From NCBI GenBank assembly GCA_021604005.1, contig BQIV01000003.1, forward strand, positions 62,001 to 126,000: a stretch of DNA of 64,000 nucleotides, read 5' to 3'. This DNA is from Nitrospirales bacterium. GTDB taxonomy: Bacteria > Nitrospirota > Nitrospiria > Nitrospirales > UBA8639. The notes under the pieces were generated by a model, which was not told the origin of the DNA, searched no databases, and saw nothing but the letters and a program-made list of their open reading frames with translations. The position numbers and the translations under genes were made by a program. This document shows positions 1 through 64,000 of this stretch, piece after piece (positions within the stretch are counted from its first letter, which is position 1; each line of letters opens with the position of its first letter).

Positions 1-125
1 CCCCAGCGTGATACCGGTGTGAGGTCTGGTTGATGGGTGGAAAGAAAGTGAAAAAAGCTAGAATAGGAATCATGTGAAAATTGAGGGCCTGGTGTTTTCA
101 TGAAGATCCTTTGGGCGTCAGATAC

Positions 126-1601
126 TTATTCTGAAAGTTTTGCAAGCAGTTGATCGACTGTTGAGACGCCTTCCAGCAGGTCATTGGTTAAGGCGCGTGT
201 TCCGCGGTGAGGATCCATGAGGGGAATTCGTTTTATGGTGTCATCGCCTTGGTCCAAGAGAACCGACGTCCAGCTGACGCCATAGACTTTTTCTGCAAAT
301 TGCTTGAGGCAGGTGCCTCGGAAGAAGGCGCGCGTATTGCTCGGTGGCTCGGTCAGGGCGCGTTCAATATCGGAGTCTTGCAGCAGGCGGTCAATGCGTT
401 TTCCTCGTTCAAGCGTATAGTACAAGCCTTTATCGGGGCGCATATCATGATATTGCAAGTCGAGGAGGGCAATGCGGGGATCGTTCCATCCACAGGCTTT
501 CCGGTCCATGAATGATTGAATCATTTGTTGCTTGGCAACCCAGTCAAGTTCACGTCCCAGTTGCGTGGGGTCGTGTTCAAGCTTATCGAGGATACGTTCC
601 CAAGACACCAGGACATCTTTTGTCGCCGGTGACAGGTCTCGTGTATTGTAAAACTCGTAGGCGGTTTTAAGATACGTGCGTTGTATGTCCAGGGAAGACG
701 TTGAGCGGCCATTGGCTAATCGCAAGCTGGCGTTGATGGCTAAGTCGCGTGAGACGGTCTTGATATCCCGAATCGGGTCTTGCAGGACGATTTGAGGAAA
801 TTCCCAGCCGGCATCCAGCATGTCCATAATAATGGCGGTTGTGCCGATTTTGAGGTAGGTCGGGATTTCCGCCATGTTGGCGTCACCGACAATCACATGT
901 AATCGTCGATATTTGTCTTGCTCTGTATGTGGTTCATCACGTGTGTTGATGATGGGACGTTTCACCATGGTGTTTAAGTCCATCACACATTCGAAGAAAT
1001 CGGATCGTTGAGAAATTTGATACTCAACGGCATCGGTCGTATTTTCAGCTCCGACTTTTCCGGCACCGGTATAAATTTGACGTGTGACAAAAAATGGAAT
1101 CAGTGTTTGCGCGATGGTTGCGAACGGGACTGACCGTGACAGCAGGTAGTTTTCGTGATAGCCGTAGCTATTGCCTTTCCCGTCGGAATTATTTTTATAG
1201 ACAAAGAACGTATCCGAGCCCTGCGTGGCATTGAGAGCGTGGAGGCAGGTATTGATGATTCGTTCACCGGCTCGTTCGTACGCCAGAAGTTCAAGTGGTT
1301 GACTGCATTCCGGTGTGGAATATTCCGGATGAGCCCCGTCGACGTAGAGGCGTCCCCCATTCAAGAGGAGCTTATTGAGTTGACGATTATGCCGGATGCT
1401 CGGGCGTTCTGGCTCTCCTTCTACGACAAATCCACGAGCATCAAAAAATGGATTTTCATTCTCATAATCCCAGATGCCCTGGGGTGAGGGAAGCATGGGA
1501 CAGTGGCTGATGAGTCGCATGGAGTCCGTGACGGGGTCTGACTGTCCAGAGCCTTTCGCCAACAGGCCAAACTCAGTTTCCGTGCCTAGAATTCGGTGCA
1601 A
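126..1601 (-). CDS. dop: Dop: Pup deamidase/depupylase
   Basis: Glutamine-synthetase-like enzyme that deamidates the C-terminal Gln of Pup and removes Pup from substrates. The N-terminal GTETEFG motif (residues 6-12) and YVDGAHPEYSTPE (86-98) with Asp88 match the ATP/Mg-binding and nucleophilic elements of the Dop/PafA family. GTETE rather than the PafA-type start, and the 491-residue length, favour Dop over the ligase PafA. The start is TTG with GGAGG about 5 bases upstream. It lies 48 bp downstream of the ATPase gene on the same strand, so the two are probably co-transcribed. Pup and the 20S subunits are not in the window and may lie just beyond position 1. Confidence 0.93.
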   Translation of the reverse strand: MHRILGTETEFGLLAKGSGQSDPVTDSMRLISHCPMLPSPQGIWDYENENPFFDARGFVVEGEPERPSIRHNRQLNKLLLNGGRLYVDGAHPEYSTPECSQPLELLAYERAGERIINTCLHALNATQGSDTFFVYKNNSDGKGNSYGYHENYLLSRSVPFATIAQTLIPFFVTRQIYTGAGKVGAENTTDAVEYQISQRSDFFECVMDLNTMVKRPIINTRDEPHTEQDKYRRLHVIVGDANMAEIPTYLKIGTTAIIMDMLDAGWEFPQIVLQDPIRDIKTVSRDLAINASLRLANGRSTSSLDIQRTYLKTAYEFYNTRDLSPATKDVLVSWERILDKLEHDPTQLGRELDWVAKQQMIQSFMDRKACGWNDPRIALLDLQYHDMRPDKGLYYTLERGKRIDRLLQDSDIERALTEPPSNTRAFFRGTCLKQFAEKVYGVSWTSVLLDQGDDTIKRIPLMDPHRGTRALTNDLLEGVSTVDQLLAKLSE

Positions 1602-1649
1602 TGGCCCTCCGTGTCAGCTGTATAGTGATGGGTAGAAGCGAGATGTTCA

Positions 1650-3329
1650 CTAGAAATAGTGTCCGACGCTGACTGTTTCTATTTCTCGTGATTCGGATGG
1701 TTCTTCCGTTAATGTTCGCACATGAATGATCTTTTCCCCTTTTTTCCCGGCTATTCTGGCCCAATCGTCGGGGTTTGTGGTATTGGGAAGATCTTCTTGC
1801 TCTTTAAATTCTTCTCGAATCGCTTTGAGAAGGTCGTCGGCCAGTAGGCCTTTTTCCCCCGCAGAAATTGCCCGTTTGATCGCCATTTTTTTTGCTCGTG
1901 ATACGACACCTTCTATGAGTGCCCCGCTAGCAAAATCTTTAAAGTAAAAGGTTTCCTTTTCTCCATTGGCATAGGTGACTTCCAAAAAACGATTTTCCTC
2001 GGATTTGGCATAGAGGGCATCCGTGGCGACATCAATGAGATGCGTGACAAGTTGAGCAGGATTATTGTGTTGTCGATCAAGTTCAGTCTTGGCAAATGGG
2101 AGATCCGGGGTGAGGTACTTCCCGAGAATCTCTTTGGCCCCCTGTTTGTCCGGTCGAGGAATTTTGACTTTGACATCCAACCGGCCCGGTCGCAAGACGG
2201 CTGGGTCGATCAGGTCTTGTCGATTGCTGGCACCGATGACGATGACATCTCTAAGACTTTCGACCCCGTCGATTTCTGCAAGAAACTGTGGAACGATGGT
2301 CGATTCCACGTCTGATGAAATGCCCGTGCCTCGTGTCCGGAATAACGCATCCATTTCGTCGAAAAACACAATGACCGGATAGCCGTGAGACGCTTTTTCT
2401 TTGGCTTTGGCAAAGACTTCACGAATCTGGCGTTCCGACTCGCCCACGTACTTATTTAAGAGTTCGGGCCCTTTGATATGCAGGAAATAACTTCGAACAT
2501 CTTTGCCGGTGAGATGTTGTAATTTTTGCGCAATCGAGTTGGCCACGGCTTTGGCGATTAACGTTTTTCCGCATCCGGGAGGTCCGTATAACAAAATGCC
2601 TTTTGGTGGGGAGAGCCGGTGTTCCGCGTAAAGAGCTGGATGCAGGAACGGGAGTTCGACGGCATCCTTGACTTGAACGAGTTCTTTCTCTAATCCTCCG
2701 ATTTGTTCATAGTTGGCATCTGGAACTTCTTCCAACACCAACTCTTCCATTTCAGACTTTGGAAGCTTTTCGGTGATGTAGCCGGACCGTGGATCAAAAA
2801 GAAGAAGATCGCCAACGCTGAGCGATGTCTCTTGTAACGGATGAGCGATTTCGACGGCCCGCTCTTCGTCATGTCGTAACTTGACTAACGCCCGGCGTTC
2901 ATCGAGTCGGATTTTTAATTGTACGACTTCGCCCTGCGGGTCAAATTCCCTGGTTTCGATAATGTTGAGCGCTTCATTGAGAATGACCTCTTGCCCTTTT
3001 CGCAACGCGTGACCGGCAAGAGACGGATGCATATTGACTCGCATTTTTCTCCCTGAAACCGATACGTTGGCTGTCTCGTCCTGGTTCAGGCTACAGAAAA
3101 TAGCATACGTTGACGGAGGGGCGGTCAGCTTCTCTACTTCTTTCCTCAAGGCTTCGATTTGCACTTTTGCTTCTTGAAGACTTGAGACAAGACGTTCATT
3201 TTGTTGTTGAGATTGGCGCAGTTGTTGGCGTGAATCGTAGAGCTGATGCATTTCAGTCTCCATCGACTCCAGCTCGCTTCGGAGTTTTTCTAATTCACCG
3301 TTCGGGTCCTGTTGTTTTCTGATCCCCAT
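1650..3329 (-). CDS. arc: Mpa/ARC: proteasome-associated AAA ATPase
   Basis: Hexameric AAA unfoldase that recruits pupylated proteins and feeds them to the 20S core. Residues about 10-70 form the N-terminal coiled coil that binds Pup, residues about 75-185 fit the interdomain OB folds, and the AAA module carries Walker A GPPGCGKT (249-256) and Walker B VFFDEMD (321-327). The C-terminus ends GHYF, with the penultimate Tyr of the motif that docks into the proteasome alpha ring. This implies a cognate 20S core in the genome. Length 559 aa is normal for the family. Start ATG has a GGTGGA-like ribosome site. Confidence 0.95.
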   Translation of the reverse strand: MGIRKQQDPNGELEKLRSELESMETEMHQLYDSRQQLRQSQQQNERLVSSLQEAKVQIEALRKEVEKLTAPPSTYAIFCSLNQDETANVSVSGRKMRVNMHPSLAGHALRKGQEVILNEALNIIETREFDPQGEVVQLKIRLDERRALVKLRHDEERAVEIAHPLQETSLSVGDLLLFDPRSGYITEKLPKSEMEELVLEEVPDANYEQIGGLEKELVQVKDAVELPFLHPALYAEHRLSPPKGILLYGPPGCGKTLIAKAVANSIAQKLQHLTGKDVRSYFLHIKGPELLNKYVGESERQIREVFAKAKEKASHGYPVIVFFDEMDALFRTRGTGISSDVESTIVPQFLAEIDGVESLRDVIVIGASNRQDLIDPAVLRPGRLDVKVKIPRPDKQGAKEILGKYLTPDLPFAKTELDRQHNNPAQLVTHLIDVATDALYAKSEENRFLEVTYANGEKETFYFKDFASGALIEGVVSRAKKMAIKRAISAGEKGLLADDLLKAIREEFKEQEDLPNTTNPDDWARIAGKKGEKIIHVRTLTEEPSESREIETVSVGHYF

Positions 3330-3471
3330 TGTCGTTCCACCTATTCGTTTAGTTATGAACGTTCCCGGCAGGACTTAGGAGAGATCATCTCATCATAGGC
3401 AACGTGTCGACGACGATTGCACAATCATTTCCTGTATTGCGTAACCTATACGACTTGATTGAAGTAAAAAT

Positions 3472-3501
3472 ATCTTATCACTCGATTTTCAAAAGGGTCA
3501 A
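3472..3501 (-). promoter_or_regulatory. Candidate sigma-70 promoter of arc-dop
   Basis: Read on the minus strand: TTGACC, 18 bases, TAAGAT, about 140 bp upstream of the ATPase start. It lies in the 218-bp gap between thiE and arc, which otherwise shows no gene. Confidence 0.45.
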
Positions 3502-3547
3502 CCAATGACGTGTTGGGGCATGATGTTGTATGAAGGAATCGCTTGAC

Positions 3548-4180
3548 TTAGGAATTCTCTAGTGCTTGTAAAAAATGGCGAGTGACAGACGAAATGTTGG
3601 GCGATTCCAGAATGGCCGACATGACGGCGACGCCGTATGCGCCTGCATGTTTGACGTCCTTGACACGCTCTGGAGTGATGCCACCTATGGCAAAAACTGG
3701 AAGGGTCGAGTGTTGACAGGCCTGTTCCAAGACCCCTAATCCGAGGGGGGGGCCATACCGTCTTTTGGATGGTGTGTCATAGATTGGTCCAAGCACAAGA
3801 AAATCGGCTCCCTCGGCTTCTGCCGTCCACACCTCGTTCAGTGTGTGCGTCGATTTGCCTATCCATGCGTGTGGACCAAGGAACTGACGCACCTGTGGTA
3901 TTGGCAAACTATCTGATCGCAGATGCACACCATCTGCCTTAATATATTTTGCGATATCTGCACGATCATTGATGAGCAAGAAGGCCTGGTGGCGGCGAAC
4001 CTCCGATAGCATCTCTTGCGCGAGTGAGAGCAGATGCGAAGTGTCGAGATCTTTTTCTCGAAGTTGAACACACCGTGTGCCTGCATGGAGTGTTTCTTGA
4101 ATGACTGAATGGAGGGGGCGTTCACGCGTTTGATGACGGTCCGTCACCACATACAGGGGAGGTAATTTTTTGAGGGTCAT
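3548..4180 (-). CDS. thiE: Thiamine-phosphate synthase ThiE
   Basis: Joins 4-methyl-5-hydroxyethylthiazole phosphate and HMP-PP to give thiamine phosphate. This 210-residue TIM-barrel has the family signatures VQLREKD (38-44), a GVHL motif, GPIYDTPSKRRYGPPLG in the diphosphate-binding loop, and AIGGI near the C-terminus. It is the last gene of a thiS-thiG-thiE set on the minus strand, but a 98-bp A/T-rich inverted-repeat spacer separates it from thiG. Confidence 0.95.
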   Translation of the reverse strand: MTLKKLPPLYVVTDRHQTRERPLHSVIQETLHAGTRCVQLREKDLDTSHLLSLAQEMLSEVRRHQAFLLINDRADIAKYIKADGVHLRSDSLPIPQVRQFLGPHAWIGKSTHTLNEVWTAEAEGADFLVLGPIYDTPSKRRYGPPLGLGVLEQACQHSTLPVFAIGGITPERVKDVKHAGAYGVAVMSAILESPNISSVTRHFLQALENS

Positions 4181-4189
4181 TTAGGGAAG

Positions 4190-4276
4190 GGGAAGTGTAA
4201 AATGTAAATTGAAAAATGCAAAGTGAAGACAAATCTTGATTACTTCTGCACTTTACACTTTTACCTTTGCATTATC
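4190..4276. repeat. A/T-rich imperfect inverted repeat between thiG and thiE
   Basis: The spacer consists of alternating TGCAAA/GTGTAAA-type words in one half and their complements (TTTACAC, TTTGCA) in the other, with an unpaired centre. The same word style recurs at about 51.36-51.46 kb in another intergenic gap, so it looks like an interspersed palindromic element rather than a gene-specific terminator. Confidence 0.5.
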
Positions 4277-4278
4277 TT

Positions 4279-5052
4279 CTACAGCATGCCTTCGATGGTT
4301 GTGCTCGCGGTTGCGTAGAGTTTACGGGGAATCCGTCCGGCTTTATAGGCCAATCGTCCGGCTTCAATGCCTAACTTCATGGCTTCGGCCATCATGATGG
4401 GATTGTTCGCTCCGGCGATCGCCGTATTCATGAGTACCGCATCGGCTCCGTACTCCATGGCTAGAGCCGCATCGGAGGCGGTCCCCACACCCGCATCGAC
4501 AATAATAGGGACGTTGATGGTCTCGAGAATAATTTTTAAATTATATGGATTCCGAATCCCTAAGCCCGAACCAATTGGTGCGGCTAGGGGCATGACTGCC
4601 GGGCAGCCGACATCAACAAGCTTTTGAGCGACAATGGGGTCATCATTGGTGTAGGGTAAGACGATAAATCCTTCCTTGACTAACGTTTTGGCGGCTTCGA
4701 TCAGTCCGGCCGTGTCGGGAAAGAGTGTTCGTTCATCCCCAATCACTTCGAGCTTTACTAAATCCGAGACTCCCGCTGCTCGTGCAAGGCGTGCGTAACG
4801 CAGTGCATCCTCAACGGTGTAGCAGCCTGCCGTATTTGGCAAGATGGTATACTGCTTCGGATCTATGTAGTCGAGCAGGTTTTCTGTGTTTCGATCTGTG
4901 ATATTGACACGCCGTACGGCCACGGTGACGACATCGGCTCCAGCAGCATCGATGGCTTTTTTGGTTTCAGCAAAGTCTTTATATTTCCCGGTTCCAACCC
5001 AAAGGCGTGACCGGAACGCTCTTCCCGCAATTTCTAATCGATCATCAGTCAT
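4279..5052 (-). CDS. thiG: Thiazole synthase ThiG
   Basis: Forms the thiazole phosphate ring of thiamine from deoxyxylulose phosphate, ThiS-thiocarboxylate and dehydroglycine. The 257-residue TIM barrel contains [11 protein letters not shown], whose Lys100 is the expected Schiff-base lysine, and the phosphate-binding glycines near [20 protein letters not shown]. Its ATG overlaps the thiS stop by 8 bases (ATGACTGA), implying translational coupling with the sulfur carrier. Confidence 0.96.
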
Positions 5053-5308
5053 AGTCGAAAATTGAATCCTGTGTGTTTATGTAAGCATGTGGATGTAGTG
5101 GGCTTTCTGCGCCACCGCCAATGAAACTCAAAATTTCCACGGTATCTCCATGGTTCAAGATAGATGTCGGGAAATCCGCGCGGTCCAATATTTTTAAGTT
5201 GAGCTCAACGGCGACCTGTTCGGTGCGAATATCCAGCAGCTGAAGCAGGTCTGTGACGGTGAGGCCGTCCTGGAGAGTCCGAGATGCTCCATTGACTTGA
5301 ATGTCCAT
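5045..5308 (-). CDS. thiS: Sulfur carrier protein ThiS with C-terminal tail
   Basis: Ubiquitin-fold sulfur carrier for thiazole synthesis. The body ([12 protein letters not shown] through [10 protein letters not shown]) is typical, but the usual Gly-Gly terminus is followed by 21 extra residues ending in IFDYD before the stop. ThiS must expose Gly-Gly for adenylation, so the tail would need proteolytic removal, or this is a changed reading. The ATG at 5308 is preferred over an upstream TTG because AGGT lies 7 bases before it. It is the first gene of the thi operon. Confidence 0.88.
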
Positions 5309-5372
5309 CAAAAGACCTGAAGCCCATCATCTGTAAACAGGTGAAAAAATGGATTCGTTGAGCCTGGTTTTT

Positions 5373-5402
5373 ATCCTACGGTAGCGTTGAAATGCTTGTC
5401 AA
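5373..5402 (-). promoter_or_regulatory. Candidate sigma-70 promoter of thiS-thiG-thiE
   Basis: Minus strand: TTGACA, 18 bases, TAGGAT, about 65 bp upstream of thiS. No THI-box (TPP riboswitch) signature was found in the leader. Confidence 0.5.
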
Positions 5403-5641
5403 TAAAATGAAACTGCCGGTCTCCACTGTCCGCAGACACCGCACAATTCCCACGCGTTCTCTCCGGTGCTATGTCGAAGGGGTGTGTGTAGATACGCCGA
5501 GGGGTTATTGCCCTATCATGACGTCGGAACCTCTGTTAACATTTCTTATTGCGCCCTCGTGTCGATGGTGGATCAAAAGAGACGTTTTCCTTAGAATAGG
5601 GAATTCCATTTTCTCTTTGTTCAAAAATTGAGGCTGCGATC
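5403..5641. other. Intergenic region without a convincing gene
   Basis: Gap between the divergent thi operon and the PolX-like gene. An open plus-strand frame here lacks a ribosome site and resembles no protein, so nothing is called. Confidence 0.5.
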
Positions 5642-6112
5642 ATGGAACAACACAATCAAGCATTAGCGGGCCTGTTTCATTCGATGGCAGGTTTACTTTC
5701 CGGTCGAGGCTCAAACCCCTACCGTGCACGGGCTTATCGTAAGGCCGCCGAGTCGTTGCTCCAATTACACGAGGATGTGGGTGAGATTGCCAGGCGCGGT
5801 GACTTGCAATCTATTCCGGGAGTGGGGAAAGATCTCTCTGGAAAAATTCAAGAGTATTTATCCTCTGGACGTATCCAAGCGTACGAAGAACTGAAGACTC
5901 CATTGCCGGATGAAGTGAAGTTGTGGGCAACGCTTCCGGGATTTTCTGAGCCTCTGGTACATGATGTATATTTTCGATTGGGAATTCGGACGGTCGAAGA
6001 CTTAGAGCGGTTAGTCCGTTCTCATATGTTGCGAACGGTTCCAGGAATGGCGGAACGGACGGATGAAATTTTGGCGGCCATTCACGAGCATCTCTCGAAC
6101 ACCGCTTCGTAA
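5642..6112 (+). CDS. Stand-alone PolX N-terminal/HhH domain protein
   Basis: This 156-residue protein resembles only the N-terminal helix-hairpin-helix part of family X DNA polymerases. Residues about 6-60 match the Pol-beta 8-kDa-like region (NPYRARAYRKAAESL), followed by the HhH sequence IPGVGKDLSGKIQEYL (about 59-74) and a second HhH-like unit near TVPGMAERTDEIL. The polymerase palm and the PHP phosphoesterase domain are absent, and no downstream frame restores them. A DNA-binding role is inferred; no catalytic activity can be assigned. Confidence 0.8.
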   Translation: MEQHNQALAGLFHSMAGLLSGRGSNPYRARAYRKAAESLLQLHEDVGEIARRGDLQSIPGVGKDLSGKIQEYLSSGRIQAYEELKTPLPDEVKLWATLPGFSEPLVHDVYFRLGIRTVEDLERLVRSHMLRTVPGMAERTDEILAAIHEHLSNTAS

Positions 6113-6303
6113 TCCAGGCTTGACGATGTTGAAGAGGGTTGGTAGCGTTCGAAAAAATCCCATTCTCATGTGTTGTGCCCACGTGTCTATTGAAACGGAC
6201 GCGACTATTACGCATGGCACGAGTATCCTATTGGCAAACTTGCTTTTCACCGTTGTAAGCATTGTGTGGACATAAATCTCTAGCGAAGAAAGAATCACTC
6301 GTT

Positions 6304-6540
6304 ATGTCAATCTCCGCATTTATTCTTATTGATGTGACAGGAAACCATACGAAAAGTGCCTATAAAACGATCATGAGAATACAGGGCGTACAATCATTGG
6401 CGGCTGTGACCGGCCCCCATGATCTTATTGCGAAAATTGAAGCCGACACAATCGAAGAATTACACGATATTGTTCTTTCTCGTATTCGAAGCATTGATGG
6501 TGTGTTGAAGACCAGTACGGCACTCGTCCTGAATTACTAA
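6304..6540 (+). CDS. Lrp/AsnC-type RAM (ligand-binding) domain protein
   Basis: A 78-residue single-domain protein (MSISAFILIDV to TSTALVLNY) with the ferredoxin-like RAM fold of Lrp/AsnC effector domains and no helix-turn-helix. The sequence GVQSLAAVTGPHDLIAKIEA is typical of this family, whose members sense amino acids or form oligomers. The ATG at 6304 is preferred to an upstream in-frame ATG (6262) because the extra residues do not belong to the fold. Confidence 0.82.
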   Translation: MSISAFILIDVTGNHTKSAYKTIMRIQGVQSLAAVTGPHDLIAKIEADTIEELHDIVLSRIRSIDGVLKTSTALVLNY

Positions 6541-6555
6541 GAAGCATTTCATGGG

Positions 6556-7869
6556 TTATGCCGCCGGGCGCAACTGTTTGAAGACTTTCCAGGTTTTCAG
6601 AAGTTCCAAGGCTTTCTGCAGTTGAATATCATCTGGCGGAACACCGTTGTCGGCTTCGTCTTTTTCTTCAGAGTTTTCTTTTCCATCTTTGTCAACGGGT
6701 TTTTGTGGAACTGGCACTGCTGCCTGCGCTTTCTCGTCTGCCGTGTCAGTCTCCTGTACGGCTGCCGTGGCCTTGGGGTCCACGACAATATCCGGCTTGA
6801 CACCAATGTTATGAATCGATTCACCTTCAGGCGTGTAATATTTCGCGGTTGTTAATCGAAGGCCGGATCCGTCGGAAAGTGGGAGGATTGTTTGCACTGA
6901 GCCTTTCCCAAAGCTGGTGGTGCCAAGAATGACAGCTTTTCCCCAGTCTTGCATGGCGGCGGCGACGATTTCCGATGCGCTTGCCGAACCATGGTTGATG
7001 AGGACGATCATGGGATACTCAAGCGTCTCGCCATTAGCCCGTGCACGATATTCATCCTTTCGCCCATTGCGACCTTTAATCGAGACAATTAATTTCCCGG
7101 ATTTCAAAAACTGCTCAGACACGCCGACTGCAGCGGTCAGGAGTCCGCCAGGGTTGTTCCGTAAATCCAAGATGACACTTTGAATGTGTTGTTCTTTCAG
7201 CGTGTCTAACGTGTTGGATAAATCGTCCGGGGTTTGTTCTTGGAACTGCGTGATACGAATGTATCCGGTATTACCGCCAATGACCTTGCCACGCACGCTC
7301 TGTATTTTGATGGTATCTCGCGTAATCTCATAGACCAATGGCTTTTTTATGCCTTCGCGAATCACGGTCAATGTGACAGCAGTGCCTTTGGGGCCGCGCA
7401 TTTTTTGCACCGCTTCCATAAGTGTGAGATCCTTGGTGGGGGTTTCGCCAACTTTGGCAATGACATCTCCGGCTTGAATGCCTGCGGCAAAGGCCGGGGT
7501 ATCTTCAATGGGTGCAATAACAGTCAATCGGTGTTCCTTAATGCCGATTTGAATGCCCAGACCTCCAAATTCGCCTTTGGTTTCGACTTGCATTTCTTTG
7601 TACATATCTAAGGTCATGTAGGAGGAATGTGGATCCAAGCCTGCCAGCATCCCACGGACGGCACCATGAACCAGGTCCTGCATTTTTGTTTCTTCGACGT
7701 AGTGTTTTTTGACTTGGGATAACACTTCGGCAAAGATTTGCAGTTCTTCATAATTTTCGCTGGCATACCCCGTCCGATCCCACCCTTTTCCGATGAGGAT
7801 GCCAACAAGAAGAATCGTGACGACGGTGAGTCCGGATACCCATACGGTTGACTGGCGTTCTTGTTTCAT
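6556..7869 (-). CDS. ctpA: CtpA/S41 C-terminal processing peptidase
   Basis: Periplasmic serine protease of the carboxy-terminal processing family. It has an N-terminal membrane anchor (residues 10-27), a PDZ domain (about 98-180) and the S41 catalytic core: RNNPGGLL (237-244), the Ser motif GSASASE (294-300), and Lys322 in TSFGKG. An Ala/Lys/Glu-rich linker of about 50 residues precedes the C-terminus. It lies directly downstream of the EnvC-like gene, fitting a role in maturation of cell-wall hydrolases or their regulators. That role is inferred from context. Confidence 0.94.
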   Translation of the reverse strand: MKQERQSTVWVSGLTVVTILLVGILIGKGWDRTGYASENYEELQIFAEVLSQVKKHYVEETKMQDLVHGAVRGMLAGLDPHSSYMTLDMYKEMQVETKGEFGGLGIQIGIKEHRLTVIAPIEDTPAFAAGIQAGDVIAKVGETPTKDLTLMEAVQKMRGPKGTAVTLTVIREGIKKPLVYEITRDTIKIQSVRGKVIGGNTGYIRITQFQEQTPDDLSNTLDTLKEQHIQSVILDLRNNPGGLLTAAVGVSEQFLKSGKLIVSIKGRNGRKDEYRARANGETLEYPMIVLINHGSASASEIVAAAMQDWGKAVILGTTSFGKGSVQTILPLSDGSGLRLTTAKYYTPEGESIHNIGVKPDIVVDPKATAAVQETDTADEKAQAAVPVPQKPVDKDGKENSEEKDEADNGVPPDDIQLQKALELLKTWKVFKQLRPAA

Positions 7870-7896
7870 ACAAAGGTTCCTTTTGCTACTCCATGG

Positions 7897-9093
7897 TTAT
7901 GGACGTTTGACAAGCCATCGAAGCGGATCAACGGGCGTGGTGCCTTTTCGTAATTCAAAGTAGAGCGTATTCTTATCTGTAAGTCCAGTCTCCCCGGTCT
8001 TTCCAATCACGTCTCCTTTTGCCACTGCCTGTCCTTCTTTGACGAGTAGCGTTGAGGCATGCGCATACAGAGAAAAAAACCCATTGGTATGATCCACAAT
8101 CACGACAAGCCCGTATCCCTTCAACCAATCGGCGTAGACGACGTTCCCGTGAGACACTGTGCGGATCGGACTGGGTTTCGGGGTTCGAATTTCTATTCCC
8201 TTTTTATTTACATACGTATCAAACGTTGGATGTTTTTGACGTCCAAAAAACGACACGATGTTTCCCTGGGTGGGCCAGAGTAGCGAGCCGTGTGTGTGCG
8301 CTTTGCCTTTTTTGGACTGTGGTTGCGCCTGTGAAAGTTTAAAGCGTTGATCCAACTCTTTGAGTAAGGCGTCAACTTGCTTGGCCGATCGTTTCAAGCC
8401 TTCGACGGTGCGTTCATACAGTTCCTGTTCTTTCGACAAACTCGTCAAGACCACATGTTTGTCTTTTTTGACACCCTTCATCTCGTTGATGGCTTGTTGC
8501 GTGCTGCGTTGATAGGTCAAGAGTTCTTCTCGTGCCTGCGATTGGCGTGCTTTGAGATCTTCTAAATCTGTCAATTGTTGACGATAGGTATTCAGGAGTT
8601 GATATTCCTGTTTCGAAATTGTGGATAAATAAGCTAATCGCCGTTCGAAGTTTGTTAAGGTATTGGCTTCGAAGAGCGTTTTCAAATATCCACCTCGCCC
8701 TTCCATGTAGAGGACCCGCAGTCGATTGGAAATGGAATGTCGATGTTGAGACACTTCCGTCTGAACGTTTGCTAATTGCTTATGCAGTTTTCCTAATTCA
8801 CGATCTTTCCCCTTGAGTTCTTTGCTGATGCGTCGGTACTCCTTCTGTTTCTGGAGTAAAGACTTATCGAGTTTTTCAATTTTCTTGAGAACGGATTCCG
8901 ATTGTTTGCCGGCCTGTTTGGCTTTTTGTTTGGTTTTATTGATTTCGTCATTAAGTTGTTTGAGGCGAAGGCGTTCTTGTTCCAGTTCTTGCGTAATGGC
9001 AGCTTGGGTTTGTGGCTTTGCCCACGTCCAGGATGTGGAGGGTAGATGTATCCCGAGGAGAAAAACGGCAAGGAGATATGGGCTAGATTTCAC
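7897..9093 (-). CDS. envC: EnvC-like murein hydrolase activator (degenerate LytM)
   Basis: Periplasmic coiled-coil protein ending in an M23/LytM domain. A signal peptide (VKSSPYLLAVFLLG...) is followed by about 230 residues of coiled coil, then LytM from LWPTQGNIVSFFG. The zinc ligands are missing: the usual His/Asp pair reads KKGIEIR and the terminal HxH reads TLYFE, so it should activate amidases rather than cut peptidoglycan, as EnvC does. The GTG at 9093 overlaps the ftsX stop as GTGA and has AAAGG 7 bases upstream; longer ATG starts at 9111 and 9141 are possible. Position after ftsEX matches the known FtsEX-EnvC axis. Confidence 0.9.
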   Translation of the reverse strand: MKSSPYLLAVFLLGIHLPSTSWTWAKPQTQAAITQELEQERLRLKQLNDEINKTKQKAKQAGKQSESVLKKIEKLDKSLLQKQKEYRRISKELKGKDRELGKLHKQLANVQTEVSQHRHSISNRLRVLYMEGRGGYLKTLFEANTLTNFERRLAYLSTISKQEYQLLNTYRQQLTDLEDLKARQSQAREELLTYQRSTQQAINEMKGVKKDKHVVLTSLSKEQELYERTVEGLKRSAKQVDALLKELDQRFKLSQAQPQSKKGKAHTHGSLLWPTQGNIVSFFGRQKHPTFDTYVNKKGIEIRTPKPSPIRTVSHGNVVYADWLKGYGLVVIVDHTNGFFSLYAHASTLLVKEGQAVAKGDVIGKTGETGLTDKNTLYFELRKGTTPVDPLRWLVKRP

Positions 9094-9989
9094 GTGCGTA
9101 CCTTTATCCATCCGTAAATCGAGAGGGCGCTTCCTGCGCAACCTAATATAAGCCCAGCCAAGACTAACATACCCGACATGTGAATTGGGAAGAAGTCAAT
9201 GGTGGCTTGCAGCCCTCCCACCCAGCCTAGGTCGTGAATTTTATCTTTGACGATTTCAAATCCCCCACGCAAGAAGAGTAGCGAGAGCCCTCCTCCCATG
9301 GCGCCCAGTATGGCCCCTTCAATGAGATAGGGGATTGCAATGAAAGCTCCCGTGGCGCCGATTAAGCGAAGTATCTCAATTTCATCACGCCGGGCATAAA
9401 AGGCCAGCCGGACGGTGTTGGAAATAATGGTCATTGAGGCCAACGCTAGAATGAGGCCAATGCTCAAGGCTCCCATTTCAAGGTAGCTCGTAAAGAGTGT
9501 CAAGCGTTCGACCCAGTCTCGACTGTACCGTACATGTTCTACGCCAGATAGTTCTTTGACCCGAGTGACCATTGCCGAGACCAGGTCGGATACGTGATCG
9601 TGTGGCACAACTGTGGCGACAAACGAGGCGGGCAACGGATTATCGCCAATGCCATCGAGGAGGTAGGACTCTTCAGGAAATTGTTCATGGAATTCCTCTA
9701 GAGCTTGTTTTTTTGAGACAAACGTGAGGGTTTCGATGTGAGTTTCTTGTGTGAGTGCGTGTTTGAGGTTGGCTTGTTCTTGAGTGGAAATCGCATCTTC
9801 AAGGTAAATGATGACTTGGATGTGATTCTGTAGTGAGCCCGTAATGGTTCGAACATTATGATACAGCAAGAGAAACATGCCAAAACTGGCAATGGTAAAT
9901 GCCGTGGTGATAATGCCAATCAGCGTATTGGTTCTGTTGGCGCGGAGGCCGCGTATGGCTTCGCGGAGAAGATAGATGAGACGTTTCAC
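9090..9989 (-). CDS. ftsX: Cell division protein FtsX
   Basis: Integral membrane partner of FtsE that transmits ATP hydrolysis to periplasmic cell-wall hydrolase activators. The 299 residues show TM1 near residues 20-45, a large extracytoplasmic domain (about 50-175), then three TM segments (about 180-210, 218-245, 270-292), the FtsX topology. The GTG start overlaps the ftsE stop (GTGA), and the 3' end overlaps the EnvC-like gene. Confidence 0.94.
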   Translation of the reverse strand: MKRLIYLLREAIRGLRANRTNTLIGIITTAFTIASFGMFLLLYHNVRTITGSLQNHIQVIIYLEDAISTQEQANLKHALTQETHIETLTFVSKKQALEEFHEQFPEESYLLDGIGDNPLPASFVATVVPHDHVSDLVSAMVTRVKELSGVEHVRYSRDWVERLTLFTSYLEMGALSIGLILALASMTIISNTVRLAFYARRDEIEILRLIGATGAFIAIPYLIEGAILGAMGGGLSLLFLRGGFEIVKDKIHDLGWVGGLQATIDFFPIHMSGMLVLAGLILGCAGSALSIYGWIKVRT

Positions 9990-10654
9990 GCAAGCGTTCC
10001 TTGATCGGTGAGCAGGCGGCCACAGTCGAGTTTGATCATTCGGCCGTTGATTTGTTCGACAACTTGCCGGTTATGCGTGGCCAGCATGACTGTCGTACCT
10101 CGCGCATGAATCGCTTTGAATAGCTCTGAAATTTCATAGGTTAATTGCGGGTCGAGATTTCCTGTTGGCTCGTCCGCGAGTAAGATAACAGGGCTATTCA
10201 CAATGGCTCGTGCGATACATACGCGCTGTTGTTCCCCAGCCGACAGAACAGACGTTTGAACGGCGCGTTTGTGATCCATGCCGACCGATTGAAGCGATTC
10301 GGCCACTTTTCTTCTTGCATCAAAGGACGACAATCCTCGAATGATCAGTGGTAGTTCCACATTTTCATAGACGGTTTTATGCGGCAAGAGCTTAAAGTCT
10401 TGCAGCACGAATCCCATGGTACGGCGCAGGTAGGGAATGTCTGTCGATCGGAGGCGGGCAATATTGCGATTTTGGACCAGTATTTGGCCATCGTCAGGAA
10501 ATTCTGCCCCAAAGATCAGTTTGAGTAACGTGGTTTTGCCCGCACCGCTTGGCCCGGTAATCAGGATACATTCTCCTTTGTCGACCCGCAGGGTAAGGTC
10601 TGAGAGGGCTAAGCATCCTTCATAATATTTTGTAACGTGGAAAAGTTGAATCAT
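9986..10654 (-). CDS. ftsE: Cell division ATP-binding protein FtsE
   Basis: ABC ATPase with Walker A GPSGAGKTT, Q-loop VLQDFKLL, signature LSAGEQQR (Ala for the usual second Gly) and Walker B VILLADEPTGNLD, followed by the H-loop ATHNR. The ATG at 10654 gives 222 residues, the same length as E. coli FtsE. A TTG 33 bases upstream is less likely. It is the first gene of ftsE-ftsX-envC-ctpA, all minus strand. Confidence 0.95.
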   Translation of the reverse strand: MIQLFHVTKYYEGCLALSDLTLRVDKGECILITGPSGAGKTTLLKLIFGAEFPDDGQILVQNRNIARLRSTDIPYLRRTMGFVLQDFKLLPHKTVYENVELPLIIRGLSSFDARRKVAESLQSVGMDHKRAVQTSVLSAGEQQRVCIARAIVNSPVILLADEPTGNLDPQLTYEISELFKAIHARGTTVMLATHNRQVVEQINGRMIKLDCGRLLTDQGTLA

Positions 10655-10789
10655 CCGGCGTGTGTCATGCGGTGTGATCGAGGGCAATGGACTTCATGAT
10701 GTTACTCGCGTTCATCGATACGAATTTCTGTGTGAACCAACACGGCCTTCCCGCCGGGTAGCTGTCCTTGTGTTCCTAGCCTAAGGGTT

Positions 10790-10817
10790 ATTATACCAGC
10801 TCACCATCTGCTGTCTT
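10790..10817 (-). promoter_or_regulatory. Candidate sigma-70 promoter of ftsEX
   Basis: Minus strand AAGACA, 16 bases, TATAAT (perfect -10), placed at the very end of yraN and in the 146-bp gap before ftsE. The rest of the gap holds only very short frames. Confidence 0.5.
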
Positions 10818-11187
10818 CCCCCGGAACCTCAAAGGCATGTTCGATGTGGGTGATTTCGAGCGAATCATCGGCGTGTTGACGGCATAACACGACATCGAAA
10901 CGGCATTCCTGATGGACGAGTCGTTGTCGAGATAAATAGCGAGCTGCCAGCTTGATTAATCGCTGCTTTTTGGCTTCGGTAATCGTAGCCAATGTCCCGC
11001 CGTGGCTGTCTGACCCTCTGGCTTTTACTTCGACAAAGACCAATGTGCTGCCATCTTTCGCAATCAGATCCAGCTCGCCTCCCGGGAGCCGGACATTTTT
11101 GTGAAGGATACGGTAGCCTTTCTTTTGGAGATAGTGCGTTGCAAGCGATTCGGCCGTTTGGCCAAAGATGTGCCCCTCTGGCTTCAT
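10801..11187 (-). CDS. yraN: YraN/UPF0102 family nuclease-like protein
   Basis: A 128-residue protein with the restriction-endonuclease-like signature of UPF0102: GELDLIAKDG followed by VFVEVKAR. These acidic and Lys residues form the PD-(D/E)xK-type site. The ATG at 11187 overlaps the rnhB stop by four bases (ATGA), which fixes the start. The conserved rnhB-yraN pairing supports a link to nucleic-acid metabolism, but the biochemical role of the family is unsettled. Confidence 0.92.
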   Translation of the reverse strand: MKPEGHIFGQTAESLATHYLQKKGYRILHKNVRLPGGELDLIAKDGSTLVFVEVKARGSDSHGGTLATITEAKKQRLIKLAARYLSRQRLVHQECRFDVVLCRQHADDSLEITHIEHAFEVPGEDSRW

Positions 11188-11810
11188 CGCAATGTTTGGG
11201 CAATGGCCTGACATTCCCGAACGGGGCGAAAGCTCTGTCGATGTCCTTGACAGGGCCCATATTGAGTCAGGAGTTGAAGGTGCTGTGGTGTCGGGTAGCC
11301 CTTATGGATATGGAATTGATACTGAGGATACCGATCATGATACTCGTTCATTATACGGTCTCGCGTCACTTTTGCAATGACCGAGGCTGCGGCAATCGTG
11401 AGCGACAGACAATCGCCTTTGATGATCGCTCGTTGGGGGATGGAAACATGCGGGACGTTCACGGCATCACTCAGCAAGTAATCCGGAGTGATCGGCAGCG
11501 CATTCACGGCTCTGAATAAAGCCAAGCGCGTAGCTTGCAGGATATTGACGTGATCGATCTCTTCTTCCGTGGCAAGACCAACGGCCCAGGCCCTGGCGCG
11601 ATGCGTGAGGTCGGAAAACAGATGTTCTCGTTGGGACTCACTTAACACTTTTGAGTCGTTGAGTCCAGTGAGTTGAAACCGCCGAGGAAGAATAATAGCC
11701 GCAGCAATAACTGGACCTGCCAATGGACCTCGTCCCGCTTCATCGAGGCCGGCTACACGTTGATAGCCGCAAGAATGTGCCGTATCTTCAAAGAAATGAT
11801 CTGGCTCCAT
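11184..11810 (-). CDS. rnhB: Ribonuclease HII
   Basis: Endonuclease that cleaves the RNA strand of RNA-DNA hybrids and single ribonucleotides in DNA. The 208 residues carry GLDEAGRGPLAGPV near residue 21 with the first catalytic acidic pair, LNDSKVLS, and the later DxxSLTIAAASVIAKVTRD region. It stands between rplS and yraN in the standard bacterial order. Confidence 0.95.
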   Translation of the reverse strand: MEPDHFFEDTAHSCGYQRVAGLDEAGRGPLAGPVIAAAIILPRRFQLTGLNDSKVLSESQREHLFSDLTHRARAWAVGLATEEEIDHVNILQATRLALFRAVNALPITPDYLLSDAVNVPHVSIPQRAIIKGDCLSLTIAAASVIAKVTRDRIMNEYHDRYPQYQFHIHKGYPTPQHLQLLTQYGPCQGHRQSFRPVRECQAIAQTLR

Positions 11811-11869
11811 GAGCCGTCGTGAGCGTGGCTATTGCGAACCCTTCTATACTTACTGACATTGCGTATGGG

Positions 11870-12337
11870 TCATGCTTCCTGCGCTGAATCTGCAGTTTCC
11901 AGTGTTTCAGCAACTGATGCTGAAGTTGGAACTGCCTCAGGTTTCGTACTCGTCTTGCTCATTCTCGTAAATTCGCGTTCCGCCACTTTAGCGGCTTTTC
12001 CTTTTTTCGTGCGGAGGTAGTAGAGTTTGGCACGACGGACTTTTCCTTTTCGAACGACTTCGATTCCAGCAATGCTGGGCGAGTGAATCGGAAAAATACG
12101 CTCCACGCCGACGCCAAAGGAAATTTTACGGACGGTAAATCGTTCACTGACGCTTTTGCCTTTTCTGGCAATCACGACGCCTTCAAATGCCTGAATCCGT
12201 TCTTTCTCTTCTTCGGTCTTTTTTCCGGATGATTTGGACTCGATGACTTTGACTTTTACGCGAACAGTATCACCGATCTCAAAAAATGGGACTGATCCTT
12301 GGGCAAATGATTGTTCTAATCGCTCTAACCGGTTCAT
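11870..12337 (-). CDS. rplS: Ribosomal protein bL19 with C-terminal extension
   Basis: Large-subunit protein at the 30S-50S interface. The first 120 residues are typical bL19 ([50 protein letters not shown]). About 35 residues rich in Thr, Ser, Ala and Glu follow, so the protein is 155 aa against the usual 115 or so. AAGGAG sits before the ATG. It is part of the rpsP-rimM-trmD-rplS string. Confidence 0.96.
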
Positions 12338-12467
12338 CGTTGGGCTCCTTCCTGCCGCTCTGTCTTCCTAACGTGTCTTGTAATGAAAAGTCTGTTGATT
12401 CATGCATTTCTGATGTTACCCAGGCCGTTTTCGATCCTGAGTTACTAGCCAAAACAATTATGTGTCC

Positions 12468-13220
12468 CTAGCTACTCGTCATGTGAGGTTGTTCTTGCAA
12501 TATTTCGTCGAGTAGCAACTGATCTTCCTCATTTAACGTGTGCCGGTTGAGTAAATCCGGTCGTTTTACCAGAGTATTCCGTAGTGCTTCTTTTCGGCGC
12601 CATCGCCTGATCGCTTCGTGATTGCCTGATGAAAGAATGTCCGGCACGGTCGAGCCTCGAACTTCGCTGGGCCTCGTGTAATGCGGGTAATCTAACAGAG
12701 ACTCGGCAAAAGAGTCATGTTGAGCCGAAAGTGGGTCGCCTAAGACGCCTGGGATGAGACGGACCGCCGCATCAATCATGATCATGGCCGGTAATTCCCC
12801 TCCAGTCAACACGTAATCGCCCACCGAAATCTCTTCTGCCAACAGGGTAGACCGCACTCGTTCATCAATACCTTCGTAATGGCCACAAATAAAGACGAGT
12901 CTTCTGGATTCACAGCTCAATGCGTGCGCTTGTCCTTGAGTAAAGGGGATGCCTTGAGGTGAGGGAAGAATAATCCGAAGGTCGTGGGTGTCGTTTCGCA
13001 AGGCATCGATGGCTCGAAAGATTGGCTCGGCTTTCATGACCATGCCTTCACCACCACCGTAGGGCGTATCATCTGCATTGAAATGAGGTCTATCGGCATA
13101 GTCCCGGATATTGTGGACAGTAAGGTGAAGCAACCCTTTTTCTTGCGCACGTTTGACGATGCTCTGAGACGTCACGGCCCGGATACTTTCAGGAAATAAT
13201 GTGAGAACGTCACACTGCAT
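12468..13220 (-). CDS. trmD: tRNA (guanine-37-N1) methyltransferase TrmD
   Basis: SPOUT methyltransferase making m1G37 in tRNAs to prevent frameshifting. The 250 residues contain YGGGEGMVMK, the knot segments ICGHYEGIDERV and VGDYVLTGGELPAM, and the DYPHYTRP motif. The ATG overlaps the rimM stop by 11 bases. Confidence 0.97.
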   Translation of the reverse strand: MQCDVLTLFPESIRAVTSQSIVKRAQEKGLLHLTVHNIRDYADRPHFNADDTPYGGGEGMVMKAEPIFRAIDALRNDTHDLRIILPSPQGIPFTQGQAHALSCESRRLVFICGHYEGIDERVRSTLLAEEISVGDYVLTGGELPAMIMIDAAVRLIPGVLGDPLSAQHDSFAESLLDYPHYTRPSEVRGSTVPDILSSGNHEAIRRWRRKEALRNTLVKRPDLLNRHTLNEEDQLLLDEILQEQPHMTSS

Positions 13221-13746
13221 AGGGGAGCCCCCATTGTTCTAGCGGCGCGACGGTCATCGCTTTGCCTGCGATGTCGATCTGTTTCACGACCTGCCGTGTG
13301 GCAGGTATTAAGTATTCTTCGTTGTCCTGTCGAACCACAAACACGAGGTGTTGAGGGAGATCTAAAATTTCTTCAACCTGTCCCAGGGTTCGCTGTTTTT
13401 CATCATGGACGGCTAAGCCAATGAGTTCGTATTGATAAAACTGTCCAGCGGGAGAAGGCGGGACTGAATCAAGCGGAACCTGGATCAAGGCGCCTTGAAA
13501 AGCTGAGACGGCCTCCGGTGAAGAAAATGCTGAAAACCTTAGTAGATATGAGTGCCCAGCGATTCGTGCATGAGTAATCGTCGTGTCTAAGGATTGCCCG
13601 GAGGGCGAAACCAGTGTGACCATTGGAAGGCTTTCAAAGCGTCCTGGGACGTCGGTTAACGATTCAATGCGGACTTCACCTCTCACCCCAAAAGGCTTCA
13701 GTATACGTCCGATGGTGACGGAGTCTGTCATGGCTTGCATGGTCAC
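13210..13746 (-). CDS. rimM: 16S rRNA processing protein RimM
   Basis: Assists 30S head maturation and binds uS19. The N-terminal RimM barrel begins at VTIGRILKPFGVRGEV, and the C-terminal PRC-barrel includes GQFYQYELIGLAV and LVFVVRQDNEEYLIPA. The start shown is GTG; internal ATGs at codons 3 and 6 are alternatives. Length 178 aa is normal. Confidence 0.94.
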   Translation of the reverse strand: MTMQAMTDSVTIGRILKPFGVRGEVRIESLTDVPGRFESLPMVTLVSPSGQSLDTTITHARIAGHSYLLRFSAFSSPEAVSAFQGALIQVPLDSVPPSPAGQFYQYELIGLAVHDEKQRTLGQVEEILDLPQHLVFVVRQDNEEYLIPATRQVVKQIDIAGKAMTVAPLEQWGLPYAV

Positions 13747-13858
13747 TATTTTAGCTCTGGGTCGTATACATGTTTATGGTATTGCGCTGGCCCTCTACAT
13801 GCTTGTTCGGGGTGAGTTGATTAGGCCTGCTGACTACATTCCTACTTTTTTGTGTGAT

Positions 13859-14143
13859 TTACGATGCGTGCGCCGCATTCTTTTTGGCTTCGGCTAGCGC
13901 TTTCATCACTCCTGTTTTGCGGAGGAGGGCACGAACGGGGTCCGTGGGTTGCGCACCTTTTTGAAGCCAGTCAAGCACTCGATCTTCCTTGAACGTCGCT
14001 TTGTCAGAATCCTTTAAGGGGTTATAGGTTCCAATGACTTCCAGGAAACGACCGTCACGACGCATGCGTGAATCGGCGGCAACGACTCGGTAGACGGGGT
14101 GTTTGTGTCGCCCCACTCGTGTTAAGCGTAAATGAACTGCCAC
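13859..14143 (-). CDS. rpsP: Ribosomal protein bS16
   Basis: The 94-residue protein opens with [24 protein letters not shown]-type sequence and contains [10 protein letters not shown], diagnostic of bS16. The start is GTG with GAGGAG upstream. The KH-domain gene often found between rpsP and rimM is absent; only a 112-bp spacer follows. Confidence 0.96.
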
Positions 14144-14214
14144 GGTATATACTCCTCGTTAAAATGTGGTTGAAACGGTGAAAGATTGTGCTTGTAAATG
14201 TCGTTGTGAGCAGG

Positions 14215-15606
14215 TCAAGGGGTTTGAAGAACTCTGACCAACTTCTTTCGTTTTTTCCCTTTTCCCATTTTCCCCATGCCCATTCGCCCTCCGACGAGAG
14301 ACTTCATCATGCGGCGGGCTTCAAGGAATTGTTTGATCAGACGATTGACTTCTTGAACAGACGTCCCACTTCCTCGCGAAATACGTTTCTTGCGATTGCC
14401 ATTAATAATGGTGTGATCACGCCGTTCTTTCTTCGTCATCGAATCAATGATGGCCACGACACGTTTAATTTCTTTTTCCGGGAGCCCGCCTTGTGCGGCT
14501 TGATCTGCCACCATAGACTTAATTTTTTGCCCGCCAGGAAGCATGTCCAGGATTTGATCGAACGACCCTATCTTGTTCACTTGCTGGATTTGATCCCGAA
14601 AGTCTTCGAGTGTGAGTGTGTTGCTTGAAACTTTTCGCTGTAGCGTTTCGGCCTGTTCCTTGGAGAAGTTCTCTTGGGCCTTTTCAATGAGGGTGAGGAC
14701 ATCGCCCATCCCCAGAATTCTCGAAGCCATCCGGTCAGGGTGGAATGGCTCTAAGGCGTCAAGTTTTTCTCCCACTCCCAAAAACTTAATGGGTTTGCCG
14801 GTTGCCGATCGAATGGACAGCACCGCGCCACCACGGGCATCACCTTCCACCTTTGTCAGGATGACGCCATTCAGACCAACAACCTGGTCAAATCGTTCGG
14901 CGACAGACACTGCTTCTTGCCCGGTCATGGAATCGGCAACCAAGAGCACTTCGTCTGGACTGACGGATTGTTTAATGTCGACGAGTTCCTGCATCAGCTC
15001 GTCATCGATATGCAGGCGTCCTCCGGTATCGAGAATGACCACGTCATACCCAAGATCCTTGGCTCGAGATACGCCGTCCCGGCAGGTTTGCACGGCATTG
15101 GCATTTGGTTTGCCTTCTTGATCGCCACGGTGAACCATGATCTCAAGGTCTTGCCCTAACGAAGCGAGCTGTTCTCCAGCGGCTGGTCGACGTGGGTCGG
15201 CTGCCACGAGCAGCACCCGTTTCCCTTGAGTCTTAAAATGGTTTGCTAGTTTTCCTGTGGTTGTGGTTTTTCCTGAGCCTTGAAGTCCTACCATCATCAT
15301 GACGGTCGGAGGTGTGGATGAGAGATGGAGGTCGGCTTGCTCTTTGCCCAGTAGGTCTCGAAGCTCTTCCCAGACAATTTTGACAACTTGCTGGGCAGGG
15401 TCTAGGCCCTTGAAGACTTCTTGCCCAATGGCTTTTTCCCGAATTCGTTCAATGAAATCTTTAACAATCTTGAAGTTGACATCTGCCTCTAACAGCGCAA
15501 GGCGAACTTCCTTCAATGCGTCGGTGATATTCTGTTCAGAGAGAACAGCTTGTCCACGCAACTGCTTGAAAATATTGTCAATTTTTTCTGTTAACGATCC
15601 GAACAT
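14215..15606 (-). CDS. ffh: Signal recognition particle GTPase Ffh
   Basis: SRP54 homologue that targets membrane proteins co-translationally. The NG domain has P-loop GLQGSGKTTTTGKLA, ILDTGGRLHIDDELM (Gly where DTAGR is usual) and TKVEGDARGGA. The C-terminal M domain (about 300-450) contains the RNA-binding RGSGTSVQEVNRLIKQF motif and a Met/Gly/Lys-rich tail. It heads the ffh-rpsP-rimM-trmD-rplS-rnhB-yraN group. Confidence 0.97.
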   Translation of the reverse strand: MFGSLTEKIDNIFKQLRGQAVLSEQNITDALKEVRLALLEADVNFKIVKDFIERIREKAIGQEVFKGLDPAQQVVKIVWEELRDLLGKEQADLHLSSTPPTVMMMVGLQGSGKTTTTGKLANHFKTQGKRVLLVAADPRRPAAGEQLASLGQDLEIMVHRGDQEGKPNANAVQTCRDGVSRAKDLGYDVVILDTGGRLHIDDELMQELVDIKQSVSPDEVLLVADSMTGQEAVSVAERFDQVVGLNGVILTKVEGDARGGAVLSIRSATGKPIKFLGVGEKLDALEPFHPDRMASRILGMGDVLTLIEKAQENFSKEQAETLQRKVSSNTLTLEDFRDQIQQVNKIGSFDQILDMLPGGQKIKSMVADQAAQGGLPEKEIKRVVAIIDSMTKKERRDHTIINGNRKKRISRGSGTSVQEVNRLIKQFLEARRMMKSLVGGRMGMGKMGKGKKRKKLVRVLQTP

Positions 15607-15724
15607 GTCTTTACGGTCCTATCCCCTCTTTTTTCCCACACAAACCAGTTAGTCTAGTAAAGACTCTACCGGGAGTCAAGTTGAGTCATTCATGTTGAGA
15701 GGTTGGATGACTCGCTGTTGGCCG

Positions 15725-15952
15725 TTACAAATGATACTGTTCGTGCTCGGGATAAATTCGGCTTATCATCGCTTGCAGAGTGAGCAGTCCTCTTGGATCC
15801 AGCTGAGTGACTTCGACTTCTCCAAGAGCCAGTACGGGCGTCAGATTGAGCGACTTGCCTAGAATCGTCAATGGGTCTTCTTAGGACACGGCACGATGCT
15901 CTAAAAAAGGTGTCGACCGATGGTCAAAATTGTGATGATTTCGAACACACAT
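15725..15952 (-). pseudogene. Possible decayed small ORF upstream of ffh
   Basis: Translating the minus strand from an ATG at 15952 gives 23 codons, an in-frame TAA at 15881-15883, and then 51 further codons (EDPLTILGKSLNLTPVLALG... ending YPEHEQYHL). The second part looks protein-like, but the stop and the missing ribosome site suggest decay. It occupies most of the 593-bp gap before the sigma-54 activator. The protein was not recognised. Confidence 0.25.
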
Positions 15953-16004
15953 CTGAGGAGCGTGTTCGAGTGGCATGGAGGAGATCAAAGAAATTTTACT
16001 TAAG

Positions 16005-16017
16005 AATCAACGAGGTA
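16005..16017 (+). promoter_or_regulatory. IHF-like site upstream of sigma-54 activator gene
   Basis: AATCAACGAGGTA differs from the consensus WATCAANNNNTTR at one position. It shares the longer string AAGAATCAACG with the IHF-like sites of the regulon modules at 32.9 and 40.6 kb. Its start lies 56 bp before the -24 GG, close to the 43-52 bp seen there. Confidence 0.45.
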
Positions 16018-16058
16018 TATGAAGTCAGGTACCGTGACTAACCGCTTGAGCAATTGAT

Positions 16059-16076
16059 ACGGCATGGGCCTTGCTT
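16059..16076 (+). promoter_or_regulatory. Candidate sigma-54 promoter of the activator gene
   Basis: ACGGCATGGGCCTTGCTT has GG at 16061-16062 and GC at 16073-16074 with the required 10-base spacing and the TTGCT core. It is about 140 bp before the start codon. Clear copies of the 17-bp activator boxes were not found upstream. Confidence 0.55.
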
Positions 16077-16199
16077 TTATGTAAAGTGGAGAGCCAGAAA
16101 TGTTATCGCGGTCATGATACCATACGGCTGTCTTCATAATGATGTTGAGCCCAAGCCAGAGAATGGCACAAGACGAACACGCACGCTGAAGGCCAGATC

Positions 16200-17621
16200 A
16201 TGAAAGCCAAAGTGCTCGTTGTTGACGACGATGATGATATCAATGTTGCGTTGCAACAACGGTTACAGATGCTGGGCTACGATTCCGTCTCGGCTGAAGA
16301 TGGAGAGCAGGCTCTTGAGCAGATCCATCAAGAGTCGCCGCACGTCGTATTGCTCGACCTTGAATTGCCCAAATTGTCCGGGCTTGAAATTCTTCGCAAA
16401 CTTCGTGAGCAAGCAAGCCAACAATTTTCTCCAGATTCGGCTGATCGCCCGGGCTATGAACTCGTCCGGCCGTTCGTGGTGGTAATGACGGCATACGGGT
16501 CGATCGACGAAGCGGTGGAGGCCATGAAGTGCGGGGCCTATGACTTCTTGACCAAACCCTTCGATTTCGATCACTTGGCGATGGTGTTGCAACGGATCCT
16601 TGAGCGAACGTCCCTGTTGAAAGAGGTGGAATACCTTCGAAAGGAAATCAATCACCGATACGCGAAGATCATCGGCGCAAGCCCTCCGATGAAAGAAGCC
16701 CTTGCCGTGGCCCGGCAGGTGGCGCCTTCGCCGGAAACGGTGCTGTTGTTAGGAGAGACGGGGACAGGGAAGGACATTCTGGCTCGGTCGATCCATCGAT
16801 GGAGTGCGCAAAGGAATGGCCCTTTCATGGCCGTCAATTGCTCGGCCTTCCCTGAAACGCTGTTAGAAAATGAGCTGTTTGGCCATGAGAAGGGCGCGTT
16901 TACCGGAGCGACGGAAAAGCGAGAAGGGAAAATAGAAGCGGCTGATGGCGGCACGGTTTTTCTGGATGAAATCGGAGATATGCCCTATCAGCTTCAAGGC
17001 CGGTTATTACGATTGTTGCAGGATCAAGAGTTTCATCGAGTTGGCGGCACCAAATCTATCAAAGTGAACGTCCGGTTTATTGCCGCGACCAATAAAGATT
17101 TACAGAAAGGCATTGCCAACGGAACCTTTCGCGAGGATCTGTTTTTTCGGCTCAATATCCTTCCTATCACGCTTCCACCGCTTCGCGAGCGAATGGCGGA
17201 TCTTCCGGAACTCGCCAACTACTTTATCAGCCGGCATTGCCGACATACCAAAAAGCTGGACATGACCGTAACCGCGTGTGCCCTTGAGGCCATGATGCAC
17301 TATCATTGGCCCGGTAATATCCGTGAGTTGGAAAGTGTGGTGGCACGGGCCGTGATTCTGAGTTCCGGAGGCACGATCACGGCAGACGATTTACGATTGC
17401 AGCATCACAAGCCGCGCGATCAAGAACCGCCTTCGAAGGATGAGACTCCCGTTTTATCTTTTCGGAAATCCATGGAATGTCATAGTCGATTCTTACTGAC
17501 CAACGCACTGACGCAGACTGGATGGAATCAAACCAAAGCCGCCGAATCCTTGCAGATCCATCGCTCCTACCTCGTGCGAATGGTCAAGCGGCTTGGTATT
17601 TCAAGTCCAGGCTCGTCATAA
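16200..17621 (+). CDS. Sigma-54 response regulator (REC-AAA-Fis)
   Basis: NtrC-class bacterial enhancer-binding protein of 473 aa. The receiver domain has an acidic pocket at residues 9-12 and phospho-acceptor Asp53 in LLDLELPKLSG, with an unusually long insert (about 72-91) before MTAYGS. The AAA domain has GETGTGKD (185-192), GAFTGA (232-237, the sigma-54 contact loop), Walker B VFLDEI and R-finger segments. The C-terminal Fis-type helix-turn-helix includes WNQTKAAESLQIHRSYL. It converges on the sensor-kinase operon, its likely partner, and is the best in-window candidate activator for the sigma-54 promoters at 23-41 kb. Confidence 0.95.
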   Translation: MKAKVLVVDDDDDINVALQQRLQMLGYDSVSAEDGEQALEQIHQESPHVVLLDLELPKLSGLEILRKLREQASQQFSPDSADRPGYELVRPFVVVMTAYGSIDEAVEAMKCGAYDFLTKPFDFDHLAMVLQRILERTSLLKEVEYLRKEINHRYAKIIGASPPMKEALAVARQVAPSPETVLLLGETGTGKDILARSIHRWSAQRNGPFMAVNCSAFPETLLENELFGHEKGAFTGATEKREGKIEAADGGTVFLDEIGDMPYQLQGRLLRLLQDQEFHRVGGTKSIKVNVRFIAATNKDLQKGIANGTFREDLFFRLNILPITLPPLRERMADLPELANYFISRHCRHTKKLDMTVTACALEAMMHYHWPGNIRELESVVARAVILSSGGTITADDLRLQHHKPRDQEPPSKDETPVLSFRKSMECHSRFLLTNALTQTGWNQTKAAESLQIHRSYLVRMVKRLGISSPGSS

Positions 17622-17665
17622 GGGTTTTCTCCCATTTTGAGTCATCCCCCAAACGTTCCCTACAC

Positions 17666-17747
17666 TCGAAATCCGAATAGCGAAGCACAGCTGAAATCCC
17701 AAATTTGAATGTTCACTTGGGGCATGCTCACGTGTTTCGGATTTCGA
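17666..17747. repeat. Inverted repeat between convergent regulator and kinase
   Basis: Perfect 12-bp arms TCGAAATCCGAA (17666-17677) and TTCGGATTTCGA (17736-17747) are separated by 58 bases, in the 230-bp gap between convergent genes. It lacks the T-run of a classical terminator and resembles interspersed palindromic repeats. Confidence 0.5.
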
Positions 17748-17851
17748 ACTTCAGATTGACTCGCTTGCACTTTTGCTTATGAGCAGAGAGGCGGGACGTT
17801 CATTGAAATCCCTATAAGATTCATGGATTCAATACGCATTTCGAAAGATTT

Positions 17852-20113
17852 TTACCTCGAAAGATTCGAATGCTCGGGCGTGGGTGCCAACGGTAACGTG
17901 AAGAAAAATTGGCTGCCCTGACCGGCAGTACTGTGAACCCACAGTTTCCCGCCGTGCATTTCAATCAAGCTCTTGGAAATCGCCAAACCTAATCCGGCGC
18001 CTCGATTCGGGAATGCGGCATTGGAGGATCGGTAAAAGGGCAGGAAGATGTGCTCGATTTCATCCGACGAGACGCCGCTTCCATGGTCGGCGACACAGAC
18101 TTGAATGGAATCGTGTTTGAGGTCGGTCATAATCCGGATGGTCCCGTACTCTGAACTAAATTTCACGGCATTGTGAACCAGATTCATCAGAATCTGATGG
18201 AGCTTATCTTCATCGACCCAGAGCGGCGGAAGGTCGGGGTGAGGCCGTACGTCAATGTCGAGATGGCGAGGCGTGGTCAACGGTTGGAGGTTCTCGATGA
18301 CTTCGTCGAGTACCGCATGAAAGTGGACGGCGGTTTGTTGCAAGGTCGTGTAGCCTGACTCGATGCGGGAGAGGTCCAACATTTCGTTAATCATACGACG
18401 AAGTCGTTCCGTATTGCTCTGGACGCGCATCAACAGGTCTTTTTGCGCATCTTGCAAAGGCCCCGTGCCTCCATCCAGGAGGTTATCGACATGCATCTTA
18501 ATGGAAGCCAATGGCGTGCGAAGTTCATGGGATACACTCCTCACCACGGCAGACTTGAGTTGGTCGAGTTCCTTCAGTTTTTCATTGGCGTTGCGAAGTT
18601 CCGTGGTTCGGTCGAGCACTCGTTGTTCCAAGGTTTCCATCATGGTCTCGAGTTGTTGATAGGCTTGCGCGTTGTCAATGGCCACGCCGACTTGATTACC
18701 GATGGTTGACAGGAGTTCTACATCTTCTTGGGTACAGAGAATTGGGCCTCGACATGCACCGGCAAAGCCGACGATTCGATGTTGACAGGTCAGAGGAACA
18801 AGAATGAAGGATGTGGCTTCCATATGTTTGGCTAATTGAAACAAGCGAGGGTCCATGCGATACACAGAGTCTTGCAAGTCAGGAATCAGAACCTGTTTTC
18901 CGGAAAGAATAACTGTGGATGGCAGGGTTTCATCATTCTTGATGGGAATGGAGGCCGCGCGAGCAGACTCTGCCACCTCCGGTGAAACACCCGCTATCCG
19001 CGCATCGTACGCTCGCTGCTGTTCAGGGTCATACAACATCAACAAAGTTCGCTGAAATCCCAAATTCTTCACGAGCAAATCAAGGACTCTGTCCAAGACG
19101 GTGTCGGGGTCGAGAGACGAGGTCATCGTCGCGCTGGTTTCATTCAACGTGCTCAGGCGCTTGAGCTGACGGGTTAAAGCGAGATCGCGCTGGTCGAGTG
19201 ACTGGACCATGTGATAAAACGCATGGGCGACATCTCCAATTTCATCGTGAGTCGTCGAAGGTGCGGTAGCCGTGAGGTCTCCTTTGGAGACTCGTGTGGC
19301 GAGAGATGCGAGGGTCTGTAGAGGTTTGACAAGGCGGCCGGCCAAGAGGATGGTGATGCCCAGTGCGATGAGAATGATGACGGCGGTGATCAAGAGGACT
19401 TGTCGAATGGTGCCTAACAGTTCTTCTTCGTACGTCTGAGTGTTGATGTGCAGTTGGACATAGCCGACGACTGATCGCGGCCGCGCCGTGCTCGTTCGGT
19501 TGTCTTCTGACGTGATTTGCAAATCTTCGAGGAGTTTGGGAGCCAGCGTCGATTTCGTATCAACTGCTGAGATAGGGTGAATGACATCGATAAAGGCTTC
19601 CCGACGATCAGCCCCTATGGCCATCATAATCAGATCCGCCGTCGTGACATACGTCTCCACGGCTTGCGCTTTGCCTTCAGTATGATGATACGGTGTGATG
19701 AGTGGCCCCGCACGAAGATTGGATAAGAGAGCGGGTGTACGCGTCGGTGGCGGCGAGATACCCTGCGAGGCCTGTTTCTGCTTGTCGACGATGACTGTGC
19801 CCGTGGGACCCAGGAACCGGACGTGTGTCACTTCCGGCATCGTCAAGGCCCCTTCCGACAGCAAGGATAAACGTAGGCGATCTTCACTAATGATACTGAA
19901 CCGGCTGGTAGCGCTGAGCCGTTCAGCAACGAGGGTGCCGGTACGAATCAGCGATCGTTCCATGGCTCGAATCTGTTGATCGATAAGGTACCAACTCAGA
20001 CTAGAACAGGTGCCGATCACGAGCACGCTGATGAACAGCGTCAATTTCTGTCGCAGTGAGAAGCGAATTGAAGAATTCGAAGACGACATGGACAGTCTCA
20101 TTCGAGTGGTCAA
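17852..20113 (-). CDS. Membrane sensor histidine kinase (HAMP-GAF-HisKA-HATPase)
   Basis: This 753-residue kinase has TM1 (about 25-43), a periplasmic sensor region (about 47-235), TM2 (239-258), HAMP (about 258-310), GAF (about 335-485), a coiled linker, HisKA with His529 in SVSHELRTPLASIKM, and HATPase_c with NLVHNAVKFS and RGAGLGLAISK. It starts 5 bp after the binding-protein gene, so the ligand-binding protein and kinase probably form one signalling unit with the convergent sigma-54 regulator. An alternative ATG lies 8 codons in. Confidence 0.93.
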   Translation of the reverse strand: MTTRMRLSMSSSNSSIRFSLRQKLTLFISVLVIGTCSSLSWYLIDQQIRAMERSLIRTGTLVAERLSATSRFSIISEDRLRLSLLSEGALTMPEVTHVRFLGPTGTVIVDKQKQASQGISPPPTRTPALLSNLRAGPLITPYHHTEGKAQAVETYVTTADLIMMAIGADRREAFIDVIHPISAVDTKSTLAPKLLEDLQITSEDNRTSTARPRSVVGYVQLHINTQTYEEELLGTIRQVLLITAVIILIALGITILLAGRLVKPLQTLASLATRVSKGDLTATAPSTTHDEIGDVAHAFYHMVQSLDQRDLALTRQLKRLSTLNETSATMTSSLDPDTVLDRVLDLLVKNLGFQRTLLMLYDPEQQRAYDARIAGVSPEVAESARAASIPIKNDETLPSTVILSGKQVLIPDLQDSVYRMDPRLFQLAKHMEATSFILVPLTCQHRIVGFAGACRGPILCTQEDVELLSTIGNQVGVAIDNAQAYQQLETMMETLEQRVLDRTTELRNANEKLKELDQLKSAVVRSVSHELRTPLASIKMHVDNLLDGGTGPLQDAQKDLLMRVQSNTERLRRMINEMLDLSRIESGYTTLQQTAVHFHAVLDEVIENLQPLTTPRHLDIDVRPHPDLPPLWVDEDKLHQILMNLVHNAVKFSSEYGTIRIMTDLKHDSIQVCVADHGSGVSSDEIEHIFLPFYRSSNAAFPNRGAGLGLAISKSLIEMHGGKLWVHSTAGQGSQFFFTLPLAPTPEHSNLSR

Positions 20114-20118
20114 CGGCC

Positions 20119-21156
20119 TTATGGGGTTAGAGTGGTTTCTTGCGTGATGTCCTGGAGAGAAGAAGGCGCCTGTTCGTGTTCCCGCTGAGCCAAGGCGCTC
20201 GAGCCCCCGAACACGGAGTCGGCTAACTGCACGACTTGCGGGTTGGGTGAGAGTCCCAGAAAGCGCGAGATGCCAAGATTCAAAGCCAGTCGAGTCCTCC
20301 GAGGAGCGATGAGTCTTGAAGCAGAAAGCGCAATCTCGCCGGTTCGCAGAGTATCCTTCGCTATTCCGCCCGCTTGGCGTCCGACTTCCTCATAGTTCAC
20401 GGACATCGATGCCGTCGCGCCATGCTGTGCAAGACCGGAAGAAAACCCAAACACCGGTTTGCGGAACTCCAGAGCCGTTTCCAAGAGAAACGGAATAGAA
20501 GCTTCCGTGATGACGGTGGAGTCGCGAACCAGCCAGAGTACGTCAATCTGTGGAAGAAGCTTCCGAAGTGTGGTCGGCAGGTCGGATGTGCGGGTCATTT
20601 CTCGAGTGACTAAAGACAGGCCTAACTGCTGTGCGGCTTTTCTGGCTTGGGTGACAAAGCGAGTGGATTTACCAGGGTCGTACAGCAGTCCGACCGTTCG
20701 TGCCGACGGAATGATAGAACGCAGGGATTGCAATTGTTCGTCGCTCGGCACACGCAGGCGAATGCCGATCATGTTGGGAGTCGGAAGCCCGTAATCTTCA
20801 GGGTTTAAGACCAGACAAAAGATCGTGGGGATATCGATGATTTCCAGTTTGGCCACGAGTGCGGCTTTGAGTCCGACCGCCAGGACGACATCGGACGCCG
20901 ACGCTCGGACACGTTTGGCCATCTCGCGACCTTCGAGGATCTTTCCCTTCAACTGATACGTGTCAATCTCGGTTTCGGCAGGAAGCTGGCTGGTGAATCC
21001 CTGAATGGCTTGGTGGTATGGCGCAAAGTCTGAAGAGACAAGCACCGAAATTTTGTGGGCAAGGCCCAAGGAGGGGGTGACGGCTACAAGGACAGCCGAC
21101 AGAAAAAGAAAAAAGCATCCACGATTGACCGCTGGGCGAGAGAACAAACTGAGCAT
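20119..21156 (-). CDS. Periplasmic ABC-type substrate-binding protein (PF04392-like)
   Basis: Secreted binding protein related to the ABC_sub_bind family. A signal peptide (CFFLFLSAVLVAVTPSLGLA) precedes HKISVLVSSDFAPYHQAIQGF; later motifs include VGLLYDPGKS and VFGFSSGLAQHGATASMSVNYEEVG. No ABC permease or ATPase is adjacent; instead it lies between a TonB-dependent receptor and a sensor kinase, so it may present its ligand to the kinase. The ATG at 21156 has GAGG upstream and puts the signal peptide at the N-terminus; a start at 21210 is also open. Confidence 0.85.
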   Translation of the reverse strand: MLSLFSRPAVNRGCFFLFLSAVLVAVTPSLGLAHKISVLVSSDFAPYHQAIQGFTSQLPAETEIDTYQLKGKILEGREMAKRVRASASDVVLAVGLKAALVAKLEIIDIPTIFCLVLNPEDYGLPTPNMIGIRLRVPSDEQLQSLRSIIPSARTVGLLYDPGKSTRFVTQARKAAQQLGLSLVTREMTRTSDLPTTLRKLLPQIDVLWLVRDSTVITEASIPFLLETALEFRKPVFGFSSGLAQHGATASMSVNYEEVGRQAGGIAKDTLRTGEIALSASRLIAPRRTRLALNLGISRFLGLSPNPQVVQLADSVFGGSSALAQREHEQAPSSLQDITQETTLTP

Positions 21157-21255
21157 GTGCCGACCCTCGTCTTCTCCTGTCATCATAGTCCGTTTCAACT
21201 TCTTTAGCAAAATGTTTGATGACGGACGTCTTGGTGCTGTCTCAATTCGTCACAC

Positions 21256-23334
21256 TTACAAATGAATCGTGAGCCATCCTAATACACGGGAACCAATCGT
21301 ATCGCCTAGCGGATGTTCTTTGTGCCGATCATTCAAGGCATTAAACACTGAAAAGGCGACTTCAGCGCGATCATCCCAAAATCGATACCCCGCTCGGACG
21401 TTCAAGAGCGTGTACGCGTTCGATCGCTCGCTCGGGGCCGTGACGCCGAATGGCGCAAGGATCGCAAACAAATTATGCAACGGTTGGGTAAAGGCGCTGA
21501 CGTAATGCACGGCCAGTTCGGCACTCAAGCCGTGCAAGATTGTTGGCAACTCGTCGAGCCGAATACCGCCGTTCACTTTCCATTCGGGACCACGCCGTCG
21601 ATCGGGCGTCGTGATGGTTTGGTCGATGTCCTGATACGCTCCATTGACGAATCCACTCAGCCACGAAGTCACCCAGGCCTCTAGCCCGACCTCTCCTCCG
21701 TAGACGTCTGCGTCACCGACGTTCCTGGCGCGAATGGGGTTGGAGATTCCCGGAAACGAGATCAAATCGGAAATCTCATTGTAGAAGACATTGACTCTGG
21801 CCCGCAGGCGATGTGCGAGGAACCATCCTTGATACCCCAATTCGTAGGACCGAATATGCTCGGGATTCACATCCGACGACCCGATGACAGGAGTGGCCGT
21901 AGAGACGGGACCGAACATGGTGGGGATGGTGACGGTGTTCAGCACGTTGAGGTGTTGGTCTGAAAGTGTGGGAGGACGGTAGGCTTCTGAATAAGTCAAG
22001 CGTATCGTATGGTGTTCGAAGAGACGATACAGCAGGGCAATACGTGGACTGAAGGTAACTTCGCGGCCCGAACTTAGATCATAGCGGATCCCGCTGACCA
22101 GCCGTAGACTGGAGAGAATCGGCCATTCGTCCTGGAGGTACAGGCCCACCCGATTTTCGCTCTGAAATCCGTTCGTGTTGTTCGAGTCGACTGTGGTATG
22201 GCGATAGTTGGCGCCCACGGTAAGGTCTGTCCCGAAGAGTGGGAAAGTGTGTTGAGCCAAGCCGTCATAGGAATGACTCGTTCCCCTGTTACGAGGAACA
22301 CCCTGAGGATCCGTGAGGGACAGAAAATCACTGAGTGGCGGTTGGGATCGTAAGTCCCAATCGTCTCGTATCCGGTTCCACCATGTGTGGATGAGCCACC
22401 GAGGCGCTGTATACTGGACATGGGCGTATCCGAAGGATGGTTCGCTGGTATCCCGGTGGCCCCGTAAGAATGGGCCATCGTAGCGGTCGGTCGCGACATA
22501 GCCGCCCCGTAGCGTGAGCTTGGAATCGGCGGTGAAATGATACCCGACTTGTGCGTTCCCGCGATACGCCCGAAAGGCGAGGGCATCGCGATTGCGCCAC
22601 TCGTGCGCCTGATCCAACCCTGTCGATAAGCGATAGCGCCATTGGTCCCGTGTGCCACTGTACACGGCCGCACTCGTGATCGTGCCAAACTCCCCGCCGC
22701 CGACTTGCAGGACCGTGTTATCCATCTCGGCCGGATCTTTGGTCAAGATATGGACCACGCCATCGAATGCGTTGAACCCATACAAAGCAGAAGTGGGACC
22801 GAGGAGGACCTCGATACGTTCGATCTCGGGAAGGGTGACGGGGAGCAGTCGCCAGTTCACGCCACCTTGATAATCAAAGTAGATCGAACGCCCATCGACC
22901 ATGACCAACAGTTTGTTGGCGAAGAGTTGATTGTTTCCTCTGGCGCTCACGTCGTACACCCCGGCAGTGGATTGCATGACTTCCATGCCGGGGACCCGTC
23001 GCAATAGGGTTGGGACATCCGTGGCCCCGGATTGGCGGATATCTTCTGCCGTGATGACATACACGTTCGATGGGGCTTCCGAAATCGGTTGTTCACGTCG
23101 GATCGCAGAGACGACGGTTTCTTCCTGCAAGAACTGTACATCTTCCTGGACGAACGCTGAGATATTAGACGGCAATCGAGGGGGTGTTGGTGTGCCTTCG
23201 GCAGCTTTAGCTATGGAGGGCATGAGGAGAACCAGAAGCCATACGAGATGCCTCGTCACGTCGCGTAATTGGCATTGAGCGAGCCAGTACGTCATAAAAG
23301 GAGAATGTGGCAGATGCCTTATGCAGATTTCCAA
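21256..23334 (-). CDS. TonB-dependent outer-membrane receptor
   Basis: A 692-residue gated barrel. After a signal segment ending near IAKAAEG, the plug domain (about 65-190) shows SEAPSNVYVITAEDIRQSGA, LLRRVPGMEV and ERIEVLLGPTSALYG. The remainder is beta-barrel, with a C-terminal strand ending in an aliphatic residue (VLGWLTIHL) rather than the usual Phe. Sequence style is closest to colicin I/vitamin B12-type receptors; the ligand is unknown. It is the first gene of the operon with the binding protein and kinase. Confidence 0.93.
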   Translation of the reverse strand: MEICIRHLPHSPFMTYWLAQCQLRDVTRHLVWLLVLLMPSIAKAAEGTPTPPRLPSNISAFVQEDVQFLQEETVVSAIRREQPISEAPSNVYVITAEDIRQSGATDVPTLLRRVPGMEVMQSTAGVYDVSARGNNQLFANKLLVMVDGRSIYFDYQGGVNWRLLPVTLPEIERIEVLLGPTSALYGFNAFDGVVHILTKDPAEMDNTVLQVGGGEFGTITSAAVYSGTRDQWRYRLSTGLDQAHEWRNRDALAFRAYRGNAQVGYHFTADSKLTLRGGYVATDRYDGPFLRGHRDTSEPSFGYAHVQYTAPRWLIHTWWNRIRDDWDLRSQPPLSDFLSLTDPQGVPRNRGTSHSYDGLAQHTFPLFGTDLTVGANYRHTTVDSNNTNGFQSENRVGLYLQDEWPILSSLRLVSGIRYDLSSGREVTFSPRIALLYRLFEHHTIRLTYSEAYRPPTLSDQHLNVLNTVTIPTMFGPVSTATPVIGSSDVNPEHIRSYELGYQGWFLAHRLRARVNVFYNEISDLISFPGISNPIRARNVGDADVYGGEVGLEAWVTSWLSGFVNGAYQDIDQTITTPDRRRGPEWKVNGGIRLDELPTILHGLSAELAVHYVSAFTQPLHNLFAILAPFGVTAPSERSNAYTLLNVRAGYRFWDDRAEVAFSVFNALNDRHKEHPLGDTIGSRVLGWLTIHL

Positions 23335-23405
23335 TTCTTGTGTGGAAAGTGTACTCCATTTGAAAAACTTTGTAGAGCGTATGGGAGCTTCTTCATGTCG
23401 TCGAC

Positions 23406-23457
23406 TGTCCCCAATCGAGTCACTTTTTCCTTGTTGATGTTGTGACGGAATAGGTCA
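23406..23457 (+). promoter_or_regulatory. Tandem 17-bp activator-like boxes, module D
   Basis: TGTCCCCAATCGAGTCA (23406-23422) and TGTGACGGAATAGGTCA (23441-23457) start 35 bp apart. Both fit the consensus TGTSNCNAAWNNRGTCA shared with the modules at 26.7, 32.8 and 40.5 kb. They lie 72 bp from the divergent receptor gene, so they could also influence that operon. Confidence 0.65.
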
Positions 23458-23502
23458 GTGATGAATGGCAGGGATTGTTCGTTTGTCATTTTTTGTTAAA
23501 AA

Positions 23503-23515
23503 AATCACATACTTG
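23503..23515 (+). promoter_or_regulatory. IHF-like site, module D
   Basis: AATCACATACTTG has one mismatch to WATCAANNNNTTR and follows an A-tract. It starts 51 bp before the -24 GG. Confidence 0.4.
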
Positions 23516-23551
23516 CCTTCATGATTCTTTACGGAAAACGTTCCGGTCTCC

Positions 23552-23569
23552 TGGGTATCATTGTTGCTA
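23552..23569 (+). promoter_or_regulatory. Sigma-54 promoter, module D
   Basis: TGGGTATCATTGTTGCTA has GG (23554-23555) and GC (23566-23567) exactly 10 bases apart, with a TTGCT core. It lies 65 bp before the start of the 48-residue acidic protein. Confidence 0.65.
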
Positions 23570-23620
23570 AGTTAGAAGATGTACGGGAAAAGGTAAACAC
23601 TTTAATTCGGGAGGTGTGTG

Positions 23621-23767
23621 ATGGAAATTGGCCCATTTAGCCTTGGATTTGGAACCTATTGTGTTTTGGCAAAAAATGAATGTGTGCGTTCTAAAACGTC
23701 TGAGGAGGAGGCCGATGATAGAGCCTCAGACATGTCTGGGGACAGTGAGAACGAGGATGATCAGTAG
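23621..23767 (+). CDS. 48-aa acidic small protein under a sigma-54 promoter
   Basis: Not recognised. An ATG with a strong GGGAGG ribosome site 6-7 bases upstream opens a 48-codon frame. A hydrophobic N-terminal third (MEIGPFSLGFGTYCVLAK) contains one of two Cys residues, and the C-terminal half is strongly acidic (SEEEADD, SENEDDQ). The signals in front of it, a sigma-54 promoter, IHF-like site and two activator-like boxes, make it a credible gene despite its size. A regulatory peptide or modified precursor are guesses only. Confidence 0.7.
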   Translation: MEIGPFSLGFGTYCVLAKNECVRSKTSEEEADDRASDMSGDSENEDDQ

Positions 23768-24042
23768 AGGCGTGACATAAAGTTTCTGAACGTTCGATGA
23801 GTGGACCAATGGTCAGCCATGAGCAGGTTGTGACTTTCTGTGCCATGAAGAAACGTGTGCAGTAACGGTCCTTTCAAAATATGTGGTTGAGTGCCATTGA
23901 TCCAATTGCTGTTCTTACGCGATATGATCGTTGTGACTCTTTCCCTTAGAGGGACTAGTGAACCAGGAGAGTGAGCAAGGTCTTGTTGGACGAGGCGATT
24001 GATCGTCGCGCCATCAGTCTGCCATGTGTCGTTGGCTTGCAT
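23761..24042 (-). CDS. Hypothetical protein, 93 aa
   Basis: A minus-strand ATG frame with AGGA about 7 bases upstream. The product (MQANDTWQTDGATINRL to FRNFMSRLY) is soluble-looking, has no recognised domain, and overlaps the 3' end of the acidic small gene by 7 bases on the opposite strand. It could be real but has no supporting neighbour or homologue that I recognise. Confidence 0.45.
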   Translation of the reverse strand: MQANDTWQTDGATINRLVQQDLAHSPGSLVPLRERVTTIISRKNSNWINGTQPHILKGPLLHTFLHGTESHNLLMADHWSTHRTFRNFMSRLY

Positions 24043-24108
24043 GCGTCTTCCTTTTGGCGCTATGTTTCAAGGTCTTGAAGCGTTTCAAGATTCTTGTGAA
24101 GGAAGAAC

Positions 24109-25308
24109 ATGCTGAACAACATGATGGAGGGCAGAGCGCAGCGGGCGCGTGTGAATTTTCGAGTGACTGTGGATCGATTATTGAGAGCCCATGCTCCTGA
24201 GCCGATGCACGGCCTCACAGAGACATTCTGTTCAAAGGTGCAATCTGCACCTGAAGGAACGGACTATTGGCAACAGCTTTGCGGTGAATGTGAAAGCCTC
24301 TCCCGTATTCCATATCGGCATGGAACATTGGCGCACGCTATCGAGTGGGAAGCGTTGAAACTTCAAGCACGGCTCGCGTCAGTGTCTGCGAATCACGAAC
24401 GGTTATCCGTTCCGTTGTTTCGGGAACGTCACGTACACATCGGGACACTCATCCGTTTGTGGCGACGACTCGCTCTCGAAACCGAACATGAGTTAGCCAA
24501 GCAAGGACATGATACGTTATTGGATGTAGGGCCGTGGGGAGGGTTTAATTTTGCTGTCCAAGAGGACGGGTTTACGCGGATGCCATTTGCCCGCTTGACG
24601 CTGGCGATTGGCAGCCTTCCACATACTCCAATCGATGAGCACGGTGGACCTTTCTACGACAGTTTCCTAGCCAGGTACATAGCCGCGCTCGAGTCCGCTG
24701 GAGTGACCATTCCCAATGAGTTCGCCTATCAACACCAGAGATATGACGAGTCCGGCCGCCTTACTGAAGTGTCCTGCACGTATCATTTTCCACACCATAC
24801 CTATGAACGGCGATTGTTTGTGAAGATCCGCCTTTCTCGGGCCTTTGAGACGGTCGAAGAAATTACCTTGCATGATTTTCTTGGATTGCTGGAACGCTTG
24901 CACTTCACCACCGATTGGGATGCGTATCGGGAGCAGACCCAGGACATCGATGCTCGATTCGATCTTCAAGATTTCATTTCGCTGAGTCATATTACGGAAG
25001 GTGTCTATCAACGTACGGTTGCTGAAGAAGATCTATTGGTGGAGATTAAAGATGCGTTTCGTGGAGCCATCCGGGAGCGAAAGGTGCTGTATGGGTACCT
25101 GGATTCCATAAAAAAAAGAAAATGGATTGAGAATCTCTATTGGGGAATTGCCGAGACCGCCTTAGGTATTCGGAAATATCAACGGCCGATTTCGTTGACC
25201 CGAGACGTGTGTACGCAGATGCCTCCACGACTGCTCATTCCCGTGAGGCGACACCTCCAGGACTATCATCAACGTCTTGATTCCGTCCCGGCATCCGCGT
25301 CTGATTGA
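24109..25308 (+). CDS. Conserved-looking protein of unknown function, 399 aa
   Basis: Not recognised. The ATG follows AAGGAAGAAC, a good ribosome site. The product is soluble, with no signal peptide or membrane span, and mixes helical Arg/Glu-rich and aromatic segments. The middle contains LLDVGPWGGFNFAVQEDGFTR; the C-terminal third has a basic stretch (GYLDSIKKRKWIENLYWG). The gene faces the methyltransferase gene, their stops 10 bp apart. Confidence 0.75.
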   Translation: MLNNMMEGRAQRARVNFRVTVDRLLRAHAPEPMHGLTETFCSKVQSAPEGTDYWQQLCGECESLSRIPYRHGTLAHAIEWEALKLQARLASVSANHERLSVPLFRERHVHIGTLIRLWRRLALETEHELAKQGHDTLLDVGPWGGFNFAVQEDGFTRMPFARLTLAIGSLPHTPIDEHGGPFYDSFLARYIAALESAGVTIPNEFAYQHQRYDESGRLTEVSCTYHFPHHTYERRLFVKIRLSRAFETVEEITLHDFLGLLERLHFTTDWDAYREQTQDIDARFDLQDFISLSHITEGVYQRTVAEEDLLVEIKDAFRGAIRERKVLYGYLDSIKKRKWIENLYWGIAETALGIRKYQRPISLTRDVCTQMPPRLLIPVRRHLQDYHQRLDSVPASASD

Positions 25309-25318
25309 GCGGCTCTTT

Positions 25319-26290
25319 TCACAGCCGTGTCGCTTCCAATGTTCCGATGCTTCCGGAAATGGGATGCCGCCGTAATCGACCGAAGCCTTCAGCCTTCAAC
25401 CACTCTTCGACTTCCGTCCATCCATAACTCCGGCCCGTATCCGTAAAGGCGTACATGAGCAGGGAGAAGACTGCCGCATCGGCCGGTTTGGTTCCCGTGT
25501 CATCGAGAAAAAATTCCACAATGAAGACTTTCCCTCCAGGTCTGAGTGCTTCTCTGATCCGACGAAGGAGGGTTCGATTCTCCTGTACGTTAAAGTCATG
25601 AAAAATATTTGCGACTAATGCCACATCACTGTCGTGCGGGAGTGGTACCGTAAAGACATCACCTCGACGAACAGACAGGCGATGCTCCAACTTTCGCTGC
25701 ATGATCAGACGTTTTGCGACAGAGACCGACTGATCAATAATCACGCCTGTGAGTGTTGGATACCGTTGTGCAAGCGCAATGGCATACGCCCCGGAGCCGC
25801 CTGCTAGGTCAAAAAACGTCGTTGCTCCGTGCGGCATTCGACAGGTTCGAATCGTAGGAGGTGCCAAGATCAGGCTTCGCTCTTCCATAGCCAACGCCAA
25901 TCGCCGACGGAAATCTGGACTCTTGGTGATTGGTGCCCACCCCTGTCTTCCCTTTTTTATGACCTGAGCCATATCCGTCCAATTGGCCCAATGATGGTTC
26001 AGTAACCACAGCAGGTTGGTGATGGCGGTCGGGCTGTGTGCATCAAGAAATTTTCGTGCGAGTGTTGTGCTCCAATATTTTCCCGCCTGCTGATGGACTA
26101 ACTCCAATCCCGTTAAAGCATTCAAGAGTAAGCGCATGCCTTCTCTGTCGGACCGGCAGGCTCTCGCCATTTCGTCGGAAGTCCGTTTAGTTTTGCCAAG
26201 GGCGGTAAAGACGCCCAGTTCATTCGCAACCAATAAGACTTTGGAGTCGGCATAGCCATTGGCGAATTGCATGAGATCTTGATAGGTCAT
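25319..26290 (-). CDS. Class I SAM methyltransferase (O-methyltransferase family 2-like)
   Basis: The 323-residue protein has an N-terminal winged-helix dimerisation part (DLMQFANGYADSKVLLVANE...) followed by a Rossmann methyltransferase domain with motif I FFDLAGGSGAYAIALA (about 158-173) and IREALRPGGKVFIVEFF. This architecture matches HIOMT/caffeate-type O-methyltransferases and carotenoid or phenazine O-methyltransferases. The substrate is unknown, and no biosynthetic partner is adjacent. Confidence 0.88.
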   Translation of the reverse strand: MTYQDLMQFANGYADSKVLLVANELGVFTALGKTKRTSDEMARACRSDREGMRLLLNALTGLELVHQQAGKYWSTTLARKFLDAHSPTAITNLLWLLNHHWANWTDMAQVIKKGRQGWAPITKSPDFRRRLALAMEERSLILAPPTIRTCRMPHGATTFFDLAGGSGAYAIALAQRYPTLTGVIIDQSVSVAKRLIMQRKLEHRLSVRRGDVFTVPLPHDSDVALVANIFHDFNVQENRTLLRRIREALRPGGKVFIVEFFLDDTGTKPADAAVFSLLMYAFTDTGRSYGWTEVEEWLKAEGFGRLRRHPISGSIGTLEATRL

Positions 26291-26674
26291 TGCTAAGACT
26301 CCAGTGTGAATGAGGTGGGCAGAGTGGCCGACATATTATGGAACATGTGGGACACGTGAGTGGCGGGACGTGTATGGAACCATCGAAGGCCGAAACGATG
26401 TACCTTCCTATTGGAAATATTATGCAAAATTTCCCGTCTCTTAGGTGGACGACAGACAGGTATTGGTGAATTGAAATATCGATTACTCAATTTCTTTACC
26501 CCACGCAGACCATATGAGAGAGTATCGCGGTGTGTTGTAACTCAAGAAGGAAAATAGATCAAATTCGGGTATAGCCTGCTTGCGCCTTATGCACTTCCAG
26601 TTACACTGATGGTTTCAGTGTTTCCGTCTTCAGAGGTTTTGCCGTTCCATCCTAACAATCTATCTCATTTTCCC
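26291..26674. other. Intergenic region without a convincing gene
   Basis: About 380 bp between the methyltransferase start and regulatory module A. Short open frames on both strands lack ribosome sites. It presumably contains the methyltransferase promoter, but no clear sigma-70 pair was picked out. Confidence 0.4.
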
Positions 26675-26726
26675 TGTCTCAATTTAGATCACTCGTTCGT
26701 TGTATGCGGTGTGACGAAATAGGTCT
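26675..26726 (+). promoter_or_regulatory. Tandem 17-bp activator-like boxes, module A
   Basis: TGTCTCAATTTAGATCA (26675-26691, the weakest copy) and TGTGACGAAATAGGTCT (26710-26726) start 35 bp apart. The second box is nearly identical to those at 32832 and 40550. Confidence 0.65.
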
Positions 26727-26781
26727 GCGGGCTGCGGCCTCTCTTCACTCGTTACATTTCTTTTGCAGAATTCTTCACGAG

Positions 26782-26794
26782 AATCAATGTGTTT
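26782..26794 (+). promoter_or_regulatory. IHF-like site, module A
   Basis: AATCAATGTGTTT matches WATCAANNNNTT and differs only at the final R. It sits in a block (ATTTCTTTTGCnG...ATTCTTCACnAGAATCAA) nearly identical in modules B and C, and starts 52 bp before the -24 GG. Confidence 0.55.
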
Positions 26795-26830
26795 TCTTCA
26801 TTGCATGCATGATGGTTTGTCGTGATCGTT

Positions 26831-26849
26831 CACGGCATTCATGTTGCTA
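26831..26849 (+). promoter_or_regulatory. Sigma-54 promoter, module A
   Basis: The 19-mer CACGGCATTCATGTTGCTA, identical in modules B and C, has GG (26834-26835) and GC (26846-26847) with N10 spacing. It lies 133 bp upstream of the secreted-protein operon. Confidence 0.8.
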
Positions 26850-26981
26850 TATCTCTGTAAAAGGAATCAGTGACGGAGCGGCTCCATAGTCTACGAAGAA
26901 ATCAAAATATCAGGAAAGGTGTCTCGGGAACGTTTGAGGCAATGTTGAAGTTACAAAAATAATTCAGGAAGGAGTTATCCA

Positions 26982-27695
26982 ATGAAAACCAGAATGTGGT
27001 TTATGGTTCCCTTAATCTTGGGAGTATTGTTTGGCTGTACAGAGAAACAGCTTGGACAGATTTCTCATCTTGTGAATACCCACGTTACGGAGAAACAACC
27101 TGGGGGAAATTCCAATCTTGAGAAAGCCCACGTCGTCACTCAGGGAACACACACAACATTTTCAAACAGTGTTGCCCAAGAAATTGCGGCGCTCGATGAC
27201 TATTTTTCAACGCTTCAATATTCGATACAGGCGAGTGGCACATCTCTAAGCAAGAAAGACCAAAAGACCATGAAATCGGCAAAGACCGTCTCTCAAAAAG
27301 GGAAAACGTTACAAAAGAAGGGGAACTCCTACCACGCCCTTCAAAAAGTTCGGACTGCTAAACGGATGATGAAACCAATGATGAAGAAGCTTTGGACGCT
27401 TGGCGATAAAAGAGCGATTTTAGGTCTTGTGAACCAACAAATCGGCGTCGTAAAGCAGCGACATCGTGAGCTGGAAGACCTTGTCGCGCTGAGCAAGGTG
27501 AAATCCAGGAAGGCAATCAATGCTCAACATCGATCGAAAGAGTTGGTCAATGAGGCGAACATGCTTCGCAAGAATGGAAAGCTTCGTCGGGCCTATGTGC
27601 AAAGTGAAGAGGCATTGAAGGCATTAGATATGGCCATCGCCGTCGTTTGGCGTGACCGCAATAGTGTAACCAAATCCCAACCTACAAGGAGGTAA
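26982..27695 (+). CDS. Lipoprotein with helical Lys-rich body
   Basis: First gene of the sigma-54-linked secreted operon. The signal sequence ends in lipobox LFGC (Cys19), so the protein should be lipid-anchored. A 16-residue tandem duplication follows (TEKQLGQISHLVNTHV then TEKQPGGNSNLEKAHV). The rest is helical and strongly basic (QKGKTLQKKGNSYHALQKVRTAK, ALDMAIAV), about 237 aa in all. No family recognised. AAGGAG precedes the ATG, and the next gene starts 3 bp after the stop. Confidence 0.82.
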   Translation: MKTRMWFMVPLILGVLFGCTEKQLGQISHLVNTHVTEKQPGGNSNLEKAHVVTQGTHTTFSNSVAQEIAALDDYFSTLQYSIQASGTSLSKKDQKTMKSAKTVSQKGKTLQKKGNSYHALQKVRTAKRMMKPMMKKLWTLGDKRAILGLVNQQIGVVKQRHRELEDLVALSKVKSRKAINAQHRSKELVNEANMLRKNGKLRRAYVQSEEALKALDMAIAVVWRDRNSVTKSQPTRR

Positions 27696-27698
27696 ATC

Positions 27699-28037
27699 AT
27701 GAAAACTCACACACTTATTCTCGGTCTTGTTGCCTGTGCTGTTTTGTCAGGAAATGGCGTCGTGTTTGCTCAAGAATCTGAGAGCGGCTTCCAGGAGCGA
27801 GGCTCTGGGAAGTTAAAGAAAATGGATGCCGATCGTGACGGGAACATTTCGTTAGACGAGTACTTAGCTATGGCCGAACACCGATTTGGGCAAATGGATG
27901 CCAATACGGACGGATATGTCACGGCGGACGAACTGAAAAACGGACGAAAAGCGGTGCGTGCCAAGAGTCGTGAGCGACGTGGAAAACGTCAAGCAGGCAA
28001 GATACAGAATAAGGCAGTAGACGGTGAGATGCCGTGA
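27699..28037 (+). CDS. Secreted EF-hand protein
   Basis: A 112-residue exported protein. The signal peptide (LVACAVLSGNGVVFA|QE) precedes two canonical EF-hand loops, DADRDGNISLDE (about 44-55) and DANTDGYVTADE (about 67-78), and a basic tail (RAKSRERRGKRQ). It should bind calcium outside the cytoplasm. AAGGAGG precedes the ATG, and it is tightly coupled to the lipoprotein gene. Confidence 0.9.
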   Translation: MKTHTLILGLVACAVLSGNGVVFAQESESGFQERGSGKLKKMDADRDGNISLDEYLAMAEHRFGQMDANTDGYVTADELKNGRKAVRAKSRERRGKRQAGKIQNKAVDGEMP

Positions 28038-28112
28038 CAAGAAACGTAGTTTTGCATTTGCAGTACATAGTGGACTTGTCACGGTTTTAAGGAAGAAATA
28101 GGAGAATTGGTT

Positions 28113-28658
28113 ATGCGATCTATATTGAAAACTGGCGTGCTGATGCTCTGTCTTAGTGTTGTGTTTCTTTTTCCGCTGACAGGGTTTTCACAAGATTCGT
28201 TCTCTCAAGAACAGGCCGATAGAGAGACTAAGCGCTGTGCTGATTCCCGCGACGGGTGCCTTGGAGCAGCGGCTGGTTTTGGAGTAGGGATTGTCGGACA
28301 ACTCAAGCCTTGTAAGGCGCTCCGTGAATGTAAAAAAGAATGCCGGACAGAAAAGCGCGATTGCAAGAAAGACGCTCGAAGTGACAAGAAAGACTGTAAG
28401 CAAGACTGTAAGGACCGCTTGGGGAGTGGCAAAGCATTCCGTGATTGTAAAAAAAGTTGCAGGGAGGATAAGAGAGACACCAAGAAAGACTGCCGGGAAG
28501 AAAAGCGGGAGTGTAAAAATATTTGCCGCGGAACGTTTAAGACTCCTGAATGCAAACGAGCTAAGAAGGTGGCCAATAGTTCTGCTGTAGTGGGAGTCCC
28601 AGCTTGTGCCGCCTTTGTTGCATGTATTTCACAAAGTCAAAAGAGCGACACGCAGTAA
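28113..28658 (+). CDS. Secreted Cys/Lys/Asp-rich repeat protein
   Basis: Not recognised. A signal peptide (LSVVFLFPLTGFS|QD) is followed by a core of two similar units of about 32 residues: one beginning ALRECKKECRTEKRDCKKD and one beginning AFRDCKKSCREDKRDTKKD. Cys spaced CxxxC alternates with long Lys/Arg/Asp/Glu runs, suggesting disulfide-linked charged helices. The ATG at 28113 is chosen over a TTG at 28107 because GGAG lies 8 bases upstream. The DsbA-like protein two positions later fits its need for disulfides. Confidence 0.8.
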   Translation: MRSILKTGVLMLCLSVVFLFPLTGFSQDSFSQEQADRETKRCADSRDGCLGAAAGFGVGIVGQLKPCKALRECKKECRTEKRDCKKDARSDKKDCKQDCKDRLGSGKAFRDCKKSCREDKRDTKKDCREEKRECKNICRGTFKTPECKRAKKVANSSAVVGVPACAAFVACISQSQKSDTQ

Positions 28659-28681
28659 TTTGTAGATTATTAAGAGAGTGA

Positions 28682-28713
28682 GGCACGGCCTCGTATCCAC
28701 GGGGCCGTGTGCC
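28682..28713 (+). terminator. GC-rich stem-loop inside the secreted operon
   Basis: GGCACGGCC pairs with GGCCGTGTGCC (one bulge) around a 12-base loop. No T-run follows, so it is more likely an attenuator or mRNA-stability element than a full terminator. Confidence 0.35.
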
Positions 28714-28819
28714 AATGCAAATAGGCATCGCTTCAAAGGGGGCGTCAATGTAATGGAATGGGCTGCATAAGTTAAGCAGCAGCAAAAGAGAAATTCTAGA
28801 AACAGGGAGGGATAGCAAT

Positions 28820-29668
28820 ATGAAACTCAAATTACTTTCTATGATAGGGGCGTTTTTCTGGATTCTTTCCATAAGCATTTCTGGAGTCAATGCGCAAGTA
28901 ATAACATCTGTCTCAGACAAGGAGACCTTGAAAGCTGAGTTGACAGCGGTGGTGAAATCCGTGCTTCGAGAACATCCAGAAGTAATTCTTGAAGCATTGG
29001 AGGAAAAGCCAGTCGCATTGGCGAATCTTGTTCAACAAGCAGCGATAGAAAAAGCCGTGAGGGTCAAGGAAGAGCAGCGTCGAACTGAGCTGAAGAATCC
29101 AAAGGTGGCAGATATTGATGTGGAGCGTCCAATTCGTGGGAATCCACAGGCATCCATCACCATCGTGGAATACAGCGACTTTGAATGTCCGTTTTGTGGT
29201 TCGGCGTCTTCTACGGTCAAACAAGTTTTGGAACAGTATGGAGAAGATGTTCGCTTTGTATACAAGCATAACCCGTTAAATTTTCATCCAATGGCTGAGC
29301 CTGCTGCCAGATATTTTGAGGCGATTGCCATGCAAGATGTAGAGGAGGCTTGGCGTTTTCATGACTTGGTTTTTGAACAACAGGAACTGCTTACCGATGG
29401 AGAACCTGTTTTGAAAGCCATCGTGGCGTCATTGAATATCGATGAACAGAAATTAGAACAAGACCTCAAAGGCGACACAGTTGAGCAGCGTCTCTACCTC
29501 GATCGAGAAGAGGCCGCCAGATTTGGTTTTGATGGAACGCCAGCATTCTTGATTAATGGTGTGTCCTTGATGGGGAGTCAACCAATGGAAGATTTCCAAG
29601 AGATTATTCAGATGTTCATGTCAGAAAAACATCACAATAATCGCCTCGCGGCTTCGAATGGTTCTTAG
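28820..29668 (+). CDS. Secreted DsbA-like thiol oxidoreductase
   Basis: A signal peptide is followed by a helical region (about 30-95) and a thioredoxin-fold DsbA domain with active site CPFC in YSDFECPFCGSAS (near residue 120), helical insert, and cis-Pro loop DGTPAFLING. It resembles the DsbA/Com1 family with an N-terminal dimerisation-like extension. It probably forms or isomerises disulfides in the Cys-rich neighbours of the same operon. That link is inferred from context. Strong ribosome site GGGAGGG. Confidence 0.92.
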   Translation: MKLKLLSMIGAFFWILSISISGVNAQVITSVSDKETLKAELTAVVKSVLREHPEVILEALEEKPVALANLVQQAAIEKAVRVKEEQRRTELKNPKVADIDVERPIRGNPQASITIVEYSDFECPFCGSASSTVKQVLEQYGEDVRFVYKHNPLNFHPMAEPAARYFEAIAMQDVEEAWRFHDLVFEQQELLTDGEPVLKAIVASLNIDEQKLEQDLKGDTVEQRLYLDREEAARFGFDGTPAFLINGVSLMGSQPMEDFQEIIQMFMSEKHHNNRLAASNGS

Positions 29669-29713
29669 AATCCGTGGCTCAATTTCTAGATCATTTGTAT
29701 TAGGAGAAAACTC

Positions 29714-30682
29714 ATGAAAAAAATAATTCTTATCCTACTGCTTATCCTCCTAGTTACGCCCGTGCATGCAAAAAAGTTTAAAGTGAAAAATTGCGACTCG
29801 TCTTCTATGGCTGACATCAATTGGGCCGTTGATTTTATCGACAACAATATTGATGAAATGCTAGCCGAGGCGACATTTATCCCAGGTAAATACAAGGATA
29901 AGATTAAGAAGAAATGGCCTTCTACAACCCTTAAATGTTCGAAAAAGAAAAAGTGCAGTGGTGATACTATGGGATATCACAAAAAAGGAAGTGGGAATAA
30001 GTTCAATCTCTGCTGGGATCAAATACGAGATTTTAATCAGACTCGCTGTGAGTTAGTCGGGATTCTCATGCATGAAAAGGCTCACGCGGCCAATGTTCCA
30101 ATTGAAAAAAAACATAATGATATGAACGCATACTCCTATGTGAGCAATGTGGACTTGGTATATCGCTTTGATGATGTTGTGGAGAACGTTTGTACGAGGA
30201 AGTCTGACCCAAACTATGTGCCAACGGGTGCGACCAAGACTGGGGGAGATATCGTTGAGTCTGGACGAGCCGGCAAGCTTGCATTGGATCAGCTCTGCTC
30301 GGAGCATACGCAATGTGCTTCCAGTAAATGCGGAAAAGGAAGGTGCGTGTGTGACGATAACAACGATTGTGGTAGCAAGTCACGGTGCATCAAGAAGATT
30401 GGCAAGAATTATTGTGTTCCGACCGGAGGAATAATCGGTGATTTTTGCAAGAAAAATTCTGACTGTGGCATCGGTAAATGTGAAAAGAAAAGTTGTGTCT
30501 GTAAAAAAGACACGGACTGCCGAACTAGTTTTGGTTCGACCAATTTTAGGTGTGCAAAGCCTGGTCTCGGTTTTGGAAAGAATTTTTGCCAACCAACTTC
30601 TGTATCGAACGGAGGTGCCTGCGCAAAAAACTCAGACTGTAATAGTGGTAAATGTAAGAAGAAGAAATGCGTGAGCAAGTAA
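29714..30682 (+). CDS. Secreted HExxH protein with Cys-rich repeats (paralogue 1)
   Basis: After a signal peptide ending near VHAKKF, the N-terminal domain (about 25-170) contains MHEKAHAANVP, an HExxH zinc motif, followed by KKHNDMNAYSY, in the spacing expected for a zincin with a downstream His or Asp ligand as in aspzincins. The C-terminal half holds three repeats of the form CxxxSDC...KCxxxxCVC. It is paralogous to the protein at 31501: both share KYKDKxKKKWPxTTLKCSK. Metallopeptidase activity is inferred, not shown. TAGGAG precedes the ATG. Confidence 0.8.
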   Translation: MKKIILILLLILLVTPVHAKKFKVKNCDSSSMADINWAVDFIDNNIDEMLAEATFIPGKYKDKIKKKWPSTTLKCSKKKKCSGDTMGYHKKGSGNKFNLCWDQIRDFNQTRCELVGILMHEKAHAANVPIEKKHNDMNAYSYVSNVDLVYRFDDVVENVCTRKSDPNYVPTGATKTGGDIVESGRAGKLALDQLCSEHTQCASSKCGKGRCVCDDNNDCGSKSRCIKKIGKNYCVPTGGIIGDFCKKNSDCGIGKCEKKSCVCKKDTDCRTSFGSTNFRCAKPGLGFGKNFCQPTSVSNGGACAKNSDCNSGKCKKKKCVSK

Positions 30683-30764
30683 TGAGCAACAAACAGGTAA
30701 GAGAGCCTTAGCTATCAATCTAAAAATCCGAAGCAATACGGATTGAATTCAAGGAGAAACCATC

Positions 30765-31214
30765 ATGAAACGGACGATATTAATAGGCGTGGTGTTTATA
30801 GTAGGTCTTTCAATGGCAGTGATTCAGAACGTCGATGCTCAGACAATGTGTCAGGGACAGGCCGCGACGATTGTTGGCAATGACTTTGATAATGTTCTTA
30901 TTGGAACTCCAGGCAACGATGTGATTCATGGTCTTGGAGGAAACGATATCATCGAAGGTAGAAATGGAAATGATATTATTTGCGGTGGCGAAGGTGCCGA
31001 CAGTATCTTTGGTGACCGTGGTGATGATGCGATCAGAGGCGGGCCTGGGAACGATAACCTTAGAGGGAATGCTGGCACGGACAATATTAATGGAGGAGAT
31101 GGAAACGATATTCTTCGGGGAGGGGCTGGCCCAGATTTACTTGATGGTGGCAATGGTCGTGATGACTGCAACCGGGGCACTGGGAACAATCCTGCGGCAC
31201 TGAACTGTGAGTAG
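30765..31214 (+). CDS. Secreted RTX/hemolysin-type calcium-binding repeat protein
   Basis: A 149-residue protein with an N-terminal Sec signal (GVVFIVGLSMAVIQNVDAQ) and about nine GGxGxDxhx nonapeptides from GNDFDNVLIGTPGND to GGNGRDD, which fold into a calcium-bound beta-roll. RTX proteins usually leave by type I secretion; here a Sec signal is present and no type I exporter is adjacent. A Cys-containing tail (CNRGTGNNPAALNCE) could form one disulfide. Confidence 0.92.
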   Translation: MKRTILIGVVFIVGLSMAVIQNVDAQTMCQGQAATIVGNDFDNVLIGTPGNDVIHGLGGNDIIEGRNGNDIICGGEGADSIFGDRGDDAIRGGPGNDNLRGNAGTDNINGGDGNDILRGGAGPDLLDGGNGRDDCNRGTGNNPAALNCE

Positions 31215-31373
31215 TGAAGGGTGCATATTGTGTAGAGCTAGTAGGTACAAGAACGGAGGGCTGGTCTTTAATGAAATGTTCTCTTCACATTGTCTGCAAC
31301 ATATTTGGGAGTCAATTCGAGCATGGAACAGGCTAGTGAATACATTTATAGACTGTGTGTTATGGAATAACAA

Positions 31374-31402
31374 CTGACAAAGCGATTTATCGATACTATA
31401 AG
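31374..31402 (+). promoter_or_regulatory. Candidate internal sigma-70 promoter
   Basis: CTGACA, 17 bases, TATAAG, about 100 bp before the second HExxH gene in a 286-bp gap. It could allow expression of that gene independent of the upstream sigma-54 promoter. Confidence 0.5.
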
Positions 31403-31500
31403 AGCATGTCTGAATGGGGGCGAGGCTGAAGGAGCCAAAATTAATCAGCAAGACTCTCACGAATGATGGCTCATTTGTCGAAAGTTAAGGAGAATATGTG

Positions 31501-32472
31501 ATGAATCCCAAAATACTTCTTACGAAATGCGTTATAGCACTGATGATCATGTGTTTAAGCGCTCCTGTTATTGCCGCAGACAAAATTAAGAATTGTTCAG
31601 AAAAAGAAGACAAGACAGCGTTGGAAAATGCTAATAGGTTCATCACTGAGCATTTGGATAACTTCCTTGCAACGAGTGCGTCCTTTTTGGCAACGAAATA
31701 TAAGGATAAGATGAAGAAGAAATGGCCAAAGACAACACTGAAATGTTCGAAGAGAGATAAATATTGTGAGCGCAGGGATTTCCAAGCGTTTCAGGGTTCT
31801 AGTAATACGATTAAATACTGTACTGAAGTGTTTGATCTTTCCTGGGCAGAACTTTGCACCACTGTGGGCCTTACTGTGCATGAGTTAGGTCATGTGGCAA
31901 ATATTCCCATTCATGCTCGCCATGATCATGCGGACCTGTATGCTAAAACAATTAGCTCTGGAAAAGCTGATCTGGTTTGGAGACTAGAAAAAGAGATGAA
32001 GTCCTACTGTTGGGAAACGATTAATACGGGATCGAGCCCGAGTGTTGCTCCAGTGAGCAGTGGTGAAATTGGAACGAAATGTAAGAAGAATTCGGACTGC
32101 AACTCAAAAAAATGCCAAGGCAAAGGTGCCGTGCGCGAATGTGTTTGCGCAGATAATGATGACTGTGACGGGAGTGCTCGTTGCAAAAAGCGTTTAGGAA
32201 AGAATTACTGTATCGCAAAGGGAACGGGGCCTGGGGATTTTTGTAAAAAGAATAGGGATTGCGATATTGGAGTTTGTCAGAAGAAAAGTTGTGTGTGTAA
32301 AACCGATAAGGATTGCAAAAGTTTTTATTCCAACATAAGTGACATTCGATGCGTCAATCGGGTGGGGAAGAATTTTTGTCAAGAGACGAAACAGGATGCA
32401 GGCGAATCATGTCATAAAAATTCTGATTGTACCGGCAACTTAAAATGTAAAAAGAAAGCGTGTAGTAGTTAG
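31501..32472 (+). CDS. Secreted HExxH protein with Cys-rich repeats (paralogue 2)
   Basis: 323 residues; the signal peptide ends near PVIAADK. The domain shared with the protein at 29714 includes KYKDKMKKKWPKTTLKCSK and the zinc motif VHELGHVANIP, followed by HARHDHADLYA with candidate third ligands. The C-terminal half repeats CKKNSDCNSKKC / CKKNRDCDIGVC / CHKNSDC units. The motif HELGH is a better zincin match than HEKAH in the paralogue. AAGGAG precedes the ATG at 31501; an in-frame GTG one codon earlier is less likely. Confidence 0.82.
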   Translation: MNPKILLTKCVIALMIMCLSAPVIAADKIKNCSEKEDKTALENANRFITEHLDNFLATSASFLATKYKDKMKKKWPKTTLKCSKRDKYCERRDFQAFQGSSNTIKYCTEVFDLSWAELCTTVGLTVHELGHVANIPIHARHDHADLYAKTISSGKADLVWRLEKEMKSYCWETINTGSSPSVAPVSSGEIGTKCKKNSDCNSKKCQGKGAVRECVCADNDDCDGSARCKKRLGKNYCIAKGTGPGDFCKKNRDCDIGVCQKKSCVCKTDKDCKSFYSNISDIRCVNRVGKNFCQETKQDAGESCHKNSDCTGNLKCKKKACSS

Positions 32473-32796
32473 CGTTTTTAACTTTTGCAATATAAGCCAC
32501 CTCTTCAGAAAGCCACAGGGTATTCAGATGCAGAATGGACTATATGCAGTATGTCAGTCGAGAGGGAACAGAATGGCAGCACATCAATAGCCTGCATGCC
32601 GTGATTCGTGAAGTCGAGAGTACTCAACAGAGATCTTCACGGTTCGACAGGACTACTGTACATGGTAAGCCTGTCGGACCGTACTTATTCTATATGTCTG
32701 ACAATATCCTTTTTAATTCCTTGATAAAATTAACTGTATAAGTCAAGACTTCATCTGACAGACAGCGAGTCCTCTTTCTATTTCAACGCCTCCAAC
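32473..32796. other. Intergenic region before module B
   Basis: No gene supported. A 68-codon plus-strand frame (32535-32741) starts without a ribosome site and has no protein character. Confidence 0.45.
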
Positions 32797-32848
32797 TGTC
32801 TCACATTGAGTCACCTTCTGCTAGATGCCGCTGTAACGAAATAGGTCA
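32797..32848 (+). promoter_or_regulatory. Tandem 17-bp activator-like boxes, module B
   Basis: TGTCTCACATTGAGTCA (32797-32813, a near-palindrome) and TGTAACGAAATAGGTCA (32832-32848) start 35 bp apart. Confidence 0.7.
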
Positions 32849-32904
32849 GCAGAAGTTGGAAGTCTCTTTCCCGTTTCATTTCTTTTGCTGCAATTCTTCA
32901 CAAG

Positions 32905-32917
32905 AATCAACGTGTTC
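32905..32917 (+). promoter_or_regulatory. IHF-like site, module B
   Basis: AATCAACGTGTTC matches WATCAANNNNTT with a mismatch only at the last base. It is preceded by the small palindrome ATTCTTCACAAGAAT and starts 52 bp before the -24 GG. Confidence 0.55.
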
Positions 32918-32953
32918 ACATAATGGAATGCGTGACGGCCTGCCATGATTGGC

Positions 32954-32972
32954 CACGGCATTCATGTTGCTA
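32954..32972 (+). promoter_or_regulatory. Sigma-54 promoter, module B
   Basis: CACGGCATTCATGTTGCTA, identical to modules A and C. GG 32957-32958, GC 32969-32970. Confidence 0.8.
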
Positions 32973-33052
32973 TCTATGTATCAAGAGAAACTATCTAAGA
33001 GTGCCTTTCTGAAGATAGTTGTCAATCCGAGTCTGTCGCCAAGGAGGGTATC

Positions 33053-33154
33053 TTGGATACTATTCATCACAAACAATCAACTACATTGAGACGTACATCG
33101 ACACAATTGCATATTGATGATGTGTGCATCGAAGAATTGAATAGGGGTGAATAA
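33053..33154 (+). CDS. 33-aa leader protein coupled to the giant gene
   Basis: A TTG start with AAGGAGG about 6 bases upstream opens a 33-codon frame (MDTIHHKQSTTLRRTSTQLH to EELNRGE) whose TAA overlaps the ATG of the 1018-aa gene as TAATG. The strong ribosome site and the stop-start overlap indicate translational coupling. The product is hydrophilic and unrecognised. It may be a genuine small protein or only a device to set translation of the downstream gene. Confidence 0.55.
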   Translation: MDTIHHKQSTTLRRTSTQLHIDDVCIEELNRGE

Positions 33155-36100
33155 TGGCTAAGCAGAAACAAACGAATCTCACAGTGTCTCGTGTCCTGTT
33201 AGAGTCCCTGGTGCCGAGAAAAATGCCAGTTAATGAAGAATACCAATTGGTTCGTCCCGATGATCAACTTCATCTGCGCTTCCAATTGATTAACGGTGAA
33301 GTCGATCGAAGCAGCAATACTATCGTCGGCCTCAAAGGCGAGGAACCCATCTATTATGCAATCTGGCTAGGTCCTCAACATCGAGTGGAAGCGCCGATTA
33401 CTCCTGGCGGCATGCCCAAAGATTTTGCCGGTGCTAGTCGCATTGCCGGGGAGTCTAGGATTGTGGTTGAAATTCCGAACGGGACGCCTTTTACCGTTGC
33501 GACACTGCTGGATCTGGCTGCGTATGCGTTAGTTTTGGATGATCGTGCCTTGCCCGAGGCTAAGCCAAATGATCTGGAGCCGGATGCCTCAGTGACGGCC
33601 ATTGAAGTGCCCACTTCTCTGGTTCTTTCCCCAACCACGGGCAATCGATTTGTTGCCGGAACCCAGGCAATCACCCATGGTGATGTCACTGAGTTGTGGC
33701 GTGCCCGCCTGGGTCGTGTTGTGGGCAACAGGGTCATTGAACCACCGCGACGGGAGGTGAAGGCGCGAGCCATCTGGCAGCGGCCAGAGGATCCGGGATT
33801 TGTTCCGCCGCGACCTCTTGACCATGATGACCGGAGATTGCTGGTGGAGCAAACCACTGGTGAAAAATCCCAGCCCATTTCAGTCAAGCAATTGTGGTTA
33901 TCCTCCCAAGGCGCTTTTTTCGATGCCGAAGGGGAATGGGCCGAAGGTACACTGACTGCTTATCGGCAGCGAGTTATCACCGGACGAGATTTGCATGTGG
34001 AAGTCGTTAAGCGCGGTTATCTCACGCCCTTTGGTCACCCAGCCAGTATTACGACACTGACAGAGAGGCAGTTTCTTAAAGATGAATCCGGTGAAACGAC
34101 GGCTGTTCTGATTTCGGAAGATTTTCTCACTATCGGCGCTGGAGAGGTTTGCCTGGATTCTGATTCAATCCCATTTATTCCCTACCAGGGCAGGGGCACT
34201 CCTTTTGTGAAAGTAACCGCCTCTGACTCCGGTTCTGGTGAGATAGGTGCACGGCAGGTTGTATTAGCTAACGGCGCTAACATTACAATTGATAAGGGCT
34301 ACGTACTTACCCGCGGCGGTGAGGATCTGCGTATCGCCTTCAGCGCTACTGACCGCAGTGGACAGGAAGGTATCTGCTTCGAAATGCCCACAGTCTTTAT
34401 TACCGAAGATGTAGCCTACCAGTCTGGCAAAAAAACCGCGTTGAATAAATTAAACAAGTGGTTTGACGAAAGGGGAAACCAGGATTTCGTCACTGCTGGG
34501 CTGAACTCTCAACCCATTGCTTGGGCCGACCCTCCCGAGGGGAGTATTAGCAACCGTGCCGGCTCGGTGCAAACGACCACCAGTATTTGCTTTGGCCTAG
34601 ACTTGCCGGGTTTACACACAAACGATCCCGTCGATGTAGAAGCTGAACTTGAAGCCAGTGGCCGCCCTGCCTTTTATCCGGCCGTGCGCAGCGCTCGAAT
34701 TGTAGATTTGGCTGTTAGTACAAATTACGGCGGTGCCTCACCTGAATTAGAAGTCAATATTGCTCAGCGCTATCTTGAGCATGGTTCCGGAGACAACAAT
34801 ATCGATCTTGGTTATCTTGATTTGCCAACCCCTAATGTCGTGATACCAACGACAGAAGCGACGGGCATGATGTCTCTGGGGCTGAAGGTCGCGACCTTCG
34901 GCCAGCGAACAGGCGGTGGTATCGATTTCTCCGGTGGCACCTGGGATCCTGCAGATGCACTGGCGGAGCTGTTTGACGGGTTTCCCAAACTGCTGGGAGC
35001 CATTAACCTAGCCGACATTATCAGCAGCATCGAAGATCTCAGCTTGGACTTGTCAGACCGTGGGCTACCCACCATGTCGGTCGAGCCGATTGTTACCGAC
35101 AATGGTATCCCTAGCGGAGCCTGTTTCCATTTTCAGTGGGAGCCGGAAATACATTCTTTTCCTAAAGAAGGAGACAAAACCTTTGTGGTCACCGCCGACT
35201 TTGGCGGCGGGGAAGAAGAAAATGATGAGGATAAGATGTCGGAGATTCCGGCCAACTCGTTCGGGGTTCGCGAAACCCGGGCGCTGTTAGATATCCGTAC
35301 TTGCACCGATGGCACCCAGACATTTGAAGTGTCACTGGAACGCTTTGCTCTGCTCGTGCCGCCGAAGATACCGGTTGTGGCGTTGTTGTTTGAACGTTTG
35401 CGTTACCGCAATGTGCAGAACAACGGGTCAGCTACCGCAGATATTAGTGATTGGTTTTTCATTAACCAGCTCGGCTGGCTGGAACCAGTGAAGGACTTGT
35501 TGCTGGATGTGCTGGGTTTGGGCACCCCGATGTTTGAAGGCGGTATCTTTATAGACTTTGATTTGCCGCTACCAGGCTTAACGCTTGGAGTTGTGGGTAT
35601 CCACGGCATTCAGTTGGGATTGGACATCAATATGCCAGACAGTGGCGCAAGTTCACTCGGGTTCGCCCTTTCATCTCAAGAAGACCCCTTCATTGTCACC
35701 ATTATGGGTTTTGGTGGTAATGGGTCGTTTTCGTTGGCGCTGGACTCTAAAAAAATCGTGTACGTCAAAGGCAGCACAGCCGTGATGTTTGAACTTGCTG
35801 TTAATGTCTTTGTGGTCTCGGCGGCGGTTTCAGTCTCGTTGGGCACATTCATTATATATGAAGTCAACAAGCAGGACCAAGGGGAAGTCACGCTGGGTGC
35901 CTATGCGACGGTGGCTGGCGCTATTTCTATTATTGGTCTGGTAAAAATTTCCGGAGCCGTGACTGTCGCCCTTATTTACAACGTCACCACCAAAGTCTTA
36001 CGCGGTGTGGCTTCGGTAACCGGCGAGGTGAGTGCGGTGGTATTCAAAGGCACAGCCACCCACGATGTAGAGGTCAAGGTCGCACTGGGGGACGATTCAA

Positions 36101-36210
36101 ACAAGGCTAGGCGCTTGGCGGCATCGGCTGGTAGCGACAACTCAGCCTCATTCGGTGATCGCTACTCCTCTCCTCAATGGGATCAATACTGTAAAGCGTT
36201 TGCGGATTAA
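33154..36210 (+). CDS. Giant protein of unknown function, 1018 aa
   Basis: Not recognised. There is no signal peptide. The first two-thirds look beta-rich with many short charged loops (QLVRPDDQLHLRFQL, SVQTTTSICFGLDLPG, GGGEEENDEDK). Residues about 780-960 are hydrophobic and Gly-rich (LTLGVVGIHGIQLGLDINMP, VFVVSAAVSVSLGTFIIYEV, ISIIGLVKISGAVTVALIY), possibly a membrane-interacting or pore-like beta/hairpin region. Its coding sequence looks more GC-rich than the secreted operon upstream. It is followed 19 bp later by a second giant gene, so the pair probably works together. Confidence 0.8.
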   Translation: MAKQKQTNLTVSRVLLESLVPRKMPVNEEYQLVRPDDQLHLRFQLINGEVDRSSNTIVGLKGEEPIYYAIWLGPQHRVEAPITPGGMPKDFAGASRIAGESRIVVEIPNGTPFTVATLLDLAAYALVLDDRALPEAKPNDLEPDASVTAIEVPTSLVLSPTTGNRFVAGTQAITHGDVTELWRARLGRVVGNRVIEPPRREVKARAIWQRPEDPGFVPPRPLDHDDRRLLVEQTTGEKSQPISVKQLWLSSQGAFFDAEGEWAEGTLTAYRQRVITGRDLHVEVVKRGYLTPFGHPASITTLTERQFLKDESGETTAVLISEDFLTIGAGEVCLDSDSIPFIPYQGRGTPFVKVTASDSGSGEIGARQVVLANGANITIDKGYVLTRGGEDLRIAFSATDRSGQEGICFEMPTVFITEDVAYQSGKKTALNKLNKWFDERGNQDFVTAGLNSQPIAWADPPEGSISNRAGSVQTTTSICFGLDLPGLHTNDPVDVEAELEASGRPAFYPAVRSARIVDLAVSTNYGGASPELEVNIAQRYLEHGSGDNNIDLGYLDLPTPNVVIPTTEATGMMSLGLKVATFGQRTGGGIDFSGGTWDPADALAELFDGFPKLLGAINLADIISSIEDLSLDLSDRGLPTMSVEPIVTDNGIPSGACFHFQWEPEIHSFPKEGDKTFVVTADFGGGEEENDEDKMSEIPANSFGVRETRALLDIRTCTDGTQTFEVSLERFALLVPPKIPVVALLFERLRYRNVQNNGSATADISDWFFINQLGWLEPVKDLLLDVLGLGTPMFEGGIFIDFDLPLPGLTLGVVGIHGIQLGLDINMPDSGASSLGFALSSQEDPFIVTIMGFGGNGSFSLALDSKKIVYVKGSTAVMFELAVNVFVVSAAVSVSLGTFIIYEVNKQDQGEVTLGAYATVAGAISIIGLVKISGAVTVALIYNVTTKVLRGVASVTGEVSAVVFKGTATHDVEVKVALGDDSNKARRLAASAGSDNSASFGDRYSSPQWDQYCKAFAD

Positions 36211-36229
36211 AGAATCAACGGAGGATCCA

Positions 36230-39200
36230 ATGCCAGAACAACATCTCTTACCTGTGGCCCTACCCCGAGGTCGAGGACTGAACGAAGAGGGGCAGAACAT
36301 TGGAAAGATTACAATATATTTTTCACCTCGTCTAAAAGACGAAGATGTGCTCTTAAATTATCCAGAATGGCTGAATTGGCCGGAAATGCTTGATCGCATG
36401 AATGTCCGTTTGCGATTGATGGATAGCGGCAATTCTGAATGGGTGAGTTTGACGCGAGTTAGTGACGAGCCCGATCCAAACAAGTGGGAAAACTTGTTCG
36501 CAGCGAGCACGCCGGTTGAACCCCACCGCTTTGTGGATTGGTCTGCGGCGCCGTTGCAAACTGTGGCAAGCAGCGATTTTGATGAAGCTATTTTGGATAT
36601 GTATACGCGTATAGCAGTCGCTCACCCTAGTCAGCCACCGTCGGATGTTGATGTGTTTTCCATCCCTCAAGCACGTCAACTCACTCGTGCCGTCGAGCAG
36701 GCTATAGATTATCTGCAGCCCATGCACAGTGAAGAAACTGAACGGAAGGGAGAGGTCGCTGACCCGGAGTGGGATTTTCATGCCTATGTCTCACTTTTGG
36801 GCGGTCATCCAGAATTGTTACGGCATCTAGGGATCGCGGTGGATTATGAGTTTGTCTTTCCCGATACCGTGAAAGTACCCACGGCCGTTGCGGTTCAGAC
36901 GACCTATCCAGACAGGGTGATGAACGGGCCAGGCAGAGAAATCCGACTGATGACCAAGACCACCGATGCATTCTTTGCCGAACCGAATCCGGTTGCAGAT
37001 TTTCACGAACAGTCAGAAGGGTTTCTGGAGCTGCGTAATCAGAAAGCTTATCTATCCATATTGGATTCCTATTCAACGGCTACCCGACTGACGGACCTGG
37101 ATGGTCAGCAGGGCCAAATCGAAGAATCGGTTCCGGCGTTGATCACCAGAGCGTTGACCTTGGTCCGACCAGACCTTGTGAAGACATTCGAAAATCGCAC
37201 CGCCAGACAGGCTCAGATTGAGAAAGAAATCGGTACCCAGCTGGATCCTAACACACCGCCCAAAGATCGACAGCCGGTGGTGTTGTATGCTGAGGATGTT
37301 ACGATAGGACATCGGATAGATGTCTTGCGAAAAGAATCCTCAGGCTTCCAGTGGCGTAGCCTGTTCGATCGAAAAACCGATGCCAACGGCTACCAATTTA
37401 CTCGCGTTATCGATGGATCCTTGAATGTCCACCCGGATCCGGATGAAGGTTGGGCCCAAACCCTGTTGGTGACAGAATTGGAAGAAGATTTGTCTTCACA
37501 GATTAATAAAGACGACAAAGAGGTGCCACTTATACCCTATGCCTTACGGCGTCTTGATGATCAGCTGTATCGCTGGGATGGTTGGAGCGGTGCAGTCAGA
37601 CGACCGGGCTGCGTTCTGAATGGTGTGAAAGGAAGTGCCACCGACGTAGAACCGCAACTGCCGGTCAATGACACGGATGTGGTGCAATTCGCCGCGAACT
37701 ATGAGGTCGTGCCGTGCACTCTCCCGCAGCTTCGCTTCGGAGATGCCTACATCATGCGGGCTCGCTGCGTCGATCTGGCAGGGAACTCAGTTGGTCTCGA
37801 CGCGGTCAGTCCTGAAAAAACTGAAACAGATCCAAAGACCTTTGGACGTCTGGAACCAATTGCCGCACCGTTTATTGTACGACGCTCAGAACGTCCCATC
37901 CCAGGGGTGGGCGATGACGCGCTCACGGTCGTTCTCTTGGGTGATTATGACATTGACGACAAGACCGTAAAAGGCCAGGAGCGTCTGTTGTTTCCTCCAC
38001 GGGTTGGGCAGGATTTGTGCGAACTGCACGGAGAACCAGCCGGAGGAGTAGAACCAGCCAGCTATGATGAGTTGAAACGTCGCGATGCCAGGGAACCTGA
38101 GGATCATTGGAACGTTGATCCCGTAACGAGTGAACCGATTGCCCAAGGCGACGAGCATCAAGTCATCGAGTATTTATCAGATCCCCTGGTGGGCAATCTT
38201 CACTGTTATCGTTGGGGCCCCAAGGGTGGTGAATATGTGGCGGACATGACTGGTGCCTGGCCTTCCACCGAGTCGGCCCGTATTGAAGTGATCGCTGGTG
38301 ATCCAGATACCCTAGTGAATCCAGATTCGACGACTGAGTTTCGATTCACCATATCCAAGGCCGACATTGTGGCTGTGGATTTCAGCTATGCACCAAGGCA
38401 TGGCAGTGCGGATGAATTCGGCCTATGGCATCGAGCCAGCCCGGAAGAGCAGGACGACTTGCGCCCGATTATTGAGCGTGGAGGCCACTGGATGTTCTCA
38501 GCCCGTCGACCAGTGAAGATGGTTTACGCGGTGCGCCGACCATTGCTTGCACCGGATTTTGAGGACGACGATGGGACGCCTGTACCCAATCGAAGTGTAG
38601 ATGATACCGGGGTCGAATTCGGAGCTACGTTCATAATTGATCGAAGATCTACCAGTTCGGTGACCTTGCGCGCCAGCTGGACTGATTTGATTGATGATGT
38701 CCGTCTGGACGCGCCCGCAACCGTTTCAGGAGGTGCCCGGCTTGGTCGCTTCGAGACACTTCGAAAGGCTGACTCGGAATGCCTCACATACACTATAGCC
38801 AACCACCGGGCTGAATTAGGAGACACCAGGCGTCATTATGCCCGTCTGCATCTTGAAGCCTTTAGTTATTTCAGCAGTTACTTTACCGAAGAACGGGTCG
38901 TGCGAATGGTTGGCGACGCTGTCATGATTGATGAGCGGGGCCTGGCCGATGGGACGGTCACGGTACGTCACGGGAAAGAGAACCTTGAGGCGGAACTTGG
39001 CAAAGACTTTGAAGTGCTGGGTTCTAAAGGCATGATCAAAACCATTCGTGGTGGGGCCATTAAACATGGCGACCAGCTGACCGTGCGTTATATTCCATTG
39101 CCTATTAGTCGCACCAATGAAAAGCTTCCGGCTGTTTATGTCATCTTTCCAAACACGGCAACACCTCCACCGCCTCAGATTGATTCTGTCATTCCAGCGG

Positions 39201-40006
39201 CAGCCCGGGATGTGCAAGAACATTCAATCAGCCACGATGGTCGTCTGCTGCGTGTCTATTTACAACGGCCGTGGCATGTGTCCGGAGATGGCGAATCTCT
39301 GGCCGTATTGATCGAACGGAATCCCATCGGTGTTTCCAACGCTAGCCGATTGGGACGAGATCCTGCCGTCACCAATGCCAATATTCTTCAGACCTTGGCC
39401 CCTTCGGCTTTTCCACGGGTTCATTCTGTTGTGGAGAACTACGATGGCAGCCACGACCTGGCACTTCATAAGGTAGAGTACGATGCTGTCAGTAAACGCT
39501 GGTTTGCTGACATTGCGGTGGCGACTGAACTCTATCGGCCGTTTGTGCAACTCGTGGTTGCTAGGTATCAGCCAGATTCGATCACTGGGAAACACCTGAG
39601 TCCCTCAGTCACTCTAGAGCCATTTAGGTTAGGCGTTTCCCGTCAGGTCGAATTGCAGCAAAATAATGATGGGTTCAACATCACTGTTACAGGTCGTGAA
39701 CATGCCGGGATTCCCGTCCTGGAGAAACCTCAAGGGCAGAATGAAGTAGCCGTGACCGTACAAGAGGCAGACCCTGATCTTGCTGATCAAGACCTGCGTT
39801 GGATTACGGCAATCAACACGGCCACACTTGCTCGCGTTGCTGGACCAGACGGAAGCAGTTGGAGCGGGCAGTTGTCAATTAACAATTCCACAAGACCACA
39901 GCGTTTATTGATTGAGGAGTCTGAGCCGGCCTTGTTTGGTGGCGAGAAGCCGAGTCTGACCAGTCATGTGGTTTATTCTGAAGTGATGGTATTGCCGAAA
40001 AGTTAA
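36230..40006 (+). CDS. Giant protein of unknown function, 1258 aa
   Basis: Not recognised. The ATG at 36230 follows CGGAGGATCCA, a strong ribosome site 19 bp after the previous stop; a longer frame to 36155 overlaps that gene and is rejected. The protein lacks a signal peptide, is acidic, and reads as a chain of beta-sandwich-like segments with Pro-rich joints (FPNTATPPPPQIDSVIP), including CVDLAGNSVGLDAVSPEK, a phrase typical of Ig-like or fibronectin-like domains. No catalytic motif was seen. It may be a structural or scaffold partner of the 1018-aa protein. Confidence 0.8.
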   Translation: MPEQHLLPVALPRGRGLNEEGQNIGKITIYFSPRLKDEDVLLNYPEWLNWPEMLDRMNVRLRLMDSGNSEWVSLTRVSDEPDPNKWENLFAASTPVEPHRFVDWSAAPLQTVASSDFDEAILDMYTRIAVAHPSQPPSDVDVFSIPQARQLTRAVEQAIDYLQPMHSEETERKGEVADPEWDFHAYVSLLGGHPELLRHLGIAVDYEFVFPDTVKVPTAVAVQTTYPDRVMNGPGREIRLMTKTTDAFFAEPNPVADFHEQSEGFLELRNQKAYLSILDSYSTATRLTDLDGQQGQIEESVPALITRALTLVRPDLVKTFENRTARQAQIEKEIGTQLDPNTPPKDRQPVVLYAEDVTIGHRIDVLRKESSGFQWRSLFDRKTDANGYQFTRVIDGSLNVHPDPDEGWAQTLLVTELEEDLSSQINKDDKEVPLIPYALRRLDDQLYRWDGWSGAVRRPGCVLNGVKGSATDVEPQLPVNDTDVVQFAANYEVVPCTLPQLRFGDAYIMRARCVDLAGNSVGLDAVSPEKTETDPKTFGRLEPIAAPFIVRRSERPIPGVGDDALTVVLLGDYDIDDKTVKGQERLLFPPRVGQDLCELHGEPAGGVEPASYDELKRRDAREPEDHWNVDPVTSEPIAQGDEHQVIEYLSDPLVGNLHCYRWGPKGGEYVADMTGAWPSTESARIEVIAGDPDTLVNPDSTTEFRFTISKADIVAVDFSYAPRHGSADEFGLWHRASPEEQDDLRPIIERGGHWMFSARRPVKMVYAVRRPLLAPDFEDDDGTPVPNRSVDDTGVEFGATFIIDRRSTSSVTLRASWTDLIDDVRLDAPATVSGGARLGRFETLRKADSECLTYTIANHRAELGDTRRHYARLHLEAFSYFSSYFTEERVVRMVGDAVMIDERGLADGTVTVRHGKENLEAELGKDFEVLGSKGMIKTIRGGAIKHGDQLTVRYIPLPISRTNEKLPAVYVIFPNTATPPPPQIDSVIPAAARDVQEHSISHDGRLLRVYLQRPWHVSGDGESLAVLIERNPIGVSNASRLGRDPAVTNANILQTLAPSAFPRVHSVVENYDGSHDLALHKVEYDAVSKRWFADIAVATELYRPFVQLVVARYQPDSITGKHLSPSVTLEPFRLGVSRQVELQQNNDGFNITVTGREHAGIPVLEKPQGQNEVAVTVQEADPDLADQDLRWITAINTATLARVAGPDGSSWSGQLSINNSTRPQRLLIEESEPALFGGEKPSLTSHVVYSEVMVLPKS

Positions 40007-40514
40007 ATAATGTCTAATCGAAAAGTGATTGTTCTACTAATCAGGAATTCATAATAAGGTTAGAGAGCGTTGATTTCAGTGCTGTCATTCATAAGATGAA
40101 ATGCCCGATGATTGCTTAGTTTGTCGCTGGCAATAGCAAAGGCACGATTGGGAAAGATGTCTTCATGTTTATTGTTGTTGACAAAGCTTACTGTGGTCGT
40201 ACTGGTATGGATGTATTTAATTGTCTTAGGAGAGAGTAGAGTACTGGTGCTTCCGTATCGACCAGATTTGGCACCTACTCCTATAACCTGCGTGGCTATT
40301 TATACGGGAGAGCTCTGACTAATTAACGAACCTATAACTGTACCTAACAATTTACAATTGCGGATGTAACACATGCGGCGATTGGCAATGACATGTATGT
40401 GGCTGCATTATTCGTATGTATTTTCTCTGCCTGCAAATATATTTCTTGTTCAACTGACAAAGATCATTTCATATCTGACCTCATGAATCCTCTGGCCATC
40501 TCAAGATCTCCCAC
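40007..40514. other. Intergenic region with possible decayed coding remnants
   Basis: Three broken plus-strand stretches read as protein-like fragments (GTIGKDVFMFIVVDKAYCG near 40.14 kb, STRFGTYSYNLRGYLYGRAL near 40.26 kb, TIADVTHAAIGNDMYVAALF near 40.36 kb), each ended by stops and in different frames. They suggest a degraded gene but cannot be joined confidently. Confidence 0.25.
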
Positions 40515-40566
40515 TGTCTCCAATTGAGTCACTTCCTGATGGATGCTGCTGTGACGAAATAGGTCT
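40515..40566 (+). promoter_or_regulatory. Tandem 17-bp activator-like boxes, module C
   Basis: TGTCTCCAATTGAGTCA (40515-40531) and TGTGACGAAATAGGTCT (40550-40566) start 35 bp apart. Confidence 0.7.
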
Positions 40567-40622
40567 GCAGACCGCTCCGTTTCTTACCCTATTTTATTTC
40601 TTTTGCTGCGATTCTTCACAAG

Positions 40623-40635
40623 AATCAACGTGTTC
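40623..40635 (+). promoter_or_regulatory. IHF-like site, module C
   Basis: AATCAACGTGTTC, preceded by the perfect palindrome GATTCTTCACAAGAATC. It starts 43 bp before the -24 GG. Confidence 0.55.
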
Positions 40636-40662
40636 ACCATCATGGATAGCATCACGTTTGAT

Positions 40663-40681
40663 CACGGCATTCATGTTGCTA
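40663..40681 (+). promoter_or_regulatory. Sigma-54 promoter, module C
   Basis: CACGGCATTCATGTTGCTA, identical to modules A and B. GG 40666-40667, GC 40678-40679. The leader to the next recognised gene is about 245 bp and includes a 25-codon ATG frame (MANGKVAVSASYFMMGSLCP...) without a clear ribosome site. Confidence 0.8.
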
Positions 40682-40926
40682 GATGTCTTATTAAGGGAAT
40701 CCAGCGGAAGTATGAGATCACACGTATTCTAAAGCCCTGGCTCTGGTGGATGGGTAAGCCTTAACGGTGAATGTCAAAAAGGACATGAACAATTTTGTGG
40801 ATAGATGAGCGCGACATGGCAAATGGAAAAGTAGCAGTCAGTGCATCGTACTTTATGATGGGTTCCCTCTGTCCAACTCATGATGAAGTCTAACCTTAAG
40901 GACAGAAACAACAAGGAGGTCGTGTC

Positions 40927-41589
40927 ATGAAAAGCATTAATCAAAAACAATCAACCAGCATGAGTCCTAAAGTGGCCGTCATAGGAGCTTTGGTTTTAGC
41001 TCTCAGTGGCGCCGTGAGTCACGCTGAGACGTACTGCTACGATTTCAGTAATTTTGCGAGTACGGGCTACGAGGTAGGAGATACGATCTCTACCGCGCAT
41101 GGGGATATTAACCTTCTGGAAGTGTTTGATGAAAACCTGAATCCGATGCTCCCGAACCCGAGTGGGTTAACGAGTCATAATAATGTCCCCATTCCTGGTC
41201 AGGGAGAAAACCCCTCGTTGTTTAATCACGGTGGATTCACTATCCAAGTCGTGCCAAACAGTCCCATGTTGGCCGTGACCCTGAAATTCGCCGAAAACAC
41301 CGGGGCTACTGATCAACAATTATGGAATTTTGGTGTCAATAATGAACGGCAAATTTGGAGAGGACAATTGTCTACTCTCGATGGACAATCTCTTGGTGAA
41401 CCAACATACGGAGGACGTGTACGGATTGCGGTCGGTGGCGTGCAAATGCCTGATTCTTACTGGGTCCGTGGCATGGTGACGCTGGCCTCTGATCCCGTCA
41501 ATCCGCTGTTGCCCAATAGAGGCATCGAAAGATTTTCATTTGGACGGAGCAGTCAACTTATCGTAGATGATGTTTGTATGACGGAATGA
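40927..41589 (+). CDS. Exported protein of unknown function, 220 aa
   Basis: First clear gene after module C. The signal peptide runs to LSGAVSHA|ET (about residue 36), followed by a beta-rich secreted domain (YCYDFSNFASTGYEVGDTIS to QLIVDDVCMTE). Two Cys near the ends (YCYD and DDVCMTE) could close the domain. The pattern of FSN..., GGFTIQV and RFSFGRSSQLIVDD resembles lectin-like or PEP-CTERM-associated jelly-roll domains, but no anchor motif is present. AAGGAGG precedes the ATG. Confidence 0.82.
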   Translation: MKSINQKQSTSMSPKVAVIGALVLALSGAVSHAETYCYDFSNFASTGYEVGDTISTAHGDINLLEVFDENLNPMLPNPSGLTSHNNVPIPGQGENPSLFNHGGFTIQVVPNSPMLAVTLKFAENTGATDQQLWNFGVNNERQIWRGQLSTLDGQSLGEPTYGGRVRIAVGGVQMPDSYWVRGMVTLASDPVNPLLPNRGIERFSFGRSSQLIVDDVCMTE

Positions 41590-41734
41590 TAATTTTTTTT
41601 GTGCGCGAACCGGGGATGGCTTACAACCCAGGCCCGGTCGGCAACTCAAGATAGCTAGCGATGAGAGATAAATGTCAAAAAGGAGAAGCCTTGAGCGAAA
41701 ACAATAAATCATAATTTGGTGTATCTGGCTAGGC

Positions 41735-41839
41735 TTGTATGGAGAAGAGAACTATACCACTCAATGGGCTGGGGCAGCAGCGGGTGCCGCTGCACACTGG
41801 ACAGAGGCCTTGGGCAAGAAACGAATTCAGCGGAGCTAA
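41735..41839 (+). CDS. Possible 34-aa Gly/Ala-zipper peptide
   Basis: A TTG-started frame encodes LYGEENYTTQWAGAAAGAAA followed by HWTEALGKKRIQRS. The Gly/Ala-zipper centre and basic tail are peptide-like, but there is no clear ribosome site and the frame may be a remnant. It is the only protein-like stretch in the 336-bp gap before the next gene. Confidence 0.25.
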   Translation: MYGEENYTTQWAGAAAGAAAHWTEALGKKRIQRS

Positions 41840-41925
41840 AAGATCCCAAAATAGCGATATCTAAAGCCGTGCCGGTCAGCCAGGATTAGCCTATTCTAAA
41901 GTGATCAATACAGAGAGGTGTGAAA

Positions 41926-42864
41926 ATGTTTTCACGAAAAAGAACAAACGGTTTTGTCGTATTTGTATGTTGTATAGGGGTTGTGTGCATGCTTGGTTCT
42001 CTCGGATCTGCAGTAGCTGGTAACACGAAGACTATTGTGCGGTCGGATTACAATAAGGATGACTACCTTCTGTTTATGACCACTACAGGGCAGAAGGGTG
42101 ACCCAAAACCAGGTGAGGTTGGAGCGACTATCGATTCTCAATCTAGCCCAGGGGGAAGAGTTCCTCTCTTCTCCTGGGAGATTGCGAACGGGTCTGGTTC
42201 TCCAGGGGATGCTTCAGTGGAAGTCAATATTGGCAAGAATGTCACGTTACCAAACCCAACGAATTACTACGCGGTTACAGGGGTTCGAATAGATGAACGG
42301 AACAACAGACCCTGTGTGTTGACCTTGTTGGGTGCATTAGTTGATCCACGTTACCCAAGTTACACGAGGGAAGTCGCACGCTATGAACTTGCACTGTGTA
42401 AGAAAGTGCTGCCGGGAAAAGATTCGAAGACGGTTGACTTATCGGGAGATATCCGCAATTTCGACGCTCGCAAGCACGGAAGGGTGTTTGTGAGCGGAAT
42501 TTCGGTATGCCGTGGGGGCGGAATATTGCAGGAAGCACGTCATTCCAACGCATGGAAAATCAAAGGGATTAAGGTGCAGCCCACAGAGGTTAACCTGAAA
42601 GATGCTCAAGTGCTCGAGGCCAATCTTATTGTGAGTCCGGACGTGCAGAGCTTCACGCGAGCGAACTGTCGGAAGAATATTCAAGCGACTGATGCTAAGC
42701 CGGGTTGGGACAATTGGTCGGATTGTCCGACGGGACAGATGGTCACGGGCGTTCGCGCGTACTCTGCGAAAGGTAAATTTTTTACGGGACTGGCAGTGAA
42801 CTGCAAGAGTGTGGCGTCGAGAAAAATTGCCACGCCGCCTGTTAAGGATGCAGATGGATACTAG
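41926..42864 (+). CDS. Exported protein of unknown function, 312 aa
   Basis: The ATG at 41926 has GAGAGG 7 bases upstream. The signal peptide (VVFVCCIGVVCMLGSLGSAVA|GN) precedes a secreted domain that seems to contain a repeated structural unit: AVTGVRIDERNNRPCVLTLLG in the first half and MVTGVRAYSAKGKFFTGLAVNC near the end, the latter resembling cysteine-paired lectin-like repeats. Six or more Cys suggest disulfides. Function unknown. Confidence 0.82.
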   Translation: MFSRKRTNGFVVFVCCIGVVCMLGSLGSAVAGNTKTIVRSDYNKDDYLLFMTTTGQKGDPKPGEVGATIDSQSSPGGRVPLFSWEIANGSGSPGDASVEVNIGKNVTLPNPTNYYAVTGVRIDERNNRPCVLTLLGALVDPRYPSYTREVARYELALCKKVLPGKDSKTVDLSGDIRNFDARKHGRVFVSGISVCRGGGILQEARHSNAWKIKGIKVQPTEVNLKDAQVLEANLIVSPDVQSFTRANCRKNIQATDAKPGWDNWSDCPTGQMVTGVRAYSAKGKFFTGLAVNCKSVASRKIATPPVKDADGY

Positions 42865-43069
42865 TCTATAAAATAAAAATGATTCCCAATCATTCGGGAG
42901 TATAGAGACTTCGGGTTCGGTAAGTTTACGAAACTGCCATGAAGCAAAAGAACGTGTTGACGTGCCTAATGGGAAGGTGAAATGTGTTCAGGAGATAACG
43001 CGTAAAGACGGCAGGAAAAAGTCTGAACCTTGCTTATATGGCGGAATCGACAAAAACAAGGACTCTTTT

Positions 43070-43278
43070 GAATTTCGAGTAAGTAAATGAGCGTTCATCC
43101 TGCTCCTCCCCTTTGTGAGGGGAGGATTTAGGTGGGGTAGAGTCCTACAACGCGCGAAAACTGGCTGACTTAAGTGCAAAGACTGCAGCCAACTTGACGT
43201 GTCTACCTCCCCTCGCCCCTCCTTACAAAGGAGGGGACTTCCGGCTTGTTCCCTGGCTATCGTACCCACTCGAAATTC
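43070..43278. repeat. 209-bp MITE-like element with terminal inverted repeats
   Basis: Termini GAATTTCGAGT (43070-43080) and ACTCGAAATTC (43268-43278) are perfect 11-bp inverted repeats. Inside are two complementary GGGGAGG/CCTCCCC-rich hairpins (about 43111-43138 and 43206-43236). There is no coding capacity. It lies in the 563-bp gap between two exported-protein genes. Confidence 0.6.
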
Positions 43279-43427
43279 TAAAGAGGCAAAACAAGTGTTT
43301 GGAACGTTTTTAGGAATATCACAAACATGAGGGAATCTGATCAATGGGCTTATGAATCCAGATTGTGGCTCCCTTCCGATAGGTTGGGTGCATGATTGAC
43401 AAAAGTTTCGAAAAAGGAGGCGTAAAA

Positions 43428-44216
43428 ATGAAATATATAAGATATCAAACTCATGTGGTCCTGGCGTTGATTTTGGGACTTTGTGCACCTTTGGGTGTCA
43501 GTGCTGAGACCCACATTGAGACGACCGAGCAGATTCAGGGTCGTAATCGACCAAACGTGCAGTTGGATGTGGTCGAGAGTTCTGATGTCATGCGTGATGC
43601 ATCAATGAATAATATGTTGTTCCAGGGTCGTCTGCTCAAAACGCACAGTGATTATTCCCGCGTAGATAGTCAACGCGATCTGCCGATACGGCTCGCGGCG
43701 CTTGATTCCGTGGACGGGCCACCACCCTGTGGGAAGGATGGCGTTTGTAACGTGAACGCCTGTTCTGCAGATCCGGATTGTCCGGATGGGTTGCAACAGG
43801 AGCATGACAGTGAACCCTACGAACCACCTCATGATGAAAAGGGACCTTTATCGGTGTGGCTTACGACTGGCCTAGATGGATATGACGGCGGGCATTCCTG
43901 TGATTTCGATAAGGGAACTTGCAATATTAAGGTGACGTGGAGTGTGCAGCCCGATAAGTACGACAAATGGAAGATTTGTTGGAAAGATTGGGGCGATACG
44001 TTTACGAATGCCTGTAATGAAAACCAAAAGGTTCGAAAATTTGAAAATAACTTTTATGTGATTCCCAACCTGAAAGAAGATCATCATTATCGAATTCGGC
44101 TGGAAGGTCGAAAGGATAAAAACGACAAGTGGAAATGTCTGGTTAAGGCTCGATTACGGAACGTCCATTTGAATGGGACGAATATCAGGGGAGTCGTTCC
44201 ATGTATCGTGCCGTGA
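43428..44216 (+). CDS. Exported Cys-containing protein of unknown function, 262 aa
   Basis: The ATG at 43428 has AAGGAGG 7 bases upstream; an upstream in-frame ATG is rejected. The signal peptide (LALILGLCAPLGVSA|ET) is followed by a spacer, a Cys-rich motif PPCGKDGVCNVNACSADPDCPD (about 104-125) and a C-terminal domain (LSVWLTTGLDGYDGG onward) with an FnIII-like YRIRLEGRKDK strand. No family recognised. Confidence 0.82.
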   Translation: MKYIRYQTHVVLALILGLCAPLGVSAETHIETTEQIQGRNRPNVQLDVVESSDVMRDASMNNMLFQGRLLKTHSDYSRVDSQRDLPIRLAALDSVDGPPPCGKDGVCNVNACSADPDCPDGLQQEHDSEPYEPPHDEKGPLSVWLTTGLDGYDGGHSCDFDKGTCNIKVTWSVQPDKYDKWKICWKDWGDTFTNACNENQKVRKFENNFYVIPNLKEDHHYRIRLEGRKDKNDKWKCLVKARLRNVHLNGTNIRGVVPCIVP

Positions 44217-44233
44217 TTGTACATGTTAATCTT

Positions 44234-44380
44234 TAAGGGCACCTCTAAAAACCGTCCTTTCCTGCGATGGCGGCGTTAGCCGCGTGCTCAAATCCTCATG
44301 TATTGACACATACACTGCGGTTTTCCGCGCGCGGCTTCCTTGCTCTCACATAAAAATCCTGGTTTTTAGAGGTGCCCTTA
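44234..44380. repeat. 147-bp MITE-like element, 20-bp terminal inverted repeats
   Basis: TAAGGGCACCTCTAAAAACC (44234-44253) and its exact complement (44361-44380) bound a GC-rich non-coding centre containing further hairpins. The terminal TA could be the target duplication. The GGGCACCTCTAAAAA terminus recalls repeats I believe are dispersed in other proteobacterial-type genomes; family not assigned. Confidence 0.75.
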
Positions 44381-44408
44381 CGATTGTTTGAGAAGAAAGG
44401 AGGCAATC

Positions 44409-45212
44409 ATGCCACCCACACCACTTCAATTTTATCAAGTGGGATCTTACCCCTATCCGGTTACGACGACTGGTACTGGAAGTGCGCTAACTATTTGCCG
44501 CAGGAATAACGATCCTTATTTAGCGTTTCTAACCCAGACATCATATGAAGACGAAATCGTCTTACTCTATTTGCATCTGTCTGTCTCAAAAGAAGCTGCA
44601 CGTTTTGCAACCCCTCTCGATCAGGACGTCATTAGCGGCATGACCTATGGACGGGTTCGAAACATCATTTGGGCCGTCCAATCCACCACGAATCAGGATA
44701 CGATTATCGGTATTGATCCCGACACCGGTAATCAGGTCGATACGATTACGGTTCCAGTGCGACGGGGTGTAGCGTTAGCGCATAATGGCTTATATTTTGT
44801 TCGAACTGATGGCACAGTCCTAGAGGCCATAGCCAACAATGGAGTCGTGTTGGGAAGTGTGACTGTCTCACTGGGGTCCAGTATTCAAGGTCTCACGGCA
44901 GCTCCGTGGTCCTATGTGGCTAGCGATACGGCTCTCAATAGACTGGTGGTGCTCAATGTCTTCGGCAGTGAAGTGGCTGAATGTACGGTTCCCCCCGGAC
45001 TCGCCGGCGGTATCACCGCAGTGGTGTATAACAGTTTTCCAGATTATGATCAGGTTTCCCAACTACCCACGGAAAATGGTGCGTGGGGCGATATTGGGAC
45101 GCCGTATCATCCCGACACTCCTTGGAACCCCGCACCGTGGATTATGCGTCATAATATTTATTTGGCAAACGAGTTAGACCAGACAATCTATTTTGGATAT
45201 TTCTATGAATGA
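44409..45212 (+). CDS. Unknown protein, beta-propeller-like, 267 aa
   Basis: The ATG at 44409 follows AAAGGAGGCAATC. There is no signal peptide. Repeated strand-turn segments such as IIWAVQSTTNQDTIIGIDPDT, GVALAHNGLYFVRTDGT and LNRLVVLNVFGSEVAECTVP are like blades of a WD/NHL-type beta-propeller. Function unknown. It sits just after the MITE, so it may be separated transcriptionally from the upstream exported genes. Confidence 0.75.
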   Translation: MPPTPLQFYQVGSYPYPVTTTGTGSALTICRRNNDPYLAFLTQTSYEDEIVLLYLHLSVSKEAARFATPLDQDVISGMTYGRVRNIIWAVQSTTNQDTIIGIDPDTGNQVDTITVPVRRGVALAHNGLYFVRTDGTVLEAIANNGVVLGSVTVSLGSSIQGLTAAPWSYVASDTALNRLVVLNVFGSEVAECTVPPGLAGGITAVVYNSFPDYDQVSQLPTENGAWGDIGTPYHPDTPWNPAPWIMRHNIYLANELDQTIYFGYFYE

Positions 45213-45350
45213 CGATAGGCCGTTGGCCATGGTAACAGACGTTGTCCGGATTACTGGGAATACGCAATCCGAGTGTCTTGGTAATTCTTAGAATAGGATC
45301 ATCACAAAATTACACGTTAGGAATGGGTCATTGCGAATGCCATTGGTCTG

Positions 45351-45986
45351 ATGGAAAAAACTGTCAGGAGAGGCGGGCGGGCGGCTATTGAATTGGGGGC
45401 AGTGGTTTTCACTGGGCTGTCGCATGTCGTGTTTCAAGGTCTGGGCGCGAAAGGACTCTTTATTGCCTTGGCTGTCACAAGTTGGGTGACATATATTGGT
45501 TGGCGGGTTCGTGACAATCCCAGTCTCTGGAGACAATGGGGATTTCGAGTCGATAATCTGAAGGCATCAATTTTTTTGCCTACCCTCGTGTTTGTTCTTG
45601 CGATGCTCGGGATGCTGTGGTTTGCCATTAGCCGTGGGCGCGATCTGTGGAGTGCTCATATCGTTATTCTGTTGCTGTTGTACCCGATATGGGGGGTGCT
45701 TCAGCAGTTCTTGGTCCAAGCGTTGGGGGTATCGAACCTCAGGACACTTTTTCCTTATGCCGGAATTCAGTGGATTGTGCTTCTTGGGGCAAGCTTATTT
45801 TCCGTGGTCCATTATCCACATGGCTGGTTAATGTTTGCCACGGGACTCTTGGCGTGCGTTTTTATCCCCAGCTATCTCAGGCATCGGAACCTGTGGGTGT
45901 TGGGAGTGTATCATGGATGGTTGGGAACGTTTTTTTATCAATGGGTCTTGAATCAGGATCCATGGGTAGCCGCGTTTGGCGCATGA
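45351..45986 (+). CDS. CPBP/CAAX-protease-like membrane protein
   Basis: A 211-residue polytopic protein with about six TM segments. The order of hydrophobic segments and the later FSVVHYP and HGWLGTFFY motifs match CPBP (Abi/CAAX) intramembrane proteins. The first motif, normally EExxxR, reads LQQFLVQ, so the usual glutamate pair is replaced by Gln. Proteolytic activity is therefore doubtful. Start site lacks a strong ribosome site. Confidence 0.72.
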   Translation: MEKTVRRGGRAAIELGAVVFTGLSHVVFQGLGAKGLFIALAVTSWVTYIGWRVRDNPSLWRQWGFRVDNLKASIFLPTLVFVLAMLGMLWFAISRGRDLWSAHIVILLLLYPIWGVLQQFLVQALGVSNLRTLFPYAGIQWIVLLGASLFSVVHYPHGWLMFATGLLACVFIPSYLRHRNLWVLGVYHGWLGTFFYQWVLNQDPWVAAFGA

Positions 45987-46145
45987 ATCCCGGCAGGTTG
46001 CGAGTGGCTGAAGCGGAAGAATTGATCTTCTGATGTATTTCTGTGTTGGTGATCGAAACATCTGTCGATCAGGCAGTGTGGGATCTTCGAGACAAGGCTG
46101 AGCCAGAAAAGTTCTGGGGTAGTGTGTGTGGAGTCAACCGAATCC

Positions 46146-46982
46146 TTACTGGGTGGAAGTGGAATAAGATTCAGCTTGACTATCCGTGTGTTTCCCTATT
46201 TTCCCAAGAGCTTCATAGGCGGCTTTGACTGGGTCTGGTCCGTAGATTCGTTCCAACCGTCTCACTGTAAAATGTCCGCGTGCAAGATCTTGGAAATGAT
46301 TGATGAACAAGAGATTGACTGTGGCACCACCAGCTGCGCCTATGATAGGAATCGCTTGGGCTGCAGCTTTTTCAGAGACCTGGATGCTGTAGCGGGTGGC
46401 GATTTGCGTGACGAGCCGGACTAACCCTGGTGCTCCCGTCTCCGCCATGCCTCGTTCGGTAATGTACTTGGCCGCTTCGGACACTGCAGCGCCCAGGGCT
46501 GTTCGAACCGCAAAGTATCCGGTTTCCGCGCCGTCATCATTTGGGGTTGGACCACCGAGTGCAAAGACTTCAAGGCAAGAGAGCTTGGTTTCCACATCCA
46601 GGATGTTTTCCCCCTCGCTTCTGGCGATATCGGCGATTGATCTCAGCATAATTGTCGTCGAGATCGGGAGCTCGACCGCCAAACCGCCAAGGCCAAATGC
46701 CCCTCCTAAGGCGCCACTGATTGACGTGAAGACCTTATGCGCCGTGTTGGAGGCATCTCCTGCATGCTGATAATTAAGCGTAGCGACTGCAACATCCAGG
46801 GCCCTGGATAAGGCCCCCTTTGTAGAAGTCATTAATTTGTCAGACCAATTGTCTGGTAAGACGGCAAGAGCCTTTTCGACAGGCGTTCCAATCAGATTTG
46901 TAACTTTTGCGGCAAAGCTGGGGTTTTCGAGTAGCGTAAATGCGTGTTCAAGAGCTTCTTGGTCCTCTACACTAAGCGTCAT
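46146..46982 (-). CDS. EcsC-family protein
   Basis: A 278-residue protein matching the EcsC family (AFTLLENPSFAAKVTNLIG, then Gly/Ala-rich helices GALGGAFGLGGLAVELPISTT and IPIIGAAGGATVNLLFINHFQD). Family members are membrane-associated proteins named after the Bacillus ecs locus; their molecular function is unclear. GGAG lies about 10 bases before the ATG. Confidence 0.88.
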   Translation of the reverse strand: MTLSVEDQEALEHAFTLLENPSFAAKVTNLIGTPVEKALAVLPDNWSDKLMTSTKGALSRALDVAVATLNYQHAGDASNTAHKVFTSISGALGGAFGLGGLAVELPISTTIMLRSIADIARSEGENILDVETKLSCLEVFALGGPTPNDDGAETGYFAVRTALGAAVSEAAKYITERGMAETGAPGLVRLVTQIATRYSIQVSEKAAAQAIPIIGAAGGATVNLLFINHFQDLARGHFTVRRLERIYGPDPVKAAYEALGKIGKHTDSQAESYSTSTQ

Positions 46983-47120
46983 GGGTGGGCGTCTCCGTAT
47001 GAGAGCAATGGTGGGTTGAATCGAAACATCTTGTGTTCATTATATCGCACAAGCCAAATAATTGCTGGTCTACGCTCTTTATCGGTTCTTGCAAGACCAG
47101 CATTAACAAAAAGTGGGTCG

Positions 47121-47816
47121 TTATTCTTTTAATTGTACGCGAAACTGACCTTCTTGAACACTGATATGTTCCACCCCTTTGGCAAAGTGATCCCAAAAAC
47201 CTCCGTCAGCACCGAATTGCTCAACAAGGTTGATGTTTTTGATGTCGCCCCACCAGGATTTGGGCAGTGGAACTCCGCCAAGGCTCATACCGCGAATCGC
47301 GACAACCGGTCGATTATCGACATACTTGAGTACGACTCCCATGTGTAACTTTAGGGTTTTCCCGCCGAGGAAGGGAATGTCACGGTCCATTGGAACGAGT
47401 AATTTCAGACTCACTAGGTCGTCGGTTAAGTCGACGGCGACATGTTTGGCCGTTTCTGGGTCTTTGGCAATGAGCGCATTGAGCTCTTTTTCCGATAGCT
47501 GAATCTCTCGTGTCGCCGAGTCTTCATGGTAGGGTTCAGGTTCTAACGGTCTAGGAGCTGACTCTGGCCGATGTGTTGTTATGGTCTTGTTGGTCTGTTG
47601 ATGCGCTCCAGAGAGCTGTGCGAGTTTGGCCTCGAGTGTGTGCCGTTCCGAAGTTGTGAGTTGCGTGGGGGTGAACGGTGCGGCGTAAATATTTTTGCCC
47701 ACCCACCAGGTTGTGAGGAGTATGGTGGTCAGGATGAGTATTAGTCCGACCCCAAGTATCTGGATTCCACCCAGGCGCCCCTTGGTGGTTGTGGGTTGTA
47801 TGGTTGATTGATCCAT
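47121..47816 (-). CDS. Single-pass membrane protein of unknown function, 231 aa
   Basis: The ATG at 47816 has GAGAGGG upstream; a longer frame to 47903 adds an unlikely leader. A TM helix (ILGVGLILILTTILLTTWWV, about 20-39) anchors a periplasmic part with a Thr/Pro-rich linker and a folded region (LSEKELNALIAKDPETAKH... VPLPKSWWGDIKNIN). The LSEKELNALI and GGVPLP features are typical of membrane-anchored proteins in the DUF3153/YpmS-like lipid-binding style; I am not certain of the family. Confidence 0.72.
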   Translation of the reverse strand: MDQSTIQPTTTKGRLGGIQILGVGLILILTTILLTTWWVGKNIYAAPFTPTQLTTSERHTLEAKLAQLSGAHQQTNKTITTHRPESAPRPLEPEPYHEDSATREIQLSEKELNALIAKDPETAKHVAVDLTDDLVSLKLLVPMDRDIPFLGGKTLKLHMGVVLKYVDNRPVVAIRGMSLGGVPLPKSWWGDIKNINLVEQFGADGGFWDHFAKGVEHISVQEGQFRVQLKE

Positions 47817-48340
47817 ATGTTGCCCTCTCGTAAAGGGTACCGTATTCTTGGTAAACGGACAAGTTGTTGCTGGGTAGTCTGTTACAAAAACGAGGGGGAG
47901 CACGATTGTCTTGTTACTTTCGTGCGGTGCTAGACAGACACGATCTCAGTATAGCGCATTGCTCGGATGCTTGCACAGAGCAGGATGCGTCAACGTCATG
48001 CAGTGAGCAGTCAATCAGTGTTTTAGTGAGATGCCGGTCTCGTCACGAAGTCTTCTCCATCCTCACTCGCGGGGACACATTTTGGGGTCATGCTCAACAA
48101 CTTTCTGGAGAGCCATTGTGGATTCGTCCGTTTCCTCCTCATTGCAAATGTGAGTGTATGGACAATCTTGTTGTGGAATGCTTTGTTCGAAGAGGTTCAG
48201 TGATGTGTTTGTTTGTACGTCTCATGGTTGTCTTTCATGCTACGAACCGTTGTCTGTAGATGTATATAGTGAAATGGTAGACTCTATGGTATGGTCCTGG
48301 GCAATTTGCTATGAACGCTCCGTATGAGTAGAGATGAGTG
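47817..48340. other. Divergent intergenic region
   Basis: About 520 bp between divergent genes. A 131-codon plus-strand frame has no ribosome site or recognisable protein. Presumably holds both promoters; no unambiguous sigma-70 or sigma-54 site was chosen. Confidence 0.4.
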
Positions 48341-51300
48341 ATGGCATTTTTCCGTAATACAAAACGACTCGTCATTCTTCTTGTAAGTCTGGTGTTGCTG
48401 TACACCCTTGTTGGGTTTGTGGTGATCCCATGGGTTGCCAAGGCCAAGCTTCCCGCCATCCTGTCCGAACAGCTTGATCGTCCCGTGGTGGTGGGCGACG
48501 TCGTGTTTAATCCCTTCATGCTTTCGCTCAGCGTTCGTAACTTGGAAGTGCAGGAGCAAGACCAGAGTCCGCTATTTGGATTTGGCGAACTCTTTGTGAA
48601 TGTTCAGGCCTCGTCGATCTTTCGTCAGGTGTATACATTTGAAGAGATTCGATTGGTGCTGCCCTATGGACTCCTGAAGATTCGACCGGATGGCACCATG
48701 AATGTTGCAGAGCTGGGACCCGCGACTCCTTCTGAATCGGGTAAAGCGTCTGCAGACGCTGAGCCTGCACAAGAAACTGATGACGAGACAGGCGTGCCGG
48801 CCATTGAAATTCATCGACTGGCAATTGAGCAGGGCATGGTTGAGTTTCATGATGAATCTCGATCGACGCCATTTCACATCCATATTGTGCCGATTGCCAT
48901 TGCCCTCAATAATTTTGCCACGCATCCCGATTTAGAAAACCCCTATGTCGTCACTGCCGAGTTAAGTGATGGAGAAGTGCTAGAGTGGGAAGGGACGCTC
49001 GTGCTCGAGCCATTCAGCTCTCAAGGGAAGATTTCACTAACAGGATTTCAACTGCACACGCCATGGCGATATCTTCAGGATCAGCTACGTTTTGAGATAC
49101 AAGACGGGGTATTGAACGTCAGTACCGAGTATCAGGTCGCTATGCAAGGGGAGCATGTCGACACGACATTGCGCAAGGGCGAAATTCATGTACGTGAACT
49201 ACGTATGGCGGCCAAAGGGAGTGCCGACACGGTGTTTGCCATTCCTTCACTGGACGTAGAAGGTGTCACAGTCGATGTGACACAACAACAGGTGACCATT
49301 CCATTGATTCGTTCCAAAGATGCCACGTTTGTCACCTGGTTGAATAACCAGGGTGCCGTCAATTATCAAGACCTCTTTGCTCCTATCGACTCGACGGAGC
49401 AGGGCCAGGGATCTGTACAAGAATCTGAATCGAATGCGTCGACATCTCAAGATCCCCCGGTTTCCGAGAAGCTGTGGGTGGTCGATGTTCAAGATTTTGC
49501 CGTGGGGAACTATGCGATTGAGTTTGAAGATAGAACCCTGCCAACGCCTACGTCACTCAATTTGACAGGGATAGATCTGCAGGTTAAAGAGCTCAAGACG
49601 TCTTTTGAGGAACCATTTGACCTCTCATTGGTCGTGACGGTGAACGACTCCGGAGCTGTGCAGACAACGGGATCCGTAGGCGTGGATCCTGTCATGGTCG
49701 ACCTTGAGCTAAGCCTGTCCGAATTAGCCCTTTCTCCCTTCGCTCCATATCTCTCGCCACATGTACAGTTTGAGCTTGATGATGGGGTGGTGGACTTGGA
49801 GGGAACAGTGACGTATCAAGACGCACCCGCCGCGTCTCCGCTTGTTCACTACGATGGAGGCATTGCGCTTAATCGGTTTGTTGCTCGTGATCCTGAGTTA
49901 GATGAAGAATTCTTGAAAATCGAATCGCTTGCTGTCAATGGCTTGAAATTGGATGTTGAACCGACGGCAGTGTCGATAGAGGAGGTCGCGCTGTCAAAGC
50001 CCTTTATCAAGGCCACGATAGGTCCAGATGGCGTCATGAACGTCTCGCGGCTGTTTTCTCCCCCTGGTTCACAAGATGAACCGGAACAGGAATCACAGGA
50101 TGAGGCCTCTTCGTCACCCGAATCTGCTGATGGGGAACAACAACCGCTTCCCGTCAAGATTGATGCGGTTCGTCTTACGAATGCCGCAACACAATTCGCG
50201 GATCAGTCTATAGAGCCGAATGTACTTACCGGCATTCAAGAACTGACAGGAACGATTGCCGGCCTTTCGTCGGCGCAAGTAGCGAAGGCCGATGTGGATC
50301 TCAAGGGAAAAGTTGACAAGTATGCGCCCTTCGAAGTGCAAGGCAAAATCAATCCCCTTAGCCGGGATGCCTATACCGATTTGACGCTCTTGTTTAAGAA
50401 TATCGATTTAACGGCCGTCTCTCCCTATTCGGGAAAATATGCTGGCCATCCGATTACGAAGGGGAAATTGTCGCTCGATCTTCAGTATAAGGTCGCGGAG
50501 CATCTATTGGAGGGAGAAAATAAAGTGTTGGTGGATCAACTGACCATGGGAGCAAAAACCGGAAGTCCGGATGCGACGTCATTGCCGGTTCCGTTGGCTC
50601 TTGCCTTGCTCAAGGACCGTCATGGGAAAATCGACATCGATTTGCCCGTTCGAGGCAACCTGGATGATCCGGATTTCAGTTATGGCGGGGTGGTCATTCA
50701 GGCGTTGATCAATTTGCTTACCAAAGCGGTTGCCTCGCCCTTTAATCTTGTTGGGGGGCTCATTGGAGGAGAAAGCCATGATCTGCAATTCGTGGAGTTT
50801 CGCGTAGGCTCTCAGGAGTTGGATGAGGCGGAGCAGGAAAAATTGCATTCGCTTGCCAAGGCGCTGGAAGAACGTCCGGCACTCCGGCTGGAAGTTACCG
50901 GAACGGCTGATCCGGCTCGTGACCGGCAAGCGCTCTCTGAAGCGAAACTTACCGCGCAGCTTGAGGCCCTGCAAGCGAAAGAGGCAGACTCGTCAAGTTC
51001 TTCGGTGTCGGAAGCGGCTGAGACGGAGATGGATGTTGATGAGGAACGTCGGTTGATCCGTCTTCTTTTTGTTCAACAGTTCGGTGAAGCGGAAGCTGCG
51101 AAGTTGGAAGCGCCGCCCGAGTCCGCTCAAGGGGAACCCTGGGAACAGATGAAACGGCAATTGTTGGGTGCCATCGATGTCCATGAAAGCGAAGTCCGAC
51201 TCTTGGCCCAGCGCCGGGCTCAGGCGATTCGTGATCATCTGATTCAACAGGGAAAGATTCCCGAAGAACAGGTCTTCTTGATCCAGGTTCAAGTCCATGC

Positions 51301-51352
51301 CGAAGCCGATCAAGATCGTGTGCGCAGTCCTCTCTCGTTAGCGGCAGGCTAG
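48341..51352 (+). CDS. DUF748/AsmA-like envelope protein, 1003 aa
   Basis: Large inner-membrane-anchored periplasmic protein. An N-terminal TM helix (LVILLVSLVLLYTLVGFVVIPW) precedes long repeating beta segments of the AsmA/TamB-like DUF748 type (LPAILSEQLDRPVVVGDVVFNPFMLSLSVRNLEV). The C-terminal part (QFVEFRVGSQELDEAEQEKLHSLAKALEERPALRLEVTG) is the OmpA-like module usual in this family. AsmA-like proteins are implicated in lipid transport or outer-membrane assembly; here that is inferred from the family. The ATG at 48341 is preferred over the GTG one codon before. Confidence 0.92.
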   Translation: MAFFRNTKRLVILLVSLVLLYTLVGFVVIPWVAKAKLPAILSEQLDRPVVVGDVVFNPFMLSLSVRNLEVQEQDQSPLFGFGELFVNVQASSIFRQVYTFEEIRLVLPYGLLKIRPDGTMNVAELGPATPSESGKASADAEPAQETDDETGVPAIEIHRLAIEQGMVEFHDESRSTPFHIHIVPIAIALNNFATHPDLENPYVVTAELSDGEVLEWEGTLVLEPFSSQGKISLTGFQLHTPWRYLQDQLRFEIQDGVLNVSTEYQVAMQGEHVDTTLRKGEIHVRELRMAAKGSADTVFAIPSLDVEGVTVDVTQQQVTIPLIRSKDATFVTWLNNQGAVNYQDLFAPIDSTEQGQGSVQESESNASTSQDPPVSEKLWVVDVQDFAVGNYAIEFEDRTLPTPTSLNLTGIDLQVKELKTSFEEPFDLSLVVTVNDSGAVQTTGSVGVDPVMVDLELSLSELALSPFAPYLSPHVQFELDDGVVDLEGTVTYQDAPAASPLVHYDGGIALNRFVARDPELDEEFLKIESLAVNGLKLDVEPTAVSIEEVALSKPFIKATIGPDGVMNVSRLFSPPGSQDEPEQESQDEASSSPESADGEQQPLPVKIDAVRLTNAATQFADQSIEPNVLTGIQELTGTIAGLSSAQVAKADVDLKGKVDKYAPFEVQGKINPLSRDAYTDLTLLFKNIDLTAVSPYSGKYAGHPITKGKLSLDLQYKVAEHLLEGENKVLVDQLTMGAKTGSPDATSLPVPLALALLKDRHGKIDIDLPVRGNLDDPDFSYGGVVIQALINLLTKAVASPFNLVGGLIGGESHDLQFVEFRVGSQELDEAEQEKLHSLAKALEERPALRLEVTGTADPARDRQALSEAKLTAQLEALQAKEADSSSSSVSEAAETEMDVDEERRLIRLLFVQQFGEAEAAKLEAPPESAQGEPWEQMKRQLLGAIDVHESEVRLLAQRRAQAIRDHLIQQGKIPEEQVFLIQVQVHAEADQDRVRSPLSLAAG

Positions 51353-51360
51353 TGCAGAAG

Positions 51361-51465
51361 ACACAATGAAAAAGGCAATTGGCAAAATTCAATATGCAAA
51401 TGTAACAAGTCAGGTTGTTTTTTTAATTTTGCACTTTGAAATTTGCACTTCGTATTTTTCCTCCT
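51361..51465. repeat. A/T-rich imperfect inverted repeat
   Basis: Words such as GGCAAAATTC, ATGCAAATG in the first half and TTTTGCACTTTGAAATTTGCACTT in the second half face each other around GTCAGGTTG. It resembles the spacer at 4190-4276 and directly abuts the next gene, whose ATG has no other ribosome site. Confidence 0.45.
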
Positions 51466-52260
51466 ATGTCTTTTCTGACTCCTCCCATTGACATTCTTGC
51501 CTTCGTGTGGCTGAACGCCGCCATCTTCATGCTCGTGCTTTGGTTCTATCAACGGTTCCATCAAAATGCCGTCGTCGCGGATCTCGGATTTTGCGTCATG
51601 TTCGGCGTGCTAAGCGTGGTCTACGCGGCCGTACTGGAGGGCGAACCATCTCGAAAAGCCTTGGTTGGGACGATGGGTGCCGTGTACGGGTTGCGCTTGG
51701 CATGGCATATAGGTGCTCATCGGATGTATGGCAGATCAGAGGATGCTCGGTATCAGGAACTTCGAAGAAAGATGGGACCGTGGGCGCAGTTCGGATTTTT
51801 TGTGTATTTTCAAGGGCAGGCGCTTGCGCTGGTGATTTTCTCCATTCCCGTCGTGGTTCTGATGGTGAGTCCGTCTCCCCCTTTTGGCGTTTGGGAAATC
51901 GTGGGGGTACTGATATGGCTTGTCGCTATCATAGGAGAGGCGGTTGCTGATTTTCAGTTAAGAGCGTTTCGGGATAATCCGGAAAACAAGGGGAAAACCT
52001 GTCGTCATGGATTGTGGCGCTATTCTCGTCATCCGAATTATTTTTTTGAAGGGCTGGTCTGGTGTTCCTATGTGATAATGGCGATTGGAGTGCCGTATGG
52101 TGGGCTGACGCTGCTTGGGCCGGCGCTGATGATTACAGCACTTCTCAAGGTGAGCGGCATTCCCTATGCCGAGGCTCAAGCGTTGTCGACACGCGGGGAT
52201 GAGTATCGTGAGTACCAACGAACGACTAGCCTCTTTGTTCCATGGTTTCCGAAAAAGTGA
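51466..52260 (+). CDS. DUF1295/steroid 5-alpha-reductase-like membrane protein
   Basis: A 264-residue polytopic protein with the signature of DUF1295: CRHGLWRYSRHPNYFFEGLVWCSY and a YREYQRTTSLFVPWFPKK C-terminus, as in the ICMT/steroid reductase superfamily. It has six or more TM helices. Substrate unknown; a reductase or methyltransferase role is family-based. The ATG at 51466 lacks a purine-rich ribosome site because a repeat occupies the leader; a TTG 10 codons earlier falls inside that repeat. Confidence 0.88.
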   Translation: MSFLTPPIDILAFVWLNAAIFMLVLWFYQRFHQNAVVADLGFCVMFGVLSVVYAAVLEGEPSRKALVGTMGAVYGLRLAWHIGAHRMYGRSEDARYQELRRKMGPWAQFGFFVYFQGQALALVIFSIPVVVLMVSPSPPFGVWEIVGVLIWLVAIIGEAVADFQLRAFRDNPENKGKTCRHGLWRYSRHPNYFFEGLVWCSYVIMAIGVPYGGLTLLGPALMITALLKVSGIPYAEAQALSTRGDEYREYQRTTSLFVPWFPKK

Positions 52261-52272
52261 CCAGACGCTGGA

Positions 52273-53574
52273 TTATGGACTATGTTCAGCAGGCTGTGTG
52301 TACGGTGTCGCTCCGGATGGCTCATTGGCTTTGAGCTTGGCAATACGTCCGATGAGCAGAAGCCCCGGTAGGGCAATCAATGTGCAAAACGTATAGAAAA
52401 TTTCCCAGCCAACCCAATCAGCCAACACGCCAGTTGTTGATCCTGCGATCACGCGTGGGACGCCCATTAAACTAGTCAGGAGAGCATATTGTGTGGCGGT
52501 AAATCGTTTATTCGTGATGCTGGCCATGAAGGCGACATAGGCCGTCTGTCCGAGACCGCTGGTGATCGTTTCAAAGGCGATGACGGCCGTTAAGATGATG
52601 AGGTGATTTCCTGCAATCGCAAGAATCACGAATCCTGCCGTCGATATCATTTGTAAGATGCCAAAGATCCAAAGCGAACGGATAATACCGAGTCGGTAAA
52701 TAACTAATCCCCCCAACAGGCCTCCAGCAATTAAGGCTACCATCCCAAATAATTTGACGACCATGGCATATTGTGTTTTAGAAACACCCAGGTCGACCAT
52801 CAATGGGGAAATCATTTCGGACCCCATGCTGTCTCCAAGTTTGTAGAGCAAGATGAAGGCGACAACCATGATGGCGTGTGGACGCGAGAAAAACTCTACA
52901 AATGGCCCAACGATGGCTTCTTGGATGGATGCAGGGAGGGGATAATCCCTTGTCGGTTCTTGAGCAAGCCACGTGGCAACGATGCCGATGAACATGCAGG
53001 CTCCCAAGATGAGATAGACATCTTGCCATGAGAAGACGTCTTGGTCGGCGAGGAAAAGTGCAAGGGCTCCAGAGGTCAGCATGCCGAGGCGGTACCCATA
53101 AATAAATATTGAAGATCCGATGCCGAGCTCCTCATCCTGTAGTGCTTCCCGTCGATAGGCGTCCAGGACAATATCCTGGCTGGCACTGAAAAATGTAATC
53201 AAAAGGCAGAGTGTGACGACTATGGGGACTTGCGTGAGGGGATTGGTGAGCGCAATGGCGCTAATAGCGAGAAGCAGGGCAATTTGACTGATCAGCATCC
53301 AGCCGCGCCGTCGTCCGAAATCGATAGGGACGAAACGATCCATGAAGGGAGCCCAAAGAAATTTGAGCGTATAGGGTAGGCCGACAAGACTGAAAAAACC
53401 TATGGTGCTGAGATCGAGTCCTTCTTCACGAAGCCAAAACTTTAAGGTGGATCCGGTGAGAAGTAACGGTAAGCCGGAGGCGAATCCCGTCAGCAACATG
53501 ATGAGCATCTTGCGGCCGAGTAACAGCTTGGCGAAATTCATCATCCAGTGAGATGTGCGGGGTTCAGTGTTCAT
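52273..53574 (-). CDS. ampG: AmpG-like MFS permease
   Basis: A 433-residue transporter of the major facilitator superfamily with about 12 TM helices. LTGFASGLPLLLTGSTLKFWLREEG, the LPYTLKFLWAPFMDRF loop, GRRRGWM and SASQDIVLDAYRRE are characteristic of AmpG, the importer of anhydromuropeptides for cell-wall recycling. It converges on the DUF1295 gene, stops 12 bp apart. No beta-lactamase or recycling enzyme is adjacent. Confidence 0.9.
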   Translation of the reverse strand: MNTEPRTSHWMMNFAKLLLGRKMLIMLLTGFASGLPLLLTGSTLKFWLREEGLDLSTIGFFSLVGLPYTLKFLWAPFMDRFVPIDFGRRRGWMLISQIALLLAISAIALTNPLTQVPIVVTLCLLITFFSASQDIVLDAYRREALQDEELGIGSSIFIYGYRLGMLTSGALALFLADQDVFSWQDVYLILGACMFIGIVATWLAQEPTRDYPLPASIQEAIVGPFVEFFSRPHAIMVVAFILLYKLGDSMGSEMISPLMVDLGVSKTQYAMVVKLFGMVALIAGGLLGGLVIYRLGIIRSLWIFGILQMISTAGFVILAIAGNHLIILTAVIAFETITSGLGQTAYVAFMASITNKRFTATQYALLTSLMGVPRVIAGSTTGVLADWVGWEIFYTFCTLIALPGLLLIGRIAKLKANEPSGATPYTQPAEHSP

Positions 53575-54087
53575 AGGTAAGAGCGTACCACGGGTTCGCG
53601 ATTGCGTCTTCCATGGGTCCTGAATGGGATAGGAGCGGTCAACTTGTAAGGATGGTCATGATGTTCGGTAATAGGCGGGCAGGTTGACGCATATTTCAGG
53701 TGATATCGGAATCGGGTGTGTCAATGGTGCCATGAAAATCTCCGGTAGCGTGTTATAGCATATCTCTGTGTACCCGATCAGCGTGCGCACGAATCCTTTT
53801 TGCCAACAGGAGTATGAAGCATCATGTGCATCTTTATTCCACACCGCAGCTCTATCTCTACATGCAACACAGAGCCCCATTGGATTTCGATACAGCATGC
53901 ACAGATGGGGCTGTCCCAAGTATCTGTTGCATGATGTGGATAACGGTGAGCGGAAACGTAGTCGGCCTGCTCTGAGGCTGCCTTCCGGCGTGCGAGAATT
54001 TCTTGAAAATACCTTGACAAAAGGGAAGGGAGGTGTCAGCCTAAGAGGCTCCAACATAATTTATGGTACACATCATCGTGTCTGAGG
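53575..54087. other. Intergenic region without a convincing gene
   Basis: More than 500 bp. Overlapping open frames exist on both strands, including a minus-strand frame that reads fairly protein-like (SRYFQEILARRKAASEQADY...) but has only a TTG start without a ribosome site. Nothing is called. Confidence 0.4.
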
Positions 54088-54115
54088 TTGTGCAAGAGCT
54101 CTACTATGGTATAAT
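54088..54115 (+). promoter_or_regulatory. Candidate extended -10 promoter
   Basis: TTGTGC, 16 bases ending in TGG, then a perfect TATAAT, about 225 bp upstream of the hybrid-kinase gene. The TGN before the -10 box is the extended -10 element. Confidence 0.45.
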
Positions 54116-54338
54116 ACGCTGTTCATCTATCTGATATTACGTTTCTTCTCTGCATTATTTTTTATTCCCCTTTCTTACGTTTCACATCATATGTATCCCG
54201 TTCATTCCAACCAGGAGGTATCTTCTATTTTGTAGCGTCGTCTTCATTGGCTAACTGATACGCACTAATTGATGTTCCCAGTATATACGCTCCCGCCGTT
54301 GTGTGCCGGAGCCAAGACGCCAATGAAAGAGTCGATGT

Positions 54339-57300
54339 ATGAGTTCAGATTCTCCTCTTCCTCCCTCGCTTTCTGAGACAAAGCGAGATGTTCCGCATTT
54401 GGATCAACTCCAATTGCCGACTCATATTCTTGCGCGTCAACGTGCGCTTTCTTCTATTGCCAGCCATAAGCTTCTGTTAGAAAAAATTGCCATTGGGGAA
54501 TCGTTACCGGATATTCTAACTCTTTTCTGCCGGAAGATAGAGGAACAGTTTCCGGACATGTGGTGTTCTATTCTTCTGTTGGAAGGTGAAACCTTGCACC
54601 ATGTTGCGGCACCCAGTTTGCCGGACTCATATGTTCGTCGCATTGATGGAACGGTCATAGGGCCACAGGTGGGCTCTTGCGGGACGGCGGCTTATGAGCA
54701 GGACACGATCATTGTCTCCGACATTGCCCGAGACTTTCGTTGGACACGATATAAAGATCTTGCGTTACACCATGGGTTACAGGCCTGTTGGTCAACTCCT
54801 ATTTTTTCATCCGTTGGTAGCGTTCTCGGGACCTTTGCAATGTATTTTCCAGAGCCGCGGATTCCTGATGCCATGCATCAGGGGGTCATTGAAATGTATG
54901 CCCATCTCACGGGTATGGTCATCGAGCGTTCACGACTGGAAGAGTCCCTGGTCAAAAACACGTCTCGCTTCCAAAGGCTTGTGGAGACAGCCAATCTTAT
55001 CCCTTGGGAAGCCGACTATTCGACATGGCGTCTCACCTATATTGGTCCGCAGGTCAAGCAACTTCTTGGGTTTCCGGAGGACTATTGGCGCGAGGACCGG
55101 GCATGGGAACGCTGTCTTCATCCCGAGGACCGTGAGTGGGTGATAGCTCATTGTCGTGAAACGTCTCGGCAACAACGAGATTTTGAATTAGAGTATCGCG
55201 TGAAGACTGTGGACGGCACGACGGTATGGGTTCACGACCTGGTCAGTGTGATTCACGATCAGAATGGTGAACCACAATTTCTTCAGGGGTTTTTAATCGA
55301 TATTACGAAGCAGAAAGCAACAGAGGTTGCAAGCCAAAAAAGTGAAGAACGGCTGCAAGCGATTCTCGATCATTCCCCGGCGTTCGTGTTCGTCAAGGAC
55401 TTGCAAGGCCGGTATCTCATGGTGAATCGTCAGTGGGAGAATTGCTTTGGCATGTCAAGAATGGATGTGCTCGGGAAAACCATTCACGAGATATTCCCGA
55501 AGGACACCGCGGATGCCTTGTTAGCCAACGATCGGCATGTCTATGAAAAACAAGCGCCAGTCGAATTTGAAGAGGTTCTCCCGCAAGATGATGGTCCACA
55601 TACGTATCTTTCTATTAAATTCCCTATTCCGGCCTTTCATGAAGAATCGGCCGCTGTTTGCGGAATTGCGACGGATATCACCGATCGGAAACGCACGGAG
55701 CAACTCTTGCAAGCGCAAAATACCGTCTTACAACTCCTTGCTCATGGCGATCCATTGGACCATATCCTCGAAACACTGTGCGTGTTAATCGAACGACAGC
55801 GGCCAGGCGCGTATTGTTCGATACTACTTGTGAACGACTGTGGCAAAACTCTTCGGTTAGGAGCCGCGCCATCCCTACCGGAAGAATTTGCCAGAGGGCT
55901 TGATGGATTGACGATTGGAGAACTGTATGGCTCCTGCGGAGCGGCGGCGTTTCTCGGTGAACCCGTGATCGTTCCGGATGTAAGCAAAGATCCCCGGTTT
56001 GACCTCTTCGGAGATTTTCCGTCGAAGCACGGTATTCGCGCGTGCTGGTCGACACCATTTTTTAGCGGGGACGGCCATGTGTTGGGGTCGTTCTGTATTT
56101 CTCATTCGCTTCCCTGTGCTCCATCCGATTACGACGAACATATCATGACGACTGCGGCTCATTTGGCGAGCATTACCTATGAGCGGCATAAGACGGAGCG
56201 TGCCCTCAAGGAAAGCGAAGCGAAGCTTCGCCAAGCGCAGAAAATGGAGGCCATTGGGACATTGGCAGGTGGAATTGCTCATGACTTCAACAATATTCTG
56301 ACCGCCATTCTCGGCTTTAATGAATTAGCCCGGTCATTGCTTCACGATACCAGTCCCGTGTCTCGATATCTAGAAGAGGTGCATGCGGCCGGGATTCGAG
56401 CCAAAGGATTGACGAAACAAATTTTGGTCTTTAGCCGTCAAACCGATCAAGAACTTAAGCCTCTGTATTTACCGCAAGTCATCGAAGAAGCCGTCCGGTT
56501 TCTCCGGGCGACATTGCCTGCAACCATCGAGATCAATACCGTATTCGAGGAAAAGGTCTGTCCCATCATTGCCGATCCTGTGCAGATTCATCAGGTCTTG
56601 ATGAACATCTGTACGAATGCCTCACAGGCGATGGGTGAAAGGGGTGGTATGCTCGAGGTGTGTTTAGAAAGCGCTGTGTTGACGGAAGAGGAAATCGGTC
56701 GAGTGTGTGCCGAGGTAGAGGGCAATGGCGGATCCTATCTCAAGCTCACGATTCGTGACACAGGGCCTGGGATAGCTCCGGATATGCTCGAACGAATTTT
56801 TGATCCGTTCTTCACGACAAAAAGTGCGGGTGATGGTGTGGGGCTCGGCCTCTCCGTCGTTCATGGCATTGTCTCGAATCATCGAGGGGGCATCAAGGTC
56901 GACAGCACGTTGGGAGTAGGAACGACGTTTACGATTTTTTTGCCTGAGTTGAACATATCTTCCGTGCAAGAACGATCGAACGACGTCCCACTCGAATTCG
57001 GTGCTGGAGAACATATCTTGTTTGTCGAGGATGAGGAGTCGATCGCGCATCTCGGAAAGGAAATATTAAGGCAGCTTGGGTATACCGTGAGGGTTGAGAC
57101 GCAAAGTATCAATGCTTTAAAAGTTTTTTGTGAGAACCCGGAAACATTTGACTTAGTGATTACCGATCAAACGATGCCCAACATGACTGGCGAAGTGCTT
57201 TCCCAAGAACTGCTGCGCCGGCGACCGGACATTCCAATTATCCTTTGCACGGGATACAGTCCAGTGATGACGCCTGAAAAAGCTCGAGACTTGGGAATTC

Positions 57301-57383
57301 GAGCCTTTTTATGGAAGCCTCTTCTTCTGCATGATTTGAGTGAGACGATTCACCAAGTCCTTTCTTCCCGGAAGTCTTTGTAG
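54339..57383 (+). CDS. Hybrid sensor histidine kinase (GAF-PAS-PAS-GAF-HisKA-HATPase-REC)
   Basis: A 1014-residue cytoplasmic hybrid kinase without TM segments. Domains in order: GAF (about 45-195), PAS (about 205-325), PAS (about 335-445), GAF (about 460-615), HisKA with His648 in LAGGIAHDFNN, HATPase_c with GDGVGLGLSVVHGIV, and a terminal REC with Asp943 in VITDQTMPNMTG. The two GAF domains are clearly related to each other (both carry VGSCGTAAYEQ/YGSCGAAAFLG and ACWSTP...VLGTF). No output gene is adjacent. Signal unknown. Confidence 0.93.
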   Translation: MSSDSPLPPSLSETKRDVPHLDQLQLPTHILARQRALSSIASHKLLLEKIAIGESLPDILTLFCRKIEEQFPDMWCSILLLEGETLHHVAAPSLPDSYVRRIDGTVIGPQVGSCGTAAYEQDTIIVSDIARDFRWTRYKDLALHHGLQACWSTPIFSSVGSVLGTFAMYFPEPRIPDAMHQGVIEMYAHLTGMVIERSRLEESLVKNTSRFQRLVETANLIPWEADYSTWRLTYIGPQVKQLLGFPEDYWREDRAWERCLHPEDREWVIAHCRETSRQQRDFELEYRVKTVDGTTVWVHDLVSVIHDQNGEPQFLQGFLIDITKQKATEVASQKSEERLQAILDHSPAFVFVKDLQGRYLMVNRQWENCFGMSRMDVLGKTIHEIFPKDTADALLANDRHVYEKQAPVEFEEVLPQDDGPHTYLSIKFPIPAFHEESAAVCGIATDITDRKRTEQLLQAQNTVLQLLAHGDPLDHILETLCVLIERQRPGAYCSILLVNDCGKTLRLGAAPSLPEEFARGLDGLTIGELYGSCGAAAFLGEPVIVPDVSKDPRFDLFGDFPSKHGIRACWSTPFFSGDGHVLGSFCISHSLPCAPSDYDEHIMTTAAHLASITYERHKTERALKESEAKLRQAQKMEAIGTLAGGIAHDFNNILTAILGFNELARSLLHDTSPVSRYLEEVHAAGIRAKGLTKQILVFSRQTDQELKPLYLPQVIEEAVRFLRATLPATIEINTVFEEKVCPIIADPVQIHQVLMNICTNASQAMGERGGMLEVCLESAVLTEEEIGRVCAEVEGNGGSYLKLTIRDTGPGIAPDMLERIFDPFFTTKSAGDGVGLGLSVVHGIVSNHRGGIKVDSTLGVGTTFTIFLPELNISSVQERSNDVPLEFGAGEHILFVEDEESIAHLGKEILRQLGYTVRVETQSINALKVFCENPETFDLVITDQTMPNMTGEVLSQELLRRRPDIPIILCTGYSPVMTPEKARDLGIRAFLWKPLLLHDLSETIHQVLSSRKSL

Positions 57384-57737
57384 GATCGTATCGCCGTTTC
57401 AGTTATCAGAGTGTTGAATATTGAGAAGATCATCGGTCGTATGTACTCAGGAGGACGCTGTCTATCAGAGGCCTCGGGTCAGTTCAAAAAAATCTTGGCT
57501 CATCTTCTGTATCTTCAGACACGGTGAACACTTCGTCCTGCGAGGGGAGGAGCCATTGACGAGGATTGATGGTCAATGCGAGCCAAGTGCGCAGCGTACT
57601 GGCATTGCGTGAGCACGGCATTCTCGTGAACCCTCAATTACGATGCCGAATCACCGGCTGACATAGCACAGGTTCCTGTAAAGAGAACAACGCTACGTTC
57701 GCGACGACGAGAGGGCGACCTGCCTGCGCATAACCGC
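57384..57737. other. Intergenic region; one possible 30-codon ORF
   Basis: A plus-strand ATG at 57569 with a weak GGA site opens 30 codons (MVNASQVRSVLALREHGILV...) to 57661. It resembles a protein tail and may be a remnant. Otherwise no gene is seen. Confidence 0.3.
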
Positions 57738-57808
57738 TTCGGCGAAGGCAGGGAACGCCGCTCCCGACCTTCGTAGCGACTTCGGCGGAGTAGGCGGCGG
57801 CTTTTTTT
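57738..57808. repeat. GC-rich REP-like repeat with terminator-like end
   Basis: CTTCGGCGAAGGCAGG and CTTCGTAGCGACTTCGGCGGAGTAGG-type words form nested hairpins, ending in GGCGGCGGC followed by seven T (57802-57808). The sequence style is that of dispersed intergenic repeats; the T-run could also terminate plus-strand transcription. Confidence 0.45.
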
Positions 57809-58480
57809 AATAGACTCGTTATACCAAAATGATACAGCGCCACCTTGTACCTGTTTGATATCCGGTAGGTGAAGGAACACGTCAATCATTATCAGTACTT
57901 CCAACGGGTTCTTGAACATGACTTGCATGTGTTTTTCCCCATGAATTGTCTGAGTAATGGTTGTTTCGTTGTGTCATGATTGCCATAGGAAGCGTGATAC
58001 CTTGTTGATATTGTATAAATGCTTTTATTGGCATATTTCTTGCTTTATTATACTGATGGAGAGGTAATCGCATGGTTTTTGAATTGTGGCCTCAACTAAA
58101 TTTTGCTGATTCAGCACATATTTTGAACTGCATTCATCTTTGTAAGTGATTGATATATCGATAGCCATGGAGCATTGATGCTTTCCTTTATCAGTAGATT
58201 CGTTTTATCGTGCGAGCGGCTTGACTGTGACGGTTTTGATATTTTCTGTATCGCATTGGATAATGTCCATAAACCAGTTTGGATTTCCTATAGCCAGTGC
58301 GAACTGAGGAGGGCAGCGCTCCTTGAGCATCCTTGATGGGCATGTTGCCAGAATGCGTCGGGTATGGATGACGATTGAACTGGTTTCACCGTTTGCTGGT
58401 GATATCAGGAAACGGTTAGGCAGGTCCTCGGGAAAGAATGAATAGTTTTGCGTATGTACAGCTCTATAGGAGGTGTGACG
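57809..58480. other. A/T-rich intergenic region without a convincing gene
   Basis: No protein-coding signal. A long minus-strand frame beginning near 58819 overlaps the next plus-strand gene and is considered its shadow. Confidence 0.4.
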
Positions 58481-58494
58481 ATGGTAGGAATGGC

Positions 58495-58947
58495 ATGATG
58501 GTATCAACAGCCTCAGATTATTTTTTTGTGACAGCAGTTCCGACTTCCATGTGGGGACGCGTATTACGGTATTGTCAGGCCCAGCCAAACGGCAATGGGC
58601 GACTTTCTCCGTATCTCTTTGAAGCTCATGCCTGTCTGACGTTGAATGTGAGACCGTTTCATGAAGGATGGGCTTCTCCACACCCACTTCCCCATGGCAC
58701 CTTCTTTTCCGAGCGATATTGTCAACATACCATTTTTGACATTGTGCAAGCGGTGCGAGAAGGCGTGTTGAATAGCAAGGTCTTAACATACCCTGAGTTG
58801 CTGGACGGACAAGATACAACTATCGTCTATTTTTGGCCTGATGAAAAAATGCCAGAGTATGAATCGGTTGGAAGTACTAGTTCTTTGACCCAGAAGGTGT
58901 ACGAACTATTTGAAAGTCTTATGAATCAGTCCATACGGCATTTATAA
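58495..58947 (+). CDS. Hypothetical protein, 150 aa
   Basis: Not recognised. The product (MMVSTASDYFFVTAVPTSMW to SLMNQSIRHL) is soluble and aromatic-rich, with no signal peptide. An AGGAGG ribosome site at about 58468 serves an ATG at 58481 that makes only MVGMA before a TGA overlapping this start as ATGATG, which suggests a coupled mini-leader. A second weaker AGGA lies just before 58495. The opposite-strand 204-codon frame is judged the shadow because it lacks such signals. Confidence 0.6.
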   Translation: MMVSTASDYFFVTAVPTSMWGRVLRYCQAQPNGNGRLSPYLFEAHACLTLNVRPFHEGWASPHPLPHGTFFSERYCQHTIFDIVQAVREGVLNSKVLTYPELLDGQDTTIVYFWPDEKMPEYESVGSTSSLTQKVYELFESLMNQSIRHL

Positions 58948-59022
58948 CGTGTATGCGTGTTTCAAGATCGGCCGCATTATGGCTAGAAAAAGACGTAGAA
59001 GGTATCGTACGACTAGGAAGAA

Positions 59023-59583
59023 CTAGTTTAAGGTTGGGTCAACCGGCATATCGATGTAAATTTTATAGCTTTCGTCTAGCGATTGAATGATTTCTCCCCA
59101 TAACAATGCCGGGTCTTTCTCGAAAACCCAAGTGGGGTCGGCAGGGAGGGTTAACCACGACCCGGTCTGCATCTCGTTTTCTAGCTGTCCCGGAGCCCAG
59201 CCTGAATATCCCATAAAGGCACGAAACGCTTCATTGTTTGACGGTTCTTCCAAGATTCGTTCAAGCGTTTGCACATTCCCGCCTAAATAGACTCCATCGA
59301 CCACGTGATGGGTGTCTGATGGTTCTTCTGGAACACGATACAGAATCAGTAAACTGTTTTTTTGAACTGGGCCGCCCGTAAAGACATGATGTCGCTGTCC
59401 CTCAATGATGGGAATTTGAGGCAGGACTTCGGTGATCGTAATTTCAGTCGGTCGATTGATGACGACGCCGAGGGCGCCTTCATGACCATGTTCGCAGAGG
59501 AGAATAACGGTCTGCCGAAAATTTGGGTCACGCAACGACGGGGTGGCAATAAGGAAAATCCCTTTTTCTAATTCAGTTCTCAT
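59023..59583 (-). CDS. algH: UPF0301/YqgE (AlgH) family protein
   Basis: 186 residues matching the AlgH/YqgE family: GIFLIATPSLRDPNFRQTVILLCEHGHEGALGVVINRPT, then VFTGGPVQKNSLLILY and GYSGWAPGQLENEM. The family is widespread and structurally known, but its role is not settled; in Pseudomonas AlgH was linked to alginate regulation. Confidence 0.95.
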   Translation of the reverse strand: MRTELEKGIFLIATPSLRDPNFRQTVILLCEHGHEGALGVVINRPTEITITEVLPQIPIIEGQRHHVFTGGPVQKNSLLILYRVPEEPSDTHHVVDGVYLGGNVQTLERILEEPSNNEAFRAFMGYSGWAPGQLENEMQTGSWLTLPADPTWVFEKDPALLWGEIIQSLDESYKIYIDMPVDPTLN

Positions 59584-59726
59584 TCGTTTATCCTACCGTG
59601 ACTGTCTAACAGGTTCAAGGGGGAGCGCTGAGGTCTCGCCGGGGTGCTTGACCTGCTACGCCAGGTCGACATGCTGAAATCATTCGTGCGGCATGCCTAA
59701 GTCAATGCGATAGCAAAATGGGGGGG

Positions 59727-60647
59727 CTATGCCGAGAGACTTAATGGCGTTCTAGGACGTTCAGGGTGAGGTGATGCTGTGTGTGGTGTCGTTTCACCGT
59801 TGAAAAGAGGTCCCTGATTTTTGACGTTGGATTGCTCTGTCAGGGGTGAAGGTGTCTGCGATAGGACATCGTGTTCAACGGCCTCAAGGAGTGACTCAAG
59901 GAATTGTTTTTGGAGTTGCTCCACGAGTGTCGGTGGAGAATTTGTGGGTTCGGGATTGTCTGCAAGAGACGTTAAGAGTGTTGTGACGATGGTAGGAAAT
60001 TGGTTCCTTAATTGTTCAGGGGAAATCTGCACGTTTTCCCGGACTTTTTGTAGTCTTCCTACGATATGCTCAAGGGAATTGATTCGTTGTAAATTGGCCT
60101 GCTCACGCACTCCTTCATGTTCATGCGATCCTATCTTTCCAGGAATTGCGACTCGAGTAGACTGTGTGGCTAATGAGGCGGTTGTTGATTGGCGAACAAA
60201 CAGGGCTGCGTGAGAAAGGGTTTCCAGTTTTGCGAGAGAAGCGACCGCATGTGTGGCCTCTTCAGTGTTATCGTGTTGCAACGCTTGCAGGATAGTGTGT
60301 GCCGACTGTAGAAACGCTTGAATGTCGGCGTGTTCTTGTTCATTGAGATCGCCTTCAACGAGTAAGTTGAAGTGTTTTTGACTCGACGTGCTGACGTGCT
60401 GGCCCTGGACGCTTACGCTCCGATCGTTGCTCAGTCCTTGAAATGTATAGGTTCCGAAGGATGTATTGACTTCTGAGGCAGAAGACAGTGAAACTCGGTC
60501 ACCTTCCGATGTCACAAACGTAAAATTGGCGCTGCTCAGAGATTGTGAGCGAGCGTGGAATTGGTTCGATGTTGCGGTGAATGAGGGGAGCGTGGAATGT
60601 TGCAGAATGTCCGGAAGAGGGTTTCCCACTTGGGCTAATGAAGACAT
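59727..60647 (-). CDS. Hypothetical Ser/Thr/Gln-rich protein, 306 aa
   Basis: Not recognised. AAAGGAG precedes the ATG. The N-terminal third is Ser/Thr-rich and beta-like (FTFVTSEGDRVSLSSASEVN, FGTYTFQGLSNDRSVSVQG); the middle is helical (EQEHADIQAFLQSAHTILQ). The C-terminus is Pro/Ser-rich and disordered-looking. No signal peptide or membrane span. The pattern resembles DUF-type proteins sometimes annotated near motility genes, but none are adjacent, so no function is offered. Confidence 0.72.
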   Translation of the reverse strand: MSSLAQVGNPLPDILQHSTLPSFTATSNQFHARSQSLSSANFTFVTSEGDRVSLSSASEVNTSFGTYTFQGLSNDRSVSVQGQHVSTSSQKHFNLLVEGDLNEQEHADIQAFLQSAHTILQALQHDNTEEATHAVASLAKLETLSHAALFVRQSTTASLATQSTRVAIPGKIGSHEHEGVREQANLQRINSLEHIVGRLQKVRENVQISPEQLRNQFPTIVTTLLTSLADNPEPTNSPPTLVEQLQKQFLESLLEAVEHDVLSQTPSPLTEQSNVKNQGPLFNGETTPHTASPHPERPRTPLSLSA

Positions 60648-60838
60648 GCGACACTCCTTTGAACCATCACATTATCAAGACATCTTCAAAAGATATCGGT
60701 CTATACAATGGGAATCTAAAGGAGGGTCATCACGCTATGGGCAAAGTGGCGGATCGAGAGTTGGTCGCTACGATATGTGTCAATATGCAAGGAAATCTCT
60801 CATATACGTATCCTGTCGTGACGGCTACATGCGTAGGG

Positions 60839-61111
60839 TTAGGTGCGGTAGTCTTTAAACTCGGCAGTGGCATCCGGAAGTTTGAAGAAGGCGCGCATTT
60901 GATTTTTCAGCGTCTCTCTTGCACTTTCGTCCCCCAGGTTCAGGCGGTATTCGTTAATGACCATGGTTTTGACTCCGCCTGGGCCATTCCATTCATTCCA
61001 GCAATCCTGGCAGACATTACTTTTTATCTCTTGCTCCAATTTTCCTAAGAATAAATTATCTGTCATCATTTCTGATGATTTTTCGCATTTCAGACACGCA
61101 ATTTCAGACAT
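60839..61111 (-). CDS. YggX-like Fe(2+)-trafficking protein with Cys4 motif
   Basis: A 90-residue protein whose C-terminal half (MVINEYRLNLGDESARETLKNQM) closely follows the YggX family, implicated in iron-sulfur cluster protection. Unlike E. coli YggX, which has a single conserved Cys, the N-terminal part has two CxxC pairs (CLKC near residue 6 and CQDC near residue 34), a likely metal site. The ATG at 61111 with AAAGGAG upstream gives the family length; a longer frame to 61183 is rejected. Confidence 0.82.
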   Translation of the reverse strand: MSEIACLKCEKSSEMMTDNLFLGKLEQEIKSNVCQDCWNEWNGPGGVKTMVINEYRLNLGDESARETLKNQMRAFFKLPDATAEFKDYRT

Positions 61112-61251
61112 AGAATCCGGAGCTCCTTTGTCAATGAAGAGGTCATTGAAACGGTGAATGTAACTACCGATGAATCCTATCATACCTCTTTGTCGAAGGA
61201 AAAGGTGAAAATGGGACTGACTTCATGCATCGATCAGAGGAGGGATGTACA

Positions 61252-62187
61252 GTGATTGTCGGGGGCATTGATATTGGAACGTTGACCTGTCGGCTATTAG
61301 TCGCCGACATTACTCCAGAAGGACATATGCATGAGATCAATTCGGATCGTCGAATCTTACGCTTGGGAGAAGGGGTGGATCATGAGAGGCGGCTCAATGA
61401 CGAGGCCATGAAGCGGGTGATTGATGCTCTCGGTGAGTGGCGGACGAAATTGACGCGCTGTCAGGTTGATGCCATTGTGCTTGTGGCGACCAGTGCCGTT
61501 CGGGACGCAACGAATCGGAACGAGTTCCTGGAGAGGGTGAAGCGGGAGACGGGACTTTCGATCGAGGTCTTGAGTGGAGACGAAGAAGCACGTCGAACGT
61601 TGTTGGGGCTCAACTGTGGCCTTCCGTCTGACATTCACGAGTGCATCGGCCTGGACATTGGCGGAGGCAGTACGGAATGTATTCGAATGACCAGTGATGG
61701 GCAGCCAATTATGGCTTCGCTTGATATCGGCGTGGTCCGCTTCACGGAGCGGTACATTCATTCAGATCCGCCACATGACCAGGAGGTGCGTGCTGCTGAA
61801 CGACTGATCAAAACCCATATTCAAACGCTCCAAGAACAATTGGGCGATCTGGACTCCGTCACACTTGTGGGAACAGCCGGAACTGTGACGACCTTAGCGG
61901 CAATGGCGCAACAGTTGTTGCGGTATGAGCCAACCCGAATCCACAATTATTGGTTAACGCTTGAGAAGATTTGTGAGTTAGAACATGACTTGCGCTCGCG
62001 CACGGAGACGGAACGTGCTCAGCTTCCCGGTCTAGAGGCCGGCCGCGAAGGCGTGATCGTGATTGGTACCATCATTCTCCGGACATTCATGGAAACATTG
62101 AATTTTACGCGGTGTTTAGTAAGCGATTATGGACTACGGGAAGGAATACTGATTGATTGTATGCACAAACACCGGCGTGACCGTTAG
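61252..62187 (+). CDS. ppx: Ppx/GppA-family phosphatase
   Basis: A 311-residue ASKHA-fold phosphatase acting on polyphosphate or pppGpp. The phosphate-binding motifs are IDIGTLTCRLLVAD (N-terminus), ATSAVRDATNR, LDIGGGSTECI and LVGTAGTVTTLAAMA. It lacks the C-terminal HD domain of long exopolyphosphatases. The GTG at 61252 follows GGAGGGATGTACA; an ATG at 61225 is possible but has no ribosome site. Confidence 0.92.
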   Translation: MIVGGIDIGTLTCRLLVADITPEGHMHEINSDRRILRLGEGVDHERRLNDEAMKRVIDALGEWRTKLTRCQVDAIVLVATSAVRDATNRNEFLERVKRETGLSIEVLSGDEEARRTLLGLNCGLPSDIHECIGLDIGGGSTECIRMTSDGQPIMASLDIGVVRFTERYIHSDPPHDQEVRAAERLIKTHIQTLQEQLGDLDSVTLVGTAGTVTTLAAMAQQLLRYEPTRIHNYWLTLEKICELEHDLRSRTETERAQLPGLEAGREGVIVIGTIILRTFMETLNFTRCLVSDYGLREGILIDCMHKHRRDR

Positions 62188-62215
62188 TTGTATTGTCGCG
62201 CTTCGAAAGGTGTGA

Positions 62216-63733
62216 CTATCGTTGACTGTACCAACGAAAACCTTTGGATTCTTGATACTGTGGACGATGAATTTTTGCACCCGGTTTTTCGAGCATCATC
62301 ACCTTAAAGTCCCAGAGTCCGAACCAGGCGGGATCCAGCACGCTATGATAATGTAGCCCGTTTAACTTTGGAAGTGTATCGCCAAGCACCTGTTTGAGTT
62401 CATGTTGCGTGTAGGCACGAACGGCAAACGGGGTCTCGAGCGCTTCGCAAATGCGGCGAATGGCGTAGGCGGCTCCTGTGCAGAGGACTTCTGTCTCACC
62501 GGAGATGTTCAAGAGCTGTGGAAGCGCGCAGTATTGTTCACGAAACCCAAGCCCGCGTGCGGCGTGGCGCATGTGTGAATATTGGACTTCATATTCGGTA
62601 TGTCCCGGGAGTTTCACTGGTTCGGGGTAGCCTGTTTCAATTCCGAATTCAATGAATATGGCATGGCCACCCGGCTTCAGCGCTCGCCAGGCTTCGATGA
62701 GAAATGACAGTGCGCCATAATTAAAAATCACTTCATCCGGAAACGGTTTGTCGAGGGGTAAGTGGAGACGGCGGATGAGGTTCAGGGCGGCTTGATGTTG
62801 AGGTGTCGTGCCTTCGAGCGACTCCAATTCCTTGGCCGTCAAGTGTACCGGCGTCATATCCGCCAAATTTTCATTATCGATGATCAGATCTATGCTCCCA
62901 TCGGTGAATGGGAGTTGTTCGGCATTGGCCTGCGTAGCCGACGCATTCCATCCAGCGGAGCGAGCCAGGCTTGTTTGCGAACCTAAAAATGGACGTGTGA
63001 GATCTAAAAATGTATAGCGAATGTCCTGGCGTTCGTCCTCACGTAATTCGCCAGCCAACTCTTTAGACACATACCCTAATCCTGCCCCCACTTCGACGAT
63101 GCGTGTGGGTCGAGGGGTCAACCATCCCATTTTCCGGAGTGTTTGTCCAAGCAGTCGACCATAGGTCAGGCCATGTAAGGCTTCGCACGGTTCTCGAAAC
63201 AAATGGGAGACCGTTGTTTCAATGATTTCAAAGTGCCCATGTTGCGTCTGAATCCCTTGCATATGGAACTTTGAAAGATGACCCTCAGTTTCTTCGGCCA
63301 CGTTCCCATGCCATCCTTCGCGAACACGTTGGAGGAGTAGATCCCACTTGGCGTCCGCGCTGTGTCCACTTGGCGCTTCGGATCCGTAAAAACAGAGTGA
63401 GTATCGCGGGAGTGCCCACCGTTCTAAGAACCATTGGCCAGTTTCTTGATTTGGCCCACAGACCCATTTCCCAAATCGACTGACCAAGGCGGCTAGGGTT
63501 GAATGGCCATCCATGGCACCCAGAAGCGAGGCTCCCATGCGGTTCAGTCGTATTAACGGTAAGTCTTCATCCAATGGACTGACCCACCATTCTTCCGGGC
63601 CATGCTGGTAGATGATCAAGTCGGGCATGCGCCATGCCCGTTGACTCAAGATTTCGCCTTCGAGGATGAGTGGTTCGTCTGACTGTGGCGGACGGGTGGA
63701 AATCATAGTGTCATGCACGGATATGGTCCTCAC
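62216..63733 (-). CDS. PqqD-like domain fused to SAM methyltransferase
   Basis: A 505-residue protein. Residues about 45-105 resemble a PqqD-type RiPP-recognition/winged-helix segment (LIRLNRMGASLLGAMDGHST). Residues about 205-400 form a class I methyltransferase domain: RIVEVGAGLGYVSKELA (motif I), DGSIDLIIDNENLADM and WRALKPGGHAIFIEFGIE. The GTG start shares its G with the stop of the PqqC-like gene upstream, so the two are translationally coupled. Substrate unknown. No radical-SAM enzyme is in view; it could lie beyond the window. Confidence 0.85.
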   Translation of the reverse strand: MRTISVHDTMISTRPPQSDEPLILEGEILSQRAWRMPDLIIYQHGPEEWWVSPLDEDLPLIRLNRMGASLLGAMDGHSTLAALVSRFGKWVCGPNQETGQWFLERWALPRYSLCFYGSEAPSGHSADAKWDLLLQRVREGWHGNVAEETEGHLSKFHMQGIQTQHGHFEIIETTVSHLFREPCEALHGLTYGRLLGQTLRKMGWLTPRPTRIVEVGAGLGYVSKELAGELREDERQDIRYTFLDLTRPFLGSQTSLARSAGWNASATQANAEQLPFTDGSIDLIIDNENLADMTPVHLTAKELESLEGTTPQHQAALNLIRRLHLPLDKPFPDEVIFNYGALSFLIEAWRALKPGGHAIFIEFGIETGYPEPVKLPGHTEYEVQYSHMRHAARGLGFREQYCALPQLLNISGETEVLCTGAAYAIRRICEALETPFAVRAYTQHELKQVLGDTLPKLNGLHYHSVLDPAWFGLWDFKVMMLEKPGAKIHRPQYQESKGFRWYSQR

Positions 63734-64000
63734 TAGGCACGTGAATCAAAAACCGTTCGATGCATGCCTTTCCAGAAGGTATGCCAGGCTTCGGCGGTTT
63801 GTCGGGCTCCGCGAGCGACTTGCTCAAGATCTTCGGGGTTTTTGGCTGTGTGGCGTACGCCTTGTGTCATCCAATGGCTGTGAGCCAGTTCTTCTTCGAG
63901 ATGCATCGAAAAAAATGTGAGATCGTGAGGCGTGAATTGCGAATACTTCTGTAACCCTGGCAGAAAGTATTGAAATTCTGAAACGGCAGTTGTTTCGATT
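63733..64000 (-). CDS. PqqC/TenA-like protein, C-terminal part
   Basis: The reading frame is open to the window edge, giving the last 88 residues. It contains FFSMHLEEELAHSHWM, with His/Glu residues in the helical pattern of the TenA/PqqC/CADD heme-oxygenase-like fold, then EQVARGARQTAEAWHTFWKGM. It stops at 63733 and overlaps the PqqD-methyltransferase gene by one base. Iron-dependent oxidase or PqqC-like chemistry is possible; the N-terminus is missing, so metal ligands cannot be checked. Confidence 0.78.
   Translation of the reverse strand, partial: IETTAVSEFQYFLPGLQKYSQFTPHDLTFFSMHLEEELAHSHWMTQGVRHTAKNPEDLEQVARGARQTAEAWHTFWKGMHRTVFDSRA

What the first reader, a model, noticed from the sequence alone, without database searches (positions are those of the whole stretch)
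23406..40681. A four-copy sigma-54 regulatory module: two 35-bp-spaced activator boxes, an IHF-like site and a -24/-12 promoter
Seen directly: modules D (23406-23569), A (26675-26849), B (32797-32972) and C (40515-40681) each have two 17-bp boxes whose starts are exactly 35 bp apart in all four copies, an IHF-like site starting 43-52 bp before the -24 element, and a promoter with exact GG-N10-GC spacing. Three promoters share the identical 19-mer CACGGCATTCATGTTGCTA. The two boxes fit one consensus, TGTSNCNAAWNNRGTCA. The distance from box 2 to the -24 GG is 113-125 bp. Sigma-54 promoters with upstream activator sites and an IHF bend are a well-known architecture. The inference is a coordinated, apparently undescribed regulon for secreted proteins in this organism.
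Basis: partly seen in the sequence, partly recalled or inferred. Interest (0 to 1): 0.93.

Follow-up and report, generated by a model that had tools for sequence, protein, structure and literature searches.

The report
Local sigma-54 regulon beside its activator
Four matching gene switches in a Nitrospira-type bacterium share one layout that recurs in close relatives, twice right beside the same regulator gene, so they probably form one small, newly noticed control circuit built on a well-known plan.

Summary
Modules D, A, B and C each carry two 17-bp boxes exactly 35 bp apart, an IHF-like site and a GG-N10-GC promoter. The box pair occurs four times in the 4.7-Mb genome, all in this window. 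Modules of the same layout occur in 3 of 4 other genomes of the genus, eight in all; no comparable match appeared in 43 genomes of other genera. A scan of the 84,980-species collection returned only three copies already known. Boxes (82%) and promoter (87%) are conserved; box spacer (46%) and downstream DNA (32%) are not. rpoN is present.

New here: a likely activator. The NtrC-type response regulator at 16200-17621 has orthologs in two relatives (76%, 72%), and in both a complete module lies directly downstream. Downstream genes partly change between genomes.

The architecture is textbook sigma-54. The closest precedent is the PrsR/PEP-CTERM motif; this regulator misses the PrsR cut-off. Verdict: a real, genus-restricted new member of a known kind. 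"Secreted proteins" fits A and most of C, not B or D. No expression data were available.

The parts
16200..17621 (+). Probable activator: response regulator with receiver, sigma-54 AAA+ and Fis-type HTH domains
   Evidence: Pfam; receiver Asp/Thr/Lys, Walker A and GAFTGA kept in three orthologs; module directly downstream of it in G001 and G002
23406..23457 (+). Module D: box 1 (23406-23422) and box 2 (23441-23457)
23503..23515 (+). Module D IHF-like site
   Evidence: one mismatch, 51 bp before GG
23554..23567 (+). Module D -24/-12 promoter, GG-N10-GC
23622..23767 (+). 48-aa ORF behind D
   Evidence: homologous ORF (61% over 36 aa) at the matching place behind the G002 module
26675..26726 (+). 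Module A: box 1 (26675-26691) and box 2 (26710-26726)
26782..26794 (+). Module A IHF-like site
   Evidence: one mismatch, 52 bp before GG
26834..26847 (+). Module A -24/-12 promoter
26982..32472 (+). Seven ORFs behind A (possible operon or operons): lipoprotein-like, EF-hand, Cys-rich, DsbA/ScsC-like, two Cys-rich proteins with HExxH, RTX-repeat protein
   Evidence: transcript limits not known
32797..32848 (+). Module B: box 1 (32797-32813) and box 2 (32832-32848)
32905..32917 (+). Module B IHF-like site
   Evidence: one mismatch, 52 bp before GG
32957..32970 (+). Module B -24/-12 promoter
33154..40006 (+). Two large overlapping ORFs (1018 and 1283 aa) behind B, no Pfam family
40515..40566 (+). 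Module C: box 1 (40515-40531) and box 2 (40550-40566)
40623..40635 (+). Module C IHF-like site
   Evidence: one mismatch, 43 bp before GG
40666..40679 (+). Module C -24/-12 promoter
40927..45986 (+). ORFs behind C (40927, 41920, 43392, 44388, 45351); how many belong to its transcript is not known
   Evidence: 40927 homologs in G001, G002 and G003, not G004

Best explanation
The four modules are sigma-54 (RpoN) promoters of one small, clustered regulon. The response regulator encoded at 16200-17621, once phosphorylated, binds the two boxes as dimers that assemble into the active AAA+ oligomer. A bend between boxes and promoter, probably made by IHF or a relative of it, lets the oligomer touch RNA polymerase with sigma-54 held at GG-N10-GC, and ATP hydrolysis opens the promoter. 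Shown by sequence: the layout, its conservation in four genomes, its restriction to one genus in the collections searched, the presence of rpoN, the intact domains of the regulator, and a module directly downstream of the regulator gene in two relatives. Inferred: that this regulator is the protein that binds, that IHF is the bending protein, what the signal is, and how far each transcript runs.
For: Layout 8 of 8, box spacing 35 bp in 8 of 8, box2-to-GG 113-125 bp. Conservation limited to elements: boxes 82%, promoter 87%, spacer 46%, downstream 32%; the linker peaks at -64 to -41 where the IHF-like site lies. Four sites in the genome and 0 control hits in 48 genomes. A profile of the eight finds them at 47.5-58.4 bits and nothing else above 16.7 bits in 48 genomes (the eight match by construction). 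rpoN once; three HU/IHF-family genes. Regulator: receiver, sigma-54 AAA+ and HTH domains, GAFTGA and a closely similar HTH in the three orthologs, and module 103 bp (G001) and 161 bp (G002) behind its gene. D and the G002 copy are both followed by homologous 48-aa ORFs.
Against: No transcript or binding data. The regulator-box pairing rests on synteny in two relatives; G003 has a module but no ortholog above 51% was found (86% complete assembly). Here 5.8 kb and three genes on the other strand lie between regulator and D. The genome has many related activators: 95 matches to this protein, including receiver-only ones. The IHF consensus is weak in the four modules of relatives, and a one-mismatch match anywhere in the linker is not rare. 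No conserved partner kinase was identified.
Confidence: 0.75

Rival explanations
1. The promoters are real sigma-54 promoters, but another enhancer-binding protein encoded elsewhere binds the boxes; the regulator at 16200 is a neighbour by chance.
For: Many related activators in the genome (95 matches including receiver-only ones); a module without a found ortholog in G003; regulator and D are 5.8 kb apart here.
Against: A module directly downstream of the ortholog in both other genomes that have one; sites in this genome confined to the same region; 50-52% sister regulators have no such module (up to 5 mismatches) in the 7 flanking loci examined.
Confidence: 0.18
2. The modules are duplicated intergenic repeats or mobile-element ends without regulatory function.
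For: A, B and C are alike beyond the core elements, so duplication in this genome is likely.
Against: Box spacer and downstream DNA have diverged while boxes and promoter have not; all eight lie between genes ahead of a gene on the same strand; none in IMG/VR; four copies in the genome, in one cluster.
Confidence: 0.03
3. This is the known PrsR/PEP-CTERM-box system in another phylum.
For: Same logic: a 17-nt activator motif, sometimes repeated, before a -24/-12 motif upstream of exported-protein genes (PMC1569441 passages). TIGR02915 is the second-best NCBIfam match of the regulator.
Against: 411 bits against the TIGR02915 cut-off of 502.6, 399 and 407 bits for the two orthologs. No PEP-CTERM match in the downstream proteins scanned. 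PEP-CTERM motif 1 ends in TTTACA with a mean 63-nt spacer; here the boxes end differently and box 2 ends 96-108 bp before GG.
Confidence: 0.03

Closest known systems
PrsK/PrsR sigma-54 control of PEP-CTERM genes (PMC1569441, PMC9850573; passages seen)
   Same: NtrC-type response regulator, 17-nt activator motif sometimes repeated, -24/-12 promoter, targets largely exported proteins, pairing inferred by comparing genomes
   Different: Regulator below the PrsR cut-off, no PEP-CTERM match in scanned targets, different motif, always two boxes 35 bp apart, longer distance to the promoter, clustered and confined to one genus
General sigma-54 promoters with tandem activator sites and IHF (introduction of PMC6296734, passages)
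   Same: Tandem upstream sites, a bend site between, GG-N10-GC promoter
   Different: Box sequence, 35-bp register and genus-restricted regulon; CbrB itself uses non-palindromic subsites
Sigma-54 regulators beside nxr genes in Nitrospira moscoviensis (PMC6606698, passages)
   Same: Sigma-54-dependent regulators encoded beside genes they may control, in the same wider group
   Different: The genes there are nitrite oxidoreductase genes; the passages seen describe no promoter module
AtoC and NtrC families (NF008469, TIGR01818)
   Same: Same domain order; best-scoring NCBIfam models (429 and 411 bits)
   Different: Far below their cut-offs of 714 and 558.6 bits

Membership tests
Sigma-54-dependent promoter | GG-N10-GC at -24/-12 | tested here: met
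   4 of 4 here, 8 of 8 overall
Sigma-54-dependent promoter | rpoN gene in the genome | tested here: met
   one PF04963 match, 217.5 bits
Sigma-54-dependent promoter | Upstream activator sites | tested here: met
   two boxes 35 bp apart, 8 of 8; sequence only
Sigma-54-dependent promoter | IHF bend site between activator sites and promoter (common, not universal) | tested here: inconclusive
   one mismatch in A-D, 2-3 at that position in relatives; HU/IHF-family genes present, IHF not told apart from HU
Sigma-54-dependent promoter | Transcription start about 11-13 nt after GC and dependence on rpoN | not testable with these tools
   no expression data
NtrC-family enhancer-binding protein (16200-17621) | Receiver, sigma-54 AAA+ with GAFTGA, Fis-type HTH | tested here: met
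   Pfam PF00072, PF00158, PF02954; GAFTGA in the alignment
NtrC-family enhancer-binding protein (16200-17621) | Binds these boxes | not testable with these tools
   synteny only
PrsR / PEP-CTERM box regulon | Score above the TIGR02915 cut-off | tested here: not met
   411 of 502.6 bits; orthologs 399 and 407
PrsR / PEP-CTERM box regulon | PEP-CTERM domain in the regulated proteins | tested here: not met
   no such match in the downstream proteins scanned
PrsR / PEP-CTERM box regulon | Motif 1 ending TTTACA, spacer mean 63 nt | tested here: not met

The most novel reading that the evidence does not exclude
A genus-private sigma-54 circuit in which the promoter module is the stable unit: it stays beside its activator and is reused by duplication, while part of the gene content under it is exchanged (AdoMet decarboxylase, subtilase, weakly EamA-like protein, large proteins of no known family). 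The 48-aa peptide encoded right behind the activator-proximal module in two genomes could be a feedback or secreted signal of the circuit.
Probability: 0.15. Interest if true: 0.6.

Novelty: new member of a known kind. Interest (0 to 1): 0.42.

Why it matters
It gives this group of Nitrospirales, whose genomes encode many sigma-54 activators, a concrete regulator, site and target set that can be tested directly. It offers a handle on a cluster of exported Cys-rich, DsbA-like, putative peptidase and calcium-binding proteins and on two large proteins of no known family. It also shows an activator being paired with its sites by genome comparison alone.

Tried and rejected
Mobile repeat: rejected, since conservation is confined to the elements and IMG/VR has no match to the box pattern. 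PrsR/PEP-CTERM membership: rejected on cut-off, absent domain and motif layout. Histidine kinase 17852-20113 as a conserved partner: not supported, as it is not among the homologs in the G001 and G002 stretches fetched; its presence elsewhere in those genomes was not searched. Sister regulators (50-52% identical): no two-box module with up to 5 mismatches in the 7 flanking loci examined. Whether the 40927 homologs of G002 and G003 sit behind a module could not be tested, because their contigs end upstream of or inside the gene. Sigma-70-like promoters were not in excess (9 against 13.6 and 8 against 9.7 expected) and terminator-like sites were within about 1.5 standard deviations (12 against 8.9 and 9 against 5.8), so transcript limits stay open. 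PADLOC search of six downstream proteins and PDB sequence search of two found nothing. A first eight-row box alignment had G002b on the wrong strand and was dropped (redone).

Full report
Observation. Reading the four stretches and aligning them confirms the coordinates of the finding. The boxes start 35 bp apart in all four, the promoters have GG-N10-GC, A, B and C share the 19-mer, and an IHF-like site with one mismatch starts 51, 52, 52 and 43 bp before GG in D, A, B and C. The two-box pattern with up to three mismatches has 4 matches in the 4,705,129-bp genome, all in this window, and 0 for the reversed pattern.

Spread. In 48 genomes of the family the same search hits 3, all of the window's genus, and the reversed control hits none of the 48. 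G001 was missed there because its copy has 4 mismatches; it was found by reading the DNA behind its regulator ortholog. That makes eight modules: four here, two in G002, one in G003, one in G001. G004 (99% complete) has none. That scan needs exact matches, may leave out the window's own genome, and did not return G001. IMG/VR gave 0. A sequence profile built from the eight finds them at 47.5-58.4 bits (E of 6e-12 or better) and nothing else above 16.7 bits (E 0.018) in 48 genomes; the eight match by construction, and stricter filters that lose some weak matches were used.

Constraint. Mean pairwise identity over the eight is 82% in the boxes, 87% in the 16-base promoter, 46% in the 18-bp spacer and 32% in the 30 bp behind the promoter. 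Within the linker, identity peaks at -64 to -41 from GG (0.49-0.53 against 0.25-0.44 elsewhere), where the IHF-like site lies. Boxes 1 and 2 keep different sub-consensuses. Box 1 is a clear dyad (column-permutation p = 0.0012); box 2 is not at its centre (p = 0.36) and only weakly so one base further on. The 16-base promoter pattern, derived from the eight, has one further exact site in the five genus genomes. Box2-to-GG distances fall into 113-116 bp (two) and 122-125 bp (six), about one helical turn apart, which with eight related cases is only suggestive.

Activator. At 16200-17621 lies a response regulator with a sigma-54 AAA+ domain and a Fis-type HTH. Its orthologs in G002 (76%) and G001 (72%) stand clear of the next relatives at 50-52%. 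In G001 and G002 a full module starts 103 and 161 bp behind the regulator gene. Here the nearest module, D, starts about 5.8 kb behind it, beyond a kinase, an ABC-type binding protein and a TonB receptor gene on the other strand. D and the G002 copy are both followed, 54-55 bp after the GC, by homologous 48-aa ORFs (61% over 36 aa), so D is the positional counterpart. The pairing rests on synteny: ortholog and module are both present in 3 of 5 genus genomes, a module alone in 1 (G003, 86% complete), and neither in 1 (G004). The genome has 95 matches to this protein, including receiver-only ones, so other activators cannot be excluded.

Targets. Behind A lie seven ORFs whose N-termini look by eye like export signals (no predictor was run): among them an EF-hand protein, a DsbA/ScsC-like protein, an RTX-repeat protein and two Cys-rich proteins with an HExxH motif. 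Behind B lie two large proteins with no Pfam family and no evident signal. Behind C the first three ORFs look exported, the fourth (44388) does not, and the fifth (45351) has a sub-cut-off Rce1-like match. Behind D is the 48-aa ORF. Homologs of 40927 occur in G001, G002 and G003 (cut by the contig end) but not G004. The metallopeptidase-like protein at 31498 has a full-length homolog in G001 only; four other genomes match only in its Cys-rich part. In G001 one module precedes an AdoMet decarboxylase gene and then, in the same direction, relatives of 40927, the DsbA-like protein, 31498 and 45351. The module on G002 contig 156 lies beside the same methyltransferase gene as A but leads into a different gene (201 aa, no Pfam match); the G003 module leads into a gene with nearly the same start and a weak, sub-cut-off EamA match. 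So 'regulon for secreted proteins' is fair for A and most of C, not for D and B.

Known or new. Tandem palindromic activator sites, an IHF bend and GG-N10-GC are the standard plan (PMC6296734, passages). The nearest precedent is the PrsR/PEP-CTERM motif (PMC1569441, passages), whose membership tests fail here. Library searches combining Nitrospira with sigma-54 or RpoN terms listed 1, 3 and 7 papers. A word search of three Nitrospirales genome papers found no 'sigma' in any of them and no 'RpoN' in the two where it was searched (PMC12342949, PMC10579370, PMC8115632). [quoted passage not shown] I found no description of this module in these searches; most subscription journals are not held.

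Verdict. A real, conserved, genus-restricted sigma-54 regulon with a probable activator: a new member of a known kind.

Noticed in passing
L016, L018, L019, L020 and L021, 67-84 bp before the regulator match: In 5 of 7 sister-regulator loci (50-52% identical) a GG-N10-GC motif such as GGCGTATTTATTGCA lies just upstream of the gene, suggesting sigma-54 control of the sister regulator itself.
   Followed up: partly
window 17852-23334: A kinase (HAMP, GAF, HisKA), an ABC-type substrate-binding protein and a TonB receptor gene on the minus strand lie between regulator and module D here, but not between regulator and module in G001 or G002.
   Followed up: partly
window 23622-23767: 48-aa ORF with a conserved N-terminal half (GPFSLGFGTYC) and a diverged acidic tail, found in 2 of 48 family genomes, no family match.
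   Followed up: partly
window 29714-30682 and 31498-32472: Two related exported-looking proteins with HExxH and Cys-rich C-terminal stretches; no Pfam match above cut-off and, for the second, no PDB sequence match.
   Followed up: partly
window 33154-40006: Two large overlapping ORFs of no known family; for the first, only partial 24-33% matches in 3 other family genomes.
   Followed up: partly
window 24109-26290: A 399-aa protein of no known family and a methyltransferase keep their arrangement next to each other in G002 and G003.
   Followed up: no

Follow-up and report, generated by a model that had tools for sequence, protein, structure and literature searches.

A Widespread Pair of Adjacent Giant Genes from a Nitrospirales Bacterium and Its Possible Role as a Two-Protein Complex of the Cell Envelope

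Two Giant Genes in the Window

What do two adjacent bacterial genes make when both encode giant proteins and neither resembles a known family? This question is raised by a locus in the window, i.e., the whole 64,000-nucleotide stretch of DNA analysed here. Gene A (33154..36210, + strand) is an ATG-initiated open reading frame (ORF) of 1018 aa, which consists of the family core and carries no N-terminal signal. Gene B (36230..40006, + strand) encodes 1258 aa, and its ATG at 36230 lies 19 nt behind the stop codon of A. Starting B at an in-frame GTG (36155) would lengthen it to 1283 aa; the ATG was taken as the start since it aligns with the conserved start of the family. Both ORFs stand where the initial annotation placed them, and family and signal scans bore out its view that neither giant has a signal peptide or a recognisable catalytic motif. 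For the two proteins, no credible match above the cut-off was obtained in Pfam, NCBIfam, PHROGs, PADLOC, or the PDB (sequence search). No known enzyme or toxin family matched A or B, and a profile-profile comparison detected no homology between the two. No described giant pair was found in the literature searched.

The A-B Pair as a Family

Distant pairs in Nitrospirota were first recovered by single-sequence searches. A three-sequence alignment of B then gave 69 loci in the GTDB collection, spread over more than ten phyla; those with the pair include Actinomycetota, Pseudomonadota, Cyanobacteriota, Chloroflexota, Acidobacteriota, and Nitrospirota. In 3 of these loci the contig starts inside B; in every one of the other 66, B is immediately preceded by A on the same strand. 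Fragmented copies were found in L047, L087, and L090. Across 71 pairs the A-B gap has a median of 12 nt and is 50 nt or less in 82%, while three actinobacterial pairs show a gap of about 2 kb. A WD40-repeat gene (714–943 aa) lies between A and B in the actinobacterial loci L068, L072 (where it fills the ~2-kb gap), and L074, and two tandem A-B pairs occur in Nocardia abscessus (L083).

The GTDB collection was searched with B, and the converse was covered by searching 396 Nitrospirota genomes and plasmids with A. Among the 396 genomes, separate profile searches with A and with B (a 25-row alignment for the latter) returned the same three genomes, and every A examined on plasmids has a giant neighbour downstream. 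The window A matches the family A profile across the whole core (hmm 2–1060), and the window B, directly downstream on the same strand at a gap of 19 nt, matches the family B profile (hmm 1–1285). The claim that the two giants belong together was thus upheld: the co-occurrence analysis found no case of A and B apart in the loci, Nitrospirota genomes, or plasmid regions examined, and no clear match to an enzyme family appeared. We conclude that the pair is genuine and widespread and that the family libraries searched do not contain it.

The trees of A and B also correlate (mirror-tree r 0.87; permutations reached at most 0.26), and co-inheritance alone would produce such a correlation as well. 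Phyla are intermingled in the B tree and its Nitrospirota members are scattered; for instance, B of Nitrospira sp. BO4 shares 70% identity with that of Caballeronia telluris. Judged from these sequences, horizontal spread is likely, though bin contamination is possible. The position of the window B, whose branch is the longest in the tree, is uncertain.

Predicted Structures of A and B

Models were constructed with AlphaFold2 using alignments of 63 and 65 sequences, in which plasmid rows were left out. The model of A gave a pLDDT of 81 and a pTM of 0.67, and that of B residues 1–1200 gave 83 and 0.72, respectively. B was modeled as a mixed α/β N-terminal part followed by serial β domains, in agreement with the serial β-sandwich arrangement proposed for it in the initial annotation. 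Foldseek searches of A and B against the PDB, and of A against viral models as well, gave no meaningful TM-score, and fold assignments were dropped since nothing confident emerged. The remote-homology and structure-prediction checks on both proteins, accordingly, yielded no known family and no confident fold match.

A distinctive part of A comprises residues 797–977 (35542..36084, + strand), for which nine strands were predicted that exceed those in the rest of A and in B in both length and amphipathicity. Their mean length is 13.8 residues and their face difference is 3.61, compared with 9.4–9.9 and 1.48–2.17 elsewhere (p about 0.001). The region is an amphipathic sheet in the model and could belong to a barrel, form the core of a sandwich, or serve as a lipid face. 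Relatives of ~2500–3300 aa on Rhizobiaceae and Ruegeria plasmids have it as well. Membrane contact had been suspected for the C-terminal part of A, and a long amphipathic β-meander is compatible with this idea but does not prove such contact. A conserved tail, W..YC.AFA, follows at the extreme C-terminus (36178..36201, + strand). In B, the poorly conserved insert at residues ~886–961 (38885..39112, + strand), which was modeled with low confidence, weakly resembles Ig-like domains of phage tail proteins (E 0.005–0.008, far below the curated cut-off).

Targeting Signals and N-Terminal Variation of A

A strict scan detected a Tat-type signal in 11 of 62 A proteins, compared with a mean of 1.6 and a maximum of 5 in shuffled sequences, leaving about four fifths of A without a signal. 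The strict Tat scan found none in 70 B proteins, and the same kind of scan for Sec-type signals was likewise negative for all 70. Inspection by eye added Tat signals missed by the strict scan on A of L056, L057, L058, L061, and L118, and one more is present on A of L112. These signals are distributed over several phyla and occur on distant giant relatives as well, but the twin-arginine signal is absent from the window A. Three loci also have an adjacent tatA-like gene, which immediately precedes A in L031 and L038 and closely follows the pair in L117. LysM was found at the start of A in L087 and DUF346 (lectin-like) repeats in L080 and L088, and 13 long A proteins have in common an N-terminal domain of ~450 aa, mostly behind a Tat signal, which has no Pfam match. 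The N-terminus of A hence varies by lineage (Tat signal, lectin-like repeats, LysM, or a Pro/Tyr-rich tail), while its core is constant.

The Tat signals on A, the flanking tatA genes, and the LysM and lectin-like domains point to an envelope location with A as the targeting subunit. Among the functions suggested initially, a surface scaffold is the one that these features fit best, although they come from relatives and not from the window A. Since the latter has no signal, the export step is not directly applicable to the window pair.

The Upstream Region

An intergenic module of roughly 200 bp was detected in three copies, all on the + strand within 14 kb and each fronting a cluster: copy 1 (26710..26866) is ahead of a secreted-protein cluster at 26982–32472, copy 2 (32767..32989) is ahead of A-B, and copy 3 (40485..40688) is ahead of a gene at 40927. 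The repeated module described before A-B is therefore real in this island. Elsewhere in the same genome nothing beyond chance was found, and one further weak match came from a congener. No Rfam family matched the region, and the window contains no tRNA.

The cluster before A-B encodes lipoprotein-like, EF-hand, and DsbA-like proteins, two Cys-rich HExxH proteins, and an RTX-repeat protein, all predicted to be secreted. The HExxH motifs were read by eye, and metallopeptidase-like proteins are among the predicted products of the cluster. These secreted-looking paralogues (29714–30682 and 31498–32472) are 44% identical, contain HEKAH and HELGH motifs, respectively, and have a Cys-rich part that is repeated in relatives of the same family. 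The shared module reflects common ancestry of the upstream regions, from which co-expression does not follow. Its position in front of three clusters suggests shared regulation and an extracellular context, and its presence before both A-B and the predicted secreted proteins suggests that they may act in the same compartment.

The upstream region further contains a 33-codon TTG frame (33053..33154, + strand), which had been taken as a leader coupled to A. Such a frame is indeed present, preceded by AAGGAGG and joined to A by TAATG, but its coupling to A was not supported. On the + strand of the window, 42 frames of 25–60 codons have a Shine-Dalgarno-like site, and shuffled sequence yields 36.6. 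In module copy 1, the counterpart reads CTC where the start codon would be and is terminated after four codons, and A possesses a ribosome site of its own, AGGGGTG, a few nucleotides before its ATG. Owing to the chance-level frequency, the lack of conservation, and this separate site, the coupled leader was rejected; the frame is probably a chance one.

A Proposed Complex of the Cell Envelope

We propose, with a probability of about 45%, that A and B are obligate subunits of one large, β-rich, and apparently non-enzymatic complex at or outside the envelope, to which A targets the assembly and B hitchhikes. A would be the targeting and anchoring subunit with an interchangeable N-terminus and a constant core, and its C-terminal amphipathic sheet and W..YC.AFA tail would constitute the conserved working end. 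Where A has a Tat signal, B may be carried out in folded form, in complex with A, via the Tat hitchhiker route. In other heterodimers, a partner lacking a signal is known to be exported in this way (PMC10924467). The universal adjacency, the matching trees, the Tat signals on A only, the flanking tatA genes, and the spread over phyla argue for this proposal, as do the LysM and DUF346 domains on A of some loci and the lysozyme-like, M23, or peptidoglycan-binding proteins near five pairs. That most A copies, including that of the window, have no recognisable signal and that the fold searches gave no confident match argue against it. From these data we infer that A and B interact physically, that hitchhiking occurs, that the complex is located at the envelope, and that its role is structural or in binding, not catalytic. 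It is also conceivable, though tentative, that the pair represents an undescribed two-protein envelope machine across many phyla, with an interchangeable targeting module on one giant, piggyback export of the other, and a fold or assembly without solved relatives.

Neighbouring Genes and Alternative Roles

Genes next to the pair vary between lineages, and the themes given below are raw recurrences, in which the names of cell-wall hydrolase domains were partly assigned by eye. Lysozyme-like, M23, or peptidoglycan-binding proteins lie near the pair in five loci (L045, L046, L049, L074, and L081), and FG-GAP and WD40 propellers and BTAD regulators also recur. A gene for a Tle1-like lipase is located 39 nt behind B in L039, and annotated phospholipases are near L093 and L115.

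The main live rival of the envelope complex is a two-component antagonistic system or effector, in which A attaches to a target membrane or inserts into it, B serves as a receptor-binding or scaffold component, and neighbouring hydrolases are cargo or partners. The cell-wall hydrolase-like proteins and lipases described above would suit this role, as would the long amphipathic strands in A, the sporadic spread over phyla, and the location of distant plasmid pairs near annotated dpdE/dpdF, SIR2, and HsdR-like genes. However, no toxin domain or PADLOC match was found, no candidate immunity gene recurs beside the pair, and the neighbours depend on lineage. We consider the antagonistic role unlikely.

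The distant plasmid pairs (L113–L118, Rhizobiaceae and Ruegeria) consist of A relatives of 2500–3300 aa with giant partners, located near the annotated genes listed above or near tatA (L117). They resemble the family in that their A-core and C-terminal sheet regions match the A profile, a giant partner that mostly matches the B profile lies directly downstream, and several have a Tat-type signal. They differ in the length and long insertions of A, which is split in two in L116, and in that two partners no longer match B. These giant pairs are also undescribed.

A cytoplasmic giant assembly or scaffold, with a minority of derived, Tat-bearing versions, would account for the plain N-terminus of the window A and for the lack of a signal in most A and all B. 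It is nevertheless improbable in view of the Tat signals in several phyla, on distant giant relatives, and on A of L112, of the tatA genes, LysM, and lectin-like domains that accompany the pair, and of the predicted secreted proteins surrounding the window cluster.

A lipid-binding or lipid-transfer complex, in which the strongly two-faced sheet of A is a lipid-holding face, agrees with a weak Foldseek list that mixes outer-membrane barrels, LptD, triglyceride transfer protein, and apolipoprotein B. The TM-scores of these matches are, however, near 0.1 with mostly low probability, and any long antiparallel sheet would attract them, which leaves this reading quite improbable.

Least probable is a phage-tail-like or contractile injection machine, hinted at by the sub-cut-off tail-protein hits in the B insert, LysM on one A, and the terminase-like ORF near the L111 pair, as no phage family otherwise matched, none of 50,697 phage records matched the pair, usually just two genes are present, and no sheath, tube, or baseplate occurs among the 25 commonest families listed for 70 scanned neighbour proteins. 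A phage origin was similarly rejected, the pair being present in only two IMG/VR contigs. One of these is L111, where the terminase-like ORF was recognised by eye and the copy may be prophage-linked.

Comparison with Known Systems

An obligate pair of 1000–3000-aa proteins that spans many phyla and is missing from every family library searched represents a sizeable annotation gap. Should the complex pass through Tat in a folded state, it would rank with the largest candidate Tat hitchhiker complexes. The proposal can be tested in cultured hosts such as Pseudomonas japonica, Streptomyces, and Cyanobium. Compared with bacterial giant surface proteins as a general class, A-B is alike in size, β-richness, and the glycan-binding modules of some members, and it differs in being an obligate two-protein unit in which neither a Sec signal nor a cell-wall anchor was found. 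Tat hitchhiker heterodimers such as Ni-Fe hydrogenases and formate dehydrogenases (PMC10924467) likewise have a signal on one subunit, adjacent genes, and a partner presumed to be exported folded. Unlike these, A-B is far larger, has no cofactor or redox domain that was found, and includes many signal-less pairs, and its co-export is one that we infer.
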